Assembly: GCF_000204645.1 (NCBI RefSeq)
Contig: NC_015422.1
Location: 3,179,001-3,243,000 of the forward strand
Length of the DNA: 64,000 nucleotides
Direction of reading: 5' to 3'
Source of the DNA: Alicycliphilus denitrificans K601
GTDB lineage: Bacteria > Pseudomonadota > Gammaproteobacteria > Burkholderiales > Burkholderiaceae_C
Positions 1 through 64,000 of this stretch are shown in pieces. Below the pieces are notes generated by a model. That model made no database searches, was not told the DNA's origin, and saw nothing but the letters and a program-made list of their open reading frames with translations. The stretch's first letter is position 1. Every line of letters begins with the position of its first letter. The position numbers were made by a program, and so were the translations under genes.

Positions 1-1
1 G

Positions 2-481
2 TTCGACCTGCCCGGCATGCTGGACAACGTGCAGGACAACCCGCTGAGCTACGGCCTGGCCTTCGCTGGCGCGCTGATCTGGGCGGCCTACTGCACGGTG
101 ACGGCCAGGATCGCGTGCGGCAAGAACGGCGTCACGCTCTTCTTCGTGCTGGTGTCCGTGGCGCTGTGGGCCAAGTACCTGGTCGAAGGCGGCGGGGCCA
201 TGGCGTTCGGCTTCGAGGCCGTCGTCTACCTGGTGCTGGCCGCCGCGGCCATGGGCTTTGGCTACGGGGCCTGGAACGTGGGCATCCTGCACGGCAACGT
301 GACCATCCTAGCCGGCGCCTCGTACTTCATCCCGGTCTTCTCCGCGGCCCTCTCCATGCTGCTGCTGCGCACGCCGCTGTCCCTGGCCTTCTGGCAGGGC
401 GCGGCCATGGTGTGCGGCGGCGCGATCCTGTGCTGGCTGGCCACGCGCGGGCCGCGCGCGAAGCAGGCCCGAACCCGCTGA
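2..481 (+). CDS. yddG: Aromatic amino acid exporter YddG-like (DMT superfamily), 3' part
   Basis: Inner-membrane permease of the drug/metabolite transporter superfamily. E. coli YddG exports aromatic amino acids, and by analogy this protein would efflux amino acids or related metabolites. The frame is open from base 2, so the N-terminal part lies outside the window; about 159 codons remain. The fragment is made of hydrophobic helices and keeps stretches I recognise from YddG: a WAAYCTVT segment, AAWNVGILHGNVTI-like text (here GAWNVGILHGNVTI) and a C-terminal FWQGA-MVCGG-LCWLATR segment. A terminator hairpin lies 12 bases after the stop. Family call is firm; substrate is inferred. Confidence 0.85.
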   Translation, partial: FDLPGMLDNVQDNPLSYGLAFAGALIWAAYCTVTARIACGKNGVTLFFVLVSVALWAKYLVEGGGAMAFGFEAVVYLVLAAAAMGFGYGAWNVGILHGNVTILAGASYFIPVFSAALSMLLLRTPLSLAFWQGAAMVCGGAILCWLATRGPRAKQARTR

Positions 482-492
482 ACAGATGAAAA

Positions 493-511
493 AGCCGGGG
501 GCTTCCCGGCT
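493..511. terminator. Hairpin terminator between yddG and the DUF465 gene
   Basis: A 7-bp stem AGCCGGG/CCCGGCT with a 5-base loop. Read on the minus strand it is followed by TTTTT, so it fits best as the terminator of the leftward DUF465 gene. It also lies just after the rightward yddG stop. TGGC tandem copies follow at about 511-530 with no apparent role. Confidence 0.6.
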
Positions 512-540
512 GGTTGGCTGGCTGGCTGGCGGGCCAGGAA

Positions 541-765
541 TCAGGCCTGCGCGCCCTCCAGGCGGCGCAGATGGGCGTAGATCTGGTCCTTGAGCAGCAG
601 CTTTTCCTTCTTCAGCGTTTCGATCTCCTGCATCGTGGCCGCGACGATGCGCGCCTCCATATTCTTGATGCGCTGGTCGAGCTCATTGTGTTTGTCAAAC
701 AGCCGGGTGAAGTGCAGGTCCTGGCCCTTGATCTTGGTAATCAGGTCGCGGTACTCGGGAAACAT
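541..765 (-). CDS. ydcH: YdcH family protein (DUF465)
   Basis: Small cytoplasmic protein of the DUF465/YdcH family, 74 aa, the usual length. It opens with MFPEYRDLI as in E. coli YdcH and then consists of heptad-like charged helix (FDKHNELDQRI, LKKEKLLLKDQI), so a short coiled coil is expected. The start at 765 was chosen because an AAGGAG Shine-Dalgarno lies 7-8 bases upstream and the family begins there; an in-frame ATG at 792 would add nine residues. The molecular function of the family is unknown. A terminator follows at 493-511. Confidence 0.85.
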   Translation of the reverse strand: MFPEYRDLITKIKGQDLHFTRLFDKHNELDQRIKNMEARIVAATMQEIETLKKEKLLLKDQIYAHLRRLEGAQA

Positions 766-969
766 CGGTGCTCCTTGGGTGGTGGTTGACATATACAGTT
801 TACGGGTTTACCCCCCGCCGCCGCCAAGGCGGCTGCATGAGCAATTGACTTAGGGGAAGCGGCGAGCACCGCCATGGCGAACGCCGCGCCAGCCCATCAG
901 CCCAGGACAAGCAATGCGCCCCACCCTCCCAGGCCCGCTCGAAGGCGGCCATGCTCCTTGGTGCGTTTT

Positions 970-1025
970 TCGCATGAATCGCTTGCCCATCCTGCGCTGG
1001 AAGCTATGGATTTTGATAGTCCTCG
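970..1025 (-). repeat. Dispersed palindromic repeat, copy a (inside ligE)
   Basis: Read on the minus strand this stretch contains ACTATCAAAATC, ATAGCTTCCAGCGC, GGGCAAGCG and CGAAAAACGC in that order. That is the same order as copies at 2758-2815, 51389-51441, 58224-58279 and 59243-59300. Here it lies in reverse orientation and supplies the ligE start codon and most of its signal peptide. Such AGCGCTT...AAGCGCT elements are, from memory, common in Comamonadaceae intergenic regions; I could not verify that here. Confidence 0.6.
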
Positions 1026-1828
1026 GCTGCATGGCGGCCCACGCCGCGCCGCCCTCCCCCACGCTGGCGCGGCGTTATCACACCGGCATCGACGTCACCG
1101 CCTACTGGGTCAGCGAGAAGTACGACGGCGTGCGCGCGCTGTGGACCGGCCGGCAGCTGCTGAGCCGCCAGGGCCTGCCGATACGCGCGCCCGCCTGGTT
1201 CACCGCGGGCTGGCCTGCCGAGCCGCTGGACGGCGAGCTCTGGGCCGGGCGCGGCCGGTTCGACGCCGCGCAGGCGGCCGTGGCGGCGGCCGCGCCCGAT
1301 GACGCGCAGTGGCGCGCACTGCGCTACATGGTGTTCGACCTGCCGGCCGCGCCCGGCGGTTTCGGCGCGCGCCTGCCCACCCTGCAGCACGCGGTGGCCG
1401 CGCTGGGCCAGCCCTGGGTGCAGGCCGCGCCGCAGTGGCGCGTGGCCACCCGTGCGCAGCTGATGGGGCAGCTGCGCGAGCACGAGAAGGCCGGCGCCGA
1501 GGGTCTGATGCTGCGCAGGGACGATGCGCCCTACCGCGGCGGGCGCAGCGAGGATCTGCTCAAGCTCAAGTCGTTCGAGGACGCCGAAGGCCTGGTCGTG
1601 GGCCACGTTCCCGGCCGGGGCAAGTACGCGGGGCAGACGGGCGCGCTGCTGGTCGCCATGCCCGGCGGACGGCGCTTCCGCCTGGGCAGCGGCCTGCCCG
1701 ATGCACTGCGCCGCCAGCCGCCGCCCGTGGGCTCGGTGGTGACCTACCGCTTCAACGGCACGCACGCGAGCGGGCTGCCGCGCTTCGCGCGCTTCTGGCG
1801 CGTGCGCGCGGACGAGCCGCTCAATTAG
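974..1828 (+). CDS. ligE: Periplasmic ATP-dependent DNA ligase (LigE type)
   Basis: Minimal ATP-dependent DNA ligase, 284 aa, probably acting in the periplasm, a type linked to DNA uptake or biofilm in some proteobacteria. Motif I is EKYDGVR, with the adenylated lysine at residue 49. Motif IV (EGLMLR), motif V (LLKLKSFEDAEG) and a short OB-fold ending in VTYRFNG follow; there are no extra domains. The start at 974 gives a clear signal peptide (MNRLPILRWK, then a LWILIVLGC core and AHA-A). An upstream in-frame ATG at 914 would bury it behind 20 polar residues. There is no strong Shine-Dalgarno. Much of the signal peptide overlaps a dispersed repeat. Confidence 0.85.
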   Translation: MNRLPILRWKLWILIVLGCMAAHAAPPSPTLARRYHTGIDVTAYWVSEKYDGVRALWTGRQLLSRQGLPIRAPAWFTAGWPAEPLDGELWAGRGRFDAAQAAVAAAAPDDAQWRALRYMVFDLPAAPGGFGARLPTLQHAVAALGQPWVQAAPQWRVATRAQLMGQLREHEKAGAEGLMLRRDDAPYRGGRSEDLLKLKSFEDAEGLVVGHVPGRGKYAGQTGALLVAMPGGRRFRLGSGLPDALRRQPPPVGSVVTYRFNGTHASGLPRFARFWRVRADEPLN

Positions 1829-2002
1829 GGCAAATTTCAGGCGGATACCACTCCCGCCGGCCTTGGCATGCGGCCGCGCAGGCACCGAAGGCCGCCATCA
1901 GAACCATACTCAAGGTCTTCGCAGCCGGAAACCGGCGCCCCGGACCCGCTGCCAACCTCATGCTCGCCACAACCCTAGCAGCGAGGAGGCAAGAGAAATC
2001 CC

Positions 2003-2752
2003 ATGGACTTTCTGACATCCGCCGAATTCTGGGCGGCCCTGGGCCAGGTCATCGTCATCGACATCATTCTGGGCGGCGACAACGCCGTGGTCATCGCGCT
2101 GGCCTGCCGCAGGCTGCCGCCGGCGCAGCGCAGCAAGGGCATCGTCTTCGGGACGGCGGGTGCGATCGTGCTGCGCGTGATCCTCATCGCCTTCGCGATG
2201 GCGCTGCTGGACATCCCCTTCCTGAAACTCGTCGGTGCCCTGCTGCTGGTGTGGATCGGCGTGAAGCTGCTGGCCCCCGACGAGGACGGCCATGGCGACA
2301 TCCAGGGCAGCGACAAGCTGCTGTCGGCCATCAAGACCATCGTCATGGCCGACCTGCTGATGAGCATGGACAACGTGATCGCCATCGCCGGCGCGGCCCA
2401 GAACTCCGGCGAGCATTCGCTGCTGCTCGTGATCCTGGGCCTGCTGTTCTCGATCCCGATCATCGTGCTGGGCAGCCAGCTGGTGATCAGGCTGATGGAA
2501 CGCTTCCCCCTCATCATCACGGCCGGCGGCATGCTGCTGGGCTGGATCGCGGGCGGCATGCTGGTCACGGACCCGGCCTTCGTGGACCCCGACCAGTGGA
2601 CCTGGATGCCCAAGCCGGTCACCGTCGATGCGCAAGGCGAGGCCGTGATCCCCGGCCCCCTGTACTGGGCGGCGCACGTCGCCGGAGCGCTGCTCGTGCT
2701 AGCCCTGGGCAAGCTGCTCGCCTCCCGCCAGAAAGGAGCGCTTGCCCATTGA
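2003..2752 (+). CDS. TerC family integral membrane protein (YjbE-like)
   Basis: Multi-pass inner-membrane protein of the TerC family, 249 aa. Relatives take part in manganese export or tellurite resistance. The two hallmark acidic helices are present: DIILGGDNAVVIALA near the N-terminus and ADLLMSMDNVIAIAGAA in the middle, whose Asp/Asn residues are thought to bind the metal. A GAGGAGG Shine-Dalgarno lies about 13 bases before the ATG, a slightly long gap. I looked for a yybP-ykoY manganese riboswitch in the 170 bases upstream and did not recognise one. Metal specificity is inferred. Confidence 0.85.
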   Translation: MDFLTSAEFWAALGQVIVIDIILGGDNAVVIALACRRLPPAQRSKGIVFGTAGAIVLRVILIAFAMALLDIPFLKLVGALLLVWIGVKLLAPDEDGHGDIQGSDKLLSAIKTIVMADLLMSMDNVIAIAGAAQNSGEHSLLLVILGLLFSIPIIVLGSQLVIRLMERFPLIITAGGMLLGWIAGGMLVTDPAFVDPDQWTWMPKPVTVDAQGEAVIPGPLYWAAHVAGALLVLALGKLLASRQKGALAH

Positions 2753-2757
2753 GCATC

Positions 2758-2815
2758 TTTTTAGCCTCCAGCGCTTGATGGACAAGCGCTAGCAGCTCTC
2801 AATAAAGTAGCATCA
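2758..2815 (-). repeat. Dispersed palindromic repeat, copy b, with hairpin
   Basis: Contains an 8-bp inverted repeat AGCGCTTG (2770-2777) / CAAGCGCT (2783-2790) with a 5-base loop, flanked by the repeat's outer motifs (GAGAGCTGCTAGCGC and GGAGGCTAAAAAG on the minus strand). This is the best-preserved copy in the window. It sits between the convergent terC and decarboxylase genes, where it may also end transcription. Confidence 0.65.
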
Positions 2816-5173
2816 GAGCGTGCGCCCGAAAGGCCCGTCGTCCCCCACCTGGACCAGCTTGCCCTTGGGCCTGGGGGCGTTGGCCGCGCGGCCCGTTTCG
2901 GCCACGCAGTCGGCGTAGTAGCTCACGTTGCCGTGGTCGTCCTCGATCTCCACCAGGCCGTGGATGTCGGTCTCGAAGCCCGGGCAGAGCTTGGCGAACT
3001 CGCGTGCGAACTTCAGGTAGTCCACGATCTTCTTGTTGAACACCTCGCCCGGGATCAGGAGCGGGATGCCCGGCGGGTACGGCGTGATCAGGCTCGTGGT
3101 GATGCGGCCTTCCAGCTGGTCGATGGCCACGCGCTCGGTCTTGCGCTGGGCGATGTGGGCGTAGGCGTCGCTGGGCTTCATCGCGGGCGTGAGGTCCGAG
3201 AGGTACATCTCGGTCGTCAGGCGCGCGATGTCGTACTTGGCGTAGAGCTGGTGCACGTGCTGGCACAGGTCCTTGAGGCCCATGCGCTCGTAGCGCTTGT
3301 GCTGCTGGCAGAACTCGGGAAGGATGCGCCACATGGGCTGGTTCTTCTCGTAGTCGTCCTTGAACTGCTGCAGCGCGGCCAGCAGCGTGTTCCAGCGGCC
3401 CTTGGTGATGCCGATGGTGAACATGATGAAGAAGCTGTACAGGCCCGTCTTCTCCACCACCACGCCGTGCTCGGCAAGGTACTTGGTGACGATGCTGGCG
3501 GGGATGCCGGTCTTGTCGAACTTGCCGTCCAGGTTCAGGCCGGGCGTGACGATCGTCGACTTGATCGGGTCCAGCATGTTGAAGCCGTCGGCCAGGTCGC
3601 CGAAGCCGTGCCACCGGGCCGCGCCGTTCTTCTTCTTGCCCTTGTTGCGGAAGATCCAGCTCTCGGCCGTGCCCAGGCCGTCGTCGACCAGTTCGTTGGG
3701 GCCCCAGACCTTGAACCACCAGTCATCCTTGCCGAACTCGTCCTCCACCTGGCGCATGGCGCGGCGGAAGTCCAGGGCCTCCACCAGGCTTTCCTCCACC
3801 AGCGCCGTGCCGCCGGGCGGCTCCATCATCGCGGCGGCCACGTCGCAGCTGGCGATGATGCTGTACTGCGGCGACGTGGAGGTGTGCATCAGGTAGGCCT
3901 CGTTGAAGAGGTGGCGGTCGAGCTTGGTGGTCTGCGAGTCCTGCACCAGCACGTGCGACGCCTGGCTGATGCCGGCCAGCAGCTTGTGGATGGACTGCGT
4001 GGCGTAGACCACCGAATGCCTGGGCCGCGCGCGCTTCTTGCCCATGGCGTGGAAGCTGCCGTAGAACGGGTGGAAGGCCGCGTGCGGCAGCCAGGCCTCG
4101 TCGAAGTGCAGGTTGTCCACGTAACCGTCGAGCATGCCCTTGATGGTCTCGGTGTTGTAGAGCACGCCGTCGTAGGTCGATTGCGTGAGGGTCAGCACGC
4201 GCGGCTTGACGGTCTTGGCGTCCACGCCCTTGAGCAGCGGGTTGGCGCGGATCTTGGCCTGGATGGTGGCGGGATCGAACTCAGCTTGAGGGATCGGGCC
4301 GATGATGCCGAAGTGGTTGCGCGTGGGCTTGAGGAACACGGGGATGGCCCCGGTCATGATGATGCTGTGCAGGATGGACTTGTGGCAGTTGCGGTCCACC
4401 ACCACCACGTCGCCCGGCGCCACCGTGTGGTGCCAGACCATCTTGTTGGACGTGCTGGTGCCGTTGGTCACGAAGAAGCAATGGTCGGCATTGAAGATGC
4501 GCGCCGCGTTGCGCTCGCTCTCGCCGATGGCGCCGTTGTGGTCCAGCAGCTGGCCCAGTTCCTCCACGGCGTTGCACACGTCGGCGCGCAGCATGTTCTC
4601 GCCGTAGAACTGGTGGTACATCTGGCCCACGGGGCTCTTGAGGAACGCCACGCCGCCCGAGTGGCCCGGGCAGTGCCAGCTGTACGAGCCGTCCTCGGCG
4701 TAGTCCAGCAGCGCCTTGAAGAACGGCGGCTGCACGCCCTCCAGGTAGCTCTTGGCCTCGCGGATGATGTGCTTGGCCACGAACTCGGGCGTGTCCTCGA
4801 ACATGTGGATGAAGCCGTGCAGCTCGCGCAGGATGTCGTTGGGCAGGTGGCGCGCGGTCTTGGTCTCGCCGTGCACGTAGATCGGCACCTCGGCGTTCTT
4901 GCGCCGCACCTCCGTGATGAAGCTGCGCAGGCTGTGGATGATGGGGTCCTGCCCCGTGCCCAGCGTGAACTCCTCGTCGTCGATCGACAGGATGAAGGCG
5001 CTGGCCCGGCTTTGCTGCTGGGCGAACTGCGACAGGTCGCCGTAGCTGGTCACGCCCAGCACCTCGAAGCCCTCGGCCTCGATGGCCTGCGCCAGCGCAC
5101 GGATGCCCAGGCCGGAGGTGTTCTCCGAACGATAGTCCTCGTCGATGATGACGATGGGAAAGCGGAATTTCAT
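2813..5173 (-). CDS. Orn/Lys/Arg decarboxylase (class III, PLP-dependent)
   Basis: Large cytoplasmic PLP-dependent amino acid decarboxylase, 786 aa, making a polyamine precursor or agmatine/cadaverine and consuming a proton. An N-terminal receiver-like wing domain (residues 1-130, IVIIDEDYRSENTSGLG) precedes the aspartate-aminotransferase-fold core. The cofactor lysine is in TQSIHKLLAG (about residue 397), the Asp contacting the pyridine nitrogen is in HFDEAWLP, and the family C-terminal domain follows. It is full length. It stands alone: no antiporter gene, which usually marks the acid-resistance forms, lies beside it, so a biosynthetic role is likelier. Which amino acid it uses cannot be read from the sequence. 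Confidence 0.85.
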   Translation of the reverse strand: MKFRFPIVIIDEDYRSENTSGLGIRALAQAIEAEGFEVLGVTSYGDLSQFAQQQSRASAFILSIDDEEFTLGTGQDPIIHSLRSFITEVRRKNAEVPIYVHGETKTARHLPNDILRELHGFIHMFEDTPEFVAKHIIREAKSYLEGVQPPFFKALLDYAEDGSYSWHCPGHSGGVAFLKSPVGQMYHQFYGENMLRADVCNAVEELGQLLDHNGAIGESERNAARIFNADHCFFVTNGTSTSNKMVWHHTVAPGDVVVVDRNCHKSILHSIIMTGAIPVFLKPTRNHFGIIGPIPQAEFDPATIQAKIRANPLLKGVDAKTVKPRVLTLTQSTYDGVLYNTETIKGMLDGYVDNLHFDEAWLPHAAFHPFYGSFHAMGKKRARPRHSVVYATQSIHKLLAGISQASHVLVQDSQTTKLDRHLFNEAYLMHTSTSPQYSIIASCDVAAAMMEPPGGTALVEESLVEALDFRRAMRQVEDEFGKDDWWFKVWGPNELVDDGLGTAESWIFRNKGKKKNGAARWHGFGDLADGFNMLDPIKSTIVTPGLNLDGKFDKTGIPASIVTKYLAEHGVVVEKTGLYSFFIMFTIGITKGRWNTLLAALQQFKDDYEKNQPMWRILPEFCQQHKRYERMGLKDLCQHVHQLYAKYDIARLTTEMYLSDLTPAMKPSDAYAHIAQRKTERVAIDQLEGRITTSLITPYPPGIPLLIPGEVFNKKIVDYLKFAREFAKLCPGFETDIHGLVEIEDDHGNVSYYADCVAETGRAANAPRPKGKLVQVGDDGPFGRTL

Positions 5174-5321
5174 GCGCTGCCTCCGGCAACCGGTCCAAAA
5201 AACGAAATAGGCGCGAAGTGTAAGGAAAATACGTATCTACCCTATGAACGCCCGCGCATTTCGCCCAGAATCGCTTGGTGTCAAAACAACAAGCCGCAAC
5301 ACGCGCAAAGGAGCCCTGCCT

Positions 5322-5753
5322 GTGAACCTGGATGCATCCACCCTCTGGTGGCTCATGGCGGGCGTCGCCGTGGCGATCGAGCTCCTGACCGGCACCTTCT
5401 ACCTGCTGATGCTGGCCATCGGCTTGGCCGCGGGCGCCGTGGCGGCCCACGCGGGCCTGGGCACCACGGCGCAGATCCTGGTGAGCGCCGTGGTGGGCGC
5501 CAGCACGGTGCTGGGCGCCTACCTCTCGCGCAGAAGCCGCCCGGGCGAACCCTCCGCGCGCGCCGAGCGCAGCGTCAACCTCGACGTGGGCGAGACCATC
5601 TACATCGACGCCTGGCAGGCTGACGGCACCGCCATCGTGAAATACCGCGGCGCGAGCTGGACCGCCATCCACCGCCCCGGCATCACGCCCGCTACCGGCC
5701 CGCACCGCGTGGCCGAGCTGGTGGGCAACCGCCTGCTGGTCGATCCGCTGTAG
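5322..5753 (+). CDS. NfeD family membrane protein (short form)
   Basis: Short NfeD-type protein of 143 aa: two to three N-terminal membrane helices (LWWLMAGVAVAIELLTG, FYLLMLAIGLAAG, ILVSAVVGASTVLG) followed by a small OB-fold (VNLDVGETIYIDAW, AIVKYRGASWTA). Partner of the SPFH protein encoded 69 bases downstream; such pairs organise membrane microdomains. I chose the GTG at 5322 because AAAGGAG lies just upstream. An in-frame ATG at 5244 would add 26 polar residues with no ribosome-binding site. Confidence 0.8.
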   Translation: MNLDASTLWWLMAGVAVAIELLTGTFYLLMLAIGLAAGAVAAHAGLGTTAQILVSAVVGASTVLGAYLSRRSRPGEPSARAERSVNLDVGETIYIDAWQADGTAIVKYRGASWTAIHRPGITPATGPHRVAELVGNRLLVDPL

Positions 5754-5822
5754 CGCGCGCACGCCATCCCGCCCTCTCCCTTCACCGCAGCCGCCCTTGC
5801 CGGCGCAGAAAGCCAAGAACCC

Positions 5823-6740
5823 ATGGAAGTCGCCATCGTCCTCTTCGTCATCGCCGTGATCTTCATCGCGCGCGCCGTCAAGATCGTGCCCCAGCAGCAC
5901 GCCTGGGTGAAGGAGCGCCTGGGCAAGTACGCGGGCACGCTCTCGCCCGGCCCCAAGTTCATCATCCCCTTCGTCGACCGCATCGCCTACAAGCACAGCC
6001 TCAAGGAGATCCCGCTGGACGTGCCCAGCCAGATCTGCATCACCAAGGACAACACCCAGCTGCAGGTGGACGGCATCCTGTACTTCCAGGTGACCGACCC
6101 CATGCGCGCCAGCTACGGCTCGTCGAACTACATCACGGCCGTGACGCAGCTGGCGCAGACCTCGCTGCGCTCCGTCATCGGCCGGCTGGAGCTGGACAAG
6201 ACCTTCGAGGAGCGCGACATGATCAACGCCCAGGTGGTGGCAGCGATCGACGAGGCAGCTCTGAACTGGGGCGTGAAGGTGCTGCGCTACGAGATCAAGG
6301 ACCTGACGCCGCCGGCCGAGATCCTGCGCGCCATGCAGGCGCAGATCACGGCCGAGCGCGAGAAGCGCGCGCTGATCGCCGCGTCCGAGGGCCGGCGCCA
6401 GGAGCAGATCAACATCGCCACCGGCGAGCGCGAGGCCTTCATCGCCCGCTCCGAGGGCGAGAAGCAGGCTGCCATCAACAACGCACAGGGCGAGGCCGCG
6501 GCCATCACCGCCGTGGCTGAGGCCACGGCCACCGCCATCGAACGCATCGCCGCCGCCATCAGCCAGCCCAGCGGCGACCAGGCCGTGCAGCTCAAGGTGG
6601 CCGAAAAGGCCGTCGACGCCTACAGCAAGGTGGCGGCGGACGCCACCACCACCCTCATCGTGCCCAGCAACATGACCGAGGTCTCGGCCCTGGTGTCCTC
6701 GGCCATGAAGATGATCCAGACCGGCCAGCAGCGCGGCTAG
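5823..6740 (+). CDS. qmcA: SPFH/band 7 stomatin-like protein (QmcA-like)
   Basis: Membrane-anchored SPFH-domain protein of 305 aa. One N-terminal helix (VAIVLFVIAVIFIARAV) is followed by the SPFH domain (QQHAWVKERLGKYAG, FIIPFVDRIAYK, SLKEIPLDVPSQICITKDN) and a long alpha-helical region rich in Ala, Glu and Arg (ITAEREKRALIAASEGRRQEQ). It ends in a conserved C-terminal stretch (TTLIVPSNMTEVSAL). Forms oligomeric rings that scaffold membrane proteins or help proteases such as FtsH. Operon partner of the upstream NfeD gene. Its stop overlaps the end of the convergent LysR gene. Confidence 0.88.
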   Translation: MEVAIVLFVIAVIFIARAVKIVPQQHAWVKERLGKYAGTLSPGPKFIIPFVDRIAYKHSLKEIPLDVPSQICITKDNTQLQVDGILYFQVTDPMRASYGSSNYITAVTQLAQTSLRSVIGRLELDKTFEERDMINAQVVAAIDEAALNWGVKVLRYEIKDLTPPAEILRAMQAQITAEREKRALIAASEGRRQEQINIATGEREAFIARSEGEKQAAINNAQGEAAAITAVAEATATAIERIAAAISQPSGDQAVQLKVAEKAVDAYSKVAADATTTLIVPSNMTEVSALVSSAMKMIQTGQQRG

Positions 6741-7645
6741 CCCGCGCTGCCCGCGCACTCGGCCACGAGCCAGTCCCGGAACGCCTTCACCAGCGGCGTC
6801 TGCGCCCTGGCCTCGGGGTAGACGAGGTAGTAGGCATCGGCGCTCACGAGCGCGTCCGGGAACAGTTCCTCCAGGCTGCCGTCGGCCAGCTCCTGCTCGA
6901 TCAGGAAGCGCGGCAGCAGCGCCGCGCCCTGGCCGCAGGCGGCCGCCTGGGCGATCATGGAGAAATGCTCCGCGCGCGGGCCGCGCAGTGCCACGGTGGT
7001 GGCGATGCCCACATGCTCGAACCATTCGGCCCACTGGGTGGGGCGCGTGCTCTGCTGCAGCAGCAGCACGCGCGTCAGGTCCTGCGGCGTGCCTATGCTA
7101 TGCCGCGCGCGAAAGCCGGGGCTTGCCACGGGCACGACCTCCTCGCGCATCAGGAACTCGCACACGGCCCCGGCCCAGGTAGGGGCGCCGAAGTGGATGG
7201 CGGCGTCCAGCGGGGTGCCGGCGAACTCGAAGGGCTCGGTGCGGGCCGCGAAGTTCACCGTCACGTCGGGGTGGCGGGCCATGAAAGCGCCCAGGCGCGG
7301 AATCAGCCAGCGCGTGCCCAGCGTGGGCAGCACGGCCAGGTTCAGCAGCCCGGCCGCGTGCGAGAACGCCATGGCCTTCTGCGTGCCAGCGGACAACTGC
7401 TGCAGCGCGGCGCGCACGTCGGCGGCATAGACGCGGCCCGCGTCGGTGAGCACGATGCGCTGGCGCACGCGGTGGAACAACGCCATGCCCAACTGCTGCT
7501 CCAGCTGCCGGATCTGGCGCGACACGGCGCTCTGCGTGAGGTGCAGCTCCTGCGCCGCGCGCGAGATGCTCGCGTGCCGCGCCGCAGCCTCGAAGGCCAG
7601 CAGGTCCGCGATCGGCGGCAGGAAGGTCTTGCGGAACATGGTCAT
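6737..7645 (-). CDS. LysR-type transcriptional regulator
   Basis: LysR family regulator of 302 aa, GcvA-like in layout. The N-terminal winged helix-turn-helix (ADLLAFEAAARHASISRAAQELHLTQSAVSRQIRQLEQQLG, residues about 12-50) is followed by a full effector-binding domain. Divergent from the ThDP enzyme gene at 7862 with 216 bases between, so it is the likely regulator of that gene; the dyad at 7744-7778 is the candidate binding site. Starts at 7645 and 7639 are both possible (MTMFRK or MFRK). The inducer is unknown. Confidence 0.85.
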   Translation of the reverse strand: MTMFRKTFLPPIADLLAFEAAARHASISRAAQELHLTQSAVSRQIRQLEQQLGMALFHRVRQRIVLTDAGRVYAADVRAALQQLSAGTQKAMAFSHAAGLLNLAVLPTLGTRWLIPRLGAFMARHPDVTVNFAARTEPFEFAGTPLDAAIHFGAPTWAGAVCEFLMREEVVPVASPGFRARHSIGTPQDLTRVLLLQQSTRPTQWAEWFEHVGIATTVALRGPRAEHFSMIAQAAACGQGAALLPRFLIEQELADGSLEELFPDALVSADAYYLVYPEARAQTPLVKAFRDWLVAECAGSAG

Positions 7646-7743
7646 GCAATGAGGGAATGATGCCCGGGCCACAGCCCGCAGGCCCTCCGGGGCAATTGCG
7701 TTCAACAAAGCGCGCCAGGCCCTGCCCGGCAGCGGCCTATTCT

Positions 7744-7778
7744 GAACGACTTCATTCCTGAATGGCATGAACTCGTTC
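7744..7778. promoter_or_regulatory. Candidate LysR operator (35-bp dyad)
   Basis: Nested dyad GAACGA-c-TTCAT-N11-ATGAA-c-TCGTTC. The inner part has the T-N11-A layout of LysR boxes, and the arms extend to 12 bases with one mismatch. It lies between the divergent LysR and ThDP-enzyme genes, about 85 bases before the latter's ATG. Confidence 0.6.
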
Positions 7779-7861
7779 CATTTTTTTGCTATGCACCGCG
7801 CCCCCGTGCGTGGATAGTGCCCCCTCGTGCAATGAACGCGATATTGAAGAAGGCGAAACCC

Positions 7862-9556
7862 ATGGCGACCAATCCCGCTCCTTCCCCCACCCCGCGCACC
7901 GGCGGCCAGATCCTGGTGCGCCAGCTCATCGCCCACGGCGTGAAGCAGCTGTTCTGCGTGCCCGGCGAAAGCTACCTGGCCGTGCTCGACGCGCTGCACG
8001 ATGCCGACATCGCCGTCACCGTGTGCCGCCAGGAAGGCGGCGCCGCCATGATGGCCGAGGCCCAGGGCAAGCTCACGGGCCAGCCGGGCATCTGCTTCGT
8101 GACGCGCGGTCCCGGAGCCACCAACGCATCGGCCGGCGTGCACATCGCGCACCAGGACTCCACGCCCCTGATCCTGTTCGTGGGCCAGGTGGCGCGCGGC
8201 GCCAAGGGGCGCGAGGCCTTCCAGGAGCTCGACTACCGCGCCGTGTTCGGCACCATGGCCAAATGGGTGGTGGACATCGACGACCCGGCCCGCCTGCCCG
8301 AGCTCGTCTCGCGCGCGTTCCACGTCGCCACCTCGGGCCGCCCCGGCCCCGTGGTCGTGGCGCTGCCCGAGGACATGCTGACGGCAACCGCCAGCGTGGC
8401 CGACGCCCTGCCCTACCAGGTGGCCGAGACCCACCCCGGCGTCCCCGCGCTGCAGGAGCTGGGCGAGCGCCTGCAGGCGGCCGAGCGGCCCGTGGTCATC
8501 CTGGGCGGCAGCCGCTGGTCCGAGCAGGCCGTGCGCAACGTGAGCACGTTCGCCGAGGCCTGGCAGCTGCCCGTGTACTGCTCGTTCCGCCGCCAGATGC
8601 TGTTCCCGGCCAGCCACGCCAGCTATGCAGGCGACCTGGGCCTGGGCGTGAACCCCAAGCTGCTCGCGCGCATCCGCGCCAGCGACCTGGTGCTGGTGCT
8701 GGGCGGGCGCCTGTCGGAAATCCCCTCGCAGGGTTACGAGCTGTTCTCCATTCCCAACCCCGAGCAGCCCATGGTGCACATGCATGCCGACGCCGACGAA
8801 CTCGGCAGCCTGTACCGCCCCGCGCAGGCCATACACGCCACGCCCCAAGCCATGGCCGCGGCTCTGGCGCGCCTGCTGCCCGCTGCCGCCCCGCGCTGGA
8901 GCGCCCACACCCAGGCCGCGCGCGCAGAATACCTGGCCTGGAGCGACCCCGCGCCCATCCGCATCCCCGGCAGCCTGCAGATGGGCGAGGTGATGCAGCA
9001 CCTCAAGGAGGCGCTGCCCGCCGACACCATCTTCTGCAACGGCGCAGGCAACTTCGCCACCTGGGTGCACCGCTTCTGGCCCTTCACCCACTACGCGAGC
9101 CAGCTCGCCCCCACCAGCGGCTCCATGGGCTACGGCCTGCCGGCCGGCGTGGGCGCCAAGCGCCTGTGGCCCGAGCGCGAGGTGGTGGTGTTCGCGGGCG
9201 ACGGCGACTTCCTCATGCACGGCCAGGAATTCGCCACCGCCGTGCAGTACGGCCTGCCCCTCATCGTGGTGCTGCTGGACAACGCCATGTACGGCACCAT
9301 CCGCATGCACCAGGAGCGCGAATACCCCGGCCGCATCAGCGCCACCGAACTCAAGAACCCCGACTTCAAGGCCTACGCCCAGGCCTTCGGCGGCCACGGC
9401 GAGCGCGTGGAACGCACCGAAGACTTCGCCCCCGCCCTGGCCCGAGCACGCGCCAGCGGCTTGCCCGCGCTGCTGCACTGCCTCATCGACCCACAGGCCA
9501 TCACGCCCACGGGGACGCTCGACGGCATCCGCACGGCGGCGCTGGCCAGGGACTGA
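7862..9556 (+). CDS. Thiamine diphosphate-dependent enzyme (acetolactate synthase large-subunit-like)
   Basis: ThDP-dependent enzyme of 564 aa in the acetolactate synthase / benzoylformate decarboxylase superfamily. The N-terminal PYR domain has CVPGESYLAVLDAL and the catalytic Glu region CRQEGGAAMMAEA, then TRGPGATNAS. A middle domain follows, and the PP domain has GDGDFLMHGQEF...LLDNAMYGTI, the GDG-to-N motif that binds Mg-ThDP. No ilvN small-subunit gene is nearby and a LysR gene is divergent, so it is more likely a catabolic or accessory enzyme than the main IlvB. Start 7862 has GAAGAAGG upstream; an ATG at 7832 is also possible. Substrate unknown. Confidence 0.8.
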   Translation: MATNPAPSPTPRTGGQILVRQLIAHGVKQLFCVPGESYLAVLDALHDADIAVTVCRQEGGAAMMAEAQGKLTGQPGICFVTRGPGATNASAGVHIAHQDSTPLILFVGQVARGAKGREAFQELDYRAVFGTMAKWVVDIDDPARLPELVSRAFHVATSGRPGPVVVALPEDMLTATASVADALPYQVAETHPGVPALQELGERLQAAERPVVILGGSRWSEQAVRNVSTFAEAWQLPVYCSFRRQMLFPASHASYAGDLGLGVNPKLLARIRASDLVLVLGGRLSEIPSQGYELFSIPNPEQPMVHMHADADELGSLYRPAQAIHATPQAMAAALARLLPAAAPRWSAHTQAARAEYLAWSDPAPIRIPGSLQMGEVMQHLKEALPADTIFCNGAGNFATWVHRFWPFTHYASQLAPTSGSMGYGLPAGVGAKRLWPEREVVVFAGDGDFLMHGQEFATAVQYGLPLIVVLLDNAMYGTIRMHQEREYPGRISATELKNPDFKAYAQAFGGHGERVERTEDFAPALARARASGLPALLHCLIDPQAITPTGTLDGIRTAALARD

Positions 9557-9578
9557 TGCGGGGGCTGACACAAAACCA

Positions 9579-9623
9579 CAGGGCTTTTTTGCCCGCCCCT
9601 GGCCGGCAGGCAAAAAAGCCCTG
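9579..9623. terminator. Long bidirectional hairpin after the ThDP enzyme gene
   Basis: Perfect 15-bp inverted repeat CAGGGCTTTTTTGCC (9579-9593) / GGCAAAAAAGCCCTG (9609-9623) with a 15-base loop, 22 bases after the stop. It probably ends the upstream transcript and separates it from the tRNA promoter. Confidence 0.65.
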
Positions 9624-9633
9624 CAACCATAGC

Positions 9634-9639
9634 TATAAT
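9634..9639 (+). promoter_or_regulatory. -10 box of the tRNA-Ser gene
   Basis: TATAAT located 11 bases before the tRNA 5' end. The matching -35 would fall within the right arm of the preceding hairpin and has no strong consensus. Confidence 0.5.
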
Positions 9640-9649
9640 GGCGGGCTTC

Positions 9650-9740
<91 letters not shown>

Positions 9741-9785
9741 GTTTTCTATATAAATCAACAACTTAGGCGATTTGTAGGATTCTGA

Positions 9786-9804
9786 CCCACATAAAAACCC
9801 ACAT
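9786..9804 (+). repeat. Candidate integrase arm-type sites near attL
   Basis: Two CCCACAT heptamers with a 12-bp period (9786-9792 and 9798-9804), 46 bases inside attL. The same pair with the same period occurs near the other end at 34595-34613. Confidence 0.5.
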
Positions 9805-9854
9805 TAAATTGTTGGTTCAAGATCTGATTTCAGGATCTAGGTGGCGCACAACAC

Positions 9855-10358
9855 TGCACAAAGAACGCAGACACGGCCAGAGACCTCGAGATGCACCAGG
9901 CGCGCAAGGGCCAGCAATGGTACTTCTGCATGAAACTGCACATCGGTGTGGACAGCCAAACCGGGCTAGTCCACTGATCGATGGTCACGGCGAATAACGT
10001 GCACGACAAACACCCACTGCCCGATTTTCTGCATGGCAACGAGCAACGCGTCTATGGCGACTCGACCTATGCCAGTCAGAAGGCTCTGATAGCGAGCAAG
10101 GCGCCTAGGGCCAAGGACTTCAACCAGCGCACGAGCCATGCGGGCGAAGTCGATGAGATGCAACGAGCCAAGAACCGCAACAAGTCGCAGGTGCATGCCC
10201 GCGTCGAGCATGTCTTTGCAGTGGTCAAGCGCCAGTGGGGGTTTACCAAGGTGCTCTACCGCGGGTTGCACAAGAACGCCACGCGCGCGTTTACCGCCTT
10301 GGCGCTGGCCAACATCTACCTGTGCCGAGGGTCGCCTGCTGGGACAGGTGCGCCGTAA
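9855..10358 (+). pseudogene. Degenerate IS5-family transposase remnant
   Basis: C-terminal part of an IS5-type DDE transposase. Readable text includes RDLEMHQARKGQQWYFCMKLHIGVDS, then an in-frame TGA at 9975, then VTANNVHDKHPLPDFLHG, VYGDSTYAS and the DDE-glutamate region HARVEHVFAVVKRQWGF. The 5' third, including the first catalytic Asp, is missing, and the left IS end is not recognisable. The element cannot move by itself. Decayed IS debris next to attL suggests the island is not a recent arrival. Confidence 0.75.
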
Positions 10359-10507
10359 GGGTGGAAAGTGGGCCTCAAGGCTTCGTAAACGGCCCAAATG
10401 AGCGGTGCGAGAAGCCACAACTTCCGAAATCTGCGTCATCCAGTGTGGCCAAGCCAATCATGACGGCTTGTTCAGCGCAGCCTTAAGCTGTTGATCGACC
10501 ATGGAAA

Positions 10508-10540
10508 AAAGGCGTTCGCTGTTGGGCAGCGAACGCCTTT
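10508..10540. terminator. Strong bidirectional hairpin
   Basis: Perfect 14-bp inverted repeat AAAGGCGTTCGCTG / CAGCGAACGCCTTT with a 5-base loop. On the minus strand it continues into more T residues. No obvious gene ends here on either side, so it probably belonged to a gene lost when IS elements reshaped the region. Confidence 0.55.
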
Positions 10541-10908
10541 GGACGTTATGGTCTGGCGTCTACTAAATGAAGTCGCACAGGCCGCACAAATACTCAATTC
10601 CTGAAAATTTCACGGTCCCAGTTCGCCTCTGCCGAAAAACGTTGGCAAACATTCAACCTTGAGGTCATCCTGTCAGATGCGTTTCGGCGAGACCTTTCAC
10701 TCCGACGTTACCCTCCGCAGCACACTAACATCGGACCTTCGCCACATAAACCCCTTCCTGGGATCCGCCGTAGAGCTGCAGTTCAAGTTTGGCATGCAAG
10801 TCGGCTGAGTCTAGAGGAAAGCGGACCCATGCGATTCCTTGTACGTCTAGACTCCGTACACGCAATACGCAGTACATTCGCAGGACACGGCCATTTAGGT
10901 GCACGACC
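10541..10908. other. Non-coding stretch before the ribbon-helix-helix gene
   Basis: About 370 bases in which I recognise no gene or RNA. It must hold the promoter for the genes at 10909 and 11105; no clear -35/-10 pair stands out. Confidence 0.4.
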
Positions 10909-11118
10909 ATGAAACGTCTGAAGCATGAGACCTTGTCTATCCGCACTTCAGCAGACATCAAGCAGTTGGTGAAGCTAGCGGCGGCACGAGAACACCGATC
11001 CGTCGCGTCCATGATCGAGGTTCTGATTCTGGCCTACGCGCAAGGGCACGGCTTGGAGGCCGTGCCCGATGCACCGGTCAACGCTGGGGAGCGCAAGAAG
11101 AGACATGGAACTGATTGA
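10909..11118 (+). CDS. Small ribbon-helix-helix-like protein
   Basis: A 69-aa basic protein. The layout of a short beta strand (HETLSIRTS) followed by two helices (ADIKQLVKLAAAREHRSVASMIEVLILAYAQ) fits the ribbon-helix-helix/Arc fold, hence a small DNA-binding regulator. The start at 10909 has AGGTG 8 bases upstream; an upstream in-frame ATG gives an unlikely Arg/Cys-rich leader. It overlaps the following helicase fragment by 14 bases, so the two were co-translated, and it may autoregulate that operon. Function inferred from fold only. Confidence 0.55.
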   Translation: MKRLKHETLSIRTSADIKQLVKLAAAREHRSVASMIEVLILAYAQGHGLEAVPDAPVNAGERKKRHGTD

Positions 11119-11893
11119 CAACATCACCCGGTTGCTGGGTGACGACCTCAAGGCGACGCTGAAGCCCAAGTCACGGCTGAAGATTGCCGCTTCGTGCTTC
11201 TCAATGTACGCCTTCGAGGCCTTGAAGGCCGAGTTGGAGAAGATCGACGAACTCAGCTTCATCTTCACTTCGCCCACCTTCACGGCCAGCGAAGTCACTG
11301 ACAAGATTCGCAAAGAGCGCAAGGAATTCCATATTCCCAAGCTGGACCGCGAACGCAGCCTGTATGGCAGCGAGTTCGAGATCCAGCTTCGCAACAAGCT
11401 GACCCAGCGTGCCATCGCTAAGGAGTGCGCCGACTGGATGCGCCGCAAGGCCCGGTTCAAGAGCAACCGCACCAAGGCACCCATGCAGCCTTTTGCCGTG
11501 GTCCAGGCCAATGGCGCAGACACCGCCTACATGCCGCTCCACGGCTTCACGGCGGTGGACCTCGGCTACCAGCAAGGCAACGCGGTGTCCAACCTCGTCA
11601 ACAAGATGGACGAGCCCGCCTTCGCCGCCGCCTACCTCAGCTTGTTCGACCAGATTTGGAACGATCCCGAGAAGCTGGAGGACGTGACCGCGCAGATTTG
11701 CGAGCACATCGCCTCGGTGTACCAAGAGAACTCGCCCGAGAGCATCTACTTCCTGATGCTCTACAACATCTTCAACGAGTTCCTGGACGAGATCGACGAG
11801 GACGTACTCCCCAACGACCGCACCGGTTACCAAGACACGCTGATCTGGAAGAAGCTCTTCAACTACCAGCGGGACGCAGCCACCGGCATCTGA
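11105..11893 (+). pseudogene. Large SF2 helicase gene truncated by an IS3 element (N-terminal 262 codons)
   Basis: N-terminal part of a large helicase with a phospholipase-D-like N-terminal domain (MELIDNITRLLGDDLKATLKP, KIAASCFSMYAFEALKAEL, TDKIRKERKEFHIPKLDRERSLYG). From memory, intact homologues continue just after FNYQRDAATGI into the Walker A motif. Here the reading frame runs into the IS end at 11891, whose first three bases TGA form the stop. Nothing resembling the helicase motor is found beyond the IS, so the C-terminal part was deleted. Such helicases occur in defence islands. The remaining protein cannot hydrolyse ATP. Confidence 0.7.
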
Positions 11894-11924
11894 ACCGCCC
11901 CGGCTTTCAAGGAGGCCGATTGGT

Positions 11925-12839
11925 TTAAGTTGACACCTCTGTCGAGGTGTCGCTGACGGCGAGTTGCCTCCAGTAGTTTGCCTCAGCTTCTGCCGGAGGG
12001 ATGCCCCCAATCGGCGTGAGCAGTCGGACGTGATTGAACCAGTGCACCCACTGCAGGGTGGCCAGCTCCACGGATTCCCTGGTCTTCCAGGGTCCCCGGC
12101 GGTGAATCAGCTCGGCCTTGTACAGCCCGTTGATGGTCTCGGCCAGTGCGTTGTCGTAGCTGTCACCCCGGCTGCCCACTGATGGCTGGATACCCGCCTG
12201 GTCCAAGCGTTCGGTGTAGCGTATGGAAACGTATTGACTGCCCCTGTCGGAATGGTGCGTCAAGGCATGGGCTGCTGGCTGGCGGTCATACAGCGCCTGC
12301 TCCAGCGCATCCAGCACGAAGTCCGTTTGCATGCTGCGGCTGACCCGCCAGCCCACGATGCGCCGGGCGTACACGTCCACCACGAAGGCCACGTACAACC
12401 AGCCCTGCCAGGTGGAGACGTAGGTGAAGTCCGACACCCACAGCTCGTTGGGCCGGCTGGCCTTGAATTGCCGGTTGACGTGGTCCAGCGGGCACGGTGC
12501 CGATGTGTCCGGCGTGGTGGTGCGCACTGTCTTGCCACGGCGTGCTCCTTGCAAGCCCATGGCACGCATCAGGCGCTCGACCGTGCAGCGCGCCACTGCG
12601 ATGCCCTCGCGGTTCATCTGCAGCCAGACCTTATCGGCCCCGTAGACCTGCCAGTTGGCGTGCCACACGCGCTGGATGTCGGCTTTCAAACCCTCGTCAC
12701 GCTGGACGCGTTGACTGCGCAGTTGCGGGTTGCGTTGCCGGGCTGCGTGGCGCCAGTAACACGACGGGGCCATCTGCAGCACCCGGCAGATGGGCTCGAC
12801 CCCGTAGTCATCACGGTGGCGGTCGATGTAGTTCTTCAA
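11925..12839 (-). CDS. IS3-family transposase OrfB (DDE integrase core)
   Basis: Catalytic subunit of 304 aa with an HTH_21-like N-terminus and an rve integrase core. The catalytic triad is visible: D137 (WVSDFTYV), D198 (HHSDRGSQY) and E234 ([10 protein letters not shown]). The frame opens with TTG overlapping the orfA stop in the tetramer TTGA, so it is translated by coupling or, as usual in this family, as an OrfAB fusion by -1 frameshifting. It appears intact. Confidence 0.9.
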
Positions 12840-13159
12840 GACTTCAATCGGCGGTCGAGCTCCGCCTGCGCGAAAAACGCGCTGGCCGTCTTCAGGATGT
12901 CGTTGGCCCGGCGCAGCTCTTTGACCTCACGCTCCAGTTCCTTGATGCGCTGGGCGTCTGCCGTGGTGGTGCCGGGGCGCTGGCCGCTGTCGACCTCGGC
13001 CTTCTTGACCCAGTCATTCAAGGTCTGCGGCACGCAGCCAATCTTGGGCGCAATCGATTCAATGGCTGCCCACAGCGACGGGTAGTCGGCTCGGTGCTCC
13101 TGCACCATGCGAACGGCGCGCTCGCGGACTTCCGGGGAGAACTTCGGTGACTTGTTCAT
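12836..13159 (-). CDS. IS3-family transposase OrfA
   Basis: 107-aa DNA-binding subunit. An HTH_Tnp_1 helix-turn-helix ([16 protein letters not shown] ... [13 protein letters not shown]) is followed by a leucine-zipper-like helix ([31 protein letters not shown]) that mediates oligomerisation and precedes the frameshift region. Four-base overlap with orfB. Confidence 0.9.
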
Positions 13160-13207
13160 GGCTCCATCTTCTCAAGAGTTGGTGCCTCCTCGAAATCCGG
13201 GGCTGTT

Positions 13208-13283
13208 CAACTCGCCGTCAGCGACACCTCGACAGAGGTGTCAACTTAAACCAATCGGCCTCCTTGAAAGCCGGGGCGGTTCA
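13208..13283 (-). repeat. 76-bp fragment of a second copy of the IS3 element, inverted
   Basis: Positions 13208-13283 are an exact reverse complement of 11891-11966, the orfB-side end of the adjacent IS. The fragment abuts the right end of the complete element, so the complete IS is followed by the tip of an oppositely oriented copy whose body has been lost. The resulting long inverted repeats at 11891 and 13283 are not the true transposon ends. Confidence 0.85.
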
Positions 13284-13327
13284 GCGACTGAACGCGTAGA
13301 CTCACCACGAAAAACAAGGGAGAAAAG

Positions 13328-14665
13328 ATGGAATTAAGCGATCTACAGGCTTTCTGCGCAGACAAAAACTTGCACGAGCTCATTGAGCTGAGTCGGTCTT
13401 CAGATGATTTGCTTACTCTTATCCGCCCACGTGAAACCCAATTTGCGGATCTATTAGCCTGGGCAATGGACGCAGGCGAAGGGCACAGACAAGGCGATGC
13501 GGTGTTCCGAAGCTTTCTGCTCGCCTTGTACAGCGCTGGCAGCGAGGAACAGCCAGGAGATCGACTTCGAAAGAACTCCCACAGTTGGCACTTCGCGCAG
13601 CACTGGACTCCTGCTCGCATTCTGGCGGCTGACTTCGGTTCAGTGGTGTGTTACCGCGAGTACACGATGACGGGTGACCTACCCAAGTCGAGCCGGCCGG
13701 ATTTCGTCATCGTTGATCCTGCGAACAAACTGGTGATCGTGGTTGAGATCAAGGCAGGCGCGGCCTTCGGTAAGGGCCAGCTTGCGGAGTATCTAGATGT
13801 CGCGAACAAAGTGCTCGTAAAAAAGGCTGCCTTCAAGAACTATGACAAGGCTTTTGTTGCTCTAGATCCGAACCTTGACTCCAGTCAGCTGCCGACGACA
13901 TTCGACAATCGGTGGATCGGTATGGACTACGCTTGGCTCAACCACGCTGAGATGCGAGCTCAAAGTGCGGTGCAACGAGGTGATAGAAGCTCAGCTCCAC
14001 TGCTTTCCTTCTGCCGTGCGGTAACTGACTATGAAGATCCGACTGAACAACGCTTAAGCAAGCTGGCCGGTGAACTCGCAATTCAGCATCCAGCGGTTGT
14101 AGCAGCCCTAAAGGCTGCGCGCGCGAATGCTCGGGTACTGGAAAGCTGGACTACGCGCCTCCTTGACGGAGAAGGGGCTTCGCATGAGCTATTTCGCCTG
14201 TACGTTCAGCATCAACGAGCTCTCAACCGCTTAGTGGGCTTGTCGCACATGCGGCTACTTCTCACAAAGCTGGCGGAGGCCTATCCGCTCTTAGAGGGCA
14301 CCCCCGAGGTGGTAGAAAGCGGGCGCGTCTGGTTTAGACGTGCTATGCCATTGGAGCCAGAGCGCCAGCCTCCGATGCAGGCAGGCTACTGGCCGCTCGT
14401 GCTCAGTATTCGCCATCAAAACAGCCGACAGTACGCAGCAGAGCCTCGCTTCCGGATATCTCTGCACTGGTGGGCGACAGACATTGACCCAGGCAGCCCG
14501 ATGATGAGAGCAGCTGCGATCCTTGGCAAGCACTTCGACAAGCGTGGCCTAGATAAGCTTCGAGTCAACAGAATGAAACTTCATGAGGAATTTTGCTCAG
14601 GCGTCAAGAGCGCGACGGAAAAAACTTCTGCACTCATCGAAAAGATACAGCTCATCAGCCGCTGA
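13328..14665 (+). CDS. PD-(D/E)XK nuclease superfamily protein
   Basis: 445-aa cytoplasmic protein with a PD-(D/E)XK nuclease core of the PDDEXK_4-like type. D125 lies in SRPDFVIVD, E140 and K142 in VVEIKAG, and a Gln/Tyr follows in KGQLAEYLDVANK. The C-terminal two thirds (residues 200-445) have no domain I recognise. A GGGAGA Shine-Dalgarno precedes the ATG. The 154-aa gene 41 bases downstream is probably co-transcribed. Squeezed between IS elements, the pair looks like a surviving piece of a defence or restriction locus. Nuclease assignment is good; target unknown. Confidence 0.7.
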   Translation: MELSDLQAFCADKNLHELIELSRSSDDLLTLIRPRETQFADLLAWAMDAGEGHRQGDAVFRSFLLALYSAGSEEQPGDRLRKNSHSWHFAQHWTPARILAADFGSVVCYREYTMTGDLPKSSRPDFVIVDPANKLVIVVEIKAGAAFGKGQLAEYLDVANKVLVKKAAFKNYDKAFVALDPNLDSSQLPTTFDNRWIGMDYAWLNHAEMRAQSAVQRGDRSSAPLLSFCRAVTDYEDPTEQRLSKLAGELAIQHPAVVAALKAARANARVLESWTTRLLDGEGASHELFRLYVQHQRALNRLVGLSHMRLLLTKLAEAYPLLEGTPEVVESGRVWFRRAMPLEPERQPPMQAGYWPLVLSIRHQNSRQYAAEPRFRISLHWWATDIDPGSPMMRAAAILGKHFDKRGLDKLRVNRMKLHEEFCSGVKSATEKTSALIEKIQLISR

Positions 14666-14706
14666 TGAAGACTCATGAACATTCAAGTTAGAGGGCTAGG
14701 ATATCT

Positions 14707-15171
14707 ATGCAAAAACGAACTCTTGCGTTTCAGTTCACCTCCGACGCTGAGAGCGACATCACGGTGTTCATAAATGTTGATGGCGTTCGCGGTTCTGAAC
14801 CGTTCTCTGGCATTGAAATCATCGGATTGAGTAGCTGTCTGGTAGTGACGCGAGCTGCAGCAATCGTTACCGAGGTCTCCAGCTCAATGTCTCGGTCAGC
14901 TAGCACTGGGTGCGAAAAGCACACCTTCTCCTTCTCGAAGAACTTCAAGGCGGCCTCACAACTATCGGCTGGACAGCTTGATGCCACCCTCGAACCAGGC
15001 AATCCATTGCCCGTGAACTTTCAGTGGCAGCCTGCATCTGAATCGAACAAAAAATCTCAATTTGAATGCCGTGCTATCGAGGTTAGTCTCGATGTTTTTC
15101 GCCTTGTCAGCCTTCCAACCGGTATTGAGATTTCTCTAACTTCACCGCCTAAATCACTCGGCGCTTCCTGA
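14707..15171 (+). CDS. Hypothetical protein paired with the PD-(D/E)XK nuclease
   Basis: 154-aa protein I do not recognise. It is acidic to neutral, without signal peptide or membrane helix, with alternating hydrophobic residues (LAFQFTSDAESDITVFINVDG, FECRAIEVSLDVFRLVSL) suggesting a beta-rich fold. It starts 41 bases after the nuclease stop on the same strand. It could be an immunity, sensor or specificity partner, but that rests only on position. Confidence 0.45.
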   Translation: MQKRTLAFQFTSDAESDITVFINVDGVRGSEPFSGIEIIGLSSCLVVTRAAAIVTEVSSSMSRSASTGCEKHTFSFSKNFKAASQLSAGQLDATLEPGNPLPVNFQWQPASESNKKSQFECRAIEVSLDVFRLVSLPTGIEISLTSPPKSLGAS

Positions 15172-15278
15172 ATCGAACCAGGGTGATTCACAACGACTTT
15201 GCCGAGATCGAATTGATGTGGGTTTCGGTGAACGCGCCCCAGAGAAGTCTCTGCTGTTTCACGGCCTTTAGGAACTAG

Positions 15279-16142
15279 AGCGTGTTATGAACTCACCCCC
15301 GCGCCCAAGGCAGGCAACGCCTTTGGCAGCATGAGGATCACGAAGATCAGGAAATGCAATCCGGCGAGCACTTCGGGCAATCTTTCATAGTCGCGGCTGA
15401 GCCTTCTGAATCGCGCCAGCCAGCCAAAGCTGCGCTCGACCACCCAGCGCCTGGGCAGCAGCACAAAGCCCTTCCTGGCCTCGGGCAGCTTGACAATTTG
15501 CAGATCAATGCCGTGCTCGCTGGCCTGCCGGTTGGGCTCTTCGCCCGTGTAGCCCTGGTCGGCCCAGGCCAGTCTCACCGTCTCGCCTGTCGCTTCCTGC
15601 ACTGCCTCGCACAACGGCGCCACTTGCGCTCGCTCCTGTTCATTGGCTGGTGTGATATGGACGGCCAGCAAATGCCCCAGCGTATCGACGGCCATGTGCA
15701 CTTTCGAGCCGTTGCGCCGCTTGTAACCATCGTAGCCAGCACGCGGACCACTCTCACAGCTCGATTGCAAGGTGCGTCCATCCAAGACTGCCGCACTGGG
15801 CTGGCCCTGGCGTCCTTGCGCCACGCGAATGACCGAGCGAAGGTCGTTGGCCATTGCCTCAAAGCATCCTGCTTGCAACCAGCGGCGTGTTTGCTGATAG
15901 ACCGCCTCCCACGGCGGGAAGTCCCCAGGCAGCATGCGCCAGGGCGCACCCGCACGGGCTATCCAGCGCAAGGCATTGAACACTTCGCGCAGATCGTGCT
16001 GGCGTTGCGCTGCCTTCTCGTCGATCAGTGCCAGGTATGGCGCCGCGAAGCCCCACTCCTCATCCGTGACATCCGTGGGGTACTGCTTGCGCCTTGCCAT
16101 GCGGCGAATCTACCGCACGCGCTATCAAGTTCATAACACGCT
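15279..16142 (-). mobile_element. IS5-family insertion sequence (864 bp)
   Basis: Terminal inverted repeats AGCGTGTTATGAACT (15279-15293) and AGTTCATAACACGCT (16128-16142) are exact. CTAG occurs on both outer sides (15275-15278 and 16143-16146), consistent with a 4-bp target duplication. One transposase gene fills the element, which looks intact and recent. Confidence 0.88.
15285..16100 (-). CDS. IS5-family transposase
   Basis: 271-aa single-ORF DDE transposase. The N-terminal DUF4096-like domain (YPTDVTDEEWGFAAPYLA, ALRWIARAGAPWRMLPGDFPPWEAVYQQ) is followed by the catalytic core: Asp in AVLDGRTLQSS, Asp in LAWADQGYTGEEP, Glu in WVVERSFGWLARFRRLSRDYE. It appears full length, unlike the IS5 remnant at 9855. 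Confidence 0.9.
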   Translation of the reverse strand: MARRKQYPTDVTDEEWGFAAPYLALIDEKAAQRQHDLREVFNALRWIARAGAPWRMLPGDFPPWEAVYQQTRRWLQAGCFEAMANDLRSVIRVAQGRQGQPSAAVLDGRTLQSSCESGPRAGYDGYKRRNGSKVHMAVDTLGHLLAVHITPANEQERAQVAPLCEAVQEATGETVRLAWADQGYTGEEPNRQASEHGIDLQIVKLPEARKGFVLLPRRWVVERSFGWLARFRRLSRDYERLPEVLAGLHFLIFVILMLPKALPALGAGVSS

Positions 16143-16234
16143 CTAGCAGGTTGCCCCCGTTGCTGCATGGGCGGCTGGTAGAAGCTGGTTTGGCGGGTGC
16201 TACCTCAGTGATTTAATCCGCGCCAGAAAGATAC

Positions 16235-17050
16235 ATGCCATCCTTTGTGAGTCACTGTTCCCGCCGCCTATGCCGAATGCGCGTAGCCGCGCTGCTTGCC
16301 CTGACCCTAGCGGGTACGGTGGTCTCGAATCTCTCTTGGGCCAGATTTCCGCAGTTCGACAATACCGCGCTGCTCACACCCGAGCCCACCTCCTTCTCGC
16401 AGTGCCCGCAGTTCTTTGCCAATGGCACACCACCCGCAATCACGCCCCGGGCCCAGTTTCGAGAGCTTTGCTACGAGGCCTTTGCGGTGCTGCACTCAGG
16501 TACGACCAAGACGCCCGTTTATGTGGCCCAGCGCTTGAACCGCCAGCTCATCGAGGACGCGGATGAGAAACGGGCCAAGCGGTTCTTTGCAGATGCTCGC
16601 TTACCCAGTGCTGAGCGTGCCGAACTGGAGGACTACAAGAACTCTGGCTACAGCCGAGGTCACATGGCACCTGCTGGGGACATGCCCACGCCGACGGCCA
16701 TGGCTCAGAGCTTCAGTTTGGCCAATATGGTTCCCCAGATTGCCCAGCACAACAGTGGCGCCTGGAACAAGGTCGAGCAGGATACGCGGCACTATGTGAA
16801 GCGGGCCAAGGGGGATGTGTTTGTGATCACGGGGCCGGTGTTCACGGATGCGGGGCTACGCATCGGCGCCAACGGAGTGAAGGTGCCAACTTACCTTTTC
16901 AAGCTGGTGTATGACGCCACCACCCAACGGGCTTGGGCACATTGGCAGCAAAACCGGGATGGTGAGACAGTGGGTCGACCGATCAGCTATCAGGAGCTCG
17001 TAAACCGCACAGGCGTGGAGTTTCTGCCAAGAAATGCATTCCAGCACTGA
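16235..17050 (+). CDS. DNA/RNA non-specific endonuclease, exported
   Basis: 271-aa NUC1/EndA-type nuclease. The hydrophobic core VAALLALTLAGTVVSNLSWA predicts export, with the next Met (16277) being the better start if signal-peptide length decides. The beta-beta-alpha metal motif is present as GYSRGHMAPAGDM, with the general-base His intact and the usual Asp of DRGH replaced by Ser; the metal-binding Asn region is VPQIAQHNSGAWNKVEQD. Relatives occur on conjugative and other mobile elements and degrade foreign nucleic acid. It lies between two IS elements and is not visibly disrupted. Confidence 0.75.
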   Translation: MPSFVSHCSRRLCRMRVAALLALTLAGTVVSNLSWARFPQFDNTALLTPEPTSFSQCPQFFANGTPPAITPRAQFRELCYEAFAVLHSGTTKTPVYVAQRLNRQLIEDADEKRAKRFFADARLPSAERAELEDYKNSGYSRGHMAPAGDMPTPTAMAQSFSLANMVPQIAQHNSGAWNKVEQDTRHYVKRAKGDVFVITGPVFTDAGLRIGANGVKVPTYLFKLVYDATTQRAWAHWQQNRDGETVGRPISYQELVNRTGVEFLPRNAFQH

Positions 17051-17187
17051 TCGTCAACACCGCAACGCAGCCCGCGCAGCACCAAGCTGCATTTGAATCC
17101 CCTTCAGTTCCACATATACCCATTGCCATCCAGGTAACCCCACCCTGACCAGCCTCCCGTTGGTCTGACTTCACCCCCCCCCCCACA

Positions 17188-17222
17188 AGCCCGGTGCACG
17201 TTCGCGTGCCCCGGGCTTTTTT
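17188..17222 (+). terminator. TTCG-loop hairpin with T-tract ahead of the interrupted gene
   Basis: 13-bp stem (one mismatch) AGCCCGGTGCACG / CGTGCCCCGGGCT around a TTCG tetraloop, followed by TTTTTT. It lies between the nuclease stop and the next start codon at 17246, 24 bases before that start. It is one of three such hairpins just upstream of genes in this module (see 21223 and 22372). An 11-C run precedes it at 17174-17184. Confidence 0.65.
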
Positions 17223-17332
17223 GCGTCCATCGCAAGGAGCTTTCCATGACTGTTTGTCCCATCTGCAAATCGACCCATGTGTAAGCGCACGGCAAACCCA
17301 TGTTGACCGCCGCTGGCGGCCATGGCTGATGA

Positions 17333-18847
17333 TCAGATATCGATGGGTTGCCAGCGATGCGGCAGCAGTTCTTCAATCCGGCTGGCCTTGTGCGTGGGCA
17401 GCCGGGTCAGCACATCCTTGAGATAGGCATATGGGTCGTGCCCGTTCATGCGCGCTGACTGGATCAGGCTCATCACGGCGGCCGCCCGCTGGCCCGCGCG
17501 CAAGCTGCCGGCGAACAACCAGTTCGAGCGCCCCAGGGCCACAGGCCTGATCTGGTTTTCGATCCAATTGTTGTCCGGCGGCAGCTGCGGGTCATCGACG
17601 AAGCGCGTGAGCGCTGCCCAGCGCTTGAGGCTGTAGTCCAGCGCCTTGGCCGTCGCCGAGTTGCCCGCCACCTGCTGGCGTTGCAGCACCATCCACTGGT
17701 GCAACGCGTCCAGAATGGGCCGACTGTGCTGCTGGCGCACCTGCAACCGCTCTGGTGCCGCCAGGGGCTGAACTTGCCGTTCGATCTCATAGACCCGGGC
17801 GAACTGCATCAGGGCCAATTCGGCGATCTGGCTCTTGCCCGCTGCGTGCAGGTCGAAGAACTTGCGCCGGGCGTGTGCCAGGCAACCGGCTTCGGTCACG
17901 CCCTGGCTAAAGCTGGCCTTGTAGCCGGCATAGTCGTCACAGATCAGGCTGCCGCGCCAGTCCCCCAGAAAGGCGCGGGCGTGTTCTCCGGCGCGGGACT
18001 CGCAGAAGTCATAGACCACGGCCCGCGTGGCTTCAAACGCTCCCGGGGCATAGGCCCACAGGTAGGCCCGGTGCGTTTTACCGCTGCCCGGCTTGAGCAT
18101 GGCCACCGGGGTCTCATCACCGTGCAACACCCGGTGGCCGAGCACCTCGGCCTTCAGGGCATCGACCAGCGGTTGCAGCCGCGCACCGCAGGTGCCTACC
18201 CACTGCGCCAGGGTGGATCTTGGAATCGCCAGGCCGGCGCGACCAAAGATGTTCTCCTGCCGGTACAAGGGCTGGTGATCCTGGTACTTGGCCACCAGCA
18301 CTTGGGCCAGCAGGCCGGCAGTCGGGATGCCTTTATCGATCACATGGGCCTCGACCGGCGCCTGGGTGATAGTTTCGCACTGGGTGCACGCCCACTTGCC
18401 ACGGATGTAGCGCTCCACGGTAAACACGCCGGGCACGTAGTCCAGCTTCTCGGCCACGTCTTCGCCGATGCGCTGCATCCGGCAGCCACAGGCGCAGGTG
18501 GTCGACTCAGGCTCGTGGCGGATTTCGCGGCGCGGCAGGTGGGCCGGCAGCGGCTGGCGTTTGGGCTGTTGCTTGGCTTCGGGCGCAGCCGCAGGCGGCT
18601 GGAGTTGCTCAATCTCGACAGCGACCGCCGCCAGGTCGGCATCGATCTCGTCTTCCAGCAGGCTCTTCTGATCGGCGCTGTGCCGCTCGGATTGGGCGGC
18701 GAACTTCAGCCGCTTGAGCAGCGCGCACTCATAGGTGAGCTTCTCGTTGAGCGCGCGCTGGTGACGCAGTTCGGCCAGCAGGCGCTGGGTCACTTCGCGC
18801 AGTTGCTCTGCGTCCAGTTCGCTCAGGGCTTGCTCGTCGATCACCAT
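17333..18847 (-). CDS. IS66-family transposase TnpC
   Basis: 504-aa catalytic transposase of IS66. A coiled-coil N-terminus (LAELRHQRALNEKLTYECALLKRLKF) is followed by a zinc-binding domain (CACGCRMQRIGEDV, WACTQCETI) and a DDE core: HGDETPVAMLKPG, LICDDYAGYKA, and Glu in NNWIENQIRPVALGR. The short C-terminal domain is typical of the family. It appears complete. Confidence 0.93.
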   Translation of the reverse strand: MVIDEQALSELDAEQLREVTQRLLAELRHQRALNEKLTYECALLKRLKFAAQSERHSADQKSLLEDEIDADLAAVAVEIEQLQPPAAAPEAKQQPKRQPLPAHLPRREIRHEPESTTCACGCRMQRIGEDVAEKLDYVPGVFTVERYIRGKWACTQCETITQAPVEAHVIDKGIPTAGLLAQVLVAKYQDHQPLYRQENIFGRAGLAIPRSTLAQWVGTCGARLQPLVDALKAEVLGHRVLHGDETPVAMLKPGSGKTHRAYLWAYAPGAFEATRAVVYDFCESRAGEHARAFLGDWRGSLICDDYAGYKASFSQGVTEAGCLAHARRKFFDLHAAGKSQIAELALMQFARVYEIERQVQPLAAPERLQVRQQHSRPILDALHQWMVLQRQQVAGNSATAKALDYSLKRWAALTRFVDDPQLPPDNNWIENQIRPVALGRSNWLFAGSLRAGQRAAAVMSLIQSARMNGHDPYAYLKDVLTRLPTHKASRIEELLPHRWQPIDI

Positions 18848-18929
18848 GGCTGGCAGTGTGCCCGCTCACCCTGGGTCCAGCCATTGACGCATCTCCCGAT
18901 TGCCACGGCCACGCCCTTGCGCCGACGAT

Positions 18930-19262
18930 TCAGACCACGCTGATGGCACCTTGCGAGCCCACACGCTGCCAGGGCAGGCCCAGCACCAGGGCGTTGAGCT
19001 GGGCGTGTTCCAACGCCACGTTCGGACTGCCCGCAGGTGCCCAGACAAACTTGCCCTGGTGCAGCCGGCGCGCGGCCAGCCACAGCCCCACACCGTCATG
19101 TACCAGGACCTTCAGGCGATTGGCTCTCTGGTTGGCGAAGACGTAGGCATGGTGCGGGTGGGCCGCGCCGAAGGTGGCGATCACCCGCGCCAGGGCCGTG
19201 TCCGTGCCCGCGCGCATGTCCAGCGGGGTGGTGGCCAGCCAGGCCTCATCGATACGGATCAC
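18930..19262 (-). CDS. IS66 accessory protein TnpB
   Basis: 110-aa IS66 Orf2-like protein. It starts with GTG at 19262 overlapping the tnpA stop (GTGA). Family features are LDMRAGTDTALARVIATFG, HHAYVFANQRANRLKVLVHDGVGLWLAARRLHQGKFVW. Required with TnpA and TnpC for transposition; its biochemical role is not well defined. Confidence 0.88.
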   Translation of the reverse strand: MIRIDEAWLATTPLDMRAGTDTALARVIATFGAAHPHHAYVFANQRANRLKVLVHDGVGLWLAARRLHQGKFVWAPAGSPNVALEHAQLNALVLGLPWQRVGSQGAISVV

Positions 19263-19696
19263 CGCAACAACTCCCGCAGCATCTGGGCGCACTCGGCGGC
19301 GCCAGACAAGGGCCAGTGCACGGTCACGGACATGCCGGGGCGCTGGCATTCGATGCGGATGCCGTCCGCTGGCGTTGGCAAGGACGCGGATGGCAGCTCA
19401 CCAGCAGACGCCGGCGGTACTGCGCTCAGGTCGATGGGGATAAAGGCCGGGGGTGGGGAAGCAACGACTGCAGTGCTGACGCCAGCTTCAAGACGGTGAA
19501 ATCCCTGCGCCCATTCCTTGAGCCAGCGGTGTAGCACGTTGGCGTTCATGCCATGTTGCAGGGCCACCGCCGCGACCGATGCGCCTGGCTGTCGGCAGGC
19601 AGCCACCAGCTCGGCCTTGAATTGCGGGGTGTAGGTGCGGTGCGTGCGCCGCTGCGCATAGCGCGGGGTCTGAGGGTCTTTGAGCATCGTGTCCAC
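19259..19696 (-). CDS. IS66 accessory protein TnpA
   Basis: 145-aa helix-turn-helix protein (TYTPQFKAELVAACRQPGASVAAVALQHGMNANVLHRWLKEW) of the IS66 OrfA type, presumably recognising the IS ends. Start GTG at 19696 or ATG at 19687. Four-base overlap with tnpB. Confidence 0.85.
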   Translation of the reverse strand: MDTMLKDPQTPRYAQRRTHRTYTPQFKAELVAACRQPGASVAAVALQHGMNANVLHRWLKEWAQGFHRLEAGVSTAVVASPPPAFIPIDLSAVPPASAGELPSASLPTPADGIRIECQRPGMSVTVHWPLSGAAECAQMLRELLR

Positions 19697-20175
19697 GCCA
19701 ATGTTGCGTGCACACGATCTTGCTCAGCCTTACCACCTCATTCAAGATGGGTTCGCCAGCCGCATACACCCATGTGACCACCCGCCAAGTGGGGCGCGAT
19801 ACCGGAAGAACCCTCGGCGGTGTCGCCGGAGCCGCCAGCGGCGCTGCCAGCACCTGGTCCGGTGCCCAGGTCGGTGCGTCCTTCGGGGCTGTTGGTGGTC
19901 CCGTTGGTATCGCCCTCGGAGGCATCGCCGGTGCCCTGCTGGGCGGCCTGCTCGGCGCCACGGCGGGTTCTGTCGCTGGTAGCCGCTTGGGCGATGTCGT
20001 TGACGCGCACTACCTCGGCAACTGCGAGTGCCAGGACTGCGGGGCGGTGTTCAGCGGCCCCTCCCGTTCCTGACCTTGTTTCCCCCCGCTGCCTCTGCTG
20101 GAGGCCGCTGCTCTTTCCTTCATTCCTTTCTCTATCCCTCTCTTTCTCTGCCCATCTCCATTTCGAAAGTCCCCC

Positions 20176-21150
20176 ATGTCCCACCTCATCGAAACCATGG
20201 CCCATGTCGGCCAGACCCCTTGGCACCAACTGGGCAATGCCCTGCCCAAGAAACAGCCCATCGACGTTTGGGCACAGGCCGCTGGCATGCAATGGCATAT
20301 CCGGGAGACACCCGTGCGCTACCTGGCCACTGACGACAGCTCCAACCTCTACGGCGAAGCCATGGAGTTTCTCGACCAGAAGGTGCTGTACCGCAGCGAT
20401 ACCAAGGCCCCCTTGTCCGTGGTGTCGGGCCGCTACCAGGTGGTCCAGCCCAAGGAAGTGCTGGAGTTCTACCGGGATCTCACGGAGGTCTCCGGCTATG
20501 AATTGGAAACAGCCGGTGTCCTCAAGGCCGGTCGCAAGTTCTGGGCATTGGCCCGCACGGGCAAGACCTCGGCGCTCAAGGGCAACGATGTGGTCAACGG
20601 CTATCTGCTACTGGCCACCTCCTGCGACGGTAGCCTGGCCACCACTGCCACGCCCACCACGATCCGGGTGGTCTGCAATAACACCTTGTCCATCGCCCTC
20701 AGTGGCGCGACCAGCGCCATCAAGGTGCCTCACAGCACAACCTTCGATGCCCAGGCGGTCAAGAAGCAATTGGGCATTGCGGTCTCCCAGTGGGACAGCT
20801 TCATGTACCGCATGAAGACGCTCTCGGAGCGCAAGGTCAAGAGCCACGAGTCCATGAACTACTTCCTCAAGGTGCTGTGCCAGACAGATGCCCATGCTGA
20901 CCAGGCCATGGGTCTCACGAACGAGCGTGCCCTCAAGAAAGTGCAGGCGATGTACGAGGGCCAGGGCCGTGGTGCTGAACTGCAGGCCGCCAAGGGCACG
21001 GCCTGGGGCCTGCTGTGCGCTGTCACCGAATTCGTGGACCACGAGCGGCGTGCTCGCAGCCAGGAGTACCGGCTCGACAGTGCCTGGTTTGGCCAGGGCG
21101 CAGCCCTCAAGCAACGTGCGCTGGAGCAGGCGCTGCAGCTGGCATCGTGA
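20176..21150 (+). CDS. DUF932 (phage/plasmid-like, TIGR03299-type) protein
   Basis: 324-aa cytoplasmic protein of the DUF932 family, common on phages, plasmids and ICEs and of unknown activity. The opening MSHLIETMAHVGQTPWHQLGNAL, the RYLATDD and SGRYQVVQP stretches and the central RVVCNNTLSIAL are typical of the family. GAAAG lies shortly before the ATG. First intact gene of a recombination module (DUF932, YqaJ, metal-binding protein, unknown) on the plus strand. The association suggests a role in element replication or homologous recombination. Confidence 0.8.
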   Translation: MSHLIETMAHVGQTPWHQLGNALPKKQPIDVWAQAAGMQWHIRETPVRYLATDDSSNLYGEAMEFLDQKVLYRSDTKAPLSVVSGRYQVVQPKEVLEFYRDLTEVSGYELETAGVLKAGRKFWALARTGKTSALKGNDVVNGYLLLATSCDGSLATTATPTTIRVVCNNTLSIALSGATSAIKVPHSTTFDAQAVKKQLGIAVSQWDSFMYRMKTLSERKVKSHESMNYFLKVLCQTDAHADQAMGLTNERALKKVQAMYEGQGRGAELQAAKGTAWGLLCAVTEFVDHERRARSQEYRLDSAWFGQGAALKQRALEQALQLAS

Positions 21151-21222
21151 ATGCCAGGCTCAACGGTCCAAAGCGCCGAAGCAAAAGAGCCTTCCCTCCA
21201 TTCTTTCCATCCCTTCCTCAGC

Positions 21223-21257
21223 AAAGCCCCGGACCTTGAATGGGACCGGGGCTTTTT
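21223..21257 (+). terminator. Hairpin with T-tract in the leader of the YqaJ gene
   Basis: Perfect 10-bp stem AAAGCCCCGG / CCGGGGCTTT closing a 13-base loop and followed by T residues, ending 33 bases before the YqaJ start codon. A terminator of the DUF932 transcript, or an attenuator. Confidence 0.65.
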
Positions 21258-21290
21258 GTTGTGCGGAGTTTCTACATCCAAGGAGTCACC

Positions 21291-22319
21291 ATGTCTCAAC
21301 CCTCTGTTCATACGGATTCCGTTTCTTCACCGTCTTCCTCGGGAATCCCCAAGGCCCGACCGGCTTTGAAGCTGGTCAAGACCAACACCCTCAAGCGTGA
21401 GGATTGGCTGGAAGTGCGCAAGTGCGGTATTGGCAGCTCCGATGCTGCCGCTGCCGTGGGCTTGCATCCCTACAAGTCCCAGCTCCAACTGTGGATGGAG
21501 AAGACCGGGCGTGATGCCGGTCTGCCCGTGGTCGATCCCAATGACGACCAGAGCCCGATGTACTGGGGCACGCTGCTCGAACCCATCGTGGCAGCGCACT
21601 ACACCCGGCGCACGGGCAACAGAGTTCGCCGCGTCAATGCGGTGCTGCAACACCCTGAACATCCCTGGATGCTGGCGAACCTCGACCGGGAGGTCATGGG
21701 AGCTCCGGATGTCCAGATCCTGGAATGCAAGACGGCTGGCATCAACGGGGCCAGGCTGTGGCGCGATGGTGTGCCCGAGTATGTGCAACTGCAGGTAATG
21801 CACCAGTTGGCTGTGACCGGCAAACAGGTGGCGGATGTGGCCGTGCTCATGGGTGGGCAGGAACTGCAGGTGTTCCGCATCGAACGAGACGCCGAGATGA
21901 TCGCCCAGCTCATCCAGTTAGAGCAGCAGTTCTGGGGCTATGTGGAGCGGGACCAGGAGCCCCCGGCCGATGGTTCGGACTCTGCCGACCTGGCACTGCG
22001 GTGTCTGTATCCGCGTGACAGCGGCACCACGCTGGATCTCTCGACCGACCTGGAGATGTCGGGGGTGTTTTCTGACCTGCTGGCGGTGCGGGAGGTCATC
22101 ACCACCCAGACCGCACTGGAGGCCCAGTTCAAGCAACGCATTCAGCAGCGCATGGGTGACGCCACACGGGCGGTATTCGAGACCGGGGAAGTTTCCTGGA
22201 AACGCAGCAAGGACGGAACCGCCCTGGACACGGCGCAGTTGCTCAAGGACCGGCCCGAGCTGGCACAGGCCTACCTACTCACCAAGCCAGGCAGTCGGCG
22301 GTTTTTGGTGCAGCAGTAG
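21291..22319 (+). CDS. YqaJ viral recombinase-family nuclease
   Basis: 342-aa protein with the YqaJ/lambda-exonuclease fold, which resects double-stranded DNA ends for annealing-type recombination. Visible motifs are GIGSSDAAAAVGLHPY, YWGTLLEPIVAAHYTRRTG, the metal-binding Asp in LANLDREVMG, and the Glu/Lys pair in ILECKTAG. A conserved Gln follows in EYVQLQVMHQLAVTG. The start at 21291 has AAGGAG at the right spacing. A partner annealing protein would be expected; the next gene (22430) is the candidate. Confidence 0.85.
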   Translation: MSQPSVHTDSVSSPSSSGIPKARPALKLVKTNTLKREDWLEVRKCGIGSSDAAAAVGLHPYKSQLQLWMEKTGRDAGLPVVDPNDDQSPMYWGTLLEPIVAAHYTRRTGNRVRRVNAVLQHPEHPWMLANLDREVMGAPDVQILECKTAGINGARLWRDGVPEYVQLQVMHQLAVTGKQVADVAVLMGGQELQVFRIERDAEMIAQLIQLEQQFWGYVERDQEPPADGSDSADLALRCLYPRDSGTTLDLSTDLEMSGVFSDLLAVREVITTQTALEAQFKQRIQQRMGDATRAVFETGEVSWKRSKDGTALDTAQLLKDRPELAQAYLLTKPGSRRFLVQQ

Positions 22320-22371
22320 CCGGGCAAGGGAGACACCAGAGCCTCACACCCCATATCCGTCAATCACTCAC

Positions 22372-22409
22372 AGCGGACCTCCACCAGATCGGTGCGGGTC
22401 CGCTTCTTT
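22372..22409 (+). terminator. Hairpin with T-rich tail in the leader of the metal-binding gene
   Basis: 8-bp stem AGCGGACC / GGTCCGCT with a 17-base loop followed by TCTTTTT, ending about 20 bases before the start codon at 22430. Confidence 0.55.
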
Positions 22410-22429
22410 TTGTCTCGAAAGGAACCACC

Positions 22430-23455
22430 ATGCTCAAAGGTTTGGCATTGACACCCCCGGTCATTGGCCGGATATCGATTGGCAAAGTCGTGGAGAAGCA
22501 CGGCAAGCGCTTGCCGGAGAAGGATGACGAATTCACCATCACCAGCCAGGTGCAAAACCGTGATGGCTGGGTGAACCACCCGCTCGATGAGCAGTTGCGC
22601 AAGGACAAGAGCACCAAGCTGCGCAGCATTCCCGTGCGCCTGCTGTTTGACGATCCTCATCTCAGCCTGCGGGCCAACTACACAATGTTTGACCGGTCCA
22701 CCGGGCGACCCCTGTGTGTGGGCAATGGGGAAACCTGCAAACGGGCCACGCTGTCTGGAATGCAGAGCTTTGCTTGTCCGTCACCGCAGGCCTGCCCCTT
22801 GGCCGAAGGCGGTAACTGCAAGCCCTACGGGCGCTTGAATGTGCGTGTCGATGTGGAGGGAACCGGGAGTGATGAACTGGGCAGCTTTGTGCTGCGCACC
22901 ACCGGGTTCAACAGCATTCGCACGCTCTCGGCACGGCTGCGGTATTTCCAAGCGGTGTCCGGTGGAATGCTGTCCACCTTGCCACTGGAGCTGCGTTTGC
23001 GCGGCAAGTCCACCACGCTATCGCATCGCACGCCGATCTACTACGTGGACCTCACACTCAGGGCGGAGACCACGCTGGTGCAGGCCATCCAGCGCGCCCG
23101 GGCGGAATGGGAGGGGCGCAAGGCGGCAGGAATAGACCAAGTGGCGCTGGATGACACGGCCAGGGCCGGGTTTGCGCTTGGGGAGTTTGAGGAATCCGAA
23201 GAAGATGGGGCCGCCGTGGTCGAGGAGTTCTATCCCGACACGGAAGACAGCTCAGGGGACGGACTGGACAAGGCCCCTCAAGATGCTGGGCACGGGTCAT
23301 CGCAGCCGCAGAGCGCACGACAGCGGCAATCCGGACCACAGCGCAACCTTGGCCACAAGCTGGGGGAACGGCTGAAGGCCCAGAGCTTGGTGCCCATCGG
23401 CGCACCTCACTCCGGATCGGCTGTGGATGCAGGGGTGGGCCATGGCAGCGGCTGA
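22430..23455 (+). CDS. Cys-rich 'hydrolase or metal-binding' protein, recombination module
   Basis: 341-aa protein. The N-terminal part (LKGLALTPPVIGRISIGKVVEKHGKRLPEKDDEFTITSQV) resembles proteins annotated as hydrolase or metal-binding protein on mobile elements, which some databases relate to the phiC31 gp3-type recombination directionality factor. A cluster of Cys residues (CVGNGETCKR, FACPSPQACPLAEGGNCKPYG) suggests a zinc site. The C-terminal 90 residues are acidic then Gln/Ser-rich and probably disordered. By position next to YqaJ it might be an ssDNA-binding or annealing partner; that is inference. GAAAGGAA Shine-Dalgarno present. Confidence 0.6.
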   Translation: MLKGLALTPPVIGRISIGKVVEKHGKRLPEKDDEFTITSQVQNRDGWVNHPLDEQLRKDKSTKLRSIPVRLLFDDPHLSLRANYTMFDRSTGRPLCVGNGETCKRATLSGMQSFACPSPQACPLAEGGNCKPYGRLNVRVDVEGTGSDELGSFVLRTTGFNSIRTLSARLRYFQAVSGGMLSTLPLELRLRGKSTTLSHRTPIYYVDLTLRAETTLVQAIQRARAEWEGRKAAGIDQVALDDTARAGFALGEFEESEEDGAAVVEEFYPDTEDSSGDGLDKAPQDAGHGSSQPQSARQRQSGPQRNLGHKLGERLKAQSLVPIGAPHSGSAVDAGVGHGSG

Positions 23456-24296
23456 CAAAGGAAAGAGGCCGCGCGCCAGTCGCCTTGCATCGTTGGTGCA
23501 GATGTACACGGCGGGACTGCGGTGGGACACAGAGCCGATGGTCATGGCGTGGGCGCTGACACAGGATGCGGCAATCGCCGCCCCTTTGCACCGCTTGCCC
23601 CTGGAATGCCCTGTGGAAGAACCGCCCGGAGATCTCCGCTCTCTGTGGACAGCGCTGTGGCAGGCGGCTTGTCTGTTGCGCCCAGAGGTCTCACCGGCCC
23701 GGTGGCGACCAAGGGTGTGTCGTCTGGCCCGGATAGCTGGTGCGCTAATCCACGTTGAAACGAACGCTGACGCACCTGAGCAGCACGAAGCCACGCAAGA
23801 GCCAATGATTGCATTGGACGTCAGAATGGCGGAGTGGGTTCGTCGCCTGCTATTGCCATTGCCGCCACCGACAGATTCGTTTCGCCCAGCGATCTCTGTG
23901 CGGGAATGTGCGGAGCTGGATCTTGATGCGATGGACCAATGCCGTCGTGAGGGCGGCGTCCTGCTGGTGGCTTGGCGACGGGCACGCCCGGCAACCCAAT
24001 GTGACTGCGGCTGGCAATGGCGCGTCGTGGCCGGGCTGGAGGGACTGGAAGACCCGAGAGCCGAAGGAGCTTTGGCAAACGCGGGAGAAGGATTCCGACC
24101 TCGCTCGGTGTTGCTGGTGCCCCAGGAGGTAGAGGCGGTCTGGGGGTGTGGCTATGGGACGCGGTTGGATCCGGTTGCATCTTTGGATACCACCTCACCC
24201 GAGAAAAGTAGCAACTGGCAGTTGCGCAGCCTCTATGGCACTTGGACTGATGTGGAGGTGTTGCGGGTGCTGATGCTCAGGCCGAAGCCGGGATAA
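23442..24296 (+). CDS. Hypothetical protein of the recombination module
   Basis: 284-aa protein I do not recognise. It overlaps the preceding gene by 14 bases, so it is translationally coupled. It is rich in Trp, Arg and Pro; features include ARPATQCDCGWQWRVV, PRSVLLVPQEVEAVWGCGYGTRLDP and a C-terminal WTDVEVLRVLMLRP. No signal peptide or membrane helix. A start at 23427 would add five residues. Co-expression with YqaJ and the metal-binding protein suggests a DNA-metabolism role. A terminator-like hairpin follows. Confidence 0.5.
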   Translation: MAAADKGKRPRASRLASLVQMYTAGLRWDTEPMVMAWALTQDAAIAAPLHRLPLECPVEEPPGDLRSLWTALWQAACLLRPEVSPARWRPRVCRLARIAGALIHVETNADAPEQHEATQEPMIALDVRMAEWVRRLLLPLPPPTDSFRPAISVRECAELDLDAMDQCRREGGVLLVAWRRARPATQCDCGWQWRVVAGLEGLEDPRAEGALANAGEGFRPRSVLLVPQEVEAVWGCGYGTRLDPVASLDTTSPEKSSNWQLRSLYGTWTDVEVLRVLMLRPKPG

Positions 24297-24333
24297 CGTG
24301 CTTGATGACCCAAGAGAGCCATCGTCTGTATGG

Positions 24334-24371
24334 CCGCCCCTGGCACTTGCTGGGGGTGGTCTCTTTTTTTC
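24334..24371 (+). terminator. Terminator of the DUF932-YqaJ module
   Basis: Seven-pair stem CCGCCCC / GGGGTGG (one G-T pair) followed by TCTCTTTTTTT, 38 bases after the last stop of the module. The 240 bases beyond it hold no gene I can support. Confidence 0.55.
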
Positions 24372-24608
24372 AAGGTTGCTGGGCCTCAGCCGCCCGCGTC
24401 GGCAATCGGGTAGTCCATCTTGACGCAACGATGGCGGCAATGGTTTATGCGTCCTGGTGTGGATGGTTTGCAAGTTGGTGTTTTGTTGGTTGACGTGAAG
24501 ACCTTTGCCGGGGGCCCCGACACAGGTCGTCTGGATACGGGGCATGGGGTGCGGCATTTCACGGTGGTGCACGCCGCCATGGCTTTGGTAATTTGCGCGC
24601 GCAGGGCG

Positions 24609-24770
24609 CTATTTCCGCAGGTAGAACACGTAGTACACCAAGGGGGCAAACGGGTTCGAGAAGATCAGGATCAAAAAGCCGATGGGCTTCTTTTTTGCGA
24701 CGCAGTGACCGAAGCAGATCAGCCACAGCAGGGCGTAGACGGGGATTAAGAGCAGTAGGAGGGTTTTCAT
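24609..24770 (-). CDS. Small two-helix membrane protein (53 aa)
   Basis: 53-aa protein starting MKTLLLLLIPVYALLWLICFG, then a basic turn (VAKKKP) and a second hydrophobic helix (IGFLILIFSNPFAPLVYYVFY) ending LRK. It is predicted to span the inner membrane twice as a hairpin. It follows the SHOCT/PH gene by 10 bases on the same strand, so they form one transcript. No known domain. Coding is supported by the precise two-helix layout and operon position; there is only a weak Shine-Dalgarno. Confidence 0.6.
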   Translation of the reverse strand: MKTLLLLLIPVYALLWLICFGHCVAKKKPIGFLILIFSNPFAPLVYYVFYLRK

Positions 24771-24780
24771 CGAGAGACTT

Positions 24781-25320
24781 TCAGATTTGGGCCACCAGGA
24801 CCTGACGCTTTTGGGTGTATTCCGACTCTGTCAGGAGGCCTTCATCGAAGAGTTCTTTCAGTTCCCGTAGGGACTCTTTGGCGCGTTGAGCAGGGGAAGC
24901 ATTCGGCGCATGCCGTTTTACCGTGTCCACGATGGCGGTCAGCATTTCTGCGAAGAGCGCCGCATTGGACTTCTTAGGTACGTTGGACCTAAAAACATAG
25001 GTGCCGTTGATCGTCATCAGGCTCTCTAGTCGGCCCTCTTGAAACTGGACATCCTTGACGTCGCTCAGCAGCACATGGAAAGGTGTCTCCATGATGTTGT
25101 GCACATGCAGGGCTGATCGGGTCAGAAGCAGGCCATCCTTCGCATTGCCAAAGACGGTGTTGTCGATCAATGCCAGTACATCGTCTGCACCGTCATTGCC
25201 ACCGAACTCGGAGATGGCATTTGCCAGCTTCTTGGGCGGTATGTGGGGATGGAAAAAGATCTTGTCGTCATGGACGCTGGACCGGTAGGTCGCGAGGATT
25301 TCTTGGATTTCTTCTTCCAT
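24781..25320 (-). CDS. PH-like/SHOCT domain protein
   Basis: 179-aa cytoplasmic protein. Residues about 60-130 (DGLLLTRSALHVHNIMETPFHVLLSDVKDVQFQEG) look like a bacterial PH-type fold. The last 35 residues (SLRELKELFDEGLLTESEYTQKRQVLVAQI) are a SHOCT motif, a short oligomerisation module. Upstream gene of a two-gene operon with a small membrane protein. I took the ATG at 25320; a GTG at 25332 is also possible. Its role is unknown; membrane signalling or stress response is a guess. Confidence 0.65.
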   Translation of the reverse strand: MEEEIQEILATYRSSVHDDKIFFHPHIPPKKLANAISEFGGNDGADDVLALIDNTVFGNAKDGLLLTRSALHVHNIMETPFHVLLSDVKDVQFQEGRLESLMTINGTYVFRSNVPKKSNAALFAEMLTAIVDTVKRHAPNASPAQRAKESLRELKELFDEGLLTESEYTQKRQVLVAQI

Positions 25321-25479
25321 TGCGTGGCTCACAGTTCGAGGCTGCGTTTTGTCAATGCAGGAGCCGCGTGTCTGAAGCGCATTCAGCCCCTCCCAAGCGC
25401 TGCTTCTTTCTGACTTGCTGGGTCTATATGTGAAGCAAACACCGTAGATGCAAATTTATCAGAAAAGCATCCTCACTCG

Positions 25480-25743
25480 GTGTCTGCCAAGCCCCAAGCA
25501 CCCACCTCGCTGCCCGATCCCAATAATCTTCGGGACGTGCTGGCCTATTGGATGCGCCTCAAGCGGGTGGAAAAGGGGTGGTCGCAAGAGCGGCTTGCGA
25601 TGGAGTGCGAACTGGATCGCACTTATGTGTCAGCGGTGGAACGATCCCGCTGGAATGTGTCGCTGTCGAACATCGAGCGCTTTGCGCAGGCGCTGGATGT
25701 GGAGCCTTGGATGTTGCTCAGGCCACCAAACGAGAGTGAGTGA
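25480..25743 (+). CDS. XRE-family helix-turn-helix regulator
   Basis: 87-aa Cro/C1-type regulator: LRDVLAYWMRLKRVEKGWSQERLAMECELDRTYVSAVERSRWNVSLSNIERFAQALDVEPWMLL. The HTH spans about residues 35-70, with no effector domain. The size and single domain resemble restriction-modification controller proteins, but no methylase or endonuclease is adjacent. It starts with GTG, is divergent from the SHOCT operon across 160 bases, and could control it. Convergent with the ApeA gene. Confidence 0.8.
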   Translation: MSAKPQAPTSLPDPNNLRDVLAYWMRLKRVEKGWSQERLAMECELDRTYVSAVERSRWNVSLSNIERFAQALDVEPWMLLRPPNESE

Positions 25744-25895
25744 GCTGGGCCGGTTCAGCTACTCGGCTTGAGACGGTGGCGAGGCGTCTGTTCTGCAGCG
25801 ATGGCGGAAGTTCGGCCCCGCTCCATGTAATGTCTGCAACGTTGAAGATGCCGCCAGCCGAGCGCCACACGGAGCTTAAGACGGATTTTTGAGTT

Positions 25896-27383
25896 TTATG
25901 CGCCTCTCGGGAGCAGCGCCTTGAGCTCCGCTAGATCTTCCGCATAGCTCACACGGTATCTTCCAAACGGGTGAGACATCGTCGTGTATCGACGAATGCA
26001 CTCATTGGAGTTCCATCCTGCGTCGATCAGATCAGACACTGCAAAGACAAATTCGAGAGTGTTCGTAAAAAATGTCACCGGACTCTCACCGGACTCGTAG
26101 TCCAGCTTGGGCTTCGTGCCATGGACATAGTAGTTGCGGCAATCCACGGCATGATCAGCGACGAGTTCCAAGTCGGGAAATAGATCTCCTACTTGTCGAG
26201 CGATGATCCGTACCCGGCTGCGAACTTTCCTTTTCAGGCTGAGCTTTCCGATCCGCCCCAACGCTCCAAGAACCGAGCTCCGGTCCTCTCCGTGAGGAAG
26301 GCTCCTGAAGAGCGCGCGGGCTTTATCGCGAGCCTCGGCAAGATCGTCTGGGGTGGGGTCGGGAGGCGGGAAAGCATTGTCCGGTAACAGGTCGAACATA
26401 TTTGCTGCACCCACTAGCCGATCTGGGTCGTAGCGCCGTTGAGAGGCGAAGCTGGTGGAATAGCGCAGGCGTGCGGTGCGCCATTCTTCGTTTCTTGCCA
26501 ACCACGCCGCTAAGACCTTGCTCATCTTCTCAGGCTCTCGCGACGGCCAGAAGGGCAGGTCAAACCAGCTGGTAGGCTCCCATTCATCCTCAGCGTCTCT
26601 GCGGGGTCCGAGAGGCCAGATGAGATCAAGCTGCTGCTGATGGACACCGTCATTCCCATCCAGTTCAACCTTGATGTTCTTTACGTTCTGTGGACGTCCC
26701 GCCGCGATCTCGACAAATCTAACCAAATCCAACACAGCTCGTAGGGCGTGCCTCACGGTAGTTGCAGTAGAGAAATCGATCGCCAGAACTACGTCGGCAT
26801 CAAGATGTATCCCGTCAGCTGACGAAGAGGGAACGACCAGCGTGTACCTCGCAGAGACCACACCTAATGATGTGACCGTGGAGAGAAGCTCCAGCTTGCC
26901 GTTGAAGTAAAAAATGTGCGGCAGTGCTCCAAGCTCTCCGACATACTTTCCGCCCTCTGTCTTCGACAGCTCTGCCAGATGCTCACGCGCATTGAAAATT
27001 TGGCCAAATACTCGAAAGTCGCCGAACAACGCCGTCGCGTCATCTAATGAAAAATGGATACTGGCGATCCGCTCTTCCTCGGACGTCACGTGCTTGTGAC
27101 CAATCAAGATGTAATGCGGAAACAGGTTGCCCACAAAGAAGTGATCATCACCACGAAAATGCTCTCCTGTACCAGCCATCGGTACGCAGTTGAGCAGGGA
27201 CACGTGCGTGGAATCAAGCAATCGCCCACAGACATCTCGCTTCGCAGACCAGTCAGGTTCAGAGCGAGAGAAAAGCTTCAGCCGCGAAGCTTGCCCGCGC
27301 AAATGCAGTTCGCCTGCCGCAGTCAACGATCCATCAAAGGAGAACTGCCCCGCAATGCATCGCTCGCTGTGCGCTTCTTTCAT
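25896..27383 (-). CDS. ApeA-type HEPN anti-phage protein
   Basis: 495-aa protein. The N-terminal region (GQFSFDGSLTAAGELHLRGQ ... SRLKLF) matches the ApeA N-terminal domain, and the C-terminal alpha-helical HEPN domain carries the RX4H RNase motif in CRNYYVHG (R416, H421). ApeA proteins act as single-gene abortive-infection systems, probably by RNA cleavage after phage sensing. It is monocistronic and leftward, with an ATG start. Length and layout fit the family. Activity is inferred from the family and the intact catalytic pair. Confidence 0.75.
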   Translation of the reverse strand: MKEAHSERCIAGQFSFDGSLTAAGELHLRGQASRLKLFSRSEPDWSAKRDVCGRLLDSTHVSLLNCVPMAGTGEHFRGDDHFFVGNLFPHYILIGHKHVTSEEERIASIHFSLDDATALFGDFRVFGQIFNAREHLAELSKTEGGKYVGELGALPHIFYFNGKLELLSTVTSLGVVSARYTLVVPSSSADGIHLDADVVLAIDFSTATTVRHALRAVLDLVRFVEIAAGRPQNVKNIKVELDGNDGVHQQQLDLIWPLGPRRDAEDEWEPTSWFDLPFWPSREPEKMSKVLAAWLARNEEWRTARLRYSTSFASQRRYDPDRLVGAANMFDLLPDNAFPPPDPTPDDLAEARDKARALFRSLPHGEDRSSVLGALGRIGKLSLKRKVRSRVRIIARQVGDLFPDLELVADHAVDCRNYYVHGTKPKLDYESGESPVTFFTNTLEFVFAVSDLIDAGWNSNECIRRYTTMSHPFGRYRVSYAEDLAELKALLPRGA

Positions 27384-27950
27384 TTAGTTCCTCCCTGCAG
27401 TTGGTCGAGCACTTGATTTAGGACACGATGCGTCTGCCCTCAAAGGCAACGCTGCCAACCCAAGTGATTGGGTGTTAGTGCCGATCCAATGTTGACCACC
27501 AGCTGGTCAGTTTTGCTTCGGCACTAGCAGTCGGCGGGATCGGCTGCGGCTTGCACCCCCATCCCACTTCTCGAGGGACTGGTCTGCGATGTGCAGAGGA
27601 TAGCGGCTCCACCCCCTGCGGCCAATTTCACCTTCTGCTTTCGCCCAATGGCTGAGCCTGGATGACAGAAAGCAGGCGCGCAGCAGACATTCAGCGGGCC
27701 ACGCCGACTGACTGCAGCCAGCCTCAAGCGGTCCGCACAGACAGTTCGAACTAGGCCATGCACAGCCCAGTAACGCAAGATTTCAGAACGTCGTCAAGCT
27801 TCACAGCTTGATGGCTGGCCCACGCAGCACTGCCGTAACGCCTTAAAACCATGCCCAAATGCGGCGCAGCAATGCAGGAGCCGGACGGGCAGGACGGAAT
27901 ACATAACGGGATGGTTTGTGCATAGCCTTCTCGGTGTCGATTTTTGCAAT
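27384..27950. other. Non-coding stretch between apeA and polB
   Basis: About 570 bases without a gene I can support. It must hold the leftward apeA promoter. Short frames on both strands lack ribosome-binding sites and recognisable sequence. The right margin contains the polB promoter region with a LexA box. Confidence 0.4.
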
Positions 27951-27970
27951 ACTGTACAAAACATCAGTAT
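27951..27970 (+). promoter_or_regulatory. LexA (SOS) box upstream of polB
   Basis: TACTGTACAAAACATCAGTA matches the gammaproteobacterial/betaproteobacterial LexA operator (TACTGT-N8-ACAGTA) with a single change in the core (TCAG for ACAG). It lies about 82 bases before the polB ATG. DNA polymerase II is SOS-induced in E. coli, which makes the placement meaningful. Confidence 0.65.
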
Positions 27971-28052
27971 CATGCGCAAGAGTGCTTCTTAGCTCTTAAC
28001 CTGTTCGCCCGAGGCATCAGAATTTGCGCGCCACCGTCCTTCGCTCCACCTG

Positions 28053-30449
28053 ATGTCATCAGCCCTCGCACCCATCGAACTCCGGGGCTTCCTCCTCACC
28101 CGCAACTGGCGCGATCTCCCAGACGGCACCGAGATTGAATACTGGCTGGCCACCGACGAGGGGCCCAAGAAGGTGCTTCTGACCCGGCAAACCTCGGTCG
28201 CCTTCCTGCCAGCCTGCCACCGGGCTGCAGCACAAGCTTCACTGGCGAGCCTGCAGGGCCTGGAGGTGAAGGAACTCGGTCTGAAGACGTTCGATCAGCA
28301 GCCCGTCCTCGGTATCTACGCCCGCAGATTCCGCGATCTGGGCAAGCTGGCGCGAGCACTCCAGCCACTGGGGCTCCCTCTGTACGAAGCCGATGTCCGC
28401 CCACACGACCGCTACCTCATGGAGCGGTTCATTACAGCCGGCGTTTTGGTGGAGGGAGGCCATCAGGAAGGCTCGACCATCATCGACGGCAGATTGAAGC
28501 CCGCGTCTGGTTGGCGCCCGGTGTTGAAGGTGGTGTCGCTGGACATCGAGACGAGTGCAACGGAGGATCTGTACTCCGTCGCACTGGATGGTGCGGGTGA
28601 TCGGGTGGTGTTCATGCTGGGGGAAGCACCAGAGTCTGTGTCGGCGCCAGCTGTGTCGCAGATGGACTTCAGGCTTGTGTACTGCTCAACTCGCAGGGCG
28701 ATGATCGAGCAGCTCAATGCCTGGTTTGCAGACCATGACCCGGATGTCATCGTCGGCTGGAGCGTGATCCAGTTCGATCTGCGGGTACTGCAGAAGACGG
28801 CCGATGCGAACTCCGTGCAACTGCTGCTCGGACGCGAGCGCCGCCCCATCGCTTGGCGTACGCACCCGGGGCGCCAGGGCTACCTTTTCGCACCCATGCC
28901 CGGACGCGTGGTTGTCGATGGCATCGAAGCACTGCGGGCGGGCATGTGGAGCTTCCCGTCTTTCAGCCTTGAAGCGGTCTCGCAAGCACTGCTGGGCGAG
29001 GGCAAGGAGATCGGAGACGCTTACGACAAGATGGCGGAGATCGAGCGGCGCTACCAGGAAGACAAGCCAGCGCTCGCCAGCTACAACATCCGCGACTGCG
29101 CGCTCGTCCTGCGCATCTTCGACAAACTGGAGCTGCTGTCATTCGTGCTGGAGCGAGCGCAGACGACGGGTTTGCAGATCGATCACTTCGGCGGCTCCAT
29201 CGCTGCGTTCAGCCACCACTACCTGCCACGCATGCACCGCCTGGGCTATGTGGCACCCAACGTGGGTGACATCGCGGCCAAGGCCTTTCCCGGCGGCTAT
29301 GTGATGGACTCCACGCCAGGCTTCTACGACTCCGTCGTGGTCCTGGACTACAAGAGTCTGTACCCCTCCATCATCCGGACCTTTCTGGTGGACCCCGTGG
29401 GTCTGGCAGAGGGAGAGAGCGCCGACGCACAGACCGGGTTGGTGCAAGGGCCGCAAGGCACGCTGTTCTCGCGCGAGAAGCACTGTCTGCCGGACATCGT
29501 GACCGCCCTGTCGAATGCCCGGGACGAGGCCAAGCGTGCGCGCAATCAGCCGCTGTCGCAGGCCCTGAAGCTGCTCATGAACTCCTTCGCCGGAGTGCTG
29601 GGCGCGTCCGAGTGCCGCTTCTTCAACCCGAAGCTGGTGTCCGCCGTCACCCTGCGCGGCCACGAGGTGATGAAACTCACCCGGACGTTCGTGGAGCAGC
29701 GCGGATACCAGGTCATCTACGGAGACACCGACTCCATCTTCATCTGGCTCAAACGCACCTATCCCAATACGGAGGCGCACGCCATTGCGGCCGGCCTGGT
29801 GCAGGAGATCAACGCCTGGTGGACCCGCAAGCTGCGAGAAGAGCAGCAGCTGGAGAACTTCCTCGAGATCGAGTTCGACACCCACTACGCCAAGTTCTTC
29901 ATGCCCACTATCCGAGGATCGGATGTCGGCAGCAAGAAGCGCTACGCCGGCCTGAGCGTCGATGAAGCGGGGCAGGAAGAGATGGTCTATCGCGGGCTGG
30001 AGATGGCCCGCAGCGACTGGACCCCATTGGCACGCCAGTTCCAGGAGGGCTTGCTGTCACGCATCTTCCACGGCGAGCCCTATCGGGACTTCGTGGCCGA
30101 CTATGCGCGGTCCATGCTGGATGGCCAGATGGATGCGCTGCTCGTCTACCGAAAACGCCTGCGCCACCGGCTCGATGCCTACGAGGTCAATGTGCCGCCC
30201 CAGGTGCGCGCGGCGCGCATCGCTGATGCACACAACGCGAAGTTGAACCGTCCTCAGCAGTACCAGCGTGGTGGCTGGATCGAGTACGTGATGGCGCAAA
30301 GCGGCCCCGAACCTCTGGAGGCCCGGCATTCGCGTATTGACTATGAGCACTACCTCGTCAAACAACTCCAGCCCATTGCCGATGCGATTCTCCAGCCATT
30401 GGGAGACAGCTTTGTGGCATTGACGAGTGCGCAGACGGTGCTTTTCTAG
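28053..30449 (+). CDS. polB: Family-B DNA polymerase (Pol II-like)
   Basis: 798-aa replicative/repair polymerase with proofreading. Exonuclease motif I is SLDIETSA (D164, E166), and motif III is YNIRDCALV (Y344, D348). Polymerase motif A is LDYKSLYPSIIR (432-439), motif B is KLLMNSFAGVLG (K506), and motif C is YGDTDSIF (556-561). All catalytic residues are present and length fits E. coli PolB. The gene is island-borne and preceded by a LexA box, so damage-induced. No good Shine-Dalgarno precedes the ATG. It probably assists island replication or translesion synthesis together with the YqaJ module. Confidence 0.9.
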   Translation: MSSALAPIELRGFLLTRNWRDLPDGTEIEYWLATDEGPKKVLLTRQTSVAFLPACHRAAAQASLASLQGLEVKELGLKTFDQQPVLGIYARRFRDLGKLARALQPLGLPLYEADVRPHDRYLMERFITAGVLVEGGHQEGSTIIDGRLKPASGWRPVLKVVSLDIETSATEDLYSVALDGAGDRVVFMLGEAPESVSAPAVSQMDFRLVYCSTRRAMIEQLNAWFADHDPDVIVGWSVIQFDLRVLQKTADANSVQLLLGRERRPIAWRTHPGRQGYLFAPMPGRVVVDGIEALRAGMWSFPSFSLEAVSQALLGEGKEIGDAYDKMAEIERRYQEDKPALASYNIRDCALVLRIFDKLELLSFVLERAQTTGLQIDHFGGSIAAFSHHYLPRMHRLGYVAPNVGDIAAKAFPGGYVMDSTPGFYDSVVVLDYKSLYPSIIRTFLVDPVGLAEGESADAQTGLVQGPQGTLFSREKHCLPDIVTALSNARDEAKRARNQPLSQALKLLMNSFAGVLGASECRFFNPKLVSAVTLRGHEVMKLTRTFVEQRGYQVIYGDTDSIFIWLKRTYPNTEAHAIAAGLVQEINAWWTRKLREEQQLENFLEIEFDTHYAKFFMPTIRGSDVGSKKRYAGLSVDEAGQEEMVYRGLEMARSDWTPLARQFQEGLLSRIFHGEPYRDFVADYARSMLDGQMDALLVYRKRLRHRLDAYEVNVPPQVRAARIADAHNAKLNRPQQYQRGGWIEYVMAQSGPEPLEARHSRIDYEHYLVKQLQPIADAILQPLGDSFVALTSAQTVLF

Positions 30450-30571
30450 GGGCGCCTCACCCGCCAGCCGTGAATACGGCTGGCGGGGATGGGAGAGGAA
30501 TTCCCTATTTGGGACAGTGGGTGATTAGTGCCCTGCGACCATTCCACCTCAGTCTCTTCGGAGCCAGTCCA

Positions 30572-31249
30572 TTAGCCCCTGCTGGCGCCATACCCGTGGT
30601 GCCCCGCCCCATACTGCTTCGTCCTTGCCTTGCACAGATAGCTTGCCCGATGAAAGAGCGCAGCAAATGACTCGGGATCATCGCGCAGGATCATGTACCA
30701 CGGATTCTTCGGAAAGTGCACCAGAGTCTTGGCCCTCTCCACGCTTTCGCCCAAAGCACTGGCCCAGGCCTCCCATACCCGATGGGCCATGTTCACAGCC
30801 GAAGACTGGTAGCTGCCCAGGCAGTTGAAAGCATCCCCATTCAGGAGGAACAAGACATGGTAGTGAACCCTACCGCGTTCACCTACCTCCCTCACCCAGA
30901 AATAACGCACCTTGGTTTGATGAGTGTAGGAGGCTGTCTTGGAGGCCACCGCACGGTTGTGCCGAATCTTGGCCTTGAATGATTCGATGAACCTTGACAC
31001 CACAGAGTTGCAGAACTCATCGTGACACCCCCCGGTTCCGGCAGGCAAATGCAGATCCACCCTGAAGGCAAAGACTCTTCGATACTGATGGGTTGCCTTG
31101 GCAAGCACCCCATGCAGTGCCCGCAGATACTCCTCAATCATGGGGTAGTACCCATTCATCACGGGCAGAGACTGGTACACCCCATCACTGTACAGGCGAT
31201 GATTCTTGTTTATCTCAAAATCACTGTAAAACACGTTCACCTCACACAA
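30572..31249 (-). CDS. Inovirus Gp2/YfjJ-like (YagK/YfjJ C-terminal domain) protein
   Basis: 225-aa protein of the YagK/YfjJ family found in P4-like islands and inoviruses and related to replication proteins. Family-like features are RRVFAFRVDLHLP, a RYFWVREVGERGRVHYHVLFLLNGDAF segment with an HYH pair, and YLCKARTKQY near the end. The role is probably DNA replication or its control in the island. The start is uncertain (TTG at 31249 or GTG at 31240). The dyad at 31306-31340 lies in its promoter region. Confidence 0.75.
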   Translation of the reverse strand: MCEVNVFYSDFEINKNHRLYSDGVYQSLPVMNGYYPMIEEYLRALHGVLAKATHQYRRVFAFRVDLHLPAGTGGCHDEFCNSVVSRFIESFKAKIRHNRAVASKTASYTHQTKVRYFWVREVGERGRVHYHVLFLLNGDAFNCLGSYQSSAVNMAHRVWEAWASALGESVERAKTLVHFPKNPWYMILRDDPESFAALFHRASYLCKARTKQYGAGHHGYGASRG

Positions 31250-31305
31250 GTGACCCCTTGCCTGAATGGTGGCCGATGTATGTGCTGTGCCTGGATGCTT
31301 TACCG

Positions 31306-31340
31306 GTATAGATTGCCCATAGCTCTATATCTGTCTATAC
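31306..31340. promoter_or_regulatory. Dyad GTATAGA-N21-TCTATAC upstream of the Gp2-like gene
   Basis: Seven-base inverted arms within an AT-rich patch about 60-90 bases before the Gp2-like start. A plausible operator for AlpA or the RHH-type island regulators; no protein can be assigned from the sequence. Confidence 0.35.
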
Positions 31341-31461
31341 TACCAATACCGAGGCAAGAACAGACCAAAACAGCAGCAACATCGGCACGCCAAAATAGGC
31401 AATCCCTGGGGTTATTGATAAAAACAAATGGCTAATCTGCTCTGGAAAAATGGGATTCGGC

Positions 31462-31644
31462 TTAAGAAGCCCGCGATTCCATTTTCTGACGCAGCCACTG
31501 GTCCACCTCCTCCTGGATCCAACCGACAGATTTGACGCCGAGCTTTATGGGCTTTGGGAAGATGCCCTTGCTCATGTACAGATACAACGTGGACCGTGGC
31601 AGTCCCGTCAATTCACTCACTGCAGGTAGTCGCAAGATACGCAT
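31462..31644 (-). CDS. AlpA-family excisionase/regulator
   Basis: 60-aa MerR-like winged HTH of the AlpA family: MRILRLPAVSELTGLPRSTLYLYMSKGIFPKPIKLGVKSVGWIQEEVDQWL. AlpA-type proteins of P4-like elements activate the integrase or act as excision factors. The start at 31644 gives the standard family length; an upstream in-frame start would add 27 unrelated residues. Co-directional with the Gp2-like gene, 212 bases upstream. Confidence 0.85.
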   Translation of the reverse strand: MRILRLPAVSELTGLPRSTLYLYMSKGIFPKPIKLGVKSVGWIQEEVDQWLRQKMESRAS

Positions 31645-32313
31645 GGCATTCACTCGAAGTAGTTTGTCCAACGCATGCGTCCCATAATGATTTTTTACAC
31701 TTGATGGCTCCGCATAGCCATACAACCACTATCGCGTCGTGCATGAACCCCTAAGCGTGCAACTTCCCGAAGGATCAAAACCGCATGATGCTGACGCGTT
31801 CTCAAATACGCTCAATACTGCAAAAACCCACCAACTGCCGTACAGCTGAGTTTCAAATGTGGCTTCTTCCATGACCAGATCAGGAAGACAGAATACCCCT
31901 CCAAAAGGCCGAACTGATAAGCCCTTTTATCAAGCGTGAGCAGATCCCTCGGGATCCAGCAGGGCATTGCCGGTATCTAGCATGCTGCACCATAGTTTTA
32001 GTATAGGAGCGTCTTCGCCGTTGTCTCCGCATTGTGGGGTCGGCAGTGGCGCTCACATACGATGCGGCGGTGGCCTCCAAGCACCTTCAATGAGGGGAGC
32101 GGCACTCGTCGCTTGGAATGCGTTCGCTAGTGGGCAAGAGACCCCGATGAGCCACCGTGACCAGTGCTCTGGGAACAAGGCGTAACCCCAACGACGCTTA
32201 CCAAGCTAAGGAATTCACACCCAAAAGCATCTAGCAACCTATCTAGATGTGATCTATAATTCATCAAAGAAAAATCATCCACGTATCTACAGAATCTCTT
32301 CTGAAAATCTTGA
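31645..32313. other. Non-coding, AT-richer stretch between alpA and the orphan gene
   Basis: About 670 bases between divergent genes. It carries both promoters and short dispersed repeats but no gene or RNA I can name. Composition shifts towards AT near the right end, where the AT-rich orphan begins. Confidence 0.4.
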
Positions 32314-33240
32314 ATGCCAGTTAAAACAAACGATGAGCTTGCACGGATCATTGGCACACCCATTGAGTCAAGCAGAATTAACTCACTGCTATGGTTTGCG
32401 CTGGCGCAAAGCGATAAACAATTTATTGACATTCATTCGATATCCACATTCAATAGAGATGAGCTTGCCTCATTCATAAAAAACATTGGCAACCTTAGTG
32501 GAGGATGCCAATGGGCGCCAGTCAAATTAGTCCCCGATACACACTTAAGCTGGATTGAAGACAGCCAGCGCCAATCACACTGGTTAACTTATCAACTGGT
32601 CTTGCATATTTCAGCTTCCAAAGAAAAAGCCGCGCAAGCAGGAATGCATCATCAACCATTAACCAATCCATCCCCACCTCGCCACTTGACGGGAAGAAAT
32701 CTAAGCATTGCTTATTTAGACTTTTTTTCTGCACATTACTTTTCAACGATTGACGAAAAAATAAATTTCATTGAAAGTTTGCAATTAAGTTGGCAAAATC
32801 ACACCAAAACAGACCGGTATTTTTCATGGTTAAATAGGAACGATGCAAGTTCCAGAATTGAATTTTTCTGGGAGTGGCTAACAAAAAAGAATCCCGAAAT
32901 AACCCACAATCGACCGTTTTTCAAAACCTATGAAGGCGTATTGGAATTTTTTGATAACCCTGCATTTACCGAGTCAGCCAAAGAGCTTTTCAATAAAAAA
33001 GCCAACAATATGTGGGCTCAAAAACAGCGCAGAGAAAATTCCAAGAACAAGAGACAATGCAACTTTGTCCTCGCAGAGAAAACGATATCAAAGCTTGAAA
33101 AGCTCGCGGCAAAACATCACCTGACACGCACAGAAATAATCGAGCTAATCATCAATGCCGAAGCCGAAAAAGAAACATACATCCGTGAACGCCTCAGCCG
33201 TAGGCAATTGCTGCTGGGCTCACCCGAACCTACCGAATAA
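32314..33240 (+). CDS. AT-rich orphan protein with ribbon-helix-helix-like C-terminus
   Basis: 308-aa protein I do not recognise. Codons are strikingly AT-rich (Lys AAA, Asn AAT, Ile ATA/ATT) compared with all neighbours, a sign of foreign origin. The N-terminal 220 residues have no known domain. The last 60 (CNFVLAEKTISKLEKLAAKHHLTRTEIIELIINAEAEKE) read as a beta strand plus two helices, fitting a ribbon-helix-helix DNA-binding module. A perfect 16-bp terminator follows. It might be a partition, copy-control or regulatory protein of the island; that is inference. Confidence 0.6.
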   Translation: MPVKTNDELARIIGTPIESSRINSLLWFALAQSDKQFIDIHSISTFNRDELASFIKNIGNLSGGCQWAPVKLVPDTHLSWIEDSQRQSHWLTYQLVLHISASKEKAAQAGMHHQPLTNPSPPRHLTGRNLSIAYLDFFSAHYFSTIDEKINFIESLQLSWQNHTKTDRYFSWLNRNDASSRIEFFWEWLTKKNPEITHNRPFFKTYEGVLEFFDNPAFTESAKELFNKKANNMWAQKQRRENSKNKRQCNFVLAEKTISKLEKLAAKHHLTRTEIIELIINAEAEKETYIRERLSRRQLLLGSPEPTE

Positions 33241-33242
33241 AA

Positions 33243-33279
33243 AAAGCAGCCTGTGTCGTTGATCGACACAGGCTGCTTT
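33243..33279. terminator. Perfect 16-bp bidirectional terminator
   Basis: Inverted repeat with arms 33243-33258 and 33264-33279 (AAAGCAGCCTGTGTCG and its complement) around a 5-base loop, with A/T runs on both sides. It separates the orphan gene from the convergent integrase gene. Confidence 0.8.
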
Positions 33280-33313
33280 CAGTTTTAAAACACTTGTATT
33301 TTCTGCTGGCCGC

Positions 33314-34570
33314 TCATTTGGCCGGCGGTGAATTGCAATAGTTGGCCCAGTCGGACATCAACCCTGCACGCTTAGCCAAAAGGTCGCCCCGCTGGTAGGC
33401 TGCTTCAACGCCGTCAGCCAATCTATGTGCCAGAGCGTGCTCGCACACTTCACGGGGATAAGTGGTTGTCTCCCCAGCCCAGTCCCGAAAGGTGGAGCGA
33501 AATCCGTGCTGCGTTAGACCGCCTTGCCCCATGCGACGCAATACGGCCGTCAACGACATATCGGAGAGTTGTCCTCCCCTGGGTGCGAGGAAGACGTGCT
33601 CCGTGTTTTCTTCACGCGGCAGAGCCTTCAACAGCGTTAAAACTTGGCCGGCGAGAGGCACTCGATGTTCTTTGCCAGCTTTCATCCGCTCGGCGGGGAT
33701 TGTCCAGATTTTGTTTTGCAGGTCGATTTCTGACCACTTGGCGCCACGTACTTCGCCTGAGCGTGCTGCGGTGAGGATCGCAAATTCCAATGCGCGGGCG
33801 GAGACGCCTTCTTTGGATCGCAGCTCAGCCATGAACGCGGCCATCTCGGCATAGGGCAGTGCCGCATGGTGCTCGACTTTCTGCACTTTGTTGCGAGCGG
33901 GTAGTTCGTGTTCGAGGTGGCCTTTCCAACGCGCCGGGTTGTCTCCCTGGCGGTATCCCCGAAATGCCGCCCAATCCAGAATGGATTCAATGCGTCCTCG
34001 CAGTCTGCTGGCCGTCTCTGTCTTGTTAAGCCACAGTGTTTCGCCGAGCTTGCCCACGGATTGCTGGAGCACGTCCAGCACCATTCCCGTATCGACCGAC
34101 GCTACCGGCAGGTGGCCGAATTTCGGATAGACATAGGTCGCCAGCGTGTTGGTCCACTGCTGGACATGCTTGTCGTTTTTCCAGGCGGCGCGATTGGCAT
34201 CAATGTAAGCCGTGGCGCAGTCTTCGAAGGTCTTGGTTTTGGCGATCTCCATGGCAGATTGGGCTTTGACAGTCTGGCGCTCCTGAACGGGGTCGATGCC
34301 ATCACGCACTTGTTTTCTGAGTTCACGGGCGCGTTCGCGTGCCTCGGCCAGTGACACCTCGGGAAAGCTTCCCAGTCCAACGTCCCTGCGGTGCAGCGTC
34401 GCTTGACCATCTTTGCCCAGGCGCGTGCCCACGGCGATGCGCAGCACCCATGCCCGTGATCCGCCCAGAATGCGAAGATGCAGGCCGTCCACGCCGCCAA
34501 CTGCGTGACGGCCTTCGGTTTTAAGCTTGGTGACTGCCAGCGCTGACAGTTCCTTGGCTTTTCTTGGCAT
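33314..34570 (-). CDS. int: Tyrosine recombinase/integrase (P4-like, DUF4102 N-terminus)
   Basis: 418-aa integrase. The N-terminal DUF4102-type arm-binding domain (DGLHLRILGGSRAWVLRI ... GLGSFPEVSLAEARERARELR) is followed by a core-binding domain and the catalytic domain. The active-site set is R270 (TAARSGEVRGAKW), H355 and R358 (TQHGFRSTFRDW), H378 (VCEHALAH) and Y392 (EAAYQRGD). It appears complete and should be functional. It lies next to attR and reads inward. It presumably recombines the tRNA-Ser 3' end with the element's site. Confidence 0.92.
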   Translation of the reverse strand: MPRKAKELSALAVTKLKTEGRHAVGGVDGLHLRILGGSRAWVLRIAVGTRLGKDGQATLHRRDVGLGSFPEVSLAEARERARELRKQVRDGIDPVQERQTVKAQSAMEIAKTKTFEDCATAYIDANRAAWKNDKHVQQWTNTLATYVYPKFGHLPVASVDTGMVLDVLQQSVGKLGETLWLNKTETASRLRGRIESILDWAAFRGYRQGDNPARWKGHLEHELPARNKVQKVEHHAALPYAEMAAFMAELRSKEGVSARALEFAILTAARSGEVRGAKWSEIDLQNKIWTIPAERMKAGKEHRVPLAGQVLTLLKALPREENTEHVFLAPRGGQLSDMSLTAVLRRMGQGGLTQHGFRSTFRDWAGETTTYPREVCEHALAHRLADGVEAAYQRGDLLAKRAGLMSDWANYCNSPPAK

Positions 34571-34594
34571 GGCTATCTCCGTCGAACTATTTGT

Positions 34595-34613
34595 CCCACA
34601 TCTTATCCCACAT
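34595..34613 (+). repeat. Candidate integrase arm-type sites near attR
   Basis: Two CCCACAT heptamers at 34595-34601 and 34607-34613, a 12-bp period identical to the pair at 9786-9804 by attL, just upstream of the integrase start codon. Confidence 0.5.
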
Positions 34614-34732
34614 AAAGATCTGGATGTGGTGAGAATCGGCTGGACTTCGGCAGACAGACGAACTCTTCAACCTATTGATTTAAAATGGTTTTTTGATTCT
34701 CATTGGATTGTGCTAGACGTCAAAGAGACGGA

Positions 34733-34746
34733 CGCCCTCTCCGCCA
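34733..34746 (+). repeat. attR core: second copy of the tRNA-Ser 3' end
   Basis: CGCCCTCTCCGCCA, identical to the last 14 bases of tRNA-Ser(GGA) including CCA. It marks the right island boundary. Beyond it lies a terminator that would have followed the tRNA before integration. Confidence 0.8.
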
Positions 34747-34807
34747 AGGTTTTCTGCAGGTCGTTGAATTCGGCTTGCAAGGTAACGGCCCACAAACCGG
34801 CTCGCAT

Positions 34808-34838
34808 CGCCGTAGTGATTTTTCGCTACGGCGTTTTT
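34808..34838 (+). terminator. Terminator, probably the original one of tRNA-Ser
   Basis: 8-bp stem CGCCGTAG / CTACGGCG with a 10-base loop followed by TTTTT, 61 bases right of attR. Without the island it would lie just downstream of the tRNA gene. Confidence 0.7.
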
Positions 34839-35001
34839 CTTTTGCAGCTATGCATATTCGTGGAGCATGGCCAGCCAAGTTTTTGCGGGGCTGCGAAGTT
34901 TTTCGTTGCTCGCTCTGCCTACCGGCCCCATGCCCCGCCGCTCCGGTTCGCCGTGCAGCGCAGGGGTGACGGTGGCCGCGAAGACGCGCATACTCGAATC
35001 C

Positions 35002-35907
35002 ATGCGTCCAAGCCTGCCGAACCTTGTGCCGCTGTCGGTGGCGTTGTTCTGCACCGTTGCCGGGGGTGCTGCGCGGGCACAACCCAGTGAAGGCGACAGT
35101 GCCCTGGCAGCCAGCCTGCGCGAGCAGGCCATTGCCTACGAGCATGGCGAAGGCGTGGCCCGCGATGCGCGGAGGGCCGCCAACCTGTACTGCACGAGCG
35201 CGCGGCTCGGCGACATGCTAGCCCAGTACCACCTTGGATGGATGTACGCCAATGGGCGCGGCGTGGCGCGCGACGACGCGACGGCGGCCTTCTTCTTCCA
35301 GGCCGCCGCCGAGCAAGGGCTGGATGTGGCCGCGCGCATGTTGCAGGTCGTCGGCGGCGCCACCGGCGAGGTGCCCGAGTGCATGCGCCCGCCGCAGCCC
35401 GCCCCGGTCGAGGCGGCCCCGCCCGGCGTGGACTACCAGGCCATAGCGCCACCCAAGATCATGGAACTGGTGCACAAGATGGCGCCGCAGTACCAGGTGG
35501 AGCCGCAGCTGGCGCTGGCCATCATTGCTGCCGAGTCCAACTTCAACCCCCAGGCGGTATCACCCAAGAACGCGCAGGGCCTGATGCAGCTGATTCCGGA
35601 GACCAGCGAGCGCTTCCAGGTCAGGAATCCCTACGACCCGGCGCAGAACATCCGCGGCGGCCTGGCCTACCTGCGCTGGCTGCTGGCCTACTTCGAGGGC
35701 GACGTGGCGCTGGTGGCTGCAGCCTACAACGCCGGAGAGGGCAAGGTCGAACGCTACCGCGGCGTCCCGCCCTATGTGGAAACGCGCGCCTACGTGCAGC
35801 GCATCCTGAAGGCCGTCGGCGCTCGCGCGCATCCGTTCGACCGCACCGTGACGCAGCCCTCGCCGGTGCTCGAACGCATACGGCTGACGCTGCGTGCCGG
35901 CAACTGA
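35002..35907 (+). CDS. Lytic transglycosylase with Sel1-like repeats
   Basis: 301-aa exported murein hydrolase. A signal peptide (MRPSLPNLVPLSVALFCTVAGGAARAQ) is followed by two Sel1-like repeats (AYEHGEGVARDARRAANLYCTSARLGD; YHLGWMYANGRGVARDDATAAFFFQAAAEQG). The goose-type SLT domain has catalytic Glu in IIAAESNFNPQAVSPKNAQGLMQLIP and the signature VAAAYNAGEGKVERYRGVPPY. The start at 35002 gives the signal peptide; the longer frame from 34867 adds 45 unlikely residues. Combining Sel1 repeats with SLT is seen in Burkholderiales. First native gene after the island. Confidence 0.85.
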   Translation: MRPSLPNLVPLSVALFCTVAGGAARAQPSEGDSALAASLREQAIAYEHGEGVARDARRAANLYCTSARLGDMLAQYHLGWMYANGRGVARDDATAAFFFQAAAEQGLDVAARMLQVVGGATGEVPECMRPPQPAPVEAAPPGVDYQAIAPPKIMELVHKMAPQYQVEPQLALAIIAAESNFNPQAVSPKNAQGLMQLIPETSERFQVRNPYDPAQNIRGGLAYLRWLLAYFEGDVALVAAAYNAGEGKVERYRGVPPYVETRAYVQRILKAVGARAHPFDRTVTQPSPVLERIRLTLRAGN

Positions 35908-35952
35908 TCGGCCGTTTCGTTTCAAGCGGCGGCCCGGAAACGCGCCGCCGCC

Positions 35953-36632
35953 TCACGCCTGCCCGTCGAAGGTGGCGCGCACGTCCAGCCGCTGCCTGAT
36001 GAGCCCGGCCCTCCAGTAGAAGTCCGCCGTGCGCTGCGGCTCGGCCAGCACGGCCTCGTCCACGGGCAGCCAGCGCGTGGCGCGGCGCTCGAATTGCAGC
36101 TGCGCCGCCTCTGCCGGGATGCCGATGATGCGCGCAAGCGACTGGCCGAAGGCCCTGGTGTTGCGGTACGACCAGGCCTGCGCGCGCGCCACGGTGCAGC
36201 GCCGCGCGCCTGACGGCCAGCGCGTCGTCGGTCGCCGCGAGGAACGACAGGCCCGACTACAGCCCCCGGTCGTTGACCAGCACGCGCGCGTGGCCGCCCG
36301 TTTCGGCCAGCGCGGTGTAGGGCTCCCAGGTGGCCCAGGCGTCCACCGCGCCCTGCGTAAGCGCGAGCTTGGCGTCCGCCGGCGGGATGAAGCGCAGCTG
36401 CACGTCGTCGGCCGTGAGCCCCGCGCTCGCGAGCGCCTTGAGCGTCACGAAGTGGCCGATGGAGCCGCGGTTGGTCGCCACGCTGCGGCCCTTGAGGTCG
36501 GCCGCCATCCTGAGCGGCGAGTCGGGCCGCACGAGCACGGCCGTGCCATAGGCGTCGGAGCGGCTCACGGCAGGCGGCGGCCACGGCGGTGGCGGCCATG
36601 CGGTGGAATCTGCGTCGTTGCATGGATGGCAT
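35953..36632 (-). pseudogene. Frameshifted SsuA-like sulfonate-binding protein
   Basis: Remnant of an aliphatic sulfonate/taurine ABC substrate-binding protein. It opens with a twin-arginine-like leader (MPSMQRRRFHRMAATAVAAA), then jumps frame to SDAYGTAVLVRPDSPLRMAADLKGRSVATNRGSIGHF and DVQLRFIPPADAKLALTQGAVDAWATWEPY. A stop at 36257 follows, and in yet another frame YRNTRAFGQSLARIIGI up to a C-terminal LDVRATFDGQA. At least two frame changes and an internal stop make it non-functional. Confidence 0.75.
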
Positions 36633-36652
36633 GGGTGGGTTTCCTTGTGTCG

Positions 36653-37335
36653 TCAGAGGTTCAGGGCCACACGCCCGGCGGCCACGTGCACGCTGTCGTC
36701 CTGCGGCGTGTGTACGCGGCCGCAGAGCACGTCGCGCAGGTGCCGCTCCAGCGGGTTGCGGCGCGACAGGCCGTGGTTGCTGGTGAGCGCGAGCGCCTCC
36801 TGCTCCGCGTCCACCGCGCCCACCGCGCCCACCGGCGTGCCGGCGTCCACGTCCTGCGCCAAGCCGGCCAGCAAGCGGCGGCTGGACAGCAGCAGCGCCT
36901 CGATGCGGCCCACGGCCTCCTGCGCGCACGCCAGCGTGGCCAGCGGCGCGCCCAGACTGGAGGGCGCGCGAGCAGGAACTACAGCAGCCAGTCGCGCGCG
37001 GCGCGCGCCACGCCGGTGTAGAGCGCGCCGAGCAGCAGCGTCATCTCGGTCTGGAAAGCGCCGTCCGCCTGGGGCCACGCGCCGGTGGGCTGCAGGCCCA
37101 GTGCGTGGTCCGGCGGCGTGGGCACGCCCAGGTGGGCTCGACGCGCACGCCCGGGCTGTCCGCGCGCACGAGGAAGGTGCCCACGCGCGGCGCAGCCTCG
37201 TCGGTGCGCGCCCACACGGCGTACCAGCGCAGGATGGGCGCGCCCGTGGCGTGGATCTTGCGCCCGCTCAGGCGCCAGCCCTCGGGCGTCTGCCACGCCA
37301 CGGTGGCGTTCGAGGGCGCGCTGCGCGTCGGGCTC
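36653..37335 (-). pseudogene. Acyl-CoA-dehydrogenase-like (SfnB/DszC-type) C-terminal remnant
   Basis: Flavin-dependent acyl-CoA-dehydrogenase fold, related to sulfur-acquisition oxidoreductases. The readable order is PEGWRLSGRKIHATGAPILRWYAVW, then HALGLQPTGAWPQADGAFQTEMTLLLGALYTGVARAARDWLL with a stop, then SLGAPLATLACAQEAVGRIEALLLSSRRLL and NHGLSRRNPLERHLRDVLCGRVHTPQDD. These lie in three different frames. The N-terminal half is absent: the sequence joins the ssuD-like remnant directly at about 37330, a deletion junction. Confidence 0.7.
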
Positions 37336-38394
37336 GGCCACCTTGGCGCGCACCAGCGGCGGCAGCTCGCGGCCGTATTCGAGGGCGTCCACCAGCGGAC
37401 CAAAGCCGCGCACCAGGAAGGTCTCGATGCCCAGGTCGTAATACTTGAGCAGCGCATCGGCCACCTGCTCGGGCGTGCCCACGAGCGCGGTGGAGTTGCT
37501 GCGCCCGCCCGTTTCGCGCGCGATGGTGGTCCACAGGCGCTCGTCCACACGGTCGCCCCTGGCCGCGTCGGCCAGCAGGCGGCGCACACCCTCGCTCTGC
37601 TGCGGGCCGGCGCCGCGCGCGTGGGCGATCTGCACCTGCTGAGCGCGCGTGGTCTCCAGGATGCGTGCGGCCTTGGTCCAGGCCTCTTCCTCGGTGGGCG
37701 CGATGATGGGGCGGAACGAGATGCTGAACCCGATGCCGCGCCCATGCGCCGCGGCCTCGGCGCGCACGCGCCGCACGAGATCGCCCGCCTGCGCGAGCGA
37801 TTCGCCCCACAGCGCGTACACGTCGGCATGTCTGCCCGCCACCCGCAGCGCGGGCTCCGACGCGCCGCCGAAGTAGATGGGCACGTAGGGCTGCTGCAGC
37901 GGCTTGACCTCCGAGGCGGCGCCCTTCACGCGGTAGTACGCGCCCTCGTGGTCGAAGGGGCGCTCCTCCGTCCACACGCGGCACAGCAGCGTGAGGTATT
38001 CGTCGGTGCGCGCATAGCGCTCGTCGTGGCCGAGGAAGTCGCCGTCGCGCTGCTGGTCCACGTCGGAGCCGCCGCTGATGTAGTGCACCGCGAGGCGCCG
38101 GCCCGTGTAGTTGTCCAGCGTGGCGAGCTGGCGCGCGGCCAGCGTGGGCGCCACGAAGCCAGGCCGGTGCGCGAGCAGGAAGCGGATGCGTTGCGTGGCC
38201 GCGTCCGCATAGGCCACGGTGAGCAGCGTGTCGGGGCTGGTGGAGCTGGCGAGCACCAGGATGCGGTCGAAGTCCGCGTGCTAGTGCGCCTGGGCGAACG
38301 CGCGCACGTAGGCTGGGTCCACCGCGAGGCCGCGGCGTGCAAGGGTTTCGGACACTTCGTGCGGCTGGATCATGCCGATGATCTGGATGAGCAT
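37330..38394 (-). pseudogene. SsuD-like FMNH2-dependent monooxygenase with nonsense mutation
   Basis: LLM-class flavin monooxygenase of the alkanesulfonate type (MLIQIIGMIQPHEVSETLARRGLAVDPAYVRAFAQAH, stop, HADFDRILVLASSTSPDTLL, LAHRPGFVAPTLAARQLATLD, YIPIYFGGASEPA-like text, GTPEQVADALLKYYDLGIETFLVRGF). A TAG at 38283-38281 replaces codon 38, probably from GAG. The frame is otherwise open to about 37335, where it fuses out of register to the dehydrogenase remnant. Not expected to make active enzyme. Gene order with the ssuA-like pseudogene suggests a former sulfonate operon. Confidence 0.75.
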
Positions 38395-38524
38395 AGCGGG
38401 CTCCTGTATCGAATGGTAAACAGTGCGGGACTGCAGGCATGATCAGCCCGCAGCCGGCGCACGCCAACGAAGAAAAACGTGTTTCCAAACTCGCGCCCCG
38501 CATACGGCGCGGCAGAACCGCCCC

Positions 38525-38563
38525 ATAGACCTGCGCGCCCTCCGCTACTTCATCACTGAGGCG
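38525..38563 (+). pseudogene. LysR-type regulator stub (first 13 codons)
   Basis: Reads IDLRALRYFITEA, the usual N-terminus of a LysR regulator, but the start codon is ATA instead of ATG. Similarity ends abruptly where the antisense metallo-hydrolase stub ends. It probably once controlled the divergent ssuD-like gene. Confidence 0.5.
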
Positions 38564-38739
38564 CGCAGCCCTTCGAGCGCTCGCGCGCGGGCGTCACGCC
38601 CACACCCGCCAGGGTCGTTCAGGCCGGTGTCCACCAGCCTCCAGCCATCGCGCGTGTCGATCGCCCAGACGCTGACGTGATCGCGCCGGAACGGCACGGG
38701 CAACCGGACCCGGCGCATGCCGGGGACAACTTCGGCCAC
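38545..38739 (-). pseudogene. Metallo-beta-lactamase-fold hydrolase stub
   Basis: N-terminal 40 or so residues (VPGMRRVRLPVPFRRDHVSVWAIDTRDGWRLVDTGLND) match the start of MBL-fold hydrolases. The metal-binding HxHxDH part is missing and the frame ends in unrelated sequence at the junction with the LysR stub. Confidence 0.55.
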
Positions 38740-38825
38740 GTGGCGCGGCGCGGAAGCCCGAACGGATACGTCAGCGAACGGCGCCGGGCTTCGTCATGCG
38801 GATGGGCCTCGGTTGGGCGGCGGGG

Positions 38826-39659
38826 TCAGATGCCCGTGAGCCCGCCCGTGCACAGCAGGGTCTGGCCGCTCACGTAGTCGGACTCGGGAATGCAGAACAG
38901 GTAGGCCGCGCCGGCGGCCTCCTCCGGCGTGCCGGCCCGGCCCAGCGGAATGCTGCGCTCCAGCATGGCCATCAGGCCCGGGTTCACGCCCACCTTGATC
39001 TCGCGCCCCTCGACCTGGATGGCGGCGTCGGCACTGCCGGTGACCTCGGTCATGCGGGTTTTGATGAGGCCGTAGGCCACGCAGTTGACCGTGGTGTTCA
39101 GGCGCCCCCACTCCTTAGCCAGCGTCATGGTCAGGCCCATGATGCCGGCCTTGGCGGCGGAGTAGTTGGCCTGCCCCGCGTTGCCGAAGACGCCTGCAAC
39201 CGAAGAGATGTTGACCACCTTGCGCACCGTGCGGCGGCCGGCCGCTGCGTCAGTCCGGCTCAGCTCGCGGATCACCGGTTGAGCCGCCCGCAGGATGCGG
39301 AACGGTGCAGTCAGGTGCACGTCCAGCATCGCATGCCACTGTTCGTCCGTGGTCTTCTGGATGACGTTGTCCCAGGTGTAGCCAGCATTGTTGATGAGGA
39401 TGTCGAGCCCGCCGAACGCGCCGGTCGCCGCGGCAATCAGCCGGTCCGCGAAATCGGCTGCGGCCACGTTGCCGCAGCAGGCCACCGCCTCGCCGCCCAG
39501 CGCGATGATTTCCTCGCGCACGGCGGCGGCAGGCGCGTCGTCGAGGTCATTGAGGACGAGGCGGGCGCCTTCGCTCGCGAGCTTGAGGGCCATTGCCCGG
39601 CCGATGCCCCGGCCCGAGCCGGTGACCACGGCCACCTTGCCACGCAATTTTTCCGACAT
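38826..39659 (-). CDS. SDR-family oxidoreductase (FabG-like)
   Basis: 277-aa NAD(P)-dependent short-chain dehydrogenase. The cofactor motif TGSGRGIGRAMA, NNAG (DILINNAGYTW) and the active-site set Ser (NISSVAG), YSAAK (Tyr and Lys) are all present. It is slightly longer than typical FabG owing to an insert near VIRELSRTDAAAGRRTVR. Last gene of the TetR-controlled acyl-CoA operon, 15 bases after the CoA ligase. Likely oxidises a hydroxyacyl-CoA or alcohol intermediate. Confidence 0.85.
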   Translation of the reverse strand: MSEKLRGKVAVVTGSGRGIGRAMALKLASEGARLVLNDLDDAPAAAVREEIIALGGEAVACCGNVAAADFADRLIAAATGAFGGLDILINNAGYTWDNVIQKTTDEQWHAMLDVHLTAPFRILRAAQPVIRELSRTDAAAGRRTVRKVVNISSVAGVFGNAGQANYSAAKAGIMGLTMTLAKEWGRLNTTVNCVAYGLIKTRMTEVTGSADAAIQVEGREIKVGVNPGLMAMLERSIPLGRAGTPEEAAGAAYLFCIPESDYVSGQTLLCTGGLTGI

Positions 39660-39674
39660 GGCATGCTCCTGTGT

Positions 39675-41279
39675 TTACCGGGCGTGCGCCGTCTCGGCAT
39701 CGTAGGCGCCGGCGCTGCCTTGCTGGCGCAGGATGGCGCGCTGGATCTTGCCGGTGGCCGTCTTCGGCAGGCTGTCCATCTGGCGCAGGTAGCGCGGCTT
39801 GGCAAAGCGCGGCAACAGGGCGCCAGCCTGGAGGGCAATGTCCGCCATGTCCAGCACCGCGCCGTCGCTGGGCACCAGGGCGAGCATCACCTCGTCCTCC
39901 CCACCCGCGCCCTGCGCCGGAACCGCGTAGGCCGCCACCTCGTGGATGCCGGGCAACTGGCCGACCACGGCCTCGACCTCGGTGGCCGAGATGTTCTCGC
40001 CCCGGCGGCGGATGCAGTCCTTGATGCGGTCCACGAAGGTGATGAGCCCTTGCGCGTCCCGCATGCCGGCGTCACCCGTGTGGAACCAGAGGTTGCGCCA
40101 GGCCTCGACCGTTTTCGCAGGGACGTTCAGGTAGCCCGCCATGAAGCCGAAGGGCACCTTGGGCCGCACCAGGATTTCGCCGGCCTGCCCGGCCGGTACC
40201 GGCACATCGGTTTCGGGGTCGGCGATACAGATCTCGAACCGGTCTTCGTGCGCCCAGCCGGCCGCGTTCGGCGCCGCGTGCCCGATGCGTCCCCAGATGG
40301 GGATGCCGACCTCGGTCATGCCGAACCCTGACAAAACGTCCTTCACGCCGAAGCGCTCGCGGAACACGGCCTCGTGCTGGGCCGGGTTGGGCGCGCTCAG
40401 GCTGGCGCGCAGACGGTGGTCGCGGTCCTGCTCCGTGGGCGGCTGGTTGATGACGAACATGGCCGTCGTGCCCAGGTGGTTGGTCAGCGTGGCGCCACTG
40501 CGGCGGATGTCGGCCAGCCAGGTGCTGGCGCTGAACTTTTGCTTGAGAAAGGCCGGTATGCCCGCCAGCACGGTCGCCCCCAGCTGCATGAACAGGCCGT
40601 TGGCATGGAACAGGGGCAGGCAGATGTAGTACTTGTCGGCCTCGGTGATCTCGAGGCTGCGTATCGCCCCCAGCCCGATCAGGGCGCAGTGGCAGTGCGG
40701 CATCAGCACGCCCTTGCTCGGCCCGGTGGTGCCGGACGTGTACATGATGCAGAAGATATCCTCGGGCTGGGGCGCGGGGCCTTCCCACGGCGCGCAGGCA
40801 CTGCTGTCCGTCCAGGCCACCTGATGCCAGTGCCCGGGCACGGCGGCGGGCGCATCGCCCACCACGACCAGGGTGCGCAGGTGCGGCAGTTCATCCGCCA
40901 GGCTGGCGATGTGTTCGACCAGCGCTGCATCCACCACGACGGTGGACAGCTGGCAATCGTTCAACTGGTGGCGCAGGAACGCGGAACGCAGCTCGGTGTT
41001 GAGCATCACCGCCGTGGCCCGCAGGTAGCCGATGCCAAACGTAGTCGCAACCATGGCGCAGCTGTTGGACATGAAGACGCCGACGCGCTCCTCGGGCTGC
41101 ACGCCCAGTCGGTGGTGCAGGAAGCTGGCAAACCGCTGGCTGCCGGTCAACGCCTGCCCCACGGTGAACGCGCTGCCCTGGCTGTCCTCCAGCCAGGGCG
41201 CGCCGGGGCAACTGGTGGCCCATTCGCGCAGTGCATCGGTCAGCGTGCAGGCGTGGGGTTCGTGGATGCGGCTGTACAT
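39675..41279 (-). CDS. AMP-dependent acyl-CoA synthetase (CaiC-like)
   Basis: 534-aa ANL-superfamily ligase that activates a carboxylate with ATP and CoA. Motifs are the P-loop YTSGTTGPSKGVLM, the adenylation segment GFGMTEVGIP, the hinge WFHTGDAGMRD and the C-terminal lysine region PKTATGKIQR. It most resembles crotonobetaine/carnitine-CoA ligase-like proteins, but substrate cannot be assigned. Start at 41279 (MYSRIHEPH) with AGAGAAG upstream; the frame extends further with no homologous sequence. One of two CoA ligases in the operon. Confidence 0.85.
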   Translation of the reverse strand: MYSRIHEPHACTLTDALREWATSCPGAPWLEDSQGSAFTVGQALTGSQRFASFLHHRLGVQPEERVGVFMSNSCAMVATTFGIGYLRATAVMLNTELRSAFLRHQLNDCQLSTVVVDAALVEHIASLADELPHLRTLVVVGDAPAAVPGHWHQVAWTDSSACAPWEGPAPQPEDIFCIMYTSGTTGPSKGVLMPHCHCALIGLGAIRSLEITEADKYYICLPLFHANGLFMQLGATVLAGIPAFLKQKFSASTWLADIRRSGATLTNHLGTTAMFVINQPPTEQDRDHRLRASLSAPNPAQHEAVFRERFGVKDVLSGFGMTEVGIPIWGRIGHAAPNAAGWAHEDRFEICIADPETDVPVPAGQAGEILVRPKVPFGFMAGYLNVPAKTVEAWRNLWFHTGDAGMRDAQGLITFVDRIKDCIRRRGENISATEVEAVVGQLPGIHEVAAYAVPAQGAGGEDEVMLALVPSDGAVLDMADIALQAGALLPRFAKPRYLRQMDSLPKTATGKIQRAILRQQGSAGAYDAETAHAR

Positions 41280-41290
41280 GGTCTTCTCTT

Positions 41291-41884
41291 TCAGACTTCG
41301 AGATCCTGGAGCCAGGGGACATAGGCCAACGCTTCCGAGGGTACGGGCTCCAGCTCCGAACCCATCAGGCCGTTCCAGCGGTTGAACCATCCGACCATGG
41401 CCACGCAGGACACGATCTCGACGATTTCTTCCTCGGTGAAGACCTGCCGGGCTTGCGTTATGGCCTGGCCCGGTTCGCGCACCGGCAGGCTGCCGCCCGC
41501 GGTGGCGATGGCCAGCGCCTTGCGCTCCTGCTGGGTGTACCGGGGGTCGTCCCGGTAGGACGGCAGCGCGGCCAGCTTGTCCCAGTCAACGCCCACGTGG
41601 TGGGCGGCATGGACGAGGTGCGTCGTCGTATAGCGGCAGCGCGCGCCGCGCGCGGCTTCTGCGGCGATTAAAAAGCGCAGTGCCTGCGTGAGCAGCCCGT
41701 CGCCGCGCAGCGTCACACCCAGCAGTTGGAGCAACGCGGGCACCACGCCGGGCTTGCGCGCCATGGTCAGCAGCGCATTCGGGCGGTAGCCGACAAAATC
41801 CACCAGTTCCTCCAGCACAGGGTCGTGGGAGCGGGGATCGTTTTCATGCAGGGGCGCGATGCGCGCGGCGGCGTGGGCGTTCAT
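41291..41884 (-). CDS. Carboxymuconolactone decarboxylase/AhpD-like protein
   Basis: 197-aa helical protein of the AhpD/CMD superfamily. Recognisable parts are MARKPGVVPALLQLLGVTLRGDG, LRFLIAAEAARGARCRYTTTHLVHAAHHVGV and VFTEEEIVEIVSCVAMVGWFNRWNGLMG. Only one Cys of the CxxC-type peroxidase pair is recognisable (GARCRYTTTH), so peroxidase activity is doubtful. Start at 41884 with AAGG 7 bases upstream, or 41890. Eleven bases before the CoA ligase in the same operon; its role there is unclear. Confidence 0.7.
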   Translation of the reverse strand: MNAHAAARIAPLHENDPRSHDPVLEELVDFVGYRPNALLTMARKPGVVPALLQLLGVTLRGDGLLTQALRFLIAAEAARGARCRYTTTHLVHAAHHVGVDWDKLAALPSYRDDPRYTQQERKALAIATAGGSLPVREPGQAITQARQVFTEEEIVEIVSCVAMVGWFNRWNGLMGSELEPVPSEALAYVPWLQDLEV

Positions 41885-41927
41885 GGGCATGCCTTGGTTT
41901 TGGGGTTTGCGTGTGGGCACGGCGCGG

Positions 41928-42635
41928 TCACGCCGCCGCGCCCGTCGTGATGAGGCCTTCGACGTGGGCGCGCTGCGCGTCCAATTCCTGGGCCGTGCCG
42001 GACCAGGCGACCTGACCGTGATCCAGCACGTACTGGCGGTGGGCCAGCTTCATGGGCACCTTGAGGTTCTGCTCCACCAGCACGATGCCGGTGCCCTGGC
42101 GATGGACCTCGCTGAACACCCGGACCAGCTGGTCCACGATGACCGGCGCCAGTCCTTCGGTGGGCTCGTCGAGCAGCAGGATGCGCGGGTTGCCCAGCAG
42201 GGCGCGCCCGATGGACAGCATCTGCTGCTCGCCGCCGGAGAGCTGGTCGCCGCCGAAGTTCAGCCGCTCCCGCAGGCGCGGGAAGGTGTCCAGCACCCGG
42301 TCGAGGGTCCAGTGCCCCGGCTGGTGGGCCAGCGCACCGATCTTGAGGTTCTCCAGCACCGACAGGTTGGGGAAGATGCGGCGCGTGTCCGGCACCAGCG
42401 CCACGCCGAGCTTGGCGATGGCCTCCACGCCCAGGCCCGAAATGTCCTGCTCGCCCAGCAGGCGACGGCCAGCCACCAGGGGCATCAGGCCGACCAGGGC
42501 CTTGAGCAGTGTGGTCTTGCCCGCGCCGTTGCGTCCGACGATGGCGACGATTTCATGGAAGTCGATCCGCACGGAGATTTCTTCCAGCGCCAGGGCCTGG
42601 CCGTATCTGACGCTGGCCTTTTCGAGTTCGATCAC
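41928..42635 (-). CDS. livF: Branched-chain-type ABC transporter ATP-binding protein LivF
   Basis: 235-aa ATPase: Walker A GRNGAGKTT, signature LSGGEQQ, Walker B ILLLDEP followed by TEGLAP typical of LivF, and a switch His region. It starts with GTG at 42635 overlapping the livG stop by 4 bases (GTGA). Energises uptake through LivHM of a substrate delivered by LivK. In this operon context the substrate is likely a carboxylic acid or aromatic compound rather than leucine. Confidence 0.9.
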   Translation of the reverse strand: MIELEKASVRYGQALALEEISVRIDFHEIVAIVGRNGAGKTTLLKALVGLMPLVAGRRLLGEQDISGLGVEAIAKLGVALVPDTRRIFPNLSVLENLKIGALAHQPGHWTLDRVLDTFPRLRERLNFGGDQLSGGEQQMLSIGRALLGNPRILLLDEPTEGLAPVIVDQLVRVFSEVHRQGTGIVLVEQNLKVPMKLAHRQYVLDHGQVAWSGTAQELDAQRAHVEGLITTGAAA

Positions 42636-43384
42636 TGGGCGTCCTCCCCAAGGTAAATCGACCGCACCGCTTCGTTCCTGCGGATGTCCTCGGGGGCGCC
42701 GCACGCGATGACCGATCCGTTGCTCATGACCACGATTTCGTGGGACAGCGACATCACCGCGTCCATGTTGTGCTCGATCAATAGCACCGTGCGCCCCTGC
42801 GCGGCCTTGCGGATCAGGGCCAGCGCGGCCTGGATTTCGTGGTGGCCGATGCCGGCCAGCGGTTCGTCCAGCAGCAGAATCCTGGGATCGGGCAGCAGGG
42901 TCACACCCAATTCCAGCGAGCGCTGCAGGCCGTAGGGCAGGGTGCCCGCGATGTCGTCGCGGTGGACCGCCAGCCCCGTCAGCTCCAGGATGGAGTCCAA
43001 TTGCTCGCGGAACTGCCGGTCGAAGTGGCGGCTCATCCAGAAGGGTTGGAACCCCGGTCTGCGCGACTGGGCCGCAACCAGCAGGTTCTCGGCCACCGTC
43101 ATCTCGCCGAAGATCTTGATGATCTGGAAGCTGCGCCCGATGCCCATGCGGGCTCGCGCGTAGGCGGGGCGCTGGCTGATCTCCCGGCCGCCGCAGTACA
43201 CCTTGCCGGCATGGCGCATCTGCCGCCCGGCCAGCACGTTCAGCAGCGTCGTCTTGCCCGCGCCGTTGGGCCCGATCAGGCCGTAGATGCGGCCCTCCTG
43301 GAATTCATGGCTGACGTCGTTGACCGCCTTCAGGGCGCCGTAGCTGACGGTAACGCCCTCGCATCGCAGTGCCGCCTGGCTCAT
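42632..43384 (-). CDS. livG: Branched-chain-type ABC transporter ATP-binding protein LivG
   Basis: 250-aa ATPase: Walker A GPNGAGKTT, signature LPYGLQRSLELG (a variant of LSGGQ), Walker B ILLLDEPLAGIGHHE, and H-loop IEHNMD. LivG-type C-terminal extension is present (VIACGAPEDIRRNEAV). ATG at 43384 overlaps the livM stop (ATGA). The non-canonical signature is common in LivG proteins. Confidence 0.9.
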   Translation of the reverse strand: MSQAALRCEGVTVSYGALKAVNDVSHEFQEGRIYGLIGPNGAGKTTLLNVLAGRQMRHAGKVYCGGREISQRPAYARARMGIGRSFQIIKIFGEMTVAENLLVAAQSRRPGFQPFWMSRHFDRQFREQLDSILELTGLAVHRDDIAGTLPYGLQRSLELGVTLLPDPRILLLDEPLAGIGHHEIQAALALIRKAAQGRTVLLIEHNMDAVMSLSHEIVVMSNGSVIACGAPEDIRRNEAVRSIYLGEDAQ

Positions 43385-44349
43385 CGCGCACCTCCGCGCC
43401 GGTTCTTCTGGTAGGCCGCGAAGCCCTTCTCCAGCTCGCCGACGATGCCGCGCGGGAAGAAGATGGTCGCGAGGATGAACACCAGGCCCAGCACGCCGTA
43501 CCAGTACTCGGTCCAGCTGCTCAGCCATTCCTTGAGCACCTCGAAGGCGATCACGCCGACGGTGGCGCCCCACAGCGAGCCGGAGCCGCCCACCAGGGTC
43601 ATGATGATCACGTCTCCCGAGGTCGTCCAGTGCAGCATCTGCGGGTTCATGTACATCAGCAGCGAGGCCAGCAGCGCCCCTGCCAGGCCGCTCAGGCCTC
43701 CCGAGATCACGAAGGTGATCTGCTTGTAGCGGTTGACGTTGAAGCCCAACTGGTCGGCGCGGGTCTCGTTGCCGCGGATCGCCGCGATCACGCGGCCGAA
43801 CGGCGAGCTGCGCAGCGAGATCACTGCCAGCATGACCAGGGCATACACGCCCAGCACGAACCAGTAGTAGTGGACGGGGTCGTAGAAGTCGATGCCCAGG
43901 AAGCCGGGGCGCTCTACGCCCGAGATGCCATCCGACCCACCGGTGAAGCCGCGCAGCTTGCTGTCCGCCAGGATGAAGATCAGCTGGGACAGTGCCAGGG
44001 TCACCAGCGCGAAGAAGATGCCGGACACTCGCAGCGCGAAGAAGCTGAACAGCAAAGCGAACGCGGCCCCCACGATGACGGCCAGGCCCACGCCGGCAGA
44101 GAACGGCAGCCCGTACTTCTGGGTTGCCAGGGCCACGGCATAGCCGCCCACTCCGAGGAAGGTGGCGTGCCCGAAGGACACCATGCCCAGCGCGCCAAAG
44201 ACGAAGTCGAAGCCGATGGCGAAGATCGCCCAGATGGCCGCCAGGGTGACCAGCTGGATCAGCGCCTCTCCGGGGTGGAGGAAGGGCAGCAGAATGCCCG
44301 CCGCGGCCAGCAGCAGGCCGAAGCAGATGTCGAACAGGGAGAGTTTCAT
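43381..44349 (-). CDS. livM: Branched-chain-type ABC transporter permease LivM
   Basis: 322-aa inner-membrane permease with 8-10 hydrophobic helices. The family EAA-like loop is SLRSSPFGRVIAAIRGNETRADQLGFNVNRYK, and FGHATFLGVGGYAVAL near the N-terminus is typical. The ATG overlaps the livH stop by 4 bases. Confidence 0.9.
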   Translation of the reverse strand: MKLSLFDICFGLLLAAAGILLPFLHPGEALIQLVTLAAIWAIFAIGFDFVFGALGMVSFGHATFLGVGGYAVALATQKYGLPFSAGVGLAVIVGAAFALLFSFFALRVSGIFFALVTLALSQLIFILADSKLRGFTGGSDGISGVERPGFLGIDFYDPVHYYWFVLGVYALVMLAVISLRSSPFGRVIAAIRGNETRADQLGFNVNRYKQITFVISGGLSGLAGALLASLLMYMNPQMLHWTTSGDVIIMTLVGGSGSLWGATVGVIAFEVLKEWLSSWTEYWYGVLGLVFILATIFFPRGIVGELEKGFAAYQKNRRGGAR

Positions 44350-45203
44350 GCCGTCCTCGCCGCGCGGTAGAACAGGCCCTGCGGCCGCGTCAAAAGGGTG
44401 CCGATCAGCAGCACGAAGGTCATGATGTCCACCCAGCCCGGCAGGTACACGTAGCCCAGGGCGCGCACCATGCCGATCAGCATGGACGCGGCGATCGCCC
44501 CCCGGATGTTCCCCAGTCCCCCCAGGATCACGACGATGAAGCAGTCGATGATGGTGTTGGTCGCCATGCCCAGTTCGATGGGGAACAGCGGCGCCGCGAT
44601 CGCGCCCGCCAGGCCCGACAGGCCGCAGCCGGTGGCGAAGACCGCCATGCGGATCGCGCCCACCGGCAGGCCCAGGATGCGCACCATTTCCGCGTCGCTG
44701 CTGGCGGCCCGCACGAGCATGCCGAAGGTGCTTTTCTCCAGCACCAGGTACAGGCCCGCCGAAACGAGGGCGCCGAACCCGATCACGAACAGCCGGTACA
44801 TCGGGATGGTGCTGCCCAGCATGTCCACGGTGCCGTTCCACAGCGGCGGAATCGCCACTTCCTGGTAGCCCGGCCCCCAGACGAAGCGCACCACGTCGCT
44901 CAGGATCAGGATCAGGCCGAAGGTCAGGATCAACTGGTAGAAGTGCGGGCGCTCGTAGAGCGGGCGCAGCGTCAGCTTCTCGATCACCGCGCCCGCCAGC
45001 GCGGTGAAGAACGTGGCGGCCAGCACCCCCATGAGAAACGAGCCCGTGCGCCGCCCCGTTTCATACGAGACATAGGCACCCAGCATGTAGATGGCGCCGT
45101 GGGCGAAATTGATCACGCCCAGCATGCCGAAGATGAGCGTCAGGCCCGCCGCCAGCAGGAACAGCAGCATGCCCAGGCTCAAGCCAATCACGATAGTTGA
45201 CAT
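44346..45203 (-). CDS. livH: Branched-chain-type ABC transporter permease LivH
   Basis: 285-aa inner-membrane permease. Features are LTLIFGMLGVINFAHGAIYMLGAYV, the coupling-loop STFGMLVRAASSDAEMVRILGLPVGAIR and VVILGGLGNIRGAIAAS. It starts 68 bases after livK and overlaps livM, typical liv order K-H-M-G-F. Confidence 0.9.
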   Translation of the reverse strand: MSTIVIGLSLGMLLFLLAAGLTLIFGMLGVINFAHGAIYMLGAYVSYETGRRTGSFLMGVLAATFFTALAGAVIEKLTLRPLYERPHFYQLILTFGLILILSDVVRFVWGPGYQEVAIPPLWNGTVDMLGSTIPMYRLFVIGFGALVSAGLYLVLEKSTFGMLVRAASSDAEMVRILGLPVGAIRMAVFATGCGLSGLAGAIAAPLFPIELGMATNTIIDCFIVVILGGLGNIRGAIAASMLIGMVRALGYVYLPGWVDIMTFVLLIGTLLTRPQGLFYRAARTA

Positions 45204-45271
45204 AGCGATTCACCGCGTGGGAGAAGCCAGGCGCCGCGGAGCAGTTCCCTGGAACCACTCAGCAACGGCCC

Positions 45272-46468
45272 TCAGTTCTTGCAGGCCTCGAACAGCTTCT
45301 CTTCGGCGAAGACCTTGGTGATCTTCATCGTCAGCGCAGGGGCCGGCGGCGTGCCCTGCACCACCTCGCCCCAGAAGCCCGGCTGCAGGGCCTGGTGGTC
45401 GCAGGCGCGCATGGTCTTCTTGCCTTCCACGGAGTTCTCGCGGACGCTGGCGGCGAAGGCGTCCACCCACTTTTCCTTGTCCCAGGAGCCGGTCTTTTCT
45501 ACCGTGTCCAGCCACCAGGCCATGCCGTCGTAGGCCTCCCCGGCCGTCATGCTGGGGAAGATGCCGAACTTCTTGCGGTAGGCCTCGACGAACTTGCGGT
45601 TGGCGGCGGTGTCGATGGTGTGGTCGTAGCGCAGGCCGGTATTCACGCCCAGCGAGGCCGGCCCCACGGCCGCTGCCATGGTTTCATCGGCGGCCACGGG
45701 CCCGAAAAGCACCTTGTTCTTGCCCAGGTTCACCTGGCCGGCCTGCTTGAGCAGGGTGACCACGTCCGACCCCGTCAGCATCAGCAGCACGCCGTCGGCG
45801 TCGGACTTGGCGATCTTGTCCACGATGGACGAATAGTCGCGGTTGCCCAGGGGGGGGAAGTCTTCGCCCACGATCTGGATGCCATTGGGGCCGGTCTGCT
45901 GCTTGATCCACTCGTAGCCGTCGCGGGTGGCCTGGTAGTCGGCGGTGACGGCGTAGATCTTCTTGAGCTTCCGGTCCTGCATGTACGCCAGCGCCATGCG
46001 GTTTTCCATGCCCAGGGTGTTCGACGTGCGGAAGGTGTAGCGGGAGCCTCCGGGCACGGTGATCTTGTCGTCCGCCGAGATGGTGACGAGGTGGGGCACC
46101 TTGCGCTGTTTGGTCAGGTTCATGACCGCCAGCGTGGAGGCGGAGCTGAGCGCGCCGAAGATCATGTGCGAACCCTCGGAGATCAGCTTGGTGGCCTTCT
46201 GCACGGCGGGTTGGGGCTTGGTCTCATCGTCCTCCCAGGTGATCTCGATCGGAACGCCCATCACCTTGCCGCCGCGCTCCTCGACGGCGACCTGCACGCC
46301 CCGGCGCATGTCCTCGCCCAGCAGCCCGTAGGGGCCGGAGAGCGACAGCACGCCGCCGATCTTGAACTTCTCGGGCTTGGCCTGGGCGTACCCGGTGGAT
46401 ACCAACCCCATGGCCGTCGCCGCGGCGACCACCATGCTCTTCCCGAACCATTTCGCAACGCTACCCAT
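45272..46468 (-). CDS. livK: Periplasmic substrate-binding protein LivK-like
   Basis: 398-aa type-I periplasmic binding protein with signal peptide (KSMVVAAATAMGLVSTGYAQA). Motifs are FKIGGVLSLSGPYGLLGEDMRRG, ITWEDDETKPQPAVQKATKLI and GSDVVTLLKQAGQ. Start at 46468 with AGGAGACAAATC upstream. In catabolic operons such proteins bind aromatic acids, acyl compounds or amides; the ligand is unknown. It should decide what the operon imports. Confidence 0.88.
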   Translation of the reverse strand: MGSVAKWFGKSMVVAAATAMGLVSTGYAQAKPEKFKIGGVLSLSGPYGLLGEDMRRGVQVAVEERGGKVMGVPIEITWEDDETKPQPAVQKATKLISEGSHMIFGALSSASTLAVMNLTKQRKVPHLVTISADDKITVPGGSRYTFRTSNTLGMENRMALAYMQDRKLKKIYAVTADYQATRDGYEWIKQQTGPNGIQIVGEDFPPLGNRDYSSIVDKIAKSDADGVLLMLTGSDVVTLLKQAGQVNLGKNKVLFGPVAADETMAAAVGPASLGVNTGLRYDHTIDTAANRKFVEAYRKKFGIFPSMTAGEAYDGMAWWLDTVEKTGSWDKEKWVDAFAASVRENSVEGKKTMRACDHQALQPGFWGEVVQGTPPAPALTMKITKVFAEEKLFEACKN

Positions 46469-46505
46469 GATTTGTCTCCTGTCGTTGATCACCATGCATC
46501 CCAGG

Positions 46506-47315
46506 TCAGCCGATGCGGGCAGAAATACCGCCATCGACCATGATTTCGGCGGAGGTGACGTATTTGGATTCGTCACTCGCCAGCCACAGGGCCGTGTAGG
46601 CCACGTCCCATGCATCTCCCATGTGGCCCATGGGGCATTGCCGGTCCCGCTTGGCCATGGTTTCCTCCAGCGACGCCTCCCGGTACCCGTCGGCCAGCGA
46701 CAGCACGGGCTGGCGCACCATGGGCGTGTTCATCAGGCCGGGCATCAGCACGTTCGAGCGGATACCCCGCTTGGCGTACTCCAGGGCGACGCTGCGAGAG
46801 AACCCGAGCACCGCGGCCTTCGAGGCGCTGTAGGACACGTAGGCCACGCCGCTGTCGCGCACGCCGGCCACCGAGCCGATGTTGACGATGCTCCCTCGGC
46901 CTTTCCGGAGCATGGAGGGGATCGCATGCTTGCAGGTCAGGAACATGGAGGTGAGATTGATATCGAAGACCAGGCGCCAGTCCTCCAGGCTCTGCTCGAC
47001 GACCCCGCCCAGGCGGGCGGTGCCGACGTTGTTCACCAGGATGTCGATGTCGCCGTAGGTGGCGATGCAGTCCTGCACCAGGGTCTCCACCGCGCCAGCA
47101 TCGGTCACATCGCATGGGGCAACGCTCATTGCCCCGCCCTCCTGCCGCACGATCGCCTCGGTCTCCCGCGCCGCGTCCAGATGGACGTCGCAGCCATAGA
47201 CCTTGGCTCCCTCGCGAGCGAACAACACGGCCATGGCCTTGCCATTGCCCCAGCCGGGGCCCGACGATCCGCAGCCGGTGACCAGGGCCACCTTGCCTTC
47301 CAGGCGTTTCACCAT
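46506..47315 (-). CDS. SDR-family oxidoreductase
   Basis: 269-aa short-chain dehydrogenase. The glycine-rich motif is atypical and longer (TGCGSSGPGWGNGKAMA) as in a subset of SDRs. DVTDAG, NNVG and the catalytic Ser-Tyr-Lys set (NIGSVAG, YSASKAA) are present. Starts at 47315, 11 bases after the thiolase. Probably acts on a hydroxyacyl-CoA or cyclic alcohol intermediate. Confidence 0.85.
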   Translation of the reverse strand: MVKRLEGKVALVTGCGSSGPGWGNGKAMAVLFAREGAKVYGCDVHLDAARETEAIVRQEGGAMSVAPCDVTDAGAVETLVQDCIATYGDIDILVNNVGTARLGGVVEQSLEDWRLVFDINLTSMFLTCKHAIPSMLRKGRGSIVNIGSVAGVRDSGVAYVSYSASKAAVLGFSRSVALEYAKRGIRSNVLMPGLMNTPMVRQPVLSLADGYREASLEETMAKRDRQCPMGHMGDAWDVAYTALWLASDESKYVTSAEIMVDGGISARIG

Positions 47316-47326
47316 GGCCGCGCCCC

Positions 47327-48514
47327 TCAGTCCGCGCGCCCGTACAGGGTCACCACGGTGGCGCCGCCCAGGCCCGCGTTGTGCTGCAGGGCCAGGCGCG
47401 CACCCTCCACCTGGCGTGCCTCGGCGCTGCCGCGCAGTTGGTGGGTCAGCTCGTAGCACTGCGCCAGGCCGGTCGCGCCCAGCGGATGGCCCTTGGACAG
47501 CAGCCCGCCCGAGGGGTTGACGACGACCGCGCCGCCATAGGTGTTGCTGTCCGATTCGACGAAGGCCTGGCCCTCGCCGACGGCGCAGAAGCCCAGGCCC
47601 TCATAGCTAAGCAACTCGTTCTGCGCAAAGCAGTCGTGCAGTTCGCACACGTCGATGTCCTGCGGCCCCACGCCCGCCGCTTCATAGACCTGGCGCGCAG
47701 CCTCGCGCGTCATGTCGAAGCCCACGACGGAAATCGCCGACTTGTCGGCGAACACGCCGGGGCGGTCGGACACCAGCGATTGGGCCAGCACCTGCACGTT
47801 GGCGGCCAGTCCCATCTTCTGGGCGAACTTCTTGCTCACGAAGACGGCAGCCGCGGCACCGCAGGTCGGCGGGCAGGCCATCAGGCGGGTCATGGCGCCG
47901 GGCACCAGGGGCGAGCTGGCCAGCACTTCTTCCACCGTCACCTCCTTGCGAAACAGCGCCAGCGGATTGCGCGCAGCGTGGCGGCTGGCCTTGGCGCGGA
48001 TCCTGGCGAAGGTGTCCAGCGGAGTGCCGTACCGGTCCATGTGCTCCCGGCCCGCCGCGCCGAAGTAGCGGATCGCCATGGGCAGCTCGGGGTGGCCAAA
48101 GACCTCGTCCATGACCCCGTTGAAGCGGTCGAGCGGATCGGGCCGGTCTTCCCAGTACGCCCTCAGGGCGCCGGCGGGCATCTGCTCGAAGCCCACCGCC
48201 AGTGCGCAGTCCGCCGAGCCATTGGCCACGGCCTTGCGTGCCAGGTACAGGGCCGTGGAGCCGGAGGAGCAGTTGTTATTGACGTTGATCACCGGCACCC
48301 CGGTCATGCCGACCTCGTAGACCGCGCGCTGGCCGCTGGCCGAGTCGCCATAGACGTAGCCCGCATAGACGTCCTGCACGTCGGAATAGGCGAGGCCCGC
48401 GTCCTGCAGCGCCTCGCGGATCGCCTGCGCGGCCATTTCCGGATACGGCAGGTTGTCGCCGGGTTTCTTGAAAGGGGTCATGCCGACACCGGCGACGAGA
48501 ACGGGCTCTTGCAT
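47327..48514 (-). CDS. Thiolase-family acetyltransferase (SCP-x/lipid-transfer type)
   Basis: 395-aa thiolase of the sterol-carrier/SCP-x-like class. The nucleophilic Cys is in NVNNNCSSGSTAL, the HDCFAQNE segment replaces the NEAF motif of ordinary thiolases as usual in this class, and GHPLGATG carries the catalytic His. Start at 48514 has GGAGG upstream. Would release acetyl- or propionyl-CoA from a branched or cyclic acyl chain. No acyl-CoA dehydrogenase or hydratase is encoded in the operon, so those steps must be supplied elsewhere. Confidence 0.85.
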   Translation of the reverse strand: MQEPVLVAGVGMTPFKKPGDNLPYPEMAAQAIREALQDAGLAYSDVQDVYAGYVYGDSASGQRAVYEVGMTGVPVINVNNNCSSGSTALYLARKAVANGSADCALAVGFEQMPAGALRAYWEDRPDPLDRFNGVMDEVFGHPELPMAIRYFGAAGREHMDRYGTPLDTFARIRAKASRHAARNPLALFRKEVTVEEVLASSPLVPGAMTRLMACPPTCGAAAAVFVSKKFAQKMGLAANVQVLAQSLVSDRPGVFADKSAISVVGFDMTREAARQVYEAAGVGPQDIDVCELHDCFAQNELLSYEGLGFCAVGEGQAFVESDSNTYGGAVVVNPSGGLLSKGHPLGATGLAQCYELTHQLRGSAEARQVEGARLALQHNAGLGGATVVTLYGRAD

Positions 48515-48569
48515 TGCGATACCTCCGGGTTGAATCACCAAACGTGCGTTGAATCGAAGCGCGCCGCGG

Positions 48570-50135
48570 TCAGGAAACCATCCGCTCCTGCGCGTGCCAG
48601 TACTTCTTGCGGACTTCCTTCTTCAAGACCTTGCCCACCGCGCTGCGTGGCAGCTGCGCGACGATCTCGACCTCCTTGGGCGCCTTGACGCTGCCCAGGC
48701 GGTCCTTGACGAACTGGATGAGCGCCTGCGGCTCCACGGACTGGCCTGGGCGCAACTCAATGACCGCCCTGACAGCCTCGCCCCACTTGTCATCGGGCAC
48801 GCCGATGACGGCGCAGTCCTTCACGGCCGGATGGGCCATGACAGCCGCTTCGACCTCAGACGAGAAAACGTTGAAACCGCCTGTGACGATCATGTCTTTC
48901 TTGCGATCGACGATGAACAGGAAGCCCTGCTCGTCGAAGTAGCCCACGTCGCCCGTGCAATGCCAACCGTGGCGCTGCACTTCGGCCGTGGCCTCGGGGT
49001 TCTTGTAGTAGCCTGCGGTCACGATGTCGCCCTGCGCGACGATCTCGCCCACGGCCCCCGGCTGGGTGAGCAAGTTGCCGTCGTCGTCCATGATCGCCAC
49101 CCGCGTGAAGGGGAAGCGGCGCCCCGCGCTCAGCAGGCGTTGGCGGGGCGCCACCCGCCCGTCGACGAAATGGTCCTCGACCCGGAGCACGGAGATCGCG
49201 CCGGGCACTTCCGCCTGGCCATAGATCTGCAGCATCACGGGGCCGAAGACATCGATGGCCTCCGCCAGCTTGTCGGGCGACATCGGTGCCGCACCGTACA
49301 TGAGGTAGCGCAGCGTGGAAAAGTCGAAGTCGCGCACGTTGGGTTGGGCCAGCAGGGTGTAGATGACCGTCGGCGGCAGGAACAGCATGTTGACCCGCTC
49401 CTGCGCGATCACCTGGAGCAGGTTCTGCGGGTCGATGCCGTCCATCAGCACGACGCGGCCGCCGCGCGCCATGAAGGGCATCGACACCAGCCCCGCCGTG
49501 TGGGTGATGGGCGCCGCGGCCAGCACGGTCATACGGTCGGTCACGGCCATGGCCGACAGGTGGTTGGCCATGGTCGCCGTCAGGTTGCGGTGGCTGAGCA
49601 TGACGCCCTTGGAACGCCCCGTGGTGCCGCCGGTGCCCATGATCATGGCCAGCCCCTGCGGCTGCAGGGACGCCGCGAACATCTCGGGCGAATGGCCCTG
49701 CACCAGCCGGGCGACCGACAGGTCCGGCCCCTGCGCATCGTCCAGCGCGATGCAGTGGCGGATGCGGGGAAGCTTGCCGCGAATCTCCGCCACCTGGCCG
49801 GCATAGCGGGCCTGGTAGAAGAGAACGTCGCAGTCCATGTCCTGCAGGAACTCGATGTTGGCCTCCACGCCGTTGCGCGCATTGACGGGCAGCCAGACGC
49901 CGCCAGCGCGCAACACCCCCAGCAGCGCCGTGAAGGCGGCCCCGGCATTGCCGCTGAGTACCGCGCCGTGAAAACCAGGCGCGAGCCCCAGGGCCCGCAA
50001 ACCCCGGGCGATCTGGCAGGTCAGCGCTCCCGCCTGCGCATAGGTGATGGCCGGGGCATCGCGCCCGCAGTCCTCGAAGCAAGGGGCATCCGGGTGGCTG
50101 GCGACGCCAGCATCGAAAAAATCCAGCAGATTCAT
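48570..50135 (-). CDS. AMP-dependent acyl-CoA ligase
   Basis: 521-aa ANL-superfamily ligase: P-loop MGTGGTTGRSKGVML, IYGQAEVPG adenylation motif, WHCTGDVGYFDEQGFLFIVDRKKDMIVTGG and the C-terminal lysine in RSAVGKVLKK. First gene of the leftward operon and so nearest the TetR-controlled promoter. Likely activates the imported acid. It differs markedly from the ligase at 39675, so two substrates or stages are possible. Confidence 0.88.
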   Translation of the reverse strand: MNLLDFFDAGVASHPDAPCFEDCGRDAPAITYAQAGALTCQIARGLRALGLAPGFHGAVLSGNAGAAFTALLGVLRAGGVWLPVNARNGVEANIEFLQDMDCDVLFYQARYAGQVAEIRGKLPRIRHCIALDDAQGPDLSVARLVQGHSPEMFAASLQPQGLAMIMGTGGTTGRSKGVMLSHRNLTATMANHLSAMAVTDRMTVLAAAPITHTAGLVSMPFMARGGRVVLMDGIDPQNLLQVIAQERVNMLFLPPTVIYTLLAQPNVRDFDFSTLRYLMYGAAPMSPDKLAEAIDVFGPVMLQIYGQAEVPGAISVLRVEDHFVDGRVAPRQRLLSAGRRFPFTRVAIMDDDGNLLTQPGAVGEIVAQGDIVTAGYYKNPEATAEVQRHGWHCTGDVGYFDEQGFLFIVDRKKDMIVTGGFNVFSSEVEAAVMAHPAVKDCAVIGVPDDKWGEAVRAVIELRPGQSVEPQALIQFVKDRLGSVKAPKEVEIVAQLPRSAVGKVLKKEVRKKYWHAQERMVS

Positions 50136-50261
50136 CGCAGTGCTTCTCCGTTCAAGCCTGGGTTGGCAGGACAGCGATCGCCGACAATTCGCGTGTCTTC
50201 AGCAACGGCGGGCGGATGGAATCCTCCACGCCTGGAAGTGCGTTGTGTATGCTGCCCAATA

Positions 50262-50330
50262 GGTACCATTTCGTATAAATTGGTACCATTAGACATCCTC
50301 GATTGGTACCGGGTCAATTGATTTGGTACC
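50262..50330. promoter_or_regulatory. Four-box GGTACC operator array
   Basis: GGTACC palindromes at 50262, 50282, 50305 and 50325, mostly in the context TTGGTACC[A/G]. The spacings are 20, 23 and 20 bp, i.e. two pairs each separated by about two helical turns. They occupy the intergenic region between the ligase operon and the divergent TetR gene, with a possible TATAAA between the first two boxes. Confidence 0.65.
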
Positions 50331-50353
50331 GTATTTCATTGGGAGAAACCCGC

Positions 50354-51049
50354 ATGAAAAAAAAACTCACAGACGAGGAGTTTTTCGATGCGCTGACCCA
50401 TCTGCTCCTGGCAGAGGGCATCAAAGGCCTGACGGTGGGCGAGATCGCCACACGGATGCACTGCTCGCGGCGCCGCCTCTACGACATTGCACAGACGAAA
50501 GAGGAAATCTTCTGCGCGGTGGTGAAACGCTTCTTCGACGGCATCCTGGGCCAGGGCGAAGCACTGATCCAACGTGAACAGGACCTGACGGCAGCGCTCG
50601 CCGCCTACCTCGACGTGGGTGTCCAGGCAGCCAGCCGCATAGGCGTCCAGTTCCTGAAAGACGTCGAGGATTCCGCTGCCGCCCGAAGCATCTTCGACCG
50701 CTACCAGCAGGCCCGCACCGTGAGACTGTCCCAGCTGATCGACGAGGGGGTGCGCCAGGGCGTCTTCGCCCCCTGCCACGGGCTGGTCGTGTCCGAGCTC
50801 ATCCTAGGAGCCGCGCTGAGGCTGCGCCGCCCTGCATTCCTCGCCCAGGCCAACCTGACCATCGAGGAGGCCTTCCAGGAGTTCTACCGGGTATTGCTGG
50901 GCGGGCTCCTGATCGACGCAGCCGCGCCCAAAGTGGCCCGGAGCGGCGCGCGGACAAGCCGGGCCGCCGCACGGCGCGCGTCCGTGAAGAAAAATGCTGG
51001 CGATGATGAAGTCGGCACGATGCTGATGGCCGCCTGGAACCGCGATTAG
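50354..51049 (+). CDS. TetR/AcrR-family regulator
   Basis: 231-aa TetR-type repressor. The N-terminal HTH (DALTHLLLAEGIKGLTVGEIATRMHCSRRRLYDIAQTKEEIFCAVVKRFF) is followed by a helical ligand-binding domain. The C-terminal tail is basic and Ala/Arg-rich (SGARTSRAAARRASVKKN). Start at 50354 with GGGAGAA upstream; the frame opens earlier inside the operator array. Divergent from the acyl-CoA operon, which it presumably represses until an acyl-CoA or the substrate binds. Confidence 0.88.
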   Translation: MKKKLTDEEFFDALTHLLLAEGIKGLTVGEIATRMHCSRRRLYDIAQTKEEIFCAVVKRFFDGILGQGEALIQREQDLTAALAAYLDVGVQAASRIGVQFLKDVEDSAAARSIFDRYQQARTVRLSQLIDEGVRQGVFAPCHGLVVSELILGAALRLRRPAFLAQANLTIEEAFQEFYRVLLGGLLIDAAAPKVARSGARTSRAAARRASVKKNAGDDEVGTMLMAAWNRD

Positions 51050-51371
51050 GCGACTCCAATCGCGATAGCCGCCACCCATCGGGGCAGAAGCGCTTCACCT
51101 CGGGCCCGCCCTTCGCCGACTACGCGGTGCTGATCTGTTTCGCAGGTGATGACGAGGTGGCGCACCAGCGCCTGCACCCGCTGCACAGCCTGGGCCACGC
51201 TGCGGTGGCCGGTGTCGGCCAGCAGCAGGACCTGCGGGTTCAGGTCGCGGATGTGCAGGTGCTCGGGCGGCGCGGCGCGGCGCGCCGTGCAAGGCGCAGG
51301 CCCACGGCGTCGAGCAGCGCGGCGGAGCGCGAACGCGGCGAGGAGCTTCCGGCGATCAGCAGGACGGACAT
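51046..51371 (-). pseudogene. SsuE-like NADPH:FMN reductase remnant
   Basis: Starts MSVLLIAGSSSPRSRSAALLDAVGLRLARRAA, the flavodoxin-like FMN reductase N-terminus, then changes frame at a GCGCC repeat near 51275 and continues PEHLHIRDL, VLLLADTGHRSVAQAVQRVQAL before similarity ends. The C-terminal two thirds are missing. A 5-base expansion of the GCGCC tract is the simplest explanation for the frameshift. Downstream of sbp on the same strand; a further sulfonate-locus relic. Confidence 0.65.
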
Positions 51372-51388
51372 GGTTTTGCTTTCCTTTT

Positions 51389-51441
51389 AATAGCTGCCAG
51401 AGCTTTTTGATAAAGCGCTACAGGCCGATTTGGCTTTTATT
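51389..51441 (+). repeat. Dispersed palindromic repeat, copy c
   Basis: Reads TTTTAATAGCTGCCAGAGC, then AAAGCGCTACAGGCCGATTTGGC, matching the consensus AATAGCTGCCAGCGC...AAGCGCTNNAGGCC. It lies between sbp and the ssuE remnant and overlaps the last few codons of sbp. Confidence 0.65.
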
Positions 51442-52456
51442 TCTTGGTGTAGATCTGGTCGAAGCTCGCGCCGTCGGCAAAGTGCTCCTTGTCGGCCCTG
51501 GCCCAGCCGCCGAACGCCTGGTCGATGGTCACGAGCGTGAGCTTGGGGAACTGCGCGTCGAACCTGGCCCTGGCCTTCTCGCTCGTGGGGCGGTAGTAGT
51601 TCTTGCCGGCGATCTCCTGGCCCTCGTCGGAGTACAGGTACTTCAGGTACTCCTCGGCCAGCGCACGGCTGCCCTTCTTGTCCACCACCTTGTCCACCAC
51701 GGCCACCGTGGGTTCGGCCAGGATGGAGAGCGACGGCACGACGATCTCGAACTTGTCCTTGCCGAACTCCTGGAGCGCCAGGAACGCCTCGTTCTCCCAG
51801 GCCAGCAGCACGTCGCCCACGCCGCGCTGCACGAAGGTGATGGTGGAGCCGCGCGCGCCGGTGTCGAGCACGGGCACGTTCTTGTAGAGCCTGCCCACGA
51901 AGTCCCTGGCCTGGGCGTCGCCGCCGTACTTGCGCTTGGCGAACTCCCACGCCGCCAGGTAGTTCCAGCGCGCGCCGCCACTGGTCTTGGGGTTGGGCGT
52001 GATCACCTGCACGCCGGGCCTGGCCAAGTCGTCCCAGTCCTTCAGGCCCTTGGGATTGCCCTTCTTGACCAGGAACACGATGGTCGAGGTGTAGGGCGCC
52101 GAGTTGTGCGGCAGGCGCTTCTGCCAGTCGGCAGCCAGCAGCCCGTGCCTGGCCAGCGCGTCCACGTCGCCGCCCAGGGCCAGCGTGGCCACGTCGGCGT
52201 CGATGCCGTCGATGATCGAGCGCGCCTGCTTGCCCGAGCCGCCGTGCGACTGGCGCAGTTGCACGTCCTGGCCCGTCCTGGCCTTCCAGTGTCTGGCGAA
52301 CGCCTGGTTGTACTCGGCGTACAGCTCGCGCGTCGGGTCGTAGGAGACGTTCAGGAACTGCGCCGGCTGCGCGAGCGACGGCAAAACCGTCAGGGACATG
52401 GCCCCGGCCAGGACGGCGGCCAGAGGAAACTTGATAAAGTGGCGGCGATTTTTCAT
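51437..52456 (-). CDS. sbp: Sulfate ABC transporter substrate-binding protein
   Basis: 339-aa periplasmic sulfate-binding protein with a signal peptide ([21 protein letters not shown]). Family motifs are [40 protein letters not shown]-like text ([14 protein letters not shown]), [16 protein letters not shown] and VVDK near the C-terminus. No cysT/cysW/cysA genes adjoin it, so it must work with a transporter encoded elsewhere. Divergent from yggX across 124 bases that contain an inverted repeat. Confidence 0.9.
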
Positions 52457-52512
52457 GGAGTGCCTTCGTTGCGGTGAATGTCAATGCAACGCATTCTGGT
52501 AGTCACTCTTTA

Positions 52513-52539
52513 AAACTGAAACCAATAAGATTTCAGTTT
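52513..52539. promoter_or_regulatory. Inverted repeat in the sbp promoter region
   Basis: AAACTGAAA-N9-TTTCAGTTT, perfect 9-base arms, with an AATAAG inside. It sits between divergent sbp and yggX. A CysB-type regulator is the expected binder for sbp, but the site identity is not proven. Confidence 0.45.
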
Positions 52540-52580
52540 GTTATAGCAAAAACATCTGAAACACCCTAAGGAACCCCTCC

Positions 52581-52853
52581 ATGGCACGCACCGTCCACTG
52601 CATCAAGCTCGGCAAGGAAGCCGAAGGCCTCGACTTCCCGCCCTACCCCGGCGAGCTCGGCAAGCGCATCTACGAGAACGTGAGCAAGCAAGCCTGGGCC
52701 GACTGGCTCAAGCACCAGACGATGCTGGTCAACGAGAACCGCCTGAACCTGGCCGACGCCCGCGCGCGCCAGTACTTGGCGCGCCAGATGGAGAACCATT
52801 TCTTCGGCGGCGGCGCGGACGCCGCGGCGGGCTACGTGCCACCCAGCGCCTGA
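52581..52853 (+). CDS. yggX: Oxidative-damage protection protein YggX (Fe(II) trafficking)
   Basis: 90-aa YggX-family protein: [57 protein letters not shown], with the conserved Cys7. Implicated in protecting or repairing Fe-S clusters and handling labile iron. Length is standard. Position next to the Fe-S and siroheme enzymes of the sulfate operon may be coincidental. Confidence 0.93.
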
Positions 52854-52924
52854 GAACGCGTTGACGTCCTGATTCCGCCAGCGCCCCTGGATGGCGCGCT
52901 CCAGATCCTTCCCGGAGATTTCCC

Positions 52925-53590
52925 GTGCTCCCATCGGTCTCCCTGCTGGAGTCGTTCCAGGCCTCGCAGATGAGCTTCATGCTGGCGATCCACCTGCTGG
53001 CCATCATGGCCGAGGCCATGTCCGGGGCCCTGGCGGCCGGGCGGCGCAACATGGACATCTTCGGCGTCACGGTGATCGCCTTCGTCACCGCCCTGGGCGG
53101 CGGCACGATACGCGACATGGTGCTGGGCCACTACCCGCTGGGCTGGACGCAGCACCCCGAGTACGTGTACCTCGTGATCGCGGCCGGCCTGCTGACCACC
53201 GTGGTGGCGCGCTACATGATCCGCCTCAAGCGGGTCTTCCTGCTACTCGATGCCCTGGGGCTGGTCGCGTTTTCGCTGATCGGCTGCAGCGCGGCGCTGG
53301 AGTTGGGCTACCCCGGCGTAGTGGTGGTCATGGCCGGCATGATCACCGGCATCAGCGGCGGCATTCTGCGCGACGTGCTGTGCAACCAGGTGCCCGTGGT
53401 GTTCCGGCGCGAGCTCTACGCCAGCGTGTCCCTGGCGGTGTGCCTGCTGTTCCTGGTGCTGCGCGCCTGGGACGTGGACCACGACATCGGCACCGCCGTG
53501 TGCTTTGCCGGCGGCCTGGCGCTGCGGCTGGCGGCCATGCGCTTTCACTGGCGGCTGCCCGTTTTCTCCTACCAGCAGCGCTGGGAATGA
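52925..53590 (+). CDS. Trimeric intracellular cation channel (TRIC/UPF0126) family protein
   Basis: 221-aa membrane protein with about seven helices and two internal repeats. Each repeat carries the family glycine motif: ALGGGTIRDMVLG and GISGGILRDVLCNQVP. Prokaryotic TRIC proteins form potassium-permeable trimers. GTG start at 52925 with GGAG upstream. Its stop overlaps the mnmC ATG (ATGA), so the two are coupled. Confidence 0.88.
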   Translation: MLPSVSLLESFQASQMSFMLAIHLLAIMAEAMSGALAAGRRNMDIFGVTVIAFVTALGGGTIRDMVLGHYPLGWTQHPEYVYLVIAAGLLTTVVARYMIRLKRVFLLLDALGLVAFSLIGCSAALELGYPGVVVVMAGMITGISGGILRDVLCNQVPVVFRRELYASVSLAVCLLFLVLRAWDVDHDIGTAVCFAGGLALRLAAMRFHWRLPVFSYQQRWE

Positions 53591-55470
53591 CACCCCGCAC
53601 CATGCCTGAATCCCTCTCCTGGCTGCCCGACGGCACCCCCTTCAGCACGCGCTTCGGCGACCGCTACCACGGCGAGCAGGGCCTGGCCCAGGCGCGCGAC
53701 GTGTTCCTGCACGGCTGCGGCCTGCCCCAGGCCTGGGCCGGCGCGCAGCAGTGGCGCATCCTGGAAACGGGCTTCGGCTTCGGGCTGAACTTCCTGGCCA
53801 CCTGGGCCGCCTGGCGCGCCGACCCCGGTCGGCCGCGGCTGCTGCATTTCGTTTCGCTGGAGGCCTGGCCGGTGCCGGCGGACGCGCTCCTGCGCGCGGC
53901 CGAGCGCCACCCCGAACTGCTGCCCCTGGCCCGGGAGCTGCACGCCCAGTACTGGGGCCTGCTGCCCGGCGTGCACCGCCTGTGGTTCGAGGGCGGGCGC
54001 GTACTGCTGACCCTGTGCGTGGGCGACGCCCAGGCGCTGCTGCGCCAGCAGCTGTGGGAGGTGGATTCCGTGTATCTGGACGGCTTCAACCCCCAGTGCA
54101 ACCCCGACATCTGGAGCCTGGAGACCCTCAAGGCCATGGCGCGCCACTGCCGCCGCGGCACGCGTCTGGCCACCTGGACGGTGGCGCGCAGCGTGCGCGA
54201 CGCGCTCGCGCAATGCGGCTTCGCGGTCGACAAGGTGCCCGGCCTGCCACCCAAGCGCGACAACCTGCAGGCCCGGTTCGATCCGCACTGGCAGCCGCGC
54301 ACCAGCCGCCAGGCACCCGAGTTCGCTCGGCCTGCGCGCTGCCTGGTGCTGGGCGCGGGTCTGGCCGGCGCCACCGCCGCCGCCAGCCTGGCGCGCCGCG
54401 GCTGGCAGGTGACGGTGCTGGACGCGGGGGACACGCCCGCCGCCGGCGCCTCGGGCCTGCCGGCGGGGCTGTTCGCGCCCCACCTCTCGCCCGACGACAA
54501 CCTGTTCGCCCGCCTCTCGCGCGCCGGCGTGCGCGCCATGCTGCAGCAATCGCAGGCGCTTTTGCAGGAAGGCATCGACTGGAGCCCGGCCGGCGTGCTG
54601 GAGCGCCGCCCCGCGGGCCAGCCGGGCCTGCCCGCCGGCTGGCACGACGGCCCCGGCGCCGACTGGAGCCACACGGCCGACGCCGGGCGGCTGGCCGATG
54701 CCGGCCTGCCGCCGGACGCCAGCGCCTGCTGGCACGCGCGCGCCGGCTGGGTGCGCCCGCCGCGCTTCATCGCGCGGCTGCTGGAGCAGCCCGGCATAGC
54801 CTGGCGGCCGCGCAGCGCCGTGGCCCGCCTGGCGCGCGGCGCCGGCACCTGGCAGGCGCTGGACGGCGCCGGCAACCCGCTGGCCGAGGCCGAGCTGCTG
54901 CTGCTGGCCGCCGGCCCGGCCTGCAACGCCCTGCTGGCGCCGCTGCAGGCACCGCCGCTGCCGCTGCAGCCGGTGCGCGGCCTGATGTCCTGGGGCCCGC
55001 AGCCCGCGCAGGCGCAGGGCCTGCCGCCCTTCGCCGTCAATGGCGGCGGCGCACTGGCCGCCCACGTGCCCTGCGACGGCGGCCCGGCCTGGCACATGGG
55101 CGCCACCTTCGAGCGCGACGTGGACCGCCTGCCGATGACCGCTGAGGAACAGGCCGCCGCCCACGCCAGCAACTGGCGGCGCCTGCGGGCGCTGGTGCCG
55201 GCGGCGGTGCCAGCGCTGCGCGCGGCCTTCGAGGACGGCCAGGGCCTGCGCGCCTGGGCCGGCGTGCGCTGCACGGCGCACGACCGCATGCCCATCGTCG
55301 GCCCGGTGGCGCCCGCCGCCCTGCCAGGCCTGTGGGTCAGCACCGCCATGGGCGCGCGCGGCCTGACGCGCGCCGTGCTATGCGCCGAGCTGCTGGCCGC
55401 CCGCCTGATGGGCGAGCCCCTGCCGGTGGAGGCCCGGCTGGCCCAGGCCATGGGCTGCGAACGGCTGTAG
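53587..55470 (+). CDS. mnmC: Bifunctional tRNA mnm5s2U biosynthesis protein MnmC
   Basis: 627-aa fusion enzyme that completes 5-methylaminomethyl-2-thiouridine at the tRNA wobble position. The N-terminal SAM-dependent methyltransferase domain (LETGFGFGLNFLATWAAW, DSVYLDGFNPQCNPDIWS, PPKRDNL) spans residues 1-240. The C-terminal FAD-dependent demodification domain (LVLGAGLAGATAAASLARRGW, GASGLPAGLFAPHLSPDDN, VRCTAHDRMPIVGPV) follows. Starts at 53587 (coupled to the TRIC stop) or 53602 (MPESLSWLPDG). Very GC-rich but intact. Confidence 0.92.
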   Translation: MTPRTMPESLSWLPDGTPFSTRFGDRYHGEQGLAQARDVFLHGCGLPQAWAGAQQWRILETGFGFGLNFLATWAAWRADPGRPRLLHFVSLEAWPVPADALLRAAERHPELLPLARELHAQYWGLLPGVHRLWFEGGRVLLTLCVGDAQALLRQQLWEVDSVYLDGFNPQCNPDIWSLETLKAMARHCRRGTRLATWTVARSVRDALAQCGFAVDKVPGLPPKRDNLQARFDPHWQPRTSRQAPEFARPARCLVLGAGLAGATAAASLARRGWQVTVLDAGDTPAAGASGLPAGLFAPHLSPDDNLFARLSRAGVRAMLQQSQALLQEGIDWSPAGVLERRPAGQPGLPAGWHDGPGADWSHTADAGRLADAGLPPDASACWHARAGWVRPPRFIARLLEQPGIAWRPRSAVARLARGAGTWQALDGAGNPLAEAELLLLAAGPACNALLAPLQAPPLPLQPVRGLMSWGPQPAQAQGLPPFAVNGGGALAAHVPCDGGPAWHMGATFERDVDRLPMTAEEQAAAHASNWRRLRALVPAAVPALRAAFEDGQGLRAWAGVRCTAHDRMPIVGPVAPAALPGLWVSTAMGARGLTRAVLCAELLAARLMGEPLPVEARLAQAMGCERL

Positions 55471-55504
55471 CCGACAACCGTCGCCGGGCCGCGCCACCAC
55501 TGGC

Positions 55505-55566
55505 GCATAAGCTTATCCGCATAAGGGAAGCACAAAACAATAGTTTGTTCCCATAAGCCGTGCTTC
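55505..55566 (+). promoter_or_regulatory. Repeat-rich promoter region of the sulfate assimilation operon
   Basis: Contains the palindrome ATAAGCTTAT (55507-55516), three CATAAG copies (55506, 55520, 55552), AACAA/TTGTT arms (55536-55549) and GAAGCAC/GTGCTTC arms (55527-55566), all within 75 bases of the first ATG of the operon. The natural candidate for a CysB-binding region; binding is inferred. Confidence 0.45.
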
Positions 55567-55579
55567 TACAGTCGCGGCC

Positions 55580-56383
55580 ATGCCCGATTTCGCGTTCATC
55601 CTCGCTGGTTTCGCCGTCGGCCTCATCGTGGGCCTGACCGGCGTGGGCGGCGGCTCGCTGATGACGCCGGTGCTGATCTTCGTCTTCGGCGTCAAGCCCA
55701 ACCTGGCCGTGGGCACGGACCTGCTGTTCGCCGCCTTCACCAAGCTGGGCGGCACGCTCGGCCTGGCACGCCAGCGCCTGGTGCCCTGGCGCGTGGTGGC
55801 CCAGCTGTGCGCGGGCAGCATCCCCGCCGCCCTGCTGGCGCTGTGGGCGCTGCGCCACCTGGGGCCGGACAGCGCCGCCGCCCAGCGCCTCATGACCACC
55901 ACGCTGGGCGCGGCCCTGCTGCTCACGGCGGCCGCCACCTTCTACAAGGTGCTGGTGTTCTCGCCCGAGCGCGCCGCCGCCGAGGCGGCACGCCGCCGCG
56001 CCCAGTCCGCCGACGCCACCCGGCCTCGCCACTGGAGCCTGCCGGTGCTGCTGGGCGCGGTGATCGGCATGCTGGTCACCTTCACCTCGGTGGGCGCGGG
56101 CGCCATCGGCGTGTCGGTGCTGCTGCTGGTGTTCCCGCACCTGCCGCTGCCGCGCATCATCGCCGCCGACATCGCCTACGCCGTGCCGCTGACGCTGGTG
56201 GCGGGGCTGGGCCATGCCTCGCTGGGCTCGGTGAACTGGCCGCTCCTGGGCCTGCTGCTCGCCGGCTCGCTGCCGGGCATATGGCTGGGCTCGCGCCTGG
56301 TCGCGCGCACGCCCGAGCGCCTGATCCGTTCCGTCCTGTCCGTGCTGCTGGCCTGGGCCGGGGCCAAGCTGGTTTTGATCTGA
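55580..56383 (+). CDS. Sulfite exporter TauE/SafE (TSUP) family permease
   Basis: 267-aa membrane protein with about eight helices. The two half-repeats begin GLIVGLTGVGGGSLMTPVLIFVFG and GMLVTFTSVGAGAIGVSVLLLVF, the TSUP signature. First gene of the sulfate assimilation operon, 26 bases before cysI, so it probably moves sulfate or sulfite across the inner membrane. Import rather than export is likely from context. Confidence 0.85.
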   Translation: MPDFAFILAGFAVGLIVGLTGVGGGSLMTPVLIFVFGVKPNLAVGTDLLFAAFTKLGGTLGLARQRLVPWRVVAQLCAGSIPAALLALWALRHLGPDSAAAQRLMTTTLGAALLLTAAATFYKVLVFSPERAAAEAARRRAQSADATRPRHWSLPVLLGAVIGMLVTFTSVGAGAIGVSVLLLVFPHLPLPRIIAADIAYAVPLTLVAGLGHASLGSVNWPLLGLLLAGSLPGIWLGSRLVARTPERLIRSVLSVLLAWAGAKLVLI

Positions 56384-56409
56384 ATCCCTGATTTTTCTCT
56401 CCCCACGCC

Positions 56410-58197
56410 ATGTACCAATACACCGACTTCGACCGCCAATTCGTGAAGCTGCGCGCGCAGCAGTTCCGCGACCAGTTGGAGCGCTGGCAGCGCGGCGAGC
56501 TGACCGACGAGCAGCTCCTGCCCCTGCGCCTGCAAAACGGCTGGTACATCCAGCGCTACGCGCCCATGGCGCGCATCGCCGTGCCCTATGGCGAGATCAG
56601 CAGCCTGCAGCTGCGCACGCTGGGCCGCATCGCCCGCGAATACGACAAGCCCGACCCCGAGCTGCTGGCCCGCGCCCAGGCCACGCAGGACCAGCTCGAA
56701 GCCTCGCAGCCCGGCCAGACCCTGCCCGCGCCGCCGCTCAAGTACGGCTACGGCCACTTCACCACGCGCACCAACTGCCAGTTCAACTGGATCCCGATCA
56801 CCAAGGCGGCCGACGTGATGGACCTGCTGGCCAGCGTGTGCATGCACGGCATCCAGACCAGCGGCAACGACATCCGCAACATCACCTGCGACGCCTGGGA
56901 GGGCATCGCCGAGGACGGCATCGTGGACTGCCGCCCGTTTGCCGAGATCACGCGCCAGTGGAGCTCGCTGCACCCCGAGTTCAGCTACCTGCCGCGCAAG
57001 TTCAAGATCGCCTTCAACGGCGCCGCCGAGGACCGCGCCGCCATCGGCTGGTACGACATCGGCCTGCAGGCGCTCAGGAACGACGCGGGCGAAGTCGGCT
57101 TCACCGTGAAGGTGGGTGGCGGCATGGGGCGCACGCCCATCGTGGGCAGCGTGGTGCGCGAGTTCCTGCCCTGGGACCAGTTGCTCAACTACATCGAGGC
57201 CATCGTGCGCGTGTACAACGGCTACGGCCGGCGCGACAACAAGTGGAAGGCGCGCATCAAGATCCTCGTGAAGAGCGAGGGACAGGCCTTCATCGACGCG
57301 GTGGAGAAGGAATACCGCGCCATCGTCGACCTGGACGGCGCCCCTCACACCATCACCCAGGCCGAACTCGACCGCGTGACGAGCCACTTCGTGGTGCCCG
57401 AGCTCAAGAGCGCCGGCCTGCCAGCCAAGGTGGACCCGCAGGGCCAGCTCTACCAGCGCTGGCTGCGCCAGAACGTGCGCGGCCACCGCCTGCCGGGCAT
57501 GAAGACCGTGACCCTGTCGTTCAAGCGCCCGGGCTTCGCCCCCGGCGACGCCGACGCCGACACGCTGGACGCCCTGGCCCAGCTGGCCGAGCAGTTCAGC
57601 GCGTCCGAGGCGCGCCTGACCCACGAGCAGAACCTGATGCTGCCCTGGGTGTTCGAGTCCGACCTGCCCGCGCTGTACGAGGCCGCGCGCAAGCTGGGCC
57701 TGGCGCAGCCCAACATCGGCCTGCTGACCGACATGATCTCCTGCCCGGGCGGGGACTTCTGCTCGCTGGCCAACGCGCGCTCGCTGCACATCGCCGCCGT
57801 CGTGACCGAGCGCTACCAGGACCTGGACGAGCTGTTCGACATCGGCCCGATCGACCTGCACATGAGCGGCTGCATCAACAGCTGCGGCCACCACCACAGC
57901 GGCCACATCGGCATCCTGGGCGTGGACAAGGACGGCAAGGAGTGGTACCAGATCACGCTCGGCGGCGCGGACGGCTCCCAGCTCTCCGGCCCCGCGATCG
58001 GCGGCAAGGTGGTCGGCCCCTCGTTCACCGCGGCCGAGGTGCCCGACGTGATCGAGGCGCTGCTGGACACCTTCCGCAGCCTGCGCCAGAGCGGCGAGCT
58101 GTTCATCGACACGCTGCGCCGCGTCGGCCACGACCCGTTCAAGCAGGCGGCCAACGCGGCGCGCCACCCCAAGGTCGAGGAAGCCCAGGCGCTGTGA
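56410..58197 (+). CDS. cysI: Assimilatory sulfite reductase (siroheme hemoprotein), CysI
   Basis: 595-aa sulfite reductase that reduces sulfite to sulfide. Two ferredoxin-like half domains are followed by siroheme/4Fe-4S sites; the four cluster cysteines are in MISCPGGDFCSLA and SGCINSCGHHHSGHIG. Basic siroheme-contact residues lie in TTRTNCQFNW and GNDIRNITCDAWEG. No cysJ flavoprotein accompanies it, so reduced ferredoxin is the likely donor (fdxA and a reductase lie 3.6 kb downstream). Full length. Confidence 0.92.
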   Translation: MYQYTDFDRQFVKLRAQQFRDQLERWQRGELTDEQLLPLRLQNGWYIQRYAPMARIAVPYGEISSLQLRTLGRIAREYDKPDPELLARAQATQDQLEASQPGQTLPAPPLKYGYGHFTTRTNCQFNWIPITKAADVMDLLASVCMHGIQTSGNDIRNITCDAWEGIAEDGIVDCRPFAEITRQWSSLHPEFSYLPRKFKIAFNGAAEDRAAIGWYDIGLQALRNDAGEVGFTVKVGGGMGRTPIVGSVVREFLPWDQLLNYIEAIVRVYNGYGRRDNKWKARIKILVKSEGQAFIDAVEKEYRAIVDLDGAPHTITQAELDRVTSHFVVPELKSAGLPAKVDPQGQLYQRWLRQNVRGHRLPGMKTVTLSFKRPGFAPGDADADTLDALAQLAEQFSASEARLTHEQNLMLPWVFESDLPALYEAARKLGLAQPNIGLLTDMISCPGGDFCSLANARSLHIAAVVTERYQDLDELFDIGPIDLHMSGCINSCGHHHSGHIGILGVDKDGKEWYQITLGGADGSQLSGPAIGGKVVGPSFTAAEVPDVIEALLDTFRSLRQSGELFIDTLRRVGHDPFKQAANAARHPKVEEAQAL

Positions 58198-58223
58198 CCA
58201 AAACGATGCCCACGGAGAAGAAT

Positions 58224-58279
58224 GCTATGAAAATCATTGCTGCCGACGCAGTACCAGAAAGCGCTGGAGCCGAAAAAAC
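58224..58279 (+). repeat. Dispersed palindromic repeat, copy d (forms the DUF934 start)
   Basis: GCTATGAAAATCATTGCTGCC, an 18-base variable middle, then AAAGCGCTGGAGCCGAAAAAA, in the same order as the other copies. The ATG inside GCTATGAAAATC is the start codon of the DUF934 gene, so about the first 17 residues are repeat-encoded. Confidence 0.6.
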
Positions 58280-58622
58280 CCTGCAGATCCCCAACGATGC
58301 CGAGCTGGCCGAGCTGGTCGCCAGCGGCGCGCTGGAGGGCGTGCAGCGCGTGGAGCTGCAGTTCCCCAAGTTCACCGACGGCCGCGCCTACAGCCAGGCG
58401 CTGCTGCTGCGCCGGCGCTACAGGTTTGCGGGCGACATCCGCGCCACGGGCGACGTGCTGATCGACCAGCTCGTGCACATGCACCGCAGCGGCTTCACCA
58501 GCGCCGTGCTGGCCCCGGGCGTCAATGCCGATGCCGCGCAGCGCCAGTTCGACCGCTACAGCGCCTTCTACCAGGGCGACGTGCTGGAGCCCCGCCCCCT
58601 GTTCGCACGGGAGGCCGCATGA
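58227..58622 (+). CDS. DUF934 family protein of the sulfate operon
   Basis: 131-aa cytoplasmic protein. The conserved core is VQRVELQFPKFTDGRAYSQALLLRRRYRFAGDIRATGDVLIDQLVHMHRSGF and FYQGDVLEPRPLF. DUF934 genes are almost always next to cysI/cysH; a role as an accessory or electron-transfer factor for sulfite reductase is assumed but unproven. Starts at 58227 with GGAGAAG upstream; its N-terminus comes from the dispersed repeat. Overlaps cysH by 4 bases (ATGA). Confidence 0.85.
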   Translation: MKIIAADAVPESAGAEKTLQIPNDAELAELVASGALEGVQRVELQFPKFTDGRAYSQALLLRRRYRFAGDIRATGDVLIDQLVHMHRSGFTSAVLAPGVNADAAQRQFDRYSAFYQGDVLEPRPLFAREAA

Positions 58623-59242
58623 GCACCCTGGACCTCGCACGCATCAACGCCGAACTGGGCCGCGACGCGCCCGGCCTCGTGAAATGGGCCCTGGGCCTGA
58701 ACCAGGCGCCCATAGTCACCACCAACTTCCGCCCGTTCGAGGCGGTGATCCTGCACCTGGTCACGCGGGTACAGCCCGACGTCCCGGTCATCTGGATGGA
58801 CAACGGCTACAACACCGAGGCCACCTACCGCTACGCCGACGAGGTGACCCGGCTGCTCGGGCTCAACCTGCGCATCTACCTGCCGCTGCGCTCGCGCGCG
58901 CACCGCGAGGCGGTGGATGGTCCTGTGCCCGCGCTTCATGAGCCGCGCCACGCCGCCTTCACCGAGGAGGTGAAGCTCGAACCCTTCGCCCGCGCGCTGC
59001 GTGAGACCGCACCCAAGGTCTGGTTCACCGCGCTGCGCGCCACCGACAGCGCCGTGCGCGCGCAGATGGACCCGGTGAGCATCAACCCCGACGGCCTCAT
59101 CAAGGTCGCGCCGCTGCTGCACTGGACGTCCAGGGACCTGCACCAGTACTGCGAGGCCCACGGCCTGCCCAACAACTTCGACTACGTGGACCCGACCAAG
59201 GGCGAGGAACAGCGCGAATGCGGCCTGCACCTGGCCCACTGA
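58619..59242 (+). CDS. cysH: PAPS/APS reductase CysH
   Basis: 207-aa thioredoxin- or glutaredoxin-dependent reductase making sulfite from (P)APS. The PP-loop-like domain has VTTNFRPFEAV and VIWMDNGYNTEATYRYAD; the catalytic C-terminal motif is KGEEQRECGLH. The CC and CxxC cysteines that bind the 4Fe-4S cluster of APS reductases are absent, and the region between is shorter than in E. coli CysH. It therefore looks like a cluster-free, PAPS-type enzyme, although no cysC kinase gene is visible here. Confidence 0.85.
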   Translation: MSTLDLARINAELGRDAPGLVKWALGLNQAPIVTTNFRPFEAVILHLVTRVQPDVPVIWMDNGYNTEATYRYADEVTRLLGLNLRIYLPLRSRAHREAVDGPVPALHEPRHAAFTEEVKLEPFARALRETAPKVWFTALRATDSAVRAQMDPVSINPDGLIKVAPLLHWTSRDLHQYCEAHGLPNNFDYVDPTKGEEQRECGLHLAH

Positions 59243-59300
59243 AGAAAAACGATAGCTGCCAGCGCAGGCCCCACGAACGCTTCAGCCCGATTTGATTGGA
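59243..59300 (+). repeat. Dispersed palindromic repeat, copy e (cysH-cysD gap)
   Basis: GAAAAACGATAGCTGCCAGCGC, a short middle, then GAACGCTTCAGCCCGATTTG. It fills almost the whole 65-base gap between cysH and cysD, ending just before the cysD Shine-Dalgarno (GGAAAG). Confidence 0.6.
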
Positions 59301-59307
59301 AAGACAA

Positions 59308-60264
59308 ATGAACGCCCGAGTTGACACCTCCGTGCTCACGCACCTGAGCAACCAGCACCTGGACGCGCTGGAGGAAGAAACCATCTTCATCCTGCGCGAA
59401 GTGGCCGCCGCCTTCGAGCGCCCCGCGCTGCTGTTCTCCGGCGGCAAGGACTCGCTGGTCATGCTCCGGTGCGCCGAAAAGGCCTTCATGGATTCGAAAG
59501 GCCCCTCCGGCAGCCGGGGCCGCATCCCCTACCCGCTCTTGATGATCGACACCGGCCACAACTTCCCCGAGGTGACCGACTTCCGCGACCAGCGCGCCAG
59601 GGAGCTCGGCGCCGAGCTCATCGTGCGCAGCGTCGAAGACTCCATGGCGCGCGGCACGGTGCGCCTGGCGCACCCGGGCGAGAGCCGCAACGTGCACCAG
59701 TCGGTCACGCTGCTCGAAGCCATCGAGGAATTCCGCTTCGACGCGCTGATCGGCGGCGCGCGCCGCGACGAGGAAAAGGCCCGGGCCAAGGAGCGCATCT
59801 TCTCCCACCGCGACGGCTTCGGCCAATGGCAACCCAAGGCCCAGCGGCCCGAGCTCTGGACGCTGTTCAACACCCGCATCGCCCCGGGCGAGCACTTCCG
59901 CGTGTTCCCGATCAGCAACTGGACCGAGCTGGACGTGTGGCAGTACATCGACCGCGAGGCGATCGCCCTGCCCAGCCTCTACTACGCGCACCAGCGCCAG
60001 GTGGTAGAGCGCCGGGGCCTGCTGGTGCCCGTCACGCCGCTCACCCCGCCCAAGGACGGCGAGCGGGTCGAGACCCGCACCGTGCGCTTTCGCACCGTGG
60101 GCGACATCACCTGCACCTGCCCGGTGGAAAGCCCCGCCGCCAGCGCCGCCGAGATCGTGATCGAGACCCTGGCCGCCGAGGTCAGCGAACGCGGCGCCAC
60201 GCGCATGGACGACAAGACCTCCGACGCCTCGATGGAAAAGCGTAAGAAAGACGGGTACTTCTGA
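59308..60264 (+). CDS. cysD: Sulfate adenylyltransferase subunit 2 CysD
   Basis: 318-aa catalytic subunit of ATP sulfurylase. The PP-loop is LLFSGGKDSLVML; other family motifs are MIDTGHNFPEVTDFRD, GGARRDEEKARAKERIFSHR, FPISNWTELDVWQYI and the C-terminal DKTSDASMEKRKKDGYF. Works with the GTPase CysN, whose ATG overlaps its stop (TGATG). Start 59308 with GGAAAG; a TTG at 59296 is unlikely. Confidence 0.93.
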   Translation: MNARVDTSVLTHLSNQHLDALEEETIFILREVAAAFERPALLFSGGKDSLVMLRCAEKAFMDSKGPSGSRGRIPYPLLMIDTGHNFPEVTDFRDQRARELGAELIVRSVEDSMARGTVRLAHPGESRNVHQSVTLLEAIEEFRFDALIGGARRDEEKARAKERIFSHRDGFGQWQPKAQRPELWTLFNTRIAPGEHFRVFPISNWTELDVWQYIDREAIALPSLYYAHQRQVVERRGLLVPVTPLTPPKDGERVETRTVRFRTVGDITCTCPVESPAASAAEIVIETLAAEVSERGATRMDDKTSDASMEKRKKDGYF

Positions 60265-61631
60265 TGACTACCAATTTAATAGCTGATACCGCAACAGCGG
60301 CGGGCGCCGCAGCCAGGAACGACCATGTTTCCGCGCTGAAGTTCATCACTTGCGGCAGCGTGGACGACGGCAAGAGCACGCTGATCGGCCGCCTGCTCGT
60401 GGACAGCCGCGCCGTGCTGCAGGACCACTTGGCGGGCGTGCAGCGCGGCGGCGAGGTGGACCTGGCGCTGCTCACCGACGGCCTCTCGGCCGAGCGCGAG
60501 CAAGGCATCACCATCGACGTGGCCTACCGCTACTTCGCCACCGAGGCGCGCAAGTTCATCATCGGCGACGCGCCCGGCCACGAGCAGTACACGCGCAACA
60601 TGGTCACCGCCGCCTCGCAGGCCGACGCCGCCGTGGTGCTGGTGGACGCGACCAAGCTCGACTGGCAGAACCCCCGGCTCGCGCTGCTGCCGCAGACGCG
60701 CCGCCACAGCCTGCTCGTGCACCTGCTGCGCGTGCATTCGCTGGTGTTCGCCGTGAACAAGCTCGACGCCGTGGCCGACCCGGCCCTGGCGTTCGCGCAC
60801 ATCCGCGCCGCGCTGCAGCAATTCGCGCAGGATGCGGGCATCACCGTGGCCGCCACCGTGCCCGTCTCGGCCCTCAAGGGCTGGAACGTGGTCGACGCCC
60901 GGCCGGGCTGGTGCGGCTACGAGGGCAGCAGCCTGCTGCAGATCCTGGAGCTGCTGCCCCATACCCCGGCCGACGCGCACCTGCCGCTGGCCTTCCCGGT
61001 GCAGTGGGTGGAGAAGTTCTCCTCGTCCTCCGACACGCGCCAGGGCCGGCGCGTGTTCTGGGGCCGCGTGGCCGCGGGCGGCGCCCGGGTGGGCGCGCAG
61101 GTACAGGTCTTCCCCAGCGGCCAGCGCGCCGCCATCGCTCAGGTGCTGGACCACGCGCGCCGCCCCGGCGGCATCCAGGCGGGCGGCAGCGCCGGCATCG
61201 TGCTGGACCGCGAGGTGGACGTCTCGCGCGGCGACTGGATCGTCGCCGCGCCCACGCCCGCCGCCCAGGCCGCGGAAGACGATTTCGACACCCCGGCGGA
61301 GCAGCCCAGCTGGCCCGGCCGGCGCGAGCTCGGCGCCACCGTCGCCTGGATGGACGACGAACCCCTGGTCGCCGGCCGCGTGTACTGGGCGCTGCACGGC
61401 CACCGCTGGGTCAAGGCCAAGCTGCGCCGCGTGGTGCACCGCCTGGACATCCACACCCTGGCCGAGCAGGACGCCACGCAGCTCGAACCCAACGCCATCG
61501 GCCACGTGGAACTGCTGCTGCAGGAGAGCGTGCCCGCTGCGCCGTTCGAGAAAGCGCGCGTGCTCGGCTCCATGATCCTGGTCGACACCGCAAGCCACAA
61601 GACGGCCGGCGCCGTGCTGGTGCGGACCTAG
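60264..61631 (+). CDS. cysN: Sulfate adenylyltransferase subunit 1 CysN (GTPase)
   Basis: 455-aa EF-Tu-like GTPase subunit that drives APS formation. G1 is GSVDDGKST, G3 is GDAPGHEQY, G4 is NKLD (VFAVNKLDAV), and G5 lies near PVSALKG. Beta-barrel domains II and III follow. No CysC APS-kinase domain is fused. The first 15 or so residues (MTTNLIADTATAAGAAA) are poorly conserved and overlap a degenerate repeat copy (60264-60305). Last gene of the cys operon. Confidence 0.92.
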   Translation: MTTNLIADTATAAGAAARNDHVSALKFITCGSVDDGKSTLIGRLLVDSRAVLQDHLAGVQRGGEVDLALLTDGLSAEREQGITIDVAYRYFATEARKFIIGDAPGHEQYTRNMVTAASQADAAVVLVDATKLDWQNPRLALLPQTRRHSLLVHLLRVHSLVFAVNKLDAVADPALAFAHIRAALQQFAQDAGITVAATVPVSALKGWNVVDARPGWCGYEGSSLLQILELLPHTPADAHLPLAFPVQWVEKFSSSSDTRQGRRVFWGRVAAGGARVGAQVQVFPSGQRAAIAQVLDHARRPGGIQAGGSAGIVLDREVDVSRGDWIVAAPTPAAQAAEDDFDTPAEQPSWPGRRELGATVAWMDDEPLVAGRVYWALHGHRWVKAKLRRVVHRLDIHTLAEQDATQLEPNAIGHVELLLQESVPAAPFEKARVLGSMILVDTASHKTAGAVLVRT

Positions 61632-61758
61632 GGCGCCGCCCGTTCCGCATTGAGCAACATCAAGGTTTCCGCGCCACAGCCATGGTCGCCCCGCCGTCCG
61701 GGACGGCCATGGCCCTAGAATTACGGGTTACACCCAATACCGATACCACAGAAATCCC

Positions 61759-62082
61759 ATGACCCACGTTGTTGTCGAAAACTGCATCAAGTGCAAATAC
61801 ACCGATTGCGTGGATGTATGCCCCGTGGACTGCTTCCGCGAAGGCCCGAACATGCTCGTCATCGACCCCGACGAGTGCATCGACTGCGCCGTTTGCGTGC
61901 CCGAATGCCCGGCCAACGCCATCTTTGCCGAAGAAGACCTGCCCAGCGACCAGCTCGCCTTCATCAAGATCAACGCCGAGCTGACGCCCAAGTTCAAGAG
62001 CATCACCAAGCGCAAGGCCGCCCTGCCCGACGCCGACGAGTGGAACGGCACGCCCGGCAAGCTGAAGGACCTGGAGCGCTGA
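61759..62082 (+). CDS. fdxA: Seven-iron ferredoxin FdxA (3Fe-4S/4Fe-4S)
   Basis: 107-aa ferredoxin. Cys9, Cys17 and Cys50 suit a 3Fe-4S cluster; Cys21, Cys40, Cys43 and Cys46 a 4Fe-4S cluster ([37 protein letters not shown]). The Azotobacter FdI-type C-terminal extension is present. 127 bases after cysN with its own likely promoter, and 14 bases before a ferredoxin reductase gene. Could serve as electron donor to CysI. Confidence 0.93.
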
Positions 62083-62096
62083 TCCTGCCCCCGGCC

Positions 62097-63143
62097 ATGC
62101 AAGCGCCCTCGGCCCCCGCACCGGCGCAGGCCGATGCCGTGGTGATCGGCGCGGGCCCGGTGGGCCTGTTCCAGGTGTTCCAGCTCGGGCTGCAGGGCAT
62201 CGCAGCGCACCTCGTCGACGCCCTGCCCCACGTGGGCGGCCAGTGCGCCGAGCTCTATCCCGACAAGCCCATCTACGACATCCCCGGCGTTCCCGTGTGC
62301 TCGGGCCGCGAACTGGTTGCGCTGCTGCAGCGGCAGATGGCGCCGTTCGCGCCCGCATGCCACCTGGGCCAGCAGGTCGAGACGCTGGCCGCGCAGGACG
62401 ATGGCCGATTCCTGCTGCAGACCACCGCCGGCACCCGGCTGCTGGCGAAGAGCGTCTTCATCGCCGCCGGCGTGGGCGCCTTCGTGCCGCGCACCATCAA
62501 GGTGGACGGCATCGCCGCTCTGGCGGGCGGCCAGGTGCTCTACCACCCCACGGATACCGGCGTCGCCAACGCCCGCCACGTGGTCGTGCATGGCGGCGAC
62601 GAGGCCGCCGTGCAGGCTGCCATCGCCTGCGCGCCGCTGGCCGCCAGCGTCACGCTGCTGCATCGCCGCGACGTCTTCCAGGCCGAGCCCGCACTGCTGG
62701 CCGAGCTGCAGACGCTGCGCGAGGGCGGGCGCATCCGCGTCGCCATAGGCCAGATCACGGGCGTGCAGGCCGCGCCGGACGGCCGCCTGCAGGCCCTCGT
62801 GCTGCAACTGCCCGACGGCTCGCAGCAACACCTGCCGCTCGACCTGCTGCTGGCCTACCTGGGCATCTCCCCGCGCCTGGGGCCGGTCGCCGGCTGGGGC
62901 TTGGCCATGGAGCGCAAGCAGATTGCCGTGGACACGGCCACGTTCGCCACCAGCGTGCCCGGCATCTACGCCGTGGGCGACGTCAACGGCTACCCCGGCA
63001 AACGCAAGCTCATCCTGTGCGGCTTCCACGAGGCCACGCTGGCCGCCTTCGCCGAGGCGGAGCGGCAGGCAGGCCACAGGCTGCCGCTGGAGTACACGAC
63101 CAGCAGCGAGCGGCTGCACGCGCGCCTGGGCGTGGGCGCATGA
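62097..63143 (+). CDS. Ferredoxin--NADP(+) reductase, TrxB-like type 2
   Basis: 348-aa FAD/NAD(P)-binding oxidoreductase resembling thioredoxin reductase but lacking its CxxC. The FAD motif is [19 protein letters not shown] and [20 protein letters not shown] is the FNR type-2 hallmark. The NADP-binding region is [15 protein letters not shown] and the closing motif is [29 protein letters not shown]. Moves electrons between NADPH and FdxA encoded just upstream. The ATG at 62097 lies 14 bases after the fdxA stop. Confidence 0.88.
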
Positions 63144-64000
63144 ACACCCTCGCCACCTCCCGCAACGAAGCCCTGGCCCCGCTGCCGGCCGGGCAGCGCG
63201 TGTTCCGCTGGCACGACCATGCATCGCTCTGGTTCAGCCTGGGCGTGGGGCTGCTGGTCATGCAGGTGGGCGCCTACCTGATGCCTGCCCTGGGTACGCA
63301 GCAGGCGCTCCTGGCCGTCGTGGTCGGCTCCGTCATCGGCGCGGGGCTGCTGGGCTGGGTGGCAAAAATAGGCTGCGACAGCGGCTTGGCCAGCGCGGGG
63401 CTGATGCACGCCGTCTACGGTCGGCGCTTCGCGGGTCTGCCCATCGTGCTCAACATCGTGCAGCTCGTGGGCTGGGGCACGTTCGAGCTCGTGGTGATGC
63501 GCGACGCCACCGTGGCCATAGGCCGGCAGTCCGGCATGCTCGCCGCCGGCGCATGGCCCGTGGCCGCCACGCTGCTGTGGGGCGGCGTGGTGCTGCTGCT
63601 CATCAGCGGCTCCATGGTGCAGCTGGTGCGCCGCGTCATCGCGCGCGTGGCGCTGCCGCTCGTCGTGCTGTCGCTGCTGTGGCTGTCCTGGCAGTTCATC
63701 GCCATGGCGCAGGCCCAGGGCCTGGCCCAGATCTGGCAGCGCCGCGGCAACGGCGGCATGGGCGTGATGCCGGCGCTCGACCTCGTGATCGCCATGCCCA
63801 TCTCGTGGCTGCCGCTCGTGGCTGACTACGCACGCCACGGCGTGAGCGGCGCGGACGCCCTGCGCGGCAGCTGGATCGGCTACGCGCTGGCCAACATCTG
63901 GTGCTATTGCCTGGGCGTGCTGGTGGCGCTGGTGCTGCCCAGCCAGGACCTGGTGACCGCCCTGCTGCTGGCCCAGGGCGGGCTGCTGGCGCTGTCGCTG
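63140..64000 (+). CDS. NCS1-family cytosine/HMP permease, 5' part (CytX-like)
   Basis: 287 codons of an NCS1 nucleobase:cation symporter cut by the window end. Features are the cytoplasmic N-terminus ([28 protein letters not shown]), [37 protein letters not shown], and [15 protein letters not shown] typical of CodB/CytX. CytX-like members move hydroxymethylpyrimidine for thiamine synthesis. The ATG overlaps the reductase stop by 4 bases, which is puzzling for such different functions. Substrate uncertain. Confidence 0.8.

Follow-up and report, generated by a model that had tools for sequence, protein, structure and literature searches.

A degenerate, imperfectly palindromic motif, present in six copies in a 64-kb window of the Alicycliphilus denitrificans K601 chromosome (the whole stretch of DNA analysed here), appears not to be a jumping repeat but to be maintained at the DNA level through recognition by a protein. 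We give about an even chance to the reading that it is a duplex recognition site for a trans-acting protein of the Comamonadaceae, and not an active mobile repeat. The putative motif-binding protein, whose existence we infer, would recognise the palindrome and its A/T tracts as duplex DNA, and selection or drive would keep the bound motif in place. Sites would then arise or decay largely through base substitution at mostly fixed loci and, where a site falls within a gene, the motif would set codons and amino acids, on occasion even the start codon. If this is right, a genome-wide DNA motif, and not protein function, picks codons and amino acids at one and the same position in housekeeping enzymes of many genera, a mainly environmental bacterial family harbours an unrecognised global DNA-recognition system and, as a caution, repeats found within genes may not be insertions.

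The motif in the window and across the genome

The six stretches in which the initial annotation saw the same ordered motifs are real, being the six best matrix scores in the window (Table 1), where the next best place reaches 10.5 bits. Since the reversed window reached 19.9 bits in one place, score alone leaves the sixth copy marginal; among the cysN orthologues examined, the motif occurs at the same place in 35 of 72, with up to 54 bits. Copies can indeed be translated and supply start codons, as had been proposed, with the possible starts of DUF934 and of the first gene, a ligase which we take to be of the ligE type, lying inside the motif and that of cysN two bases ahead of it. The ligE-like protein matches the Pfam model DNA_ligase_OB_2 above its cut-off and DNA_ligase_A_M slightly below. 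Within the window, no Rfam family matched the elements at its gathering threshold, and the one weak match found over copy 6 when 57800-60600 was searched at E ≤5 (16 bits, gathering 60, E 4.8) was taken as chance.

Table 1. Motif copies and associated genes, with positions in the 64-kb window
Feature	Position	Strand	Score (bits)	Remarks
Motif copy 1	960-1020	-	36.8	On the + strand: ATG 974 and the opening codons of a small ATP-dependent DNA ligase, whose N-terminus resembles a signal peptide
LigE-like DNA ligase	974-1828	+		284 aa; possible start within copy 1
TerC-family gene	2003-2752	+		Neighbour of copy 2
Motif copy 2	2752-2812	-	61.4	Occupies the interval between the stop codons of its two convergent neighbours
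Orn/Lys/Arg decarboxylase gene	2813-5173	-		Neighbour of copy 2
Motif copy 3	51377-51437	+	57.6	Outside predicted genes; immediately downstream of the solute-binding-protein gene, touching its stop codon
Solute-binding-protein gene	51437-52456	-		Neighbour of copy 3
Motif copy 4	58223-58283	+	42.1	Includes ATG 58227 and the first 19 DUF934 codons
DUF934 gene	58227-58622	+		131 aa, MKIIAADAVPESAGAEKTLQI...
PAPS-reductase-family gene, taken as cysH	58619-59242			Left neighbour of copy 5
Motif copy 5	59239-59299	+	38.5	Outside predicted genes; begins at the stop of the presumed cysH and ends just ahead of the presumed cysD
PAPS-reductase-family gene, taken as cysD	59308-60264			Right neighbour of copy 5
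Motif copy 6	60266-60326	+	22.9	Spans the first codons of the presumed cysN
GTP-binding protein taken as CysN	60264-61631	+		ATG 60264; N-terminus MTTNLIADTATAAG... read from the motif

The proposal of a dispersed, partly palindromic family also holds beyond the window. The final matrix of 61 columns was fitted on a 1.2-Mb part of this genome (C1:2.4-3.6 Mb, window included), in which 301 raw matches of at least 14 bits compare with 8 in the reversed sequence, leaving 169 copies after merging. A further 300 kb, a stretch from which 10 of the 30 initial seed loci had been drawn, gave 50 matches against 0 reversed, and ATAGCTGCYAGCGC with at most one mismatch occurs 240 times genome-wide against once for the backwards pattern; with three mismatches and in the window alone, its enrichment is mild (27 vs 18.4 expected). 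Samples of the chromosome hold 140-170 copies per Mb and reversed controls almost none. The motif lies far above chance, and its chromosomal over-representation is strong in both orientations. By our own gene calls, 110 of the 169 merged copies are intergenic. A raw count of 26 stretches in viral_contigs carries an exact 17-mer match. Among the papers listed in searches of an open-access library, none was recognised as a description of this motif.

In shape, the motif is an imperfect palindrome between A/T tracts, of which the outer ones are interchangeable (AAA or TTT). Two discrete size classes were found, a short form of ~60 bp with a 5-base centre and a long form of ~106 bp with a centre of 45-46 bases. 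With 43 copies, the information content of the 61-column model is ~0.66 bits per position, and one column is invariant.

Sites within genes and between genomes

Predicted genes contain 38 matches of at least 20 bits, and none is left after one synonymous-codon shuffle within each gene. Whilst A, Q and S abound in the translated copies, as would be expected if coding copies were a chance product of alanine- and glutamine-rich protein stretches, the shuffle and the occurrence of the same site in many genera contradict this explanation, which we find scarcely credible. We compared five genes (lpxB, an rRNA methyltransferase gene, dapE, nadE and prmB), counting the motif as present when it scored at least 20 bits at the aligned place, and found it in 87 of the 97 rows from motif-rich genomes and in 0 of 44 from motif-poor ones. 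Against synonymous redraws the z values range from 2.6 to 8.5, and 85 of the 87 exceed all 200 redraws. The lpxB and methyltransferase sites track the copy number of the motif across 60 genomes, one of them without a methyltransferase row.

The lengths of the corresponding protein segments differ between the genes. That of lpxB is 42 residues long in every one of the 19 motif-bearing rows and also in 8 of 10 motif-poor rows, and that of the methyltransferase shows no gain (42 residues with the motif vs 41-45 in motif-poor rows). In dapE the segment ranges from 38 to 61 residues with the motif, 11 of the 18 rows having 42, vs 36-38 in motif-poor rows, and the gain is mostly 4-6 residues but reaches about 24 in a single row; nadE has 42-43 vs mostly 38-39, gaining mostly 3-5, and prmB 36-46 vs 36-40, gaining 0 to about 10. 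These extra residues in motif-bearing genomes, seen in dapE, in nadE and in some prmB rows, sit awkwardly with sites written by substitution.

At gene starts, 32 of 80 DUF934 orthologues carry the motif at 15 bits or more, always at the identical offset, and the start codon position reads ATG in 29 of these and CTC, CTC and ATT in the others. The possibility that orthologues free of the repeat have the same N-terminus, which the initial annotation saw as telling against exaptation, was borne out in part, with motif-free Variovorax DUF934 reading LKILAAE where motif-bearing proteins read MKIIAAS. Of the 169 copies, 3 overlap a start according to the simple gene caller used throughout, which mis-set the ligE and cysN starts.

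Motif sites stay at mostly fixed loci, and the motif is maintained at the nucleotide level over many genera. Among six genomes of four genera, it is retained in 260 of 297 orthologous site comparisons, the sites in orthologues being found by the matrix itself and the pairs being non-independent, since each is countable from both sides. A mobile repeat should leave orthologous loci that differ by an insertion. Of the 37 pairs in which one site lacks the motif, 19 are identical in length and for another 8 the difference does not exceed 22 bases (27 within -9 to +22), the remaining 10 all belonging to one locus, in genome G172, with a difference of 241-291 bases. In 3 of 12 orthologous groups, all of motif-found sites only, both 60-base flanks stand at 0.27-0.38 identity with the informative motif columns at 0.71-0.88. 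Several Acidovorax species have the motif in common, and some species (G194 and G159, for example) are near background although their congeners are motif-rich.

What maintains the motif

The short-form stem is paired to the same extent as shuffled controls (78.8% vs 78.2%) with no covariation, and RNAalifold on the short form found zero pairs; an RNA stem in this form was therefore rejected. Taken together, the exchange of AAA and TTT tracts and the missing short-form covariation fit duplex recognition. The strongest column dependencies are local, within the A/T tracts, though some weaker long-range ones (for example columns -18 and 43, z 9.5) fit this reading less readily. The long form does have covarying pairs in its centre, with 0 of 500 shuffles reaching the score, which a duplex-binding site does not need. 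This covariation, the hairpin potential and the placement mainly between tandem and convergent genes would suit a transcribed RNA hairpin with a role as terminator, processing or stability element, but AAA and TTT are unlike in RNA, the short-form stem does not covary and 27 of 44 coding copies are antisense, and we consider such a role very unlikely.

The initial annotation had envisaged a mobile repeat exapted into genes, of REP type or comparable to Rickettsia palindromic elements. This origin is not supported by the many retained sites and the equal-length absent ones, nor such insertion by the unchanged lpxB length, the methyltransferase segment without gain and the keeping of the motif as nucleotides; REP/MITE insertion as a present mechanism is likewise disfavoured by the absent sites and these two genes. 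An older event is a different matter: an ancient REP/MITE-type element could have spread before the genera split and then been kept or domesticated, present sites being old insertions. Copy number, palindromy, the two size classes, REP-like placement, the longer dapE, nadE and prmB segments and the single G172 locus all speak for this. Set against them are the same equal lengths, the retention of the motif at synonymous positions and a sole Y1 transposase locus without any motif of at least 14 bits, so that we judge an ancient element rather improbable. It is also conceivable, if on balance unlikely, that the motif is bound by a nucleoid protein or another organiser of the chromosome, whether gyrase/BIME-like or dedicated to architecture, and is selected site by site with no role in uptake. 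A palindrome with A/T tracts would be in keeping with this, as would the scarcity of copies between divergent genes (0.10 per kb vs 0.63 between tandem and 0.75 between convergent genes), which is expected if sites act where transcription supercoils accumulate. The absence of matches of at least 20 bits from the 75-kb plasmid (two reach at least 14 bits) and four 50-kb bins devoid of copies point the same way, the plasmid result agreeing with the duplex-recognition reading as well. However, effective selection would be needed at each of several hundred sites, of a strength able to alter amino acids in housekeeping enzymes, and the near-background species with rich congeners (G194, G159) are hard to accommodate.

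Known repeats and DNA uptake

Returning to duplex recognition, the maintaining force may be, with less certainty, biased DNA uptake and recombination (molecular drive), as has been argued for the closest analogy, the DNA uptake sequences of Neisseriaceae (DUS) and Pasteurellaceae (USS). We put forward tentatively, as a possibility short of an even chance, that the Comamonadaceae have a third, independent DNA-uptake-sequence system, with a long, palindromic, A-tract-flanked motif written by substitution. Through biased uptake and recombination, several hundred places on the chromosome would have acquired the motif, which would there determine start codons, N-termini and inner stretches of housekeeping enzymes, overriding codon preference. 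In species losing the cognate receptor the motif would decay. As described for DUS and USS (PMC1939737, PMC2346458), there are hundreds of chromosomal copies in both orientations, genic and intergenic, some forms being inverted repeats and some copies running into reading frames or start codons, with sharing across species, and a gradual drive has been proposed for those systems. In the account given for Neisseria, about 30 ORFs begin with an uptake sequence and, within genes, most copies are in reverse complement (PMC2346458); here too, antisense copies make up 27 of the 44 coding ones. The conserved, substitution-evolved coding sites seen here, which in lpxB and the methyltransferase gene come without added length, are a further likeness. 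DUS and USS differ in having a short exact core of 9-12 bp, whereas our motif is ~60 bp, degenerate and palindromic; it far exceeds the established uptake sequences in length and is much less strict, which counts against the uptake reading.

REP/RAYT systems, as portrayed in PMC3733652, resemble the motif in high copy number, palindromy and a position mainly between tandem or convergent genes with some copies inside ORFs. They differ in that here motif-less sites are often of equal length, neither a GTAG nor a CGTC tag is present at the ends of the motif (judged on the consensus) and no motif-flanked RAYT was found, the single Y1_Tnp match in the genome lying in a 3.3-kb locus with a best motif score of 13.3 bits and flanked by a different inverted repeat. 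RPEs are likewise a palindromic family read in frame within housekeeping genes, but are described as in-frame insertions (PMC3733652), whereas in our five genes some length is added in three and none in two, and synonymous sites preserve the motif. The BRE repeat is dispersed in Bordetella and Comamonadaceae, with some copies in ORFs, and is set apart by its description as about 90 bp long, partly tandem, variable in number and present in at most 29 copies per genome (PMC3110155).

Verminephrobacter eiseniae and two Acidovorax species are reported as transformable, uptake by V. eiseniae having seemed selective (PMC4212676); if we are right, this suspected sequence selectivity becomes directly testable. 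The Acidovorax strains tested in that study were not transformed by DNA from other Acidovorax species (PMC4212676), an observation at odds with a motif common to several of them. As a marker of the motif system, LigE showed no clear association, a LigE-like ligase occurring in 19 of 25 motif-rich, 8 of 14 middle and 12 of 22 poor genomes (loci were examined for 30 of the 39 matches, and the N-terminus in G160 was extrapolated from residue 88). ComEC was rejected as the lost partner, since motif-rich and motif-poor genomes alike have it (60 of 61, the exception being G034). Both distributions count against our reading. The open frames of ComEC are long in the motif-poor G194, G159 and G130 and also in G160, and in G003, which bears the motif in reduced number, the ComEC match falls into pieces at three places, in different frames.

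Copies of the motif and their placement

The six stretches reported by the initial annotation are the six top-scoring matches in the window (C1:3179001-3243000) to a matrix of 61 columns built from 1.2 Mb of the K601 genome (5,070,751 bases in two contigs, chromosome 4,995,263 bases), which bears out the repeat family, and this dispersed family is larger than had been thought. The pattern ATAGCTGCYAGCGC, at no more than one mismatch, has 240 matches in the genome compared with one for the backwards pattern, and at 14 bits or more the matrix gave 301 raw matches in the 1.2 Mb, merging into 169 elements, compared with eight in the reversed sequence. A further 300 kb yielded 50 matches and its control none, and the 75-kb plasmid holds none at 20 bits or more and two at 14 bits or more. 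The approximate consensus is GCTATTnAAwwnATAGCTGCCAGCGCTTGnnnnnnAAGCGCTrGAGGCCnwTTTcACT.

By our own gene calls, 110 of the 169 elements are intergenic, 44 lie within genes, 12 over stops and three over starts, with densities per kb of 0.75 in convergent, 0.63 in tandem and 0.10 in divergent gaps. Coding copies are antisense in 27 of 44 cases, and one single antisense frame is used by 21. Host genes, named by best NCBIfam match for 20 of the 44 coding rows and in part below the curated cut-off, include YgiQ, MoeA, DapE, AddA, KDO transferase, SelO, RlmD, PrmB, NadE, LpxK, PgeF, the PDH E2 subunit, TilS, DsbB and LpxB. Four 50-kb bins without any copy form two blocks, possibly acquired islands.

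Positions of individual features
Feature	Position	Observation
Motif-free stretch, K601 chromosome	G000:C1:2850000-2950000	about 100 kb, at 14 bits
Motif-free stretch, K601 chromosome	G000:C1:3450000-3550000	about 100 kb, at 14 bits
Long-form centres (examples)	G000:C1:3068299, 2656192	covarying inverted repeat around GGTTTCA...TGAAACC
Split comEC match, related genome G003 (L387)	G003:C1:1836740-1837544	three places, different frames
Y1_Tnp match (L031)	G000:C1:849028-849354	flanked by TTAATTGGGGTCGGATTCCAATTA-type inverted repeats
ALIL pseudoknot (RF01497)	window 12765-12881 (-)	Rfam match, 111 bits

Gene starts, insertion and substitution

It had been proposed that copies of the repeat lying at gene starts are translated, as an exaptation of the repeat into proteins. 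The N-termini of these window genes are indeed written in motif sequence, since the motif (15 bits or more) recurs at the start of DUF934 in 32 of 80 orthologues, with an identical offset throughout, at that of cysN in 35 of 72 and around that of ligE in 9 of 30; it also lies upstream of cysD in 11 of 77. The expectation that repeat-free orthologues would not share these residues stands only in part, as DUF934 relatives without the motif carry similar residues at the aligned place.

Insertion of a mobile repeat is not borne out for most sites. Among 297 orthologous pairs with anchored flanks, from six genomes of four genera, the motif was kept in 260. Ten of the 37 pairs without it come from one locus of a relative, G172, and differ in length by 241-291 bases; in the remaining 27 the length difference is between -9 and +22 bases, and 0 in 19 of them, so the motif has mostly not been inserted at its sites. 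Three of 12 orthologous groups had near-random identity (0.27-0.38) in both 60-base flanks and 0.71-0.88 in informative motif columns, a comparison conditioned on the motif having been found. Segment lengths in five genes speak clearly against insertion in lpxB and the rRNA methyltransferase, and allow some added residues in nadE, dapE and prmB. In G172, which is motif-rich, the motif is missing from lpxB and a nearby methyltransferase gene (L235, L281) with almost no difference in length, a block possibly imported from a motif-poor relative.

Five genes aligned from 30 family genomes (motif present at 20 bits or more; motif-rich, at least 80 pattern matches, own genome counted in)
Gene	Present, motif-rich rows	Present, motif-poor rows	Segment residues, motif-bearing	Segment residues, motif-poor
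dapE	18/20	0/9	42 in 11/18, range 38-61	36-38
lpxB	19/20	0/10	42 in 19/19	42 in 8/10
nadE	14/18	0/6	42-43	mostly 38-39
prmB	17/19	0/9	36-46	36-40
rRNA methyltransferase	19/20	0/10	42	41-45

Probable maintenance as duplex DNA

There is a strong case that the motif is maintained as DNA. Its scores in the five genes lie 2.6 to 8.5 standard deviations over synonymous redraws, and above all 200 redraws in 85 of 87 rows; the 38 matches at 20 bits counted in predicted genes across the 1.2 Mb fell to 0 after one within-gene shuffle of synonymous codons.

Facing half-site pairs at most 400 bases apart (n = 56) comprise 44 with a 5-base centre (short form), 10 with a 45-46-base centre (long form) and two with centres of 23 and 112 bases. 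When our own stretches and further loci were scanned specifically for centres 40 to 55 bases long, on the basis of the arms alone and not the centre, 21 long forms emerged, with a centre of 46 bases in 18 and 45 in three. Across 18 equal-length copies (13 own, five from relatives) pairing is maintained by compensatory changes, with a covariation score of 0.266 compared with 0.169 when shuffled (none of 500 shuffles reached the real score) and no more than 0.127 when slid; RNAalifold predicted nine arm pairs, no more. Stem covariation was absent from 43 short-form copies. Over 195 elements, two top rows being artefacts of near-zero spread, the strongest column dependencies were local, chiefly in the outer A/T tracts, with AAA and TTT interchangeable; some weaker long-range dependencies are at odds with the stem. 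Given these local dependencies, the AAA/TTT swaps and the lack of short-form stem covariation, duplex DNA fits better than RNA.

Distribution and possible driving force

Site presence follows the genome-wide motif state. In a set of 60 genomes, the LpxB site scores 15 bits or more in 23 of the 24 that reach 80 matches, in 11 of the 14 in the 15-79 range and in 1 of the 22 below it; the corresponding figures for the methyltransferase site are 23 of 24, 12 of 14 and 2 of 21. The poor state requires at least eight changes along well-supported branches of an LpxB tree that takes in the motif columns and whose bootstrap had not settled; three genomes (G194, G159, G130) are motif-poor although richer members exist in their genera. 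Counted by eye, 27 of 200 family genomes have at least 80 matches, and none of the 182 non-family genomes in a sample of 184 from the class exceeds nine. Among 25 named genomes, counts range from 95 to 496 in Simplicispira, Acidovorax, Diaphorobacter, Paenacidovorax, Ottowia and Comamonas, are 29 in Polaromonas C04, 20 in Xenophilus and 11 in Melaminivora, and lie between 2 and 8 in Variovorax, Ramlibacter and Pseudacidovorax.

The initial observation is right; the mechanism looks different and, we think, more interesting. A protein would bind the motif, and a drive would best explain several hundred sites kept against codon preference. By analogy, DNA uptake may be the driving force, a testable guess that we hold tentatively and slightly doubt. 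For known uptake sequences a gradual drive has been argued (PMC1939737); those located in genes favour one orientation, and in Neisseria about 30 ORFs begin with such a sequence (PMC2346458). Natural transformation is documented within the Comamonadaceae for Verminephrobacter eiseniae and two Acidovorax species, and uptake by V. eiseniae seemed sequence-selective, in a passage that names no motif (PMC4212676). Against uptake, known uptake sequences are far shorter than this motif, comEC occurs in 60 of 61 genomes irrespective of the motif, and DNA from other Acidovorax species failed to transform the Acidovorax strains tested (PMC4212676). The main rival is a chromosome-organising protein. The comEC match is split in G003, which bears the motif at a reduced count and lacks it in dapE; this may be a broken gene or a sequencing error, and the single case is suggestive.

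The repeats flanking the genome's sole Y1_Tnp match are unrelated to the motif. The window also holds an ALIL pseudoknot match, a structure usually linked to insertion sequences.
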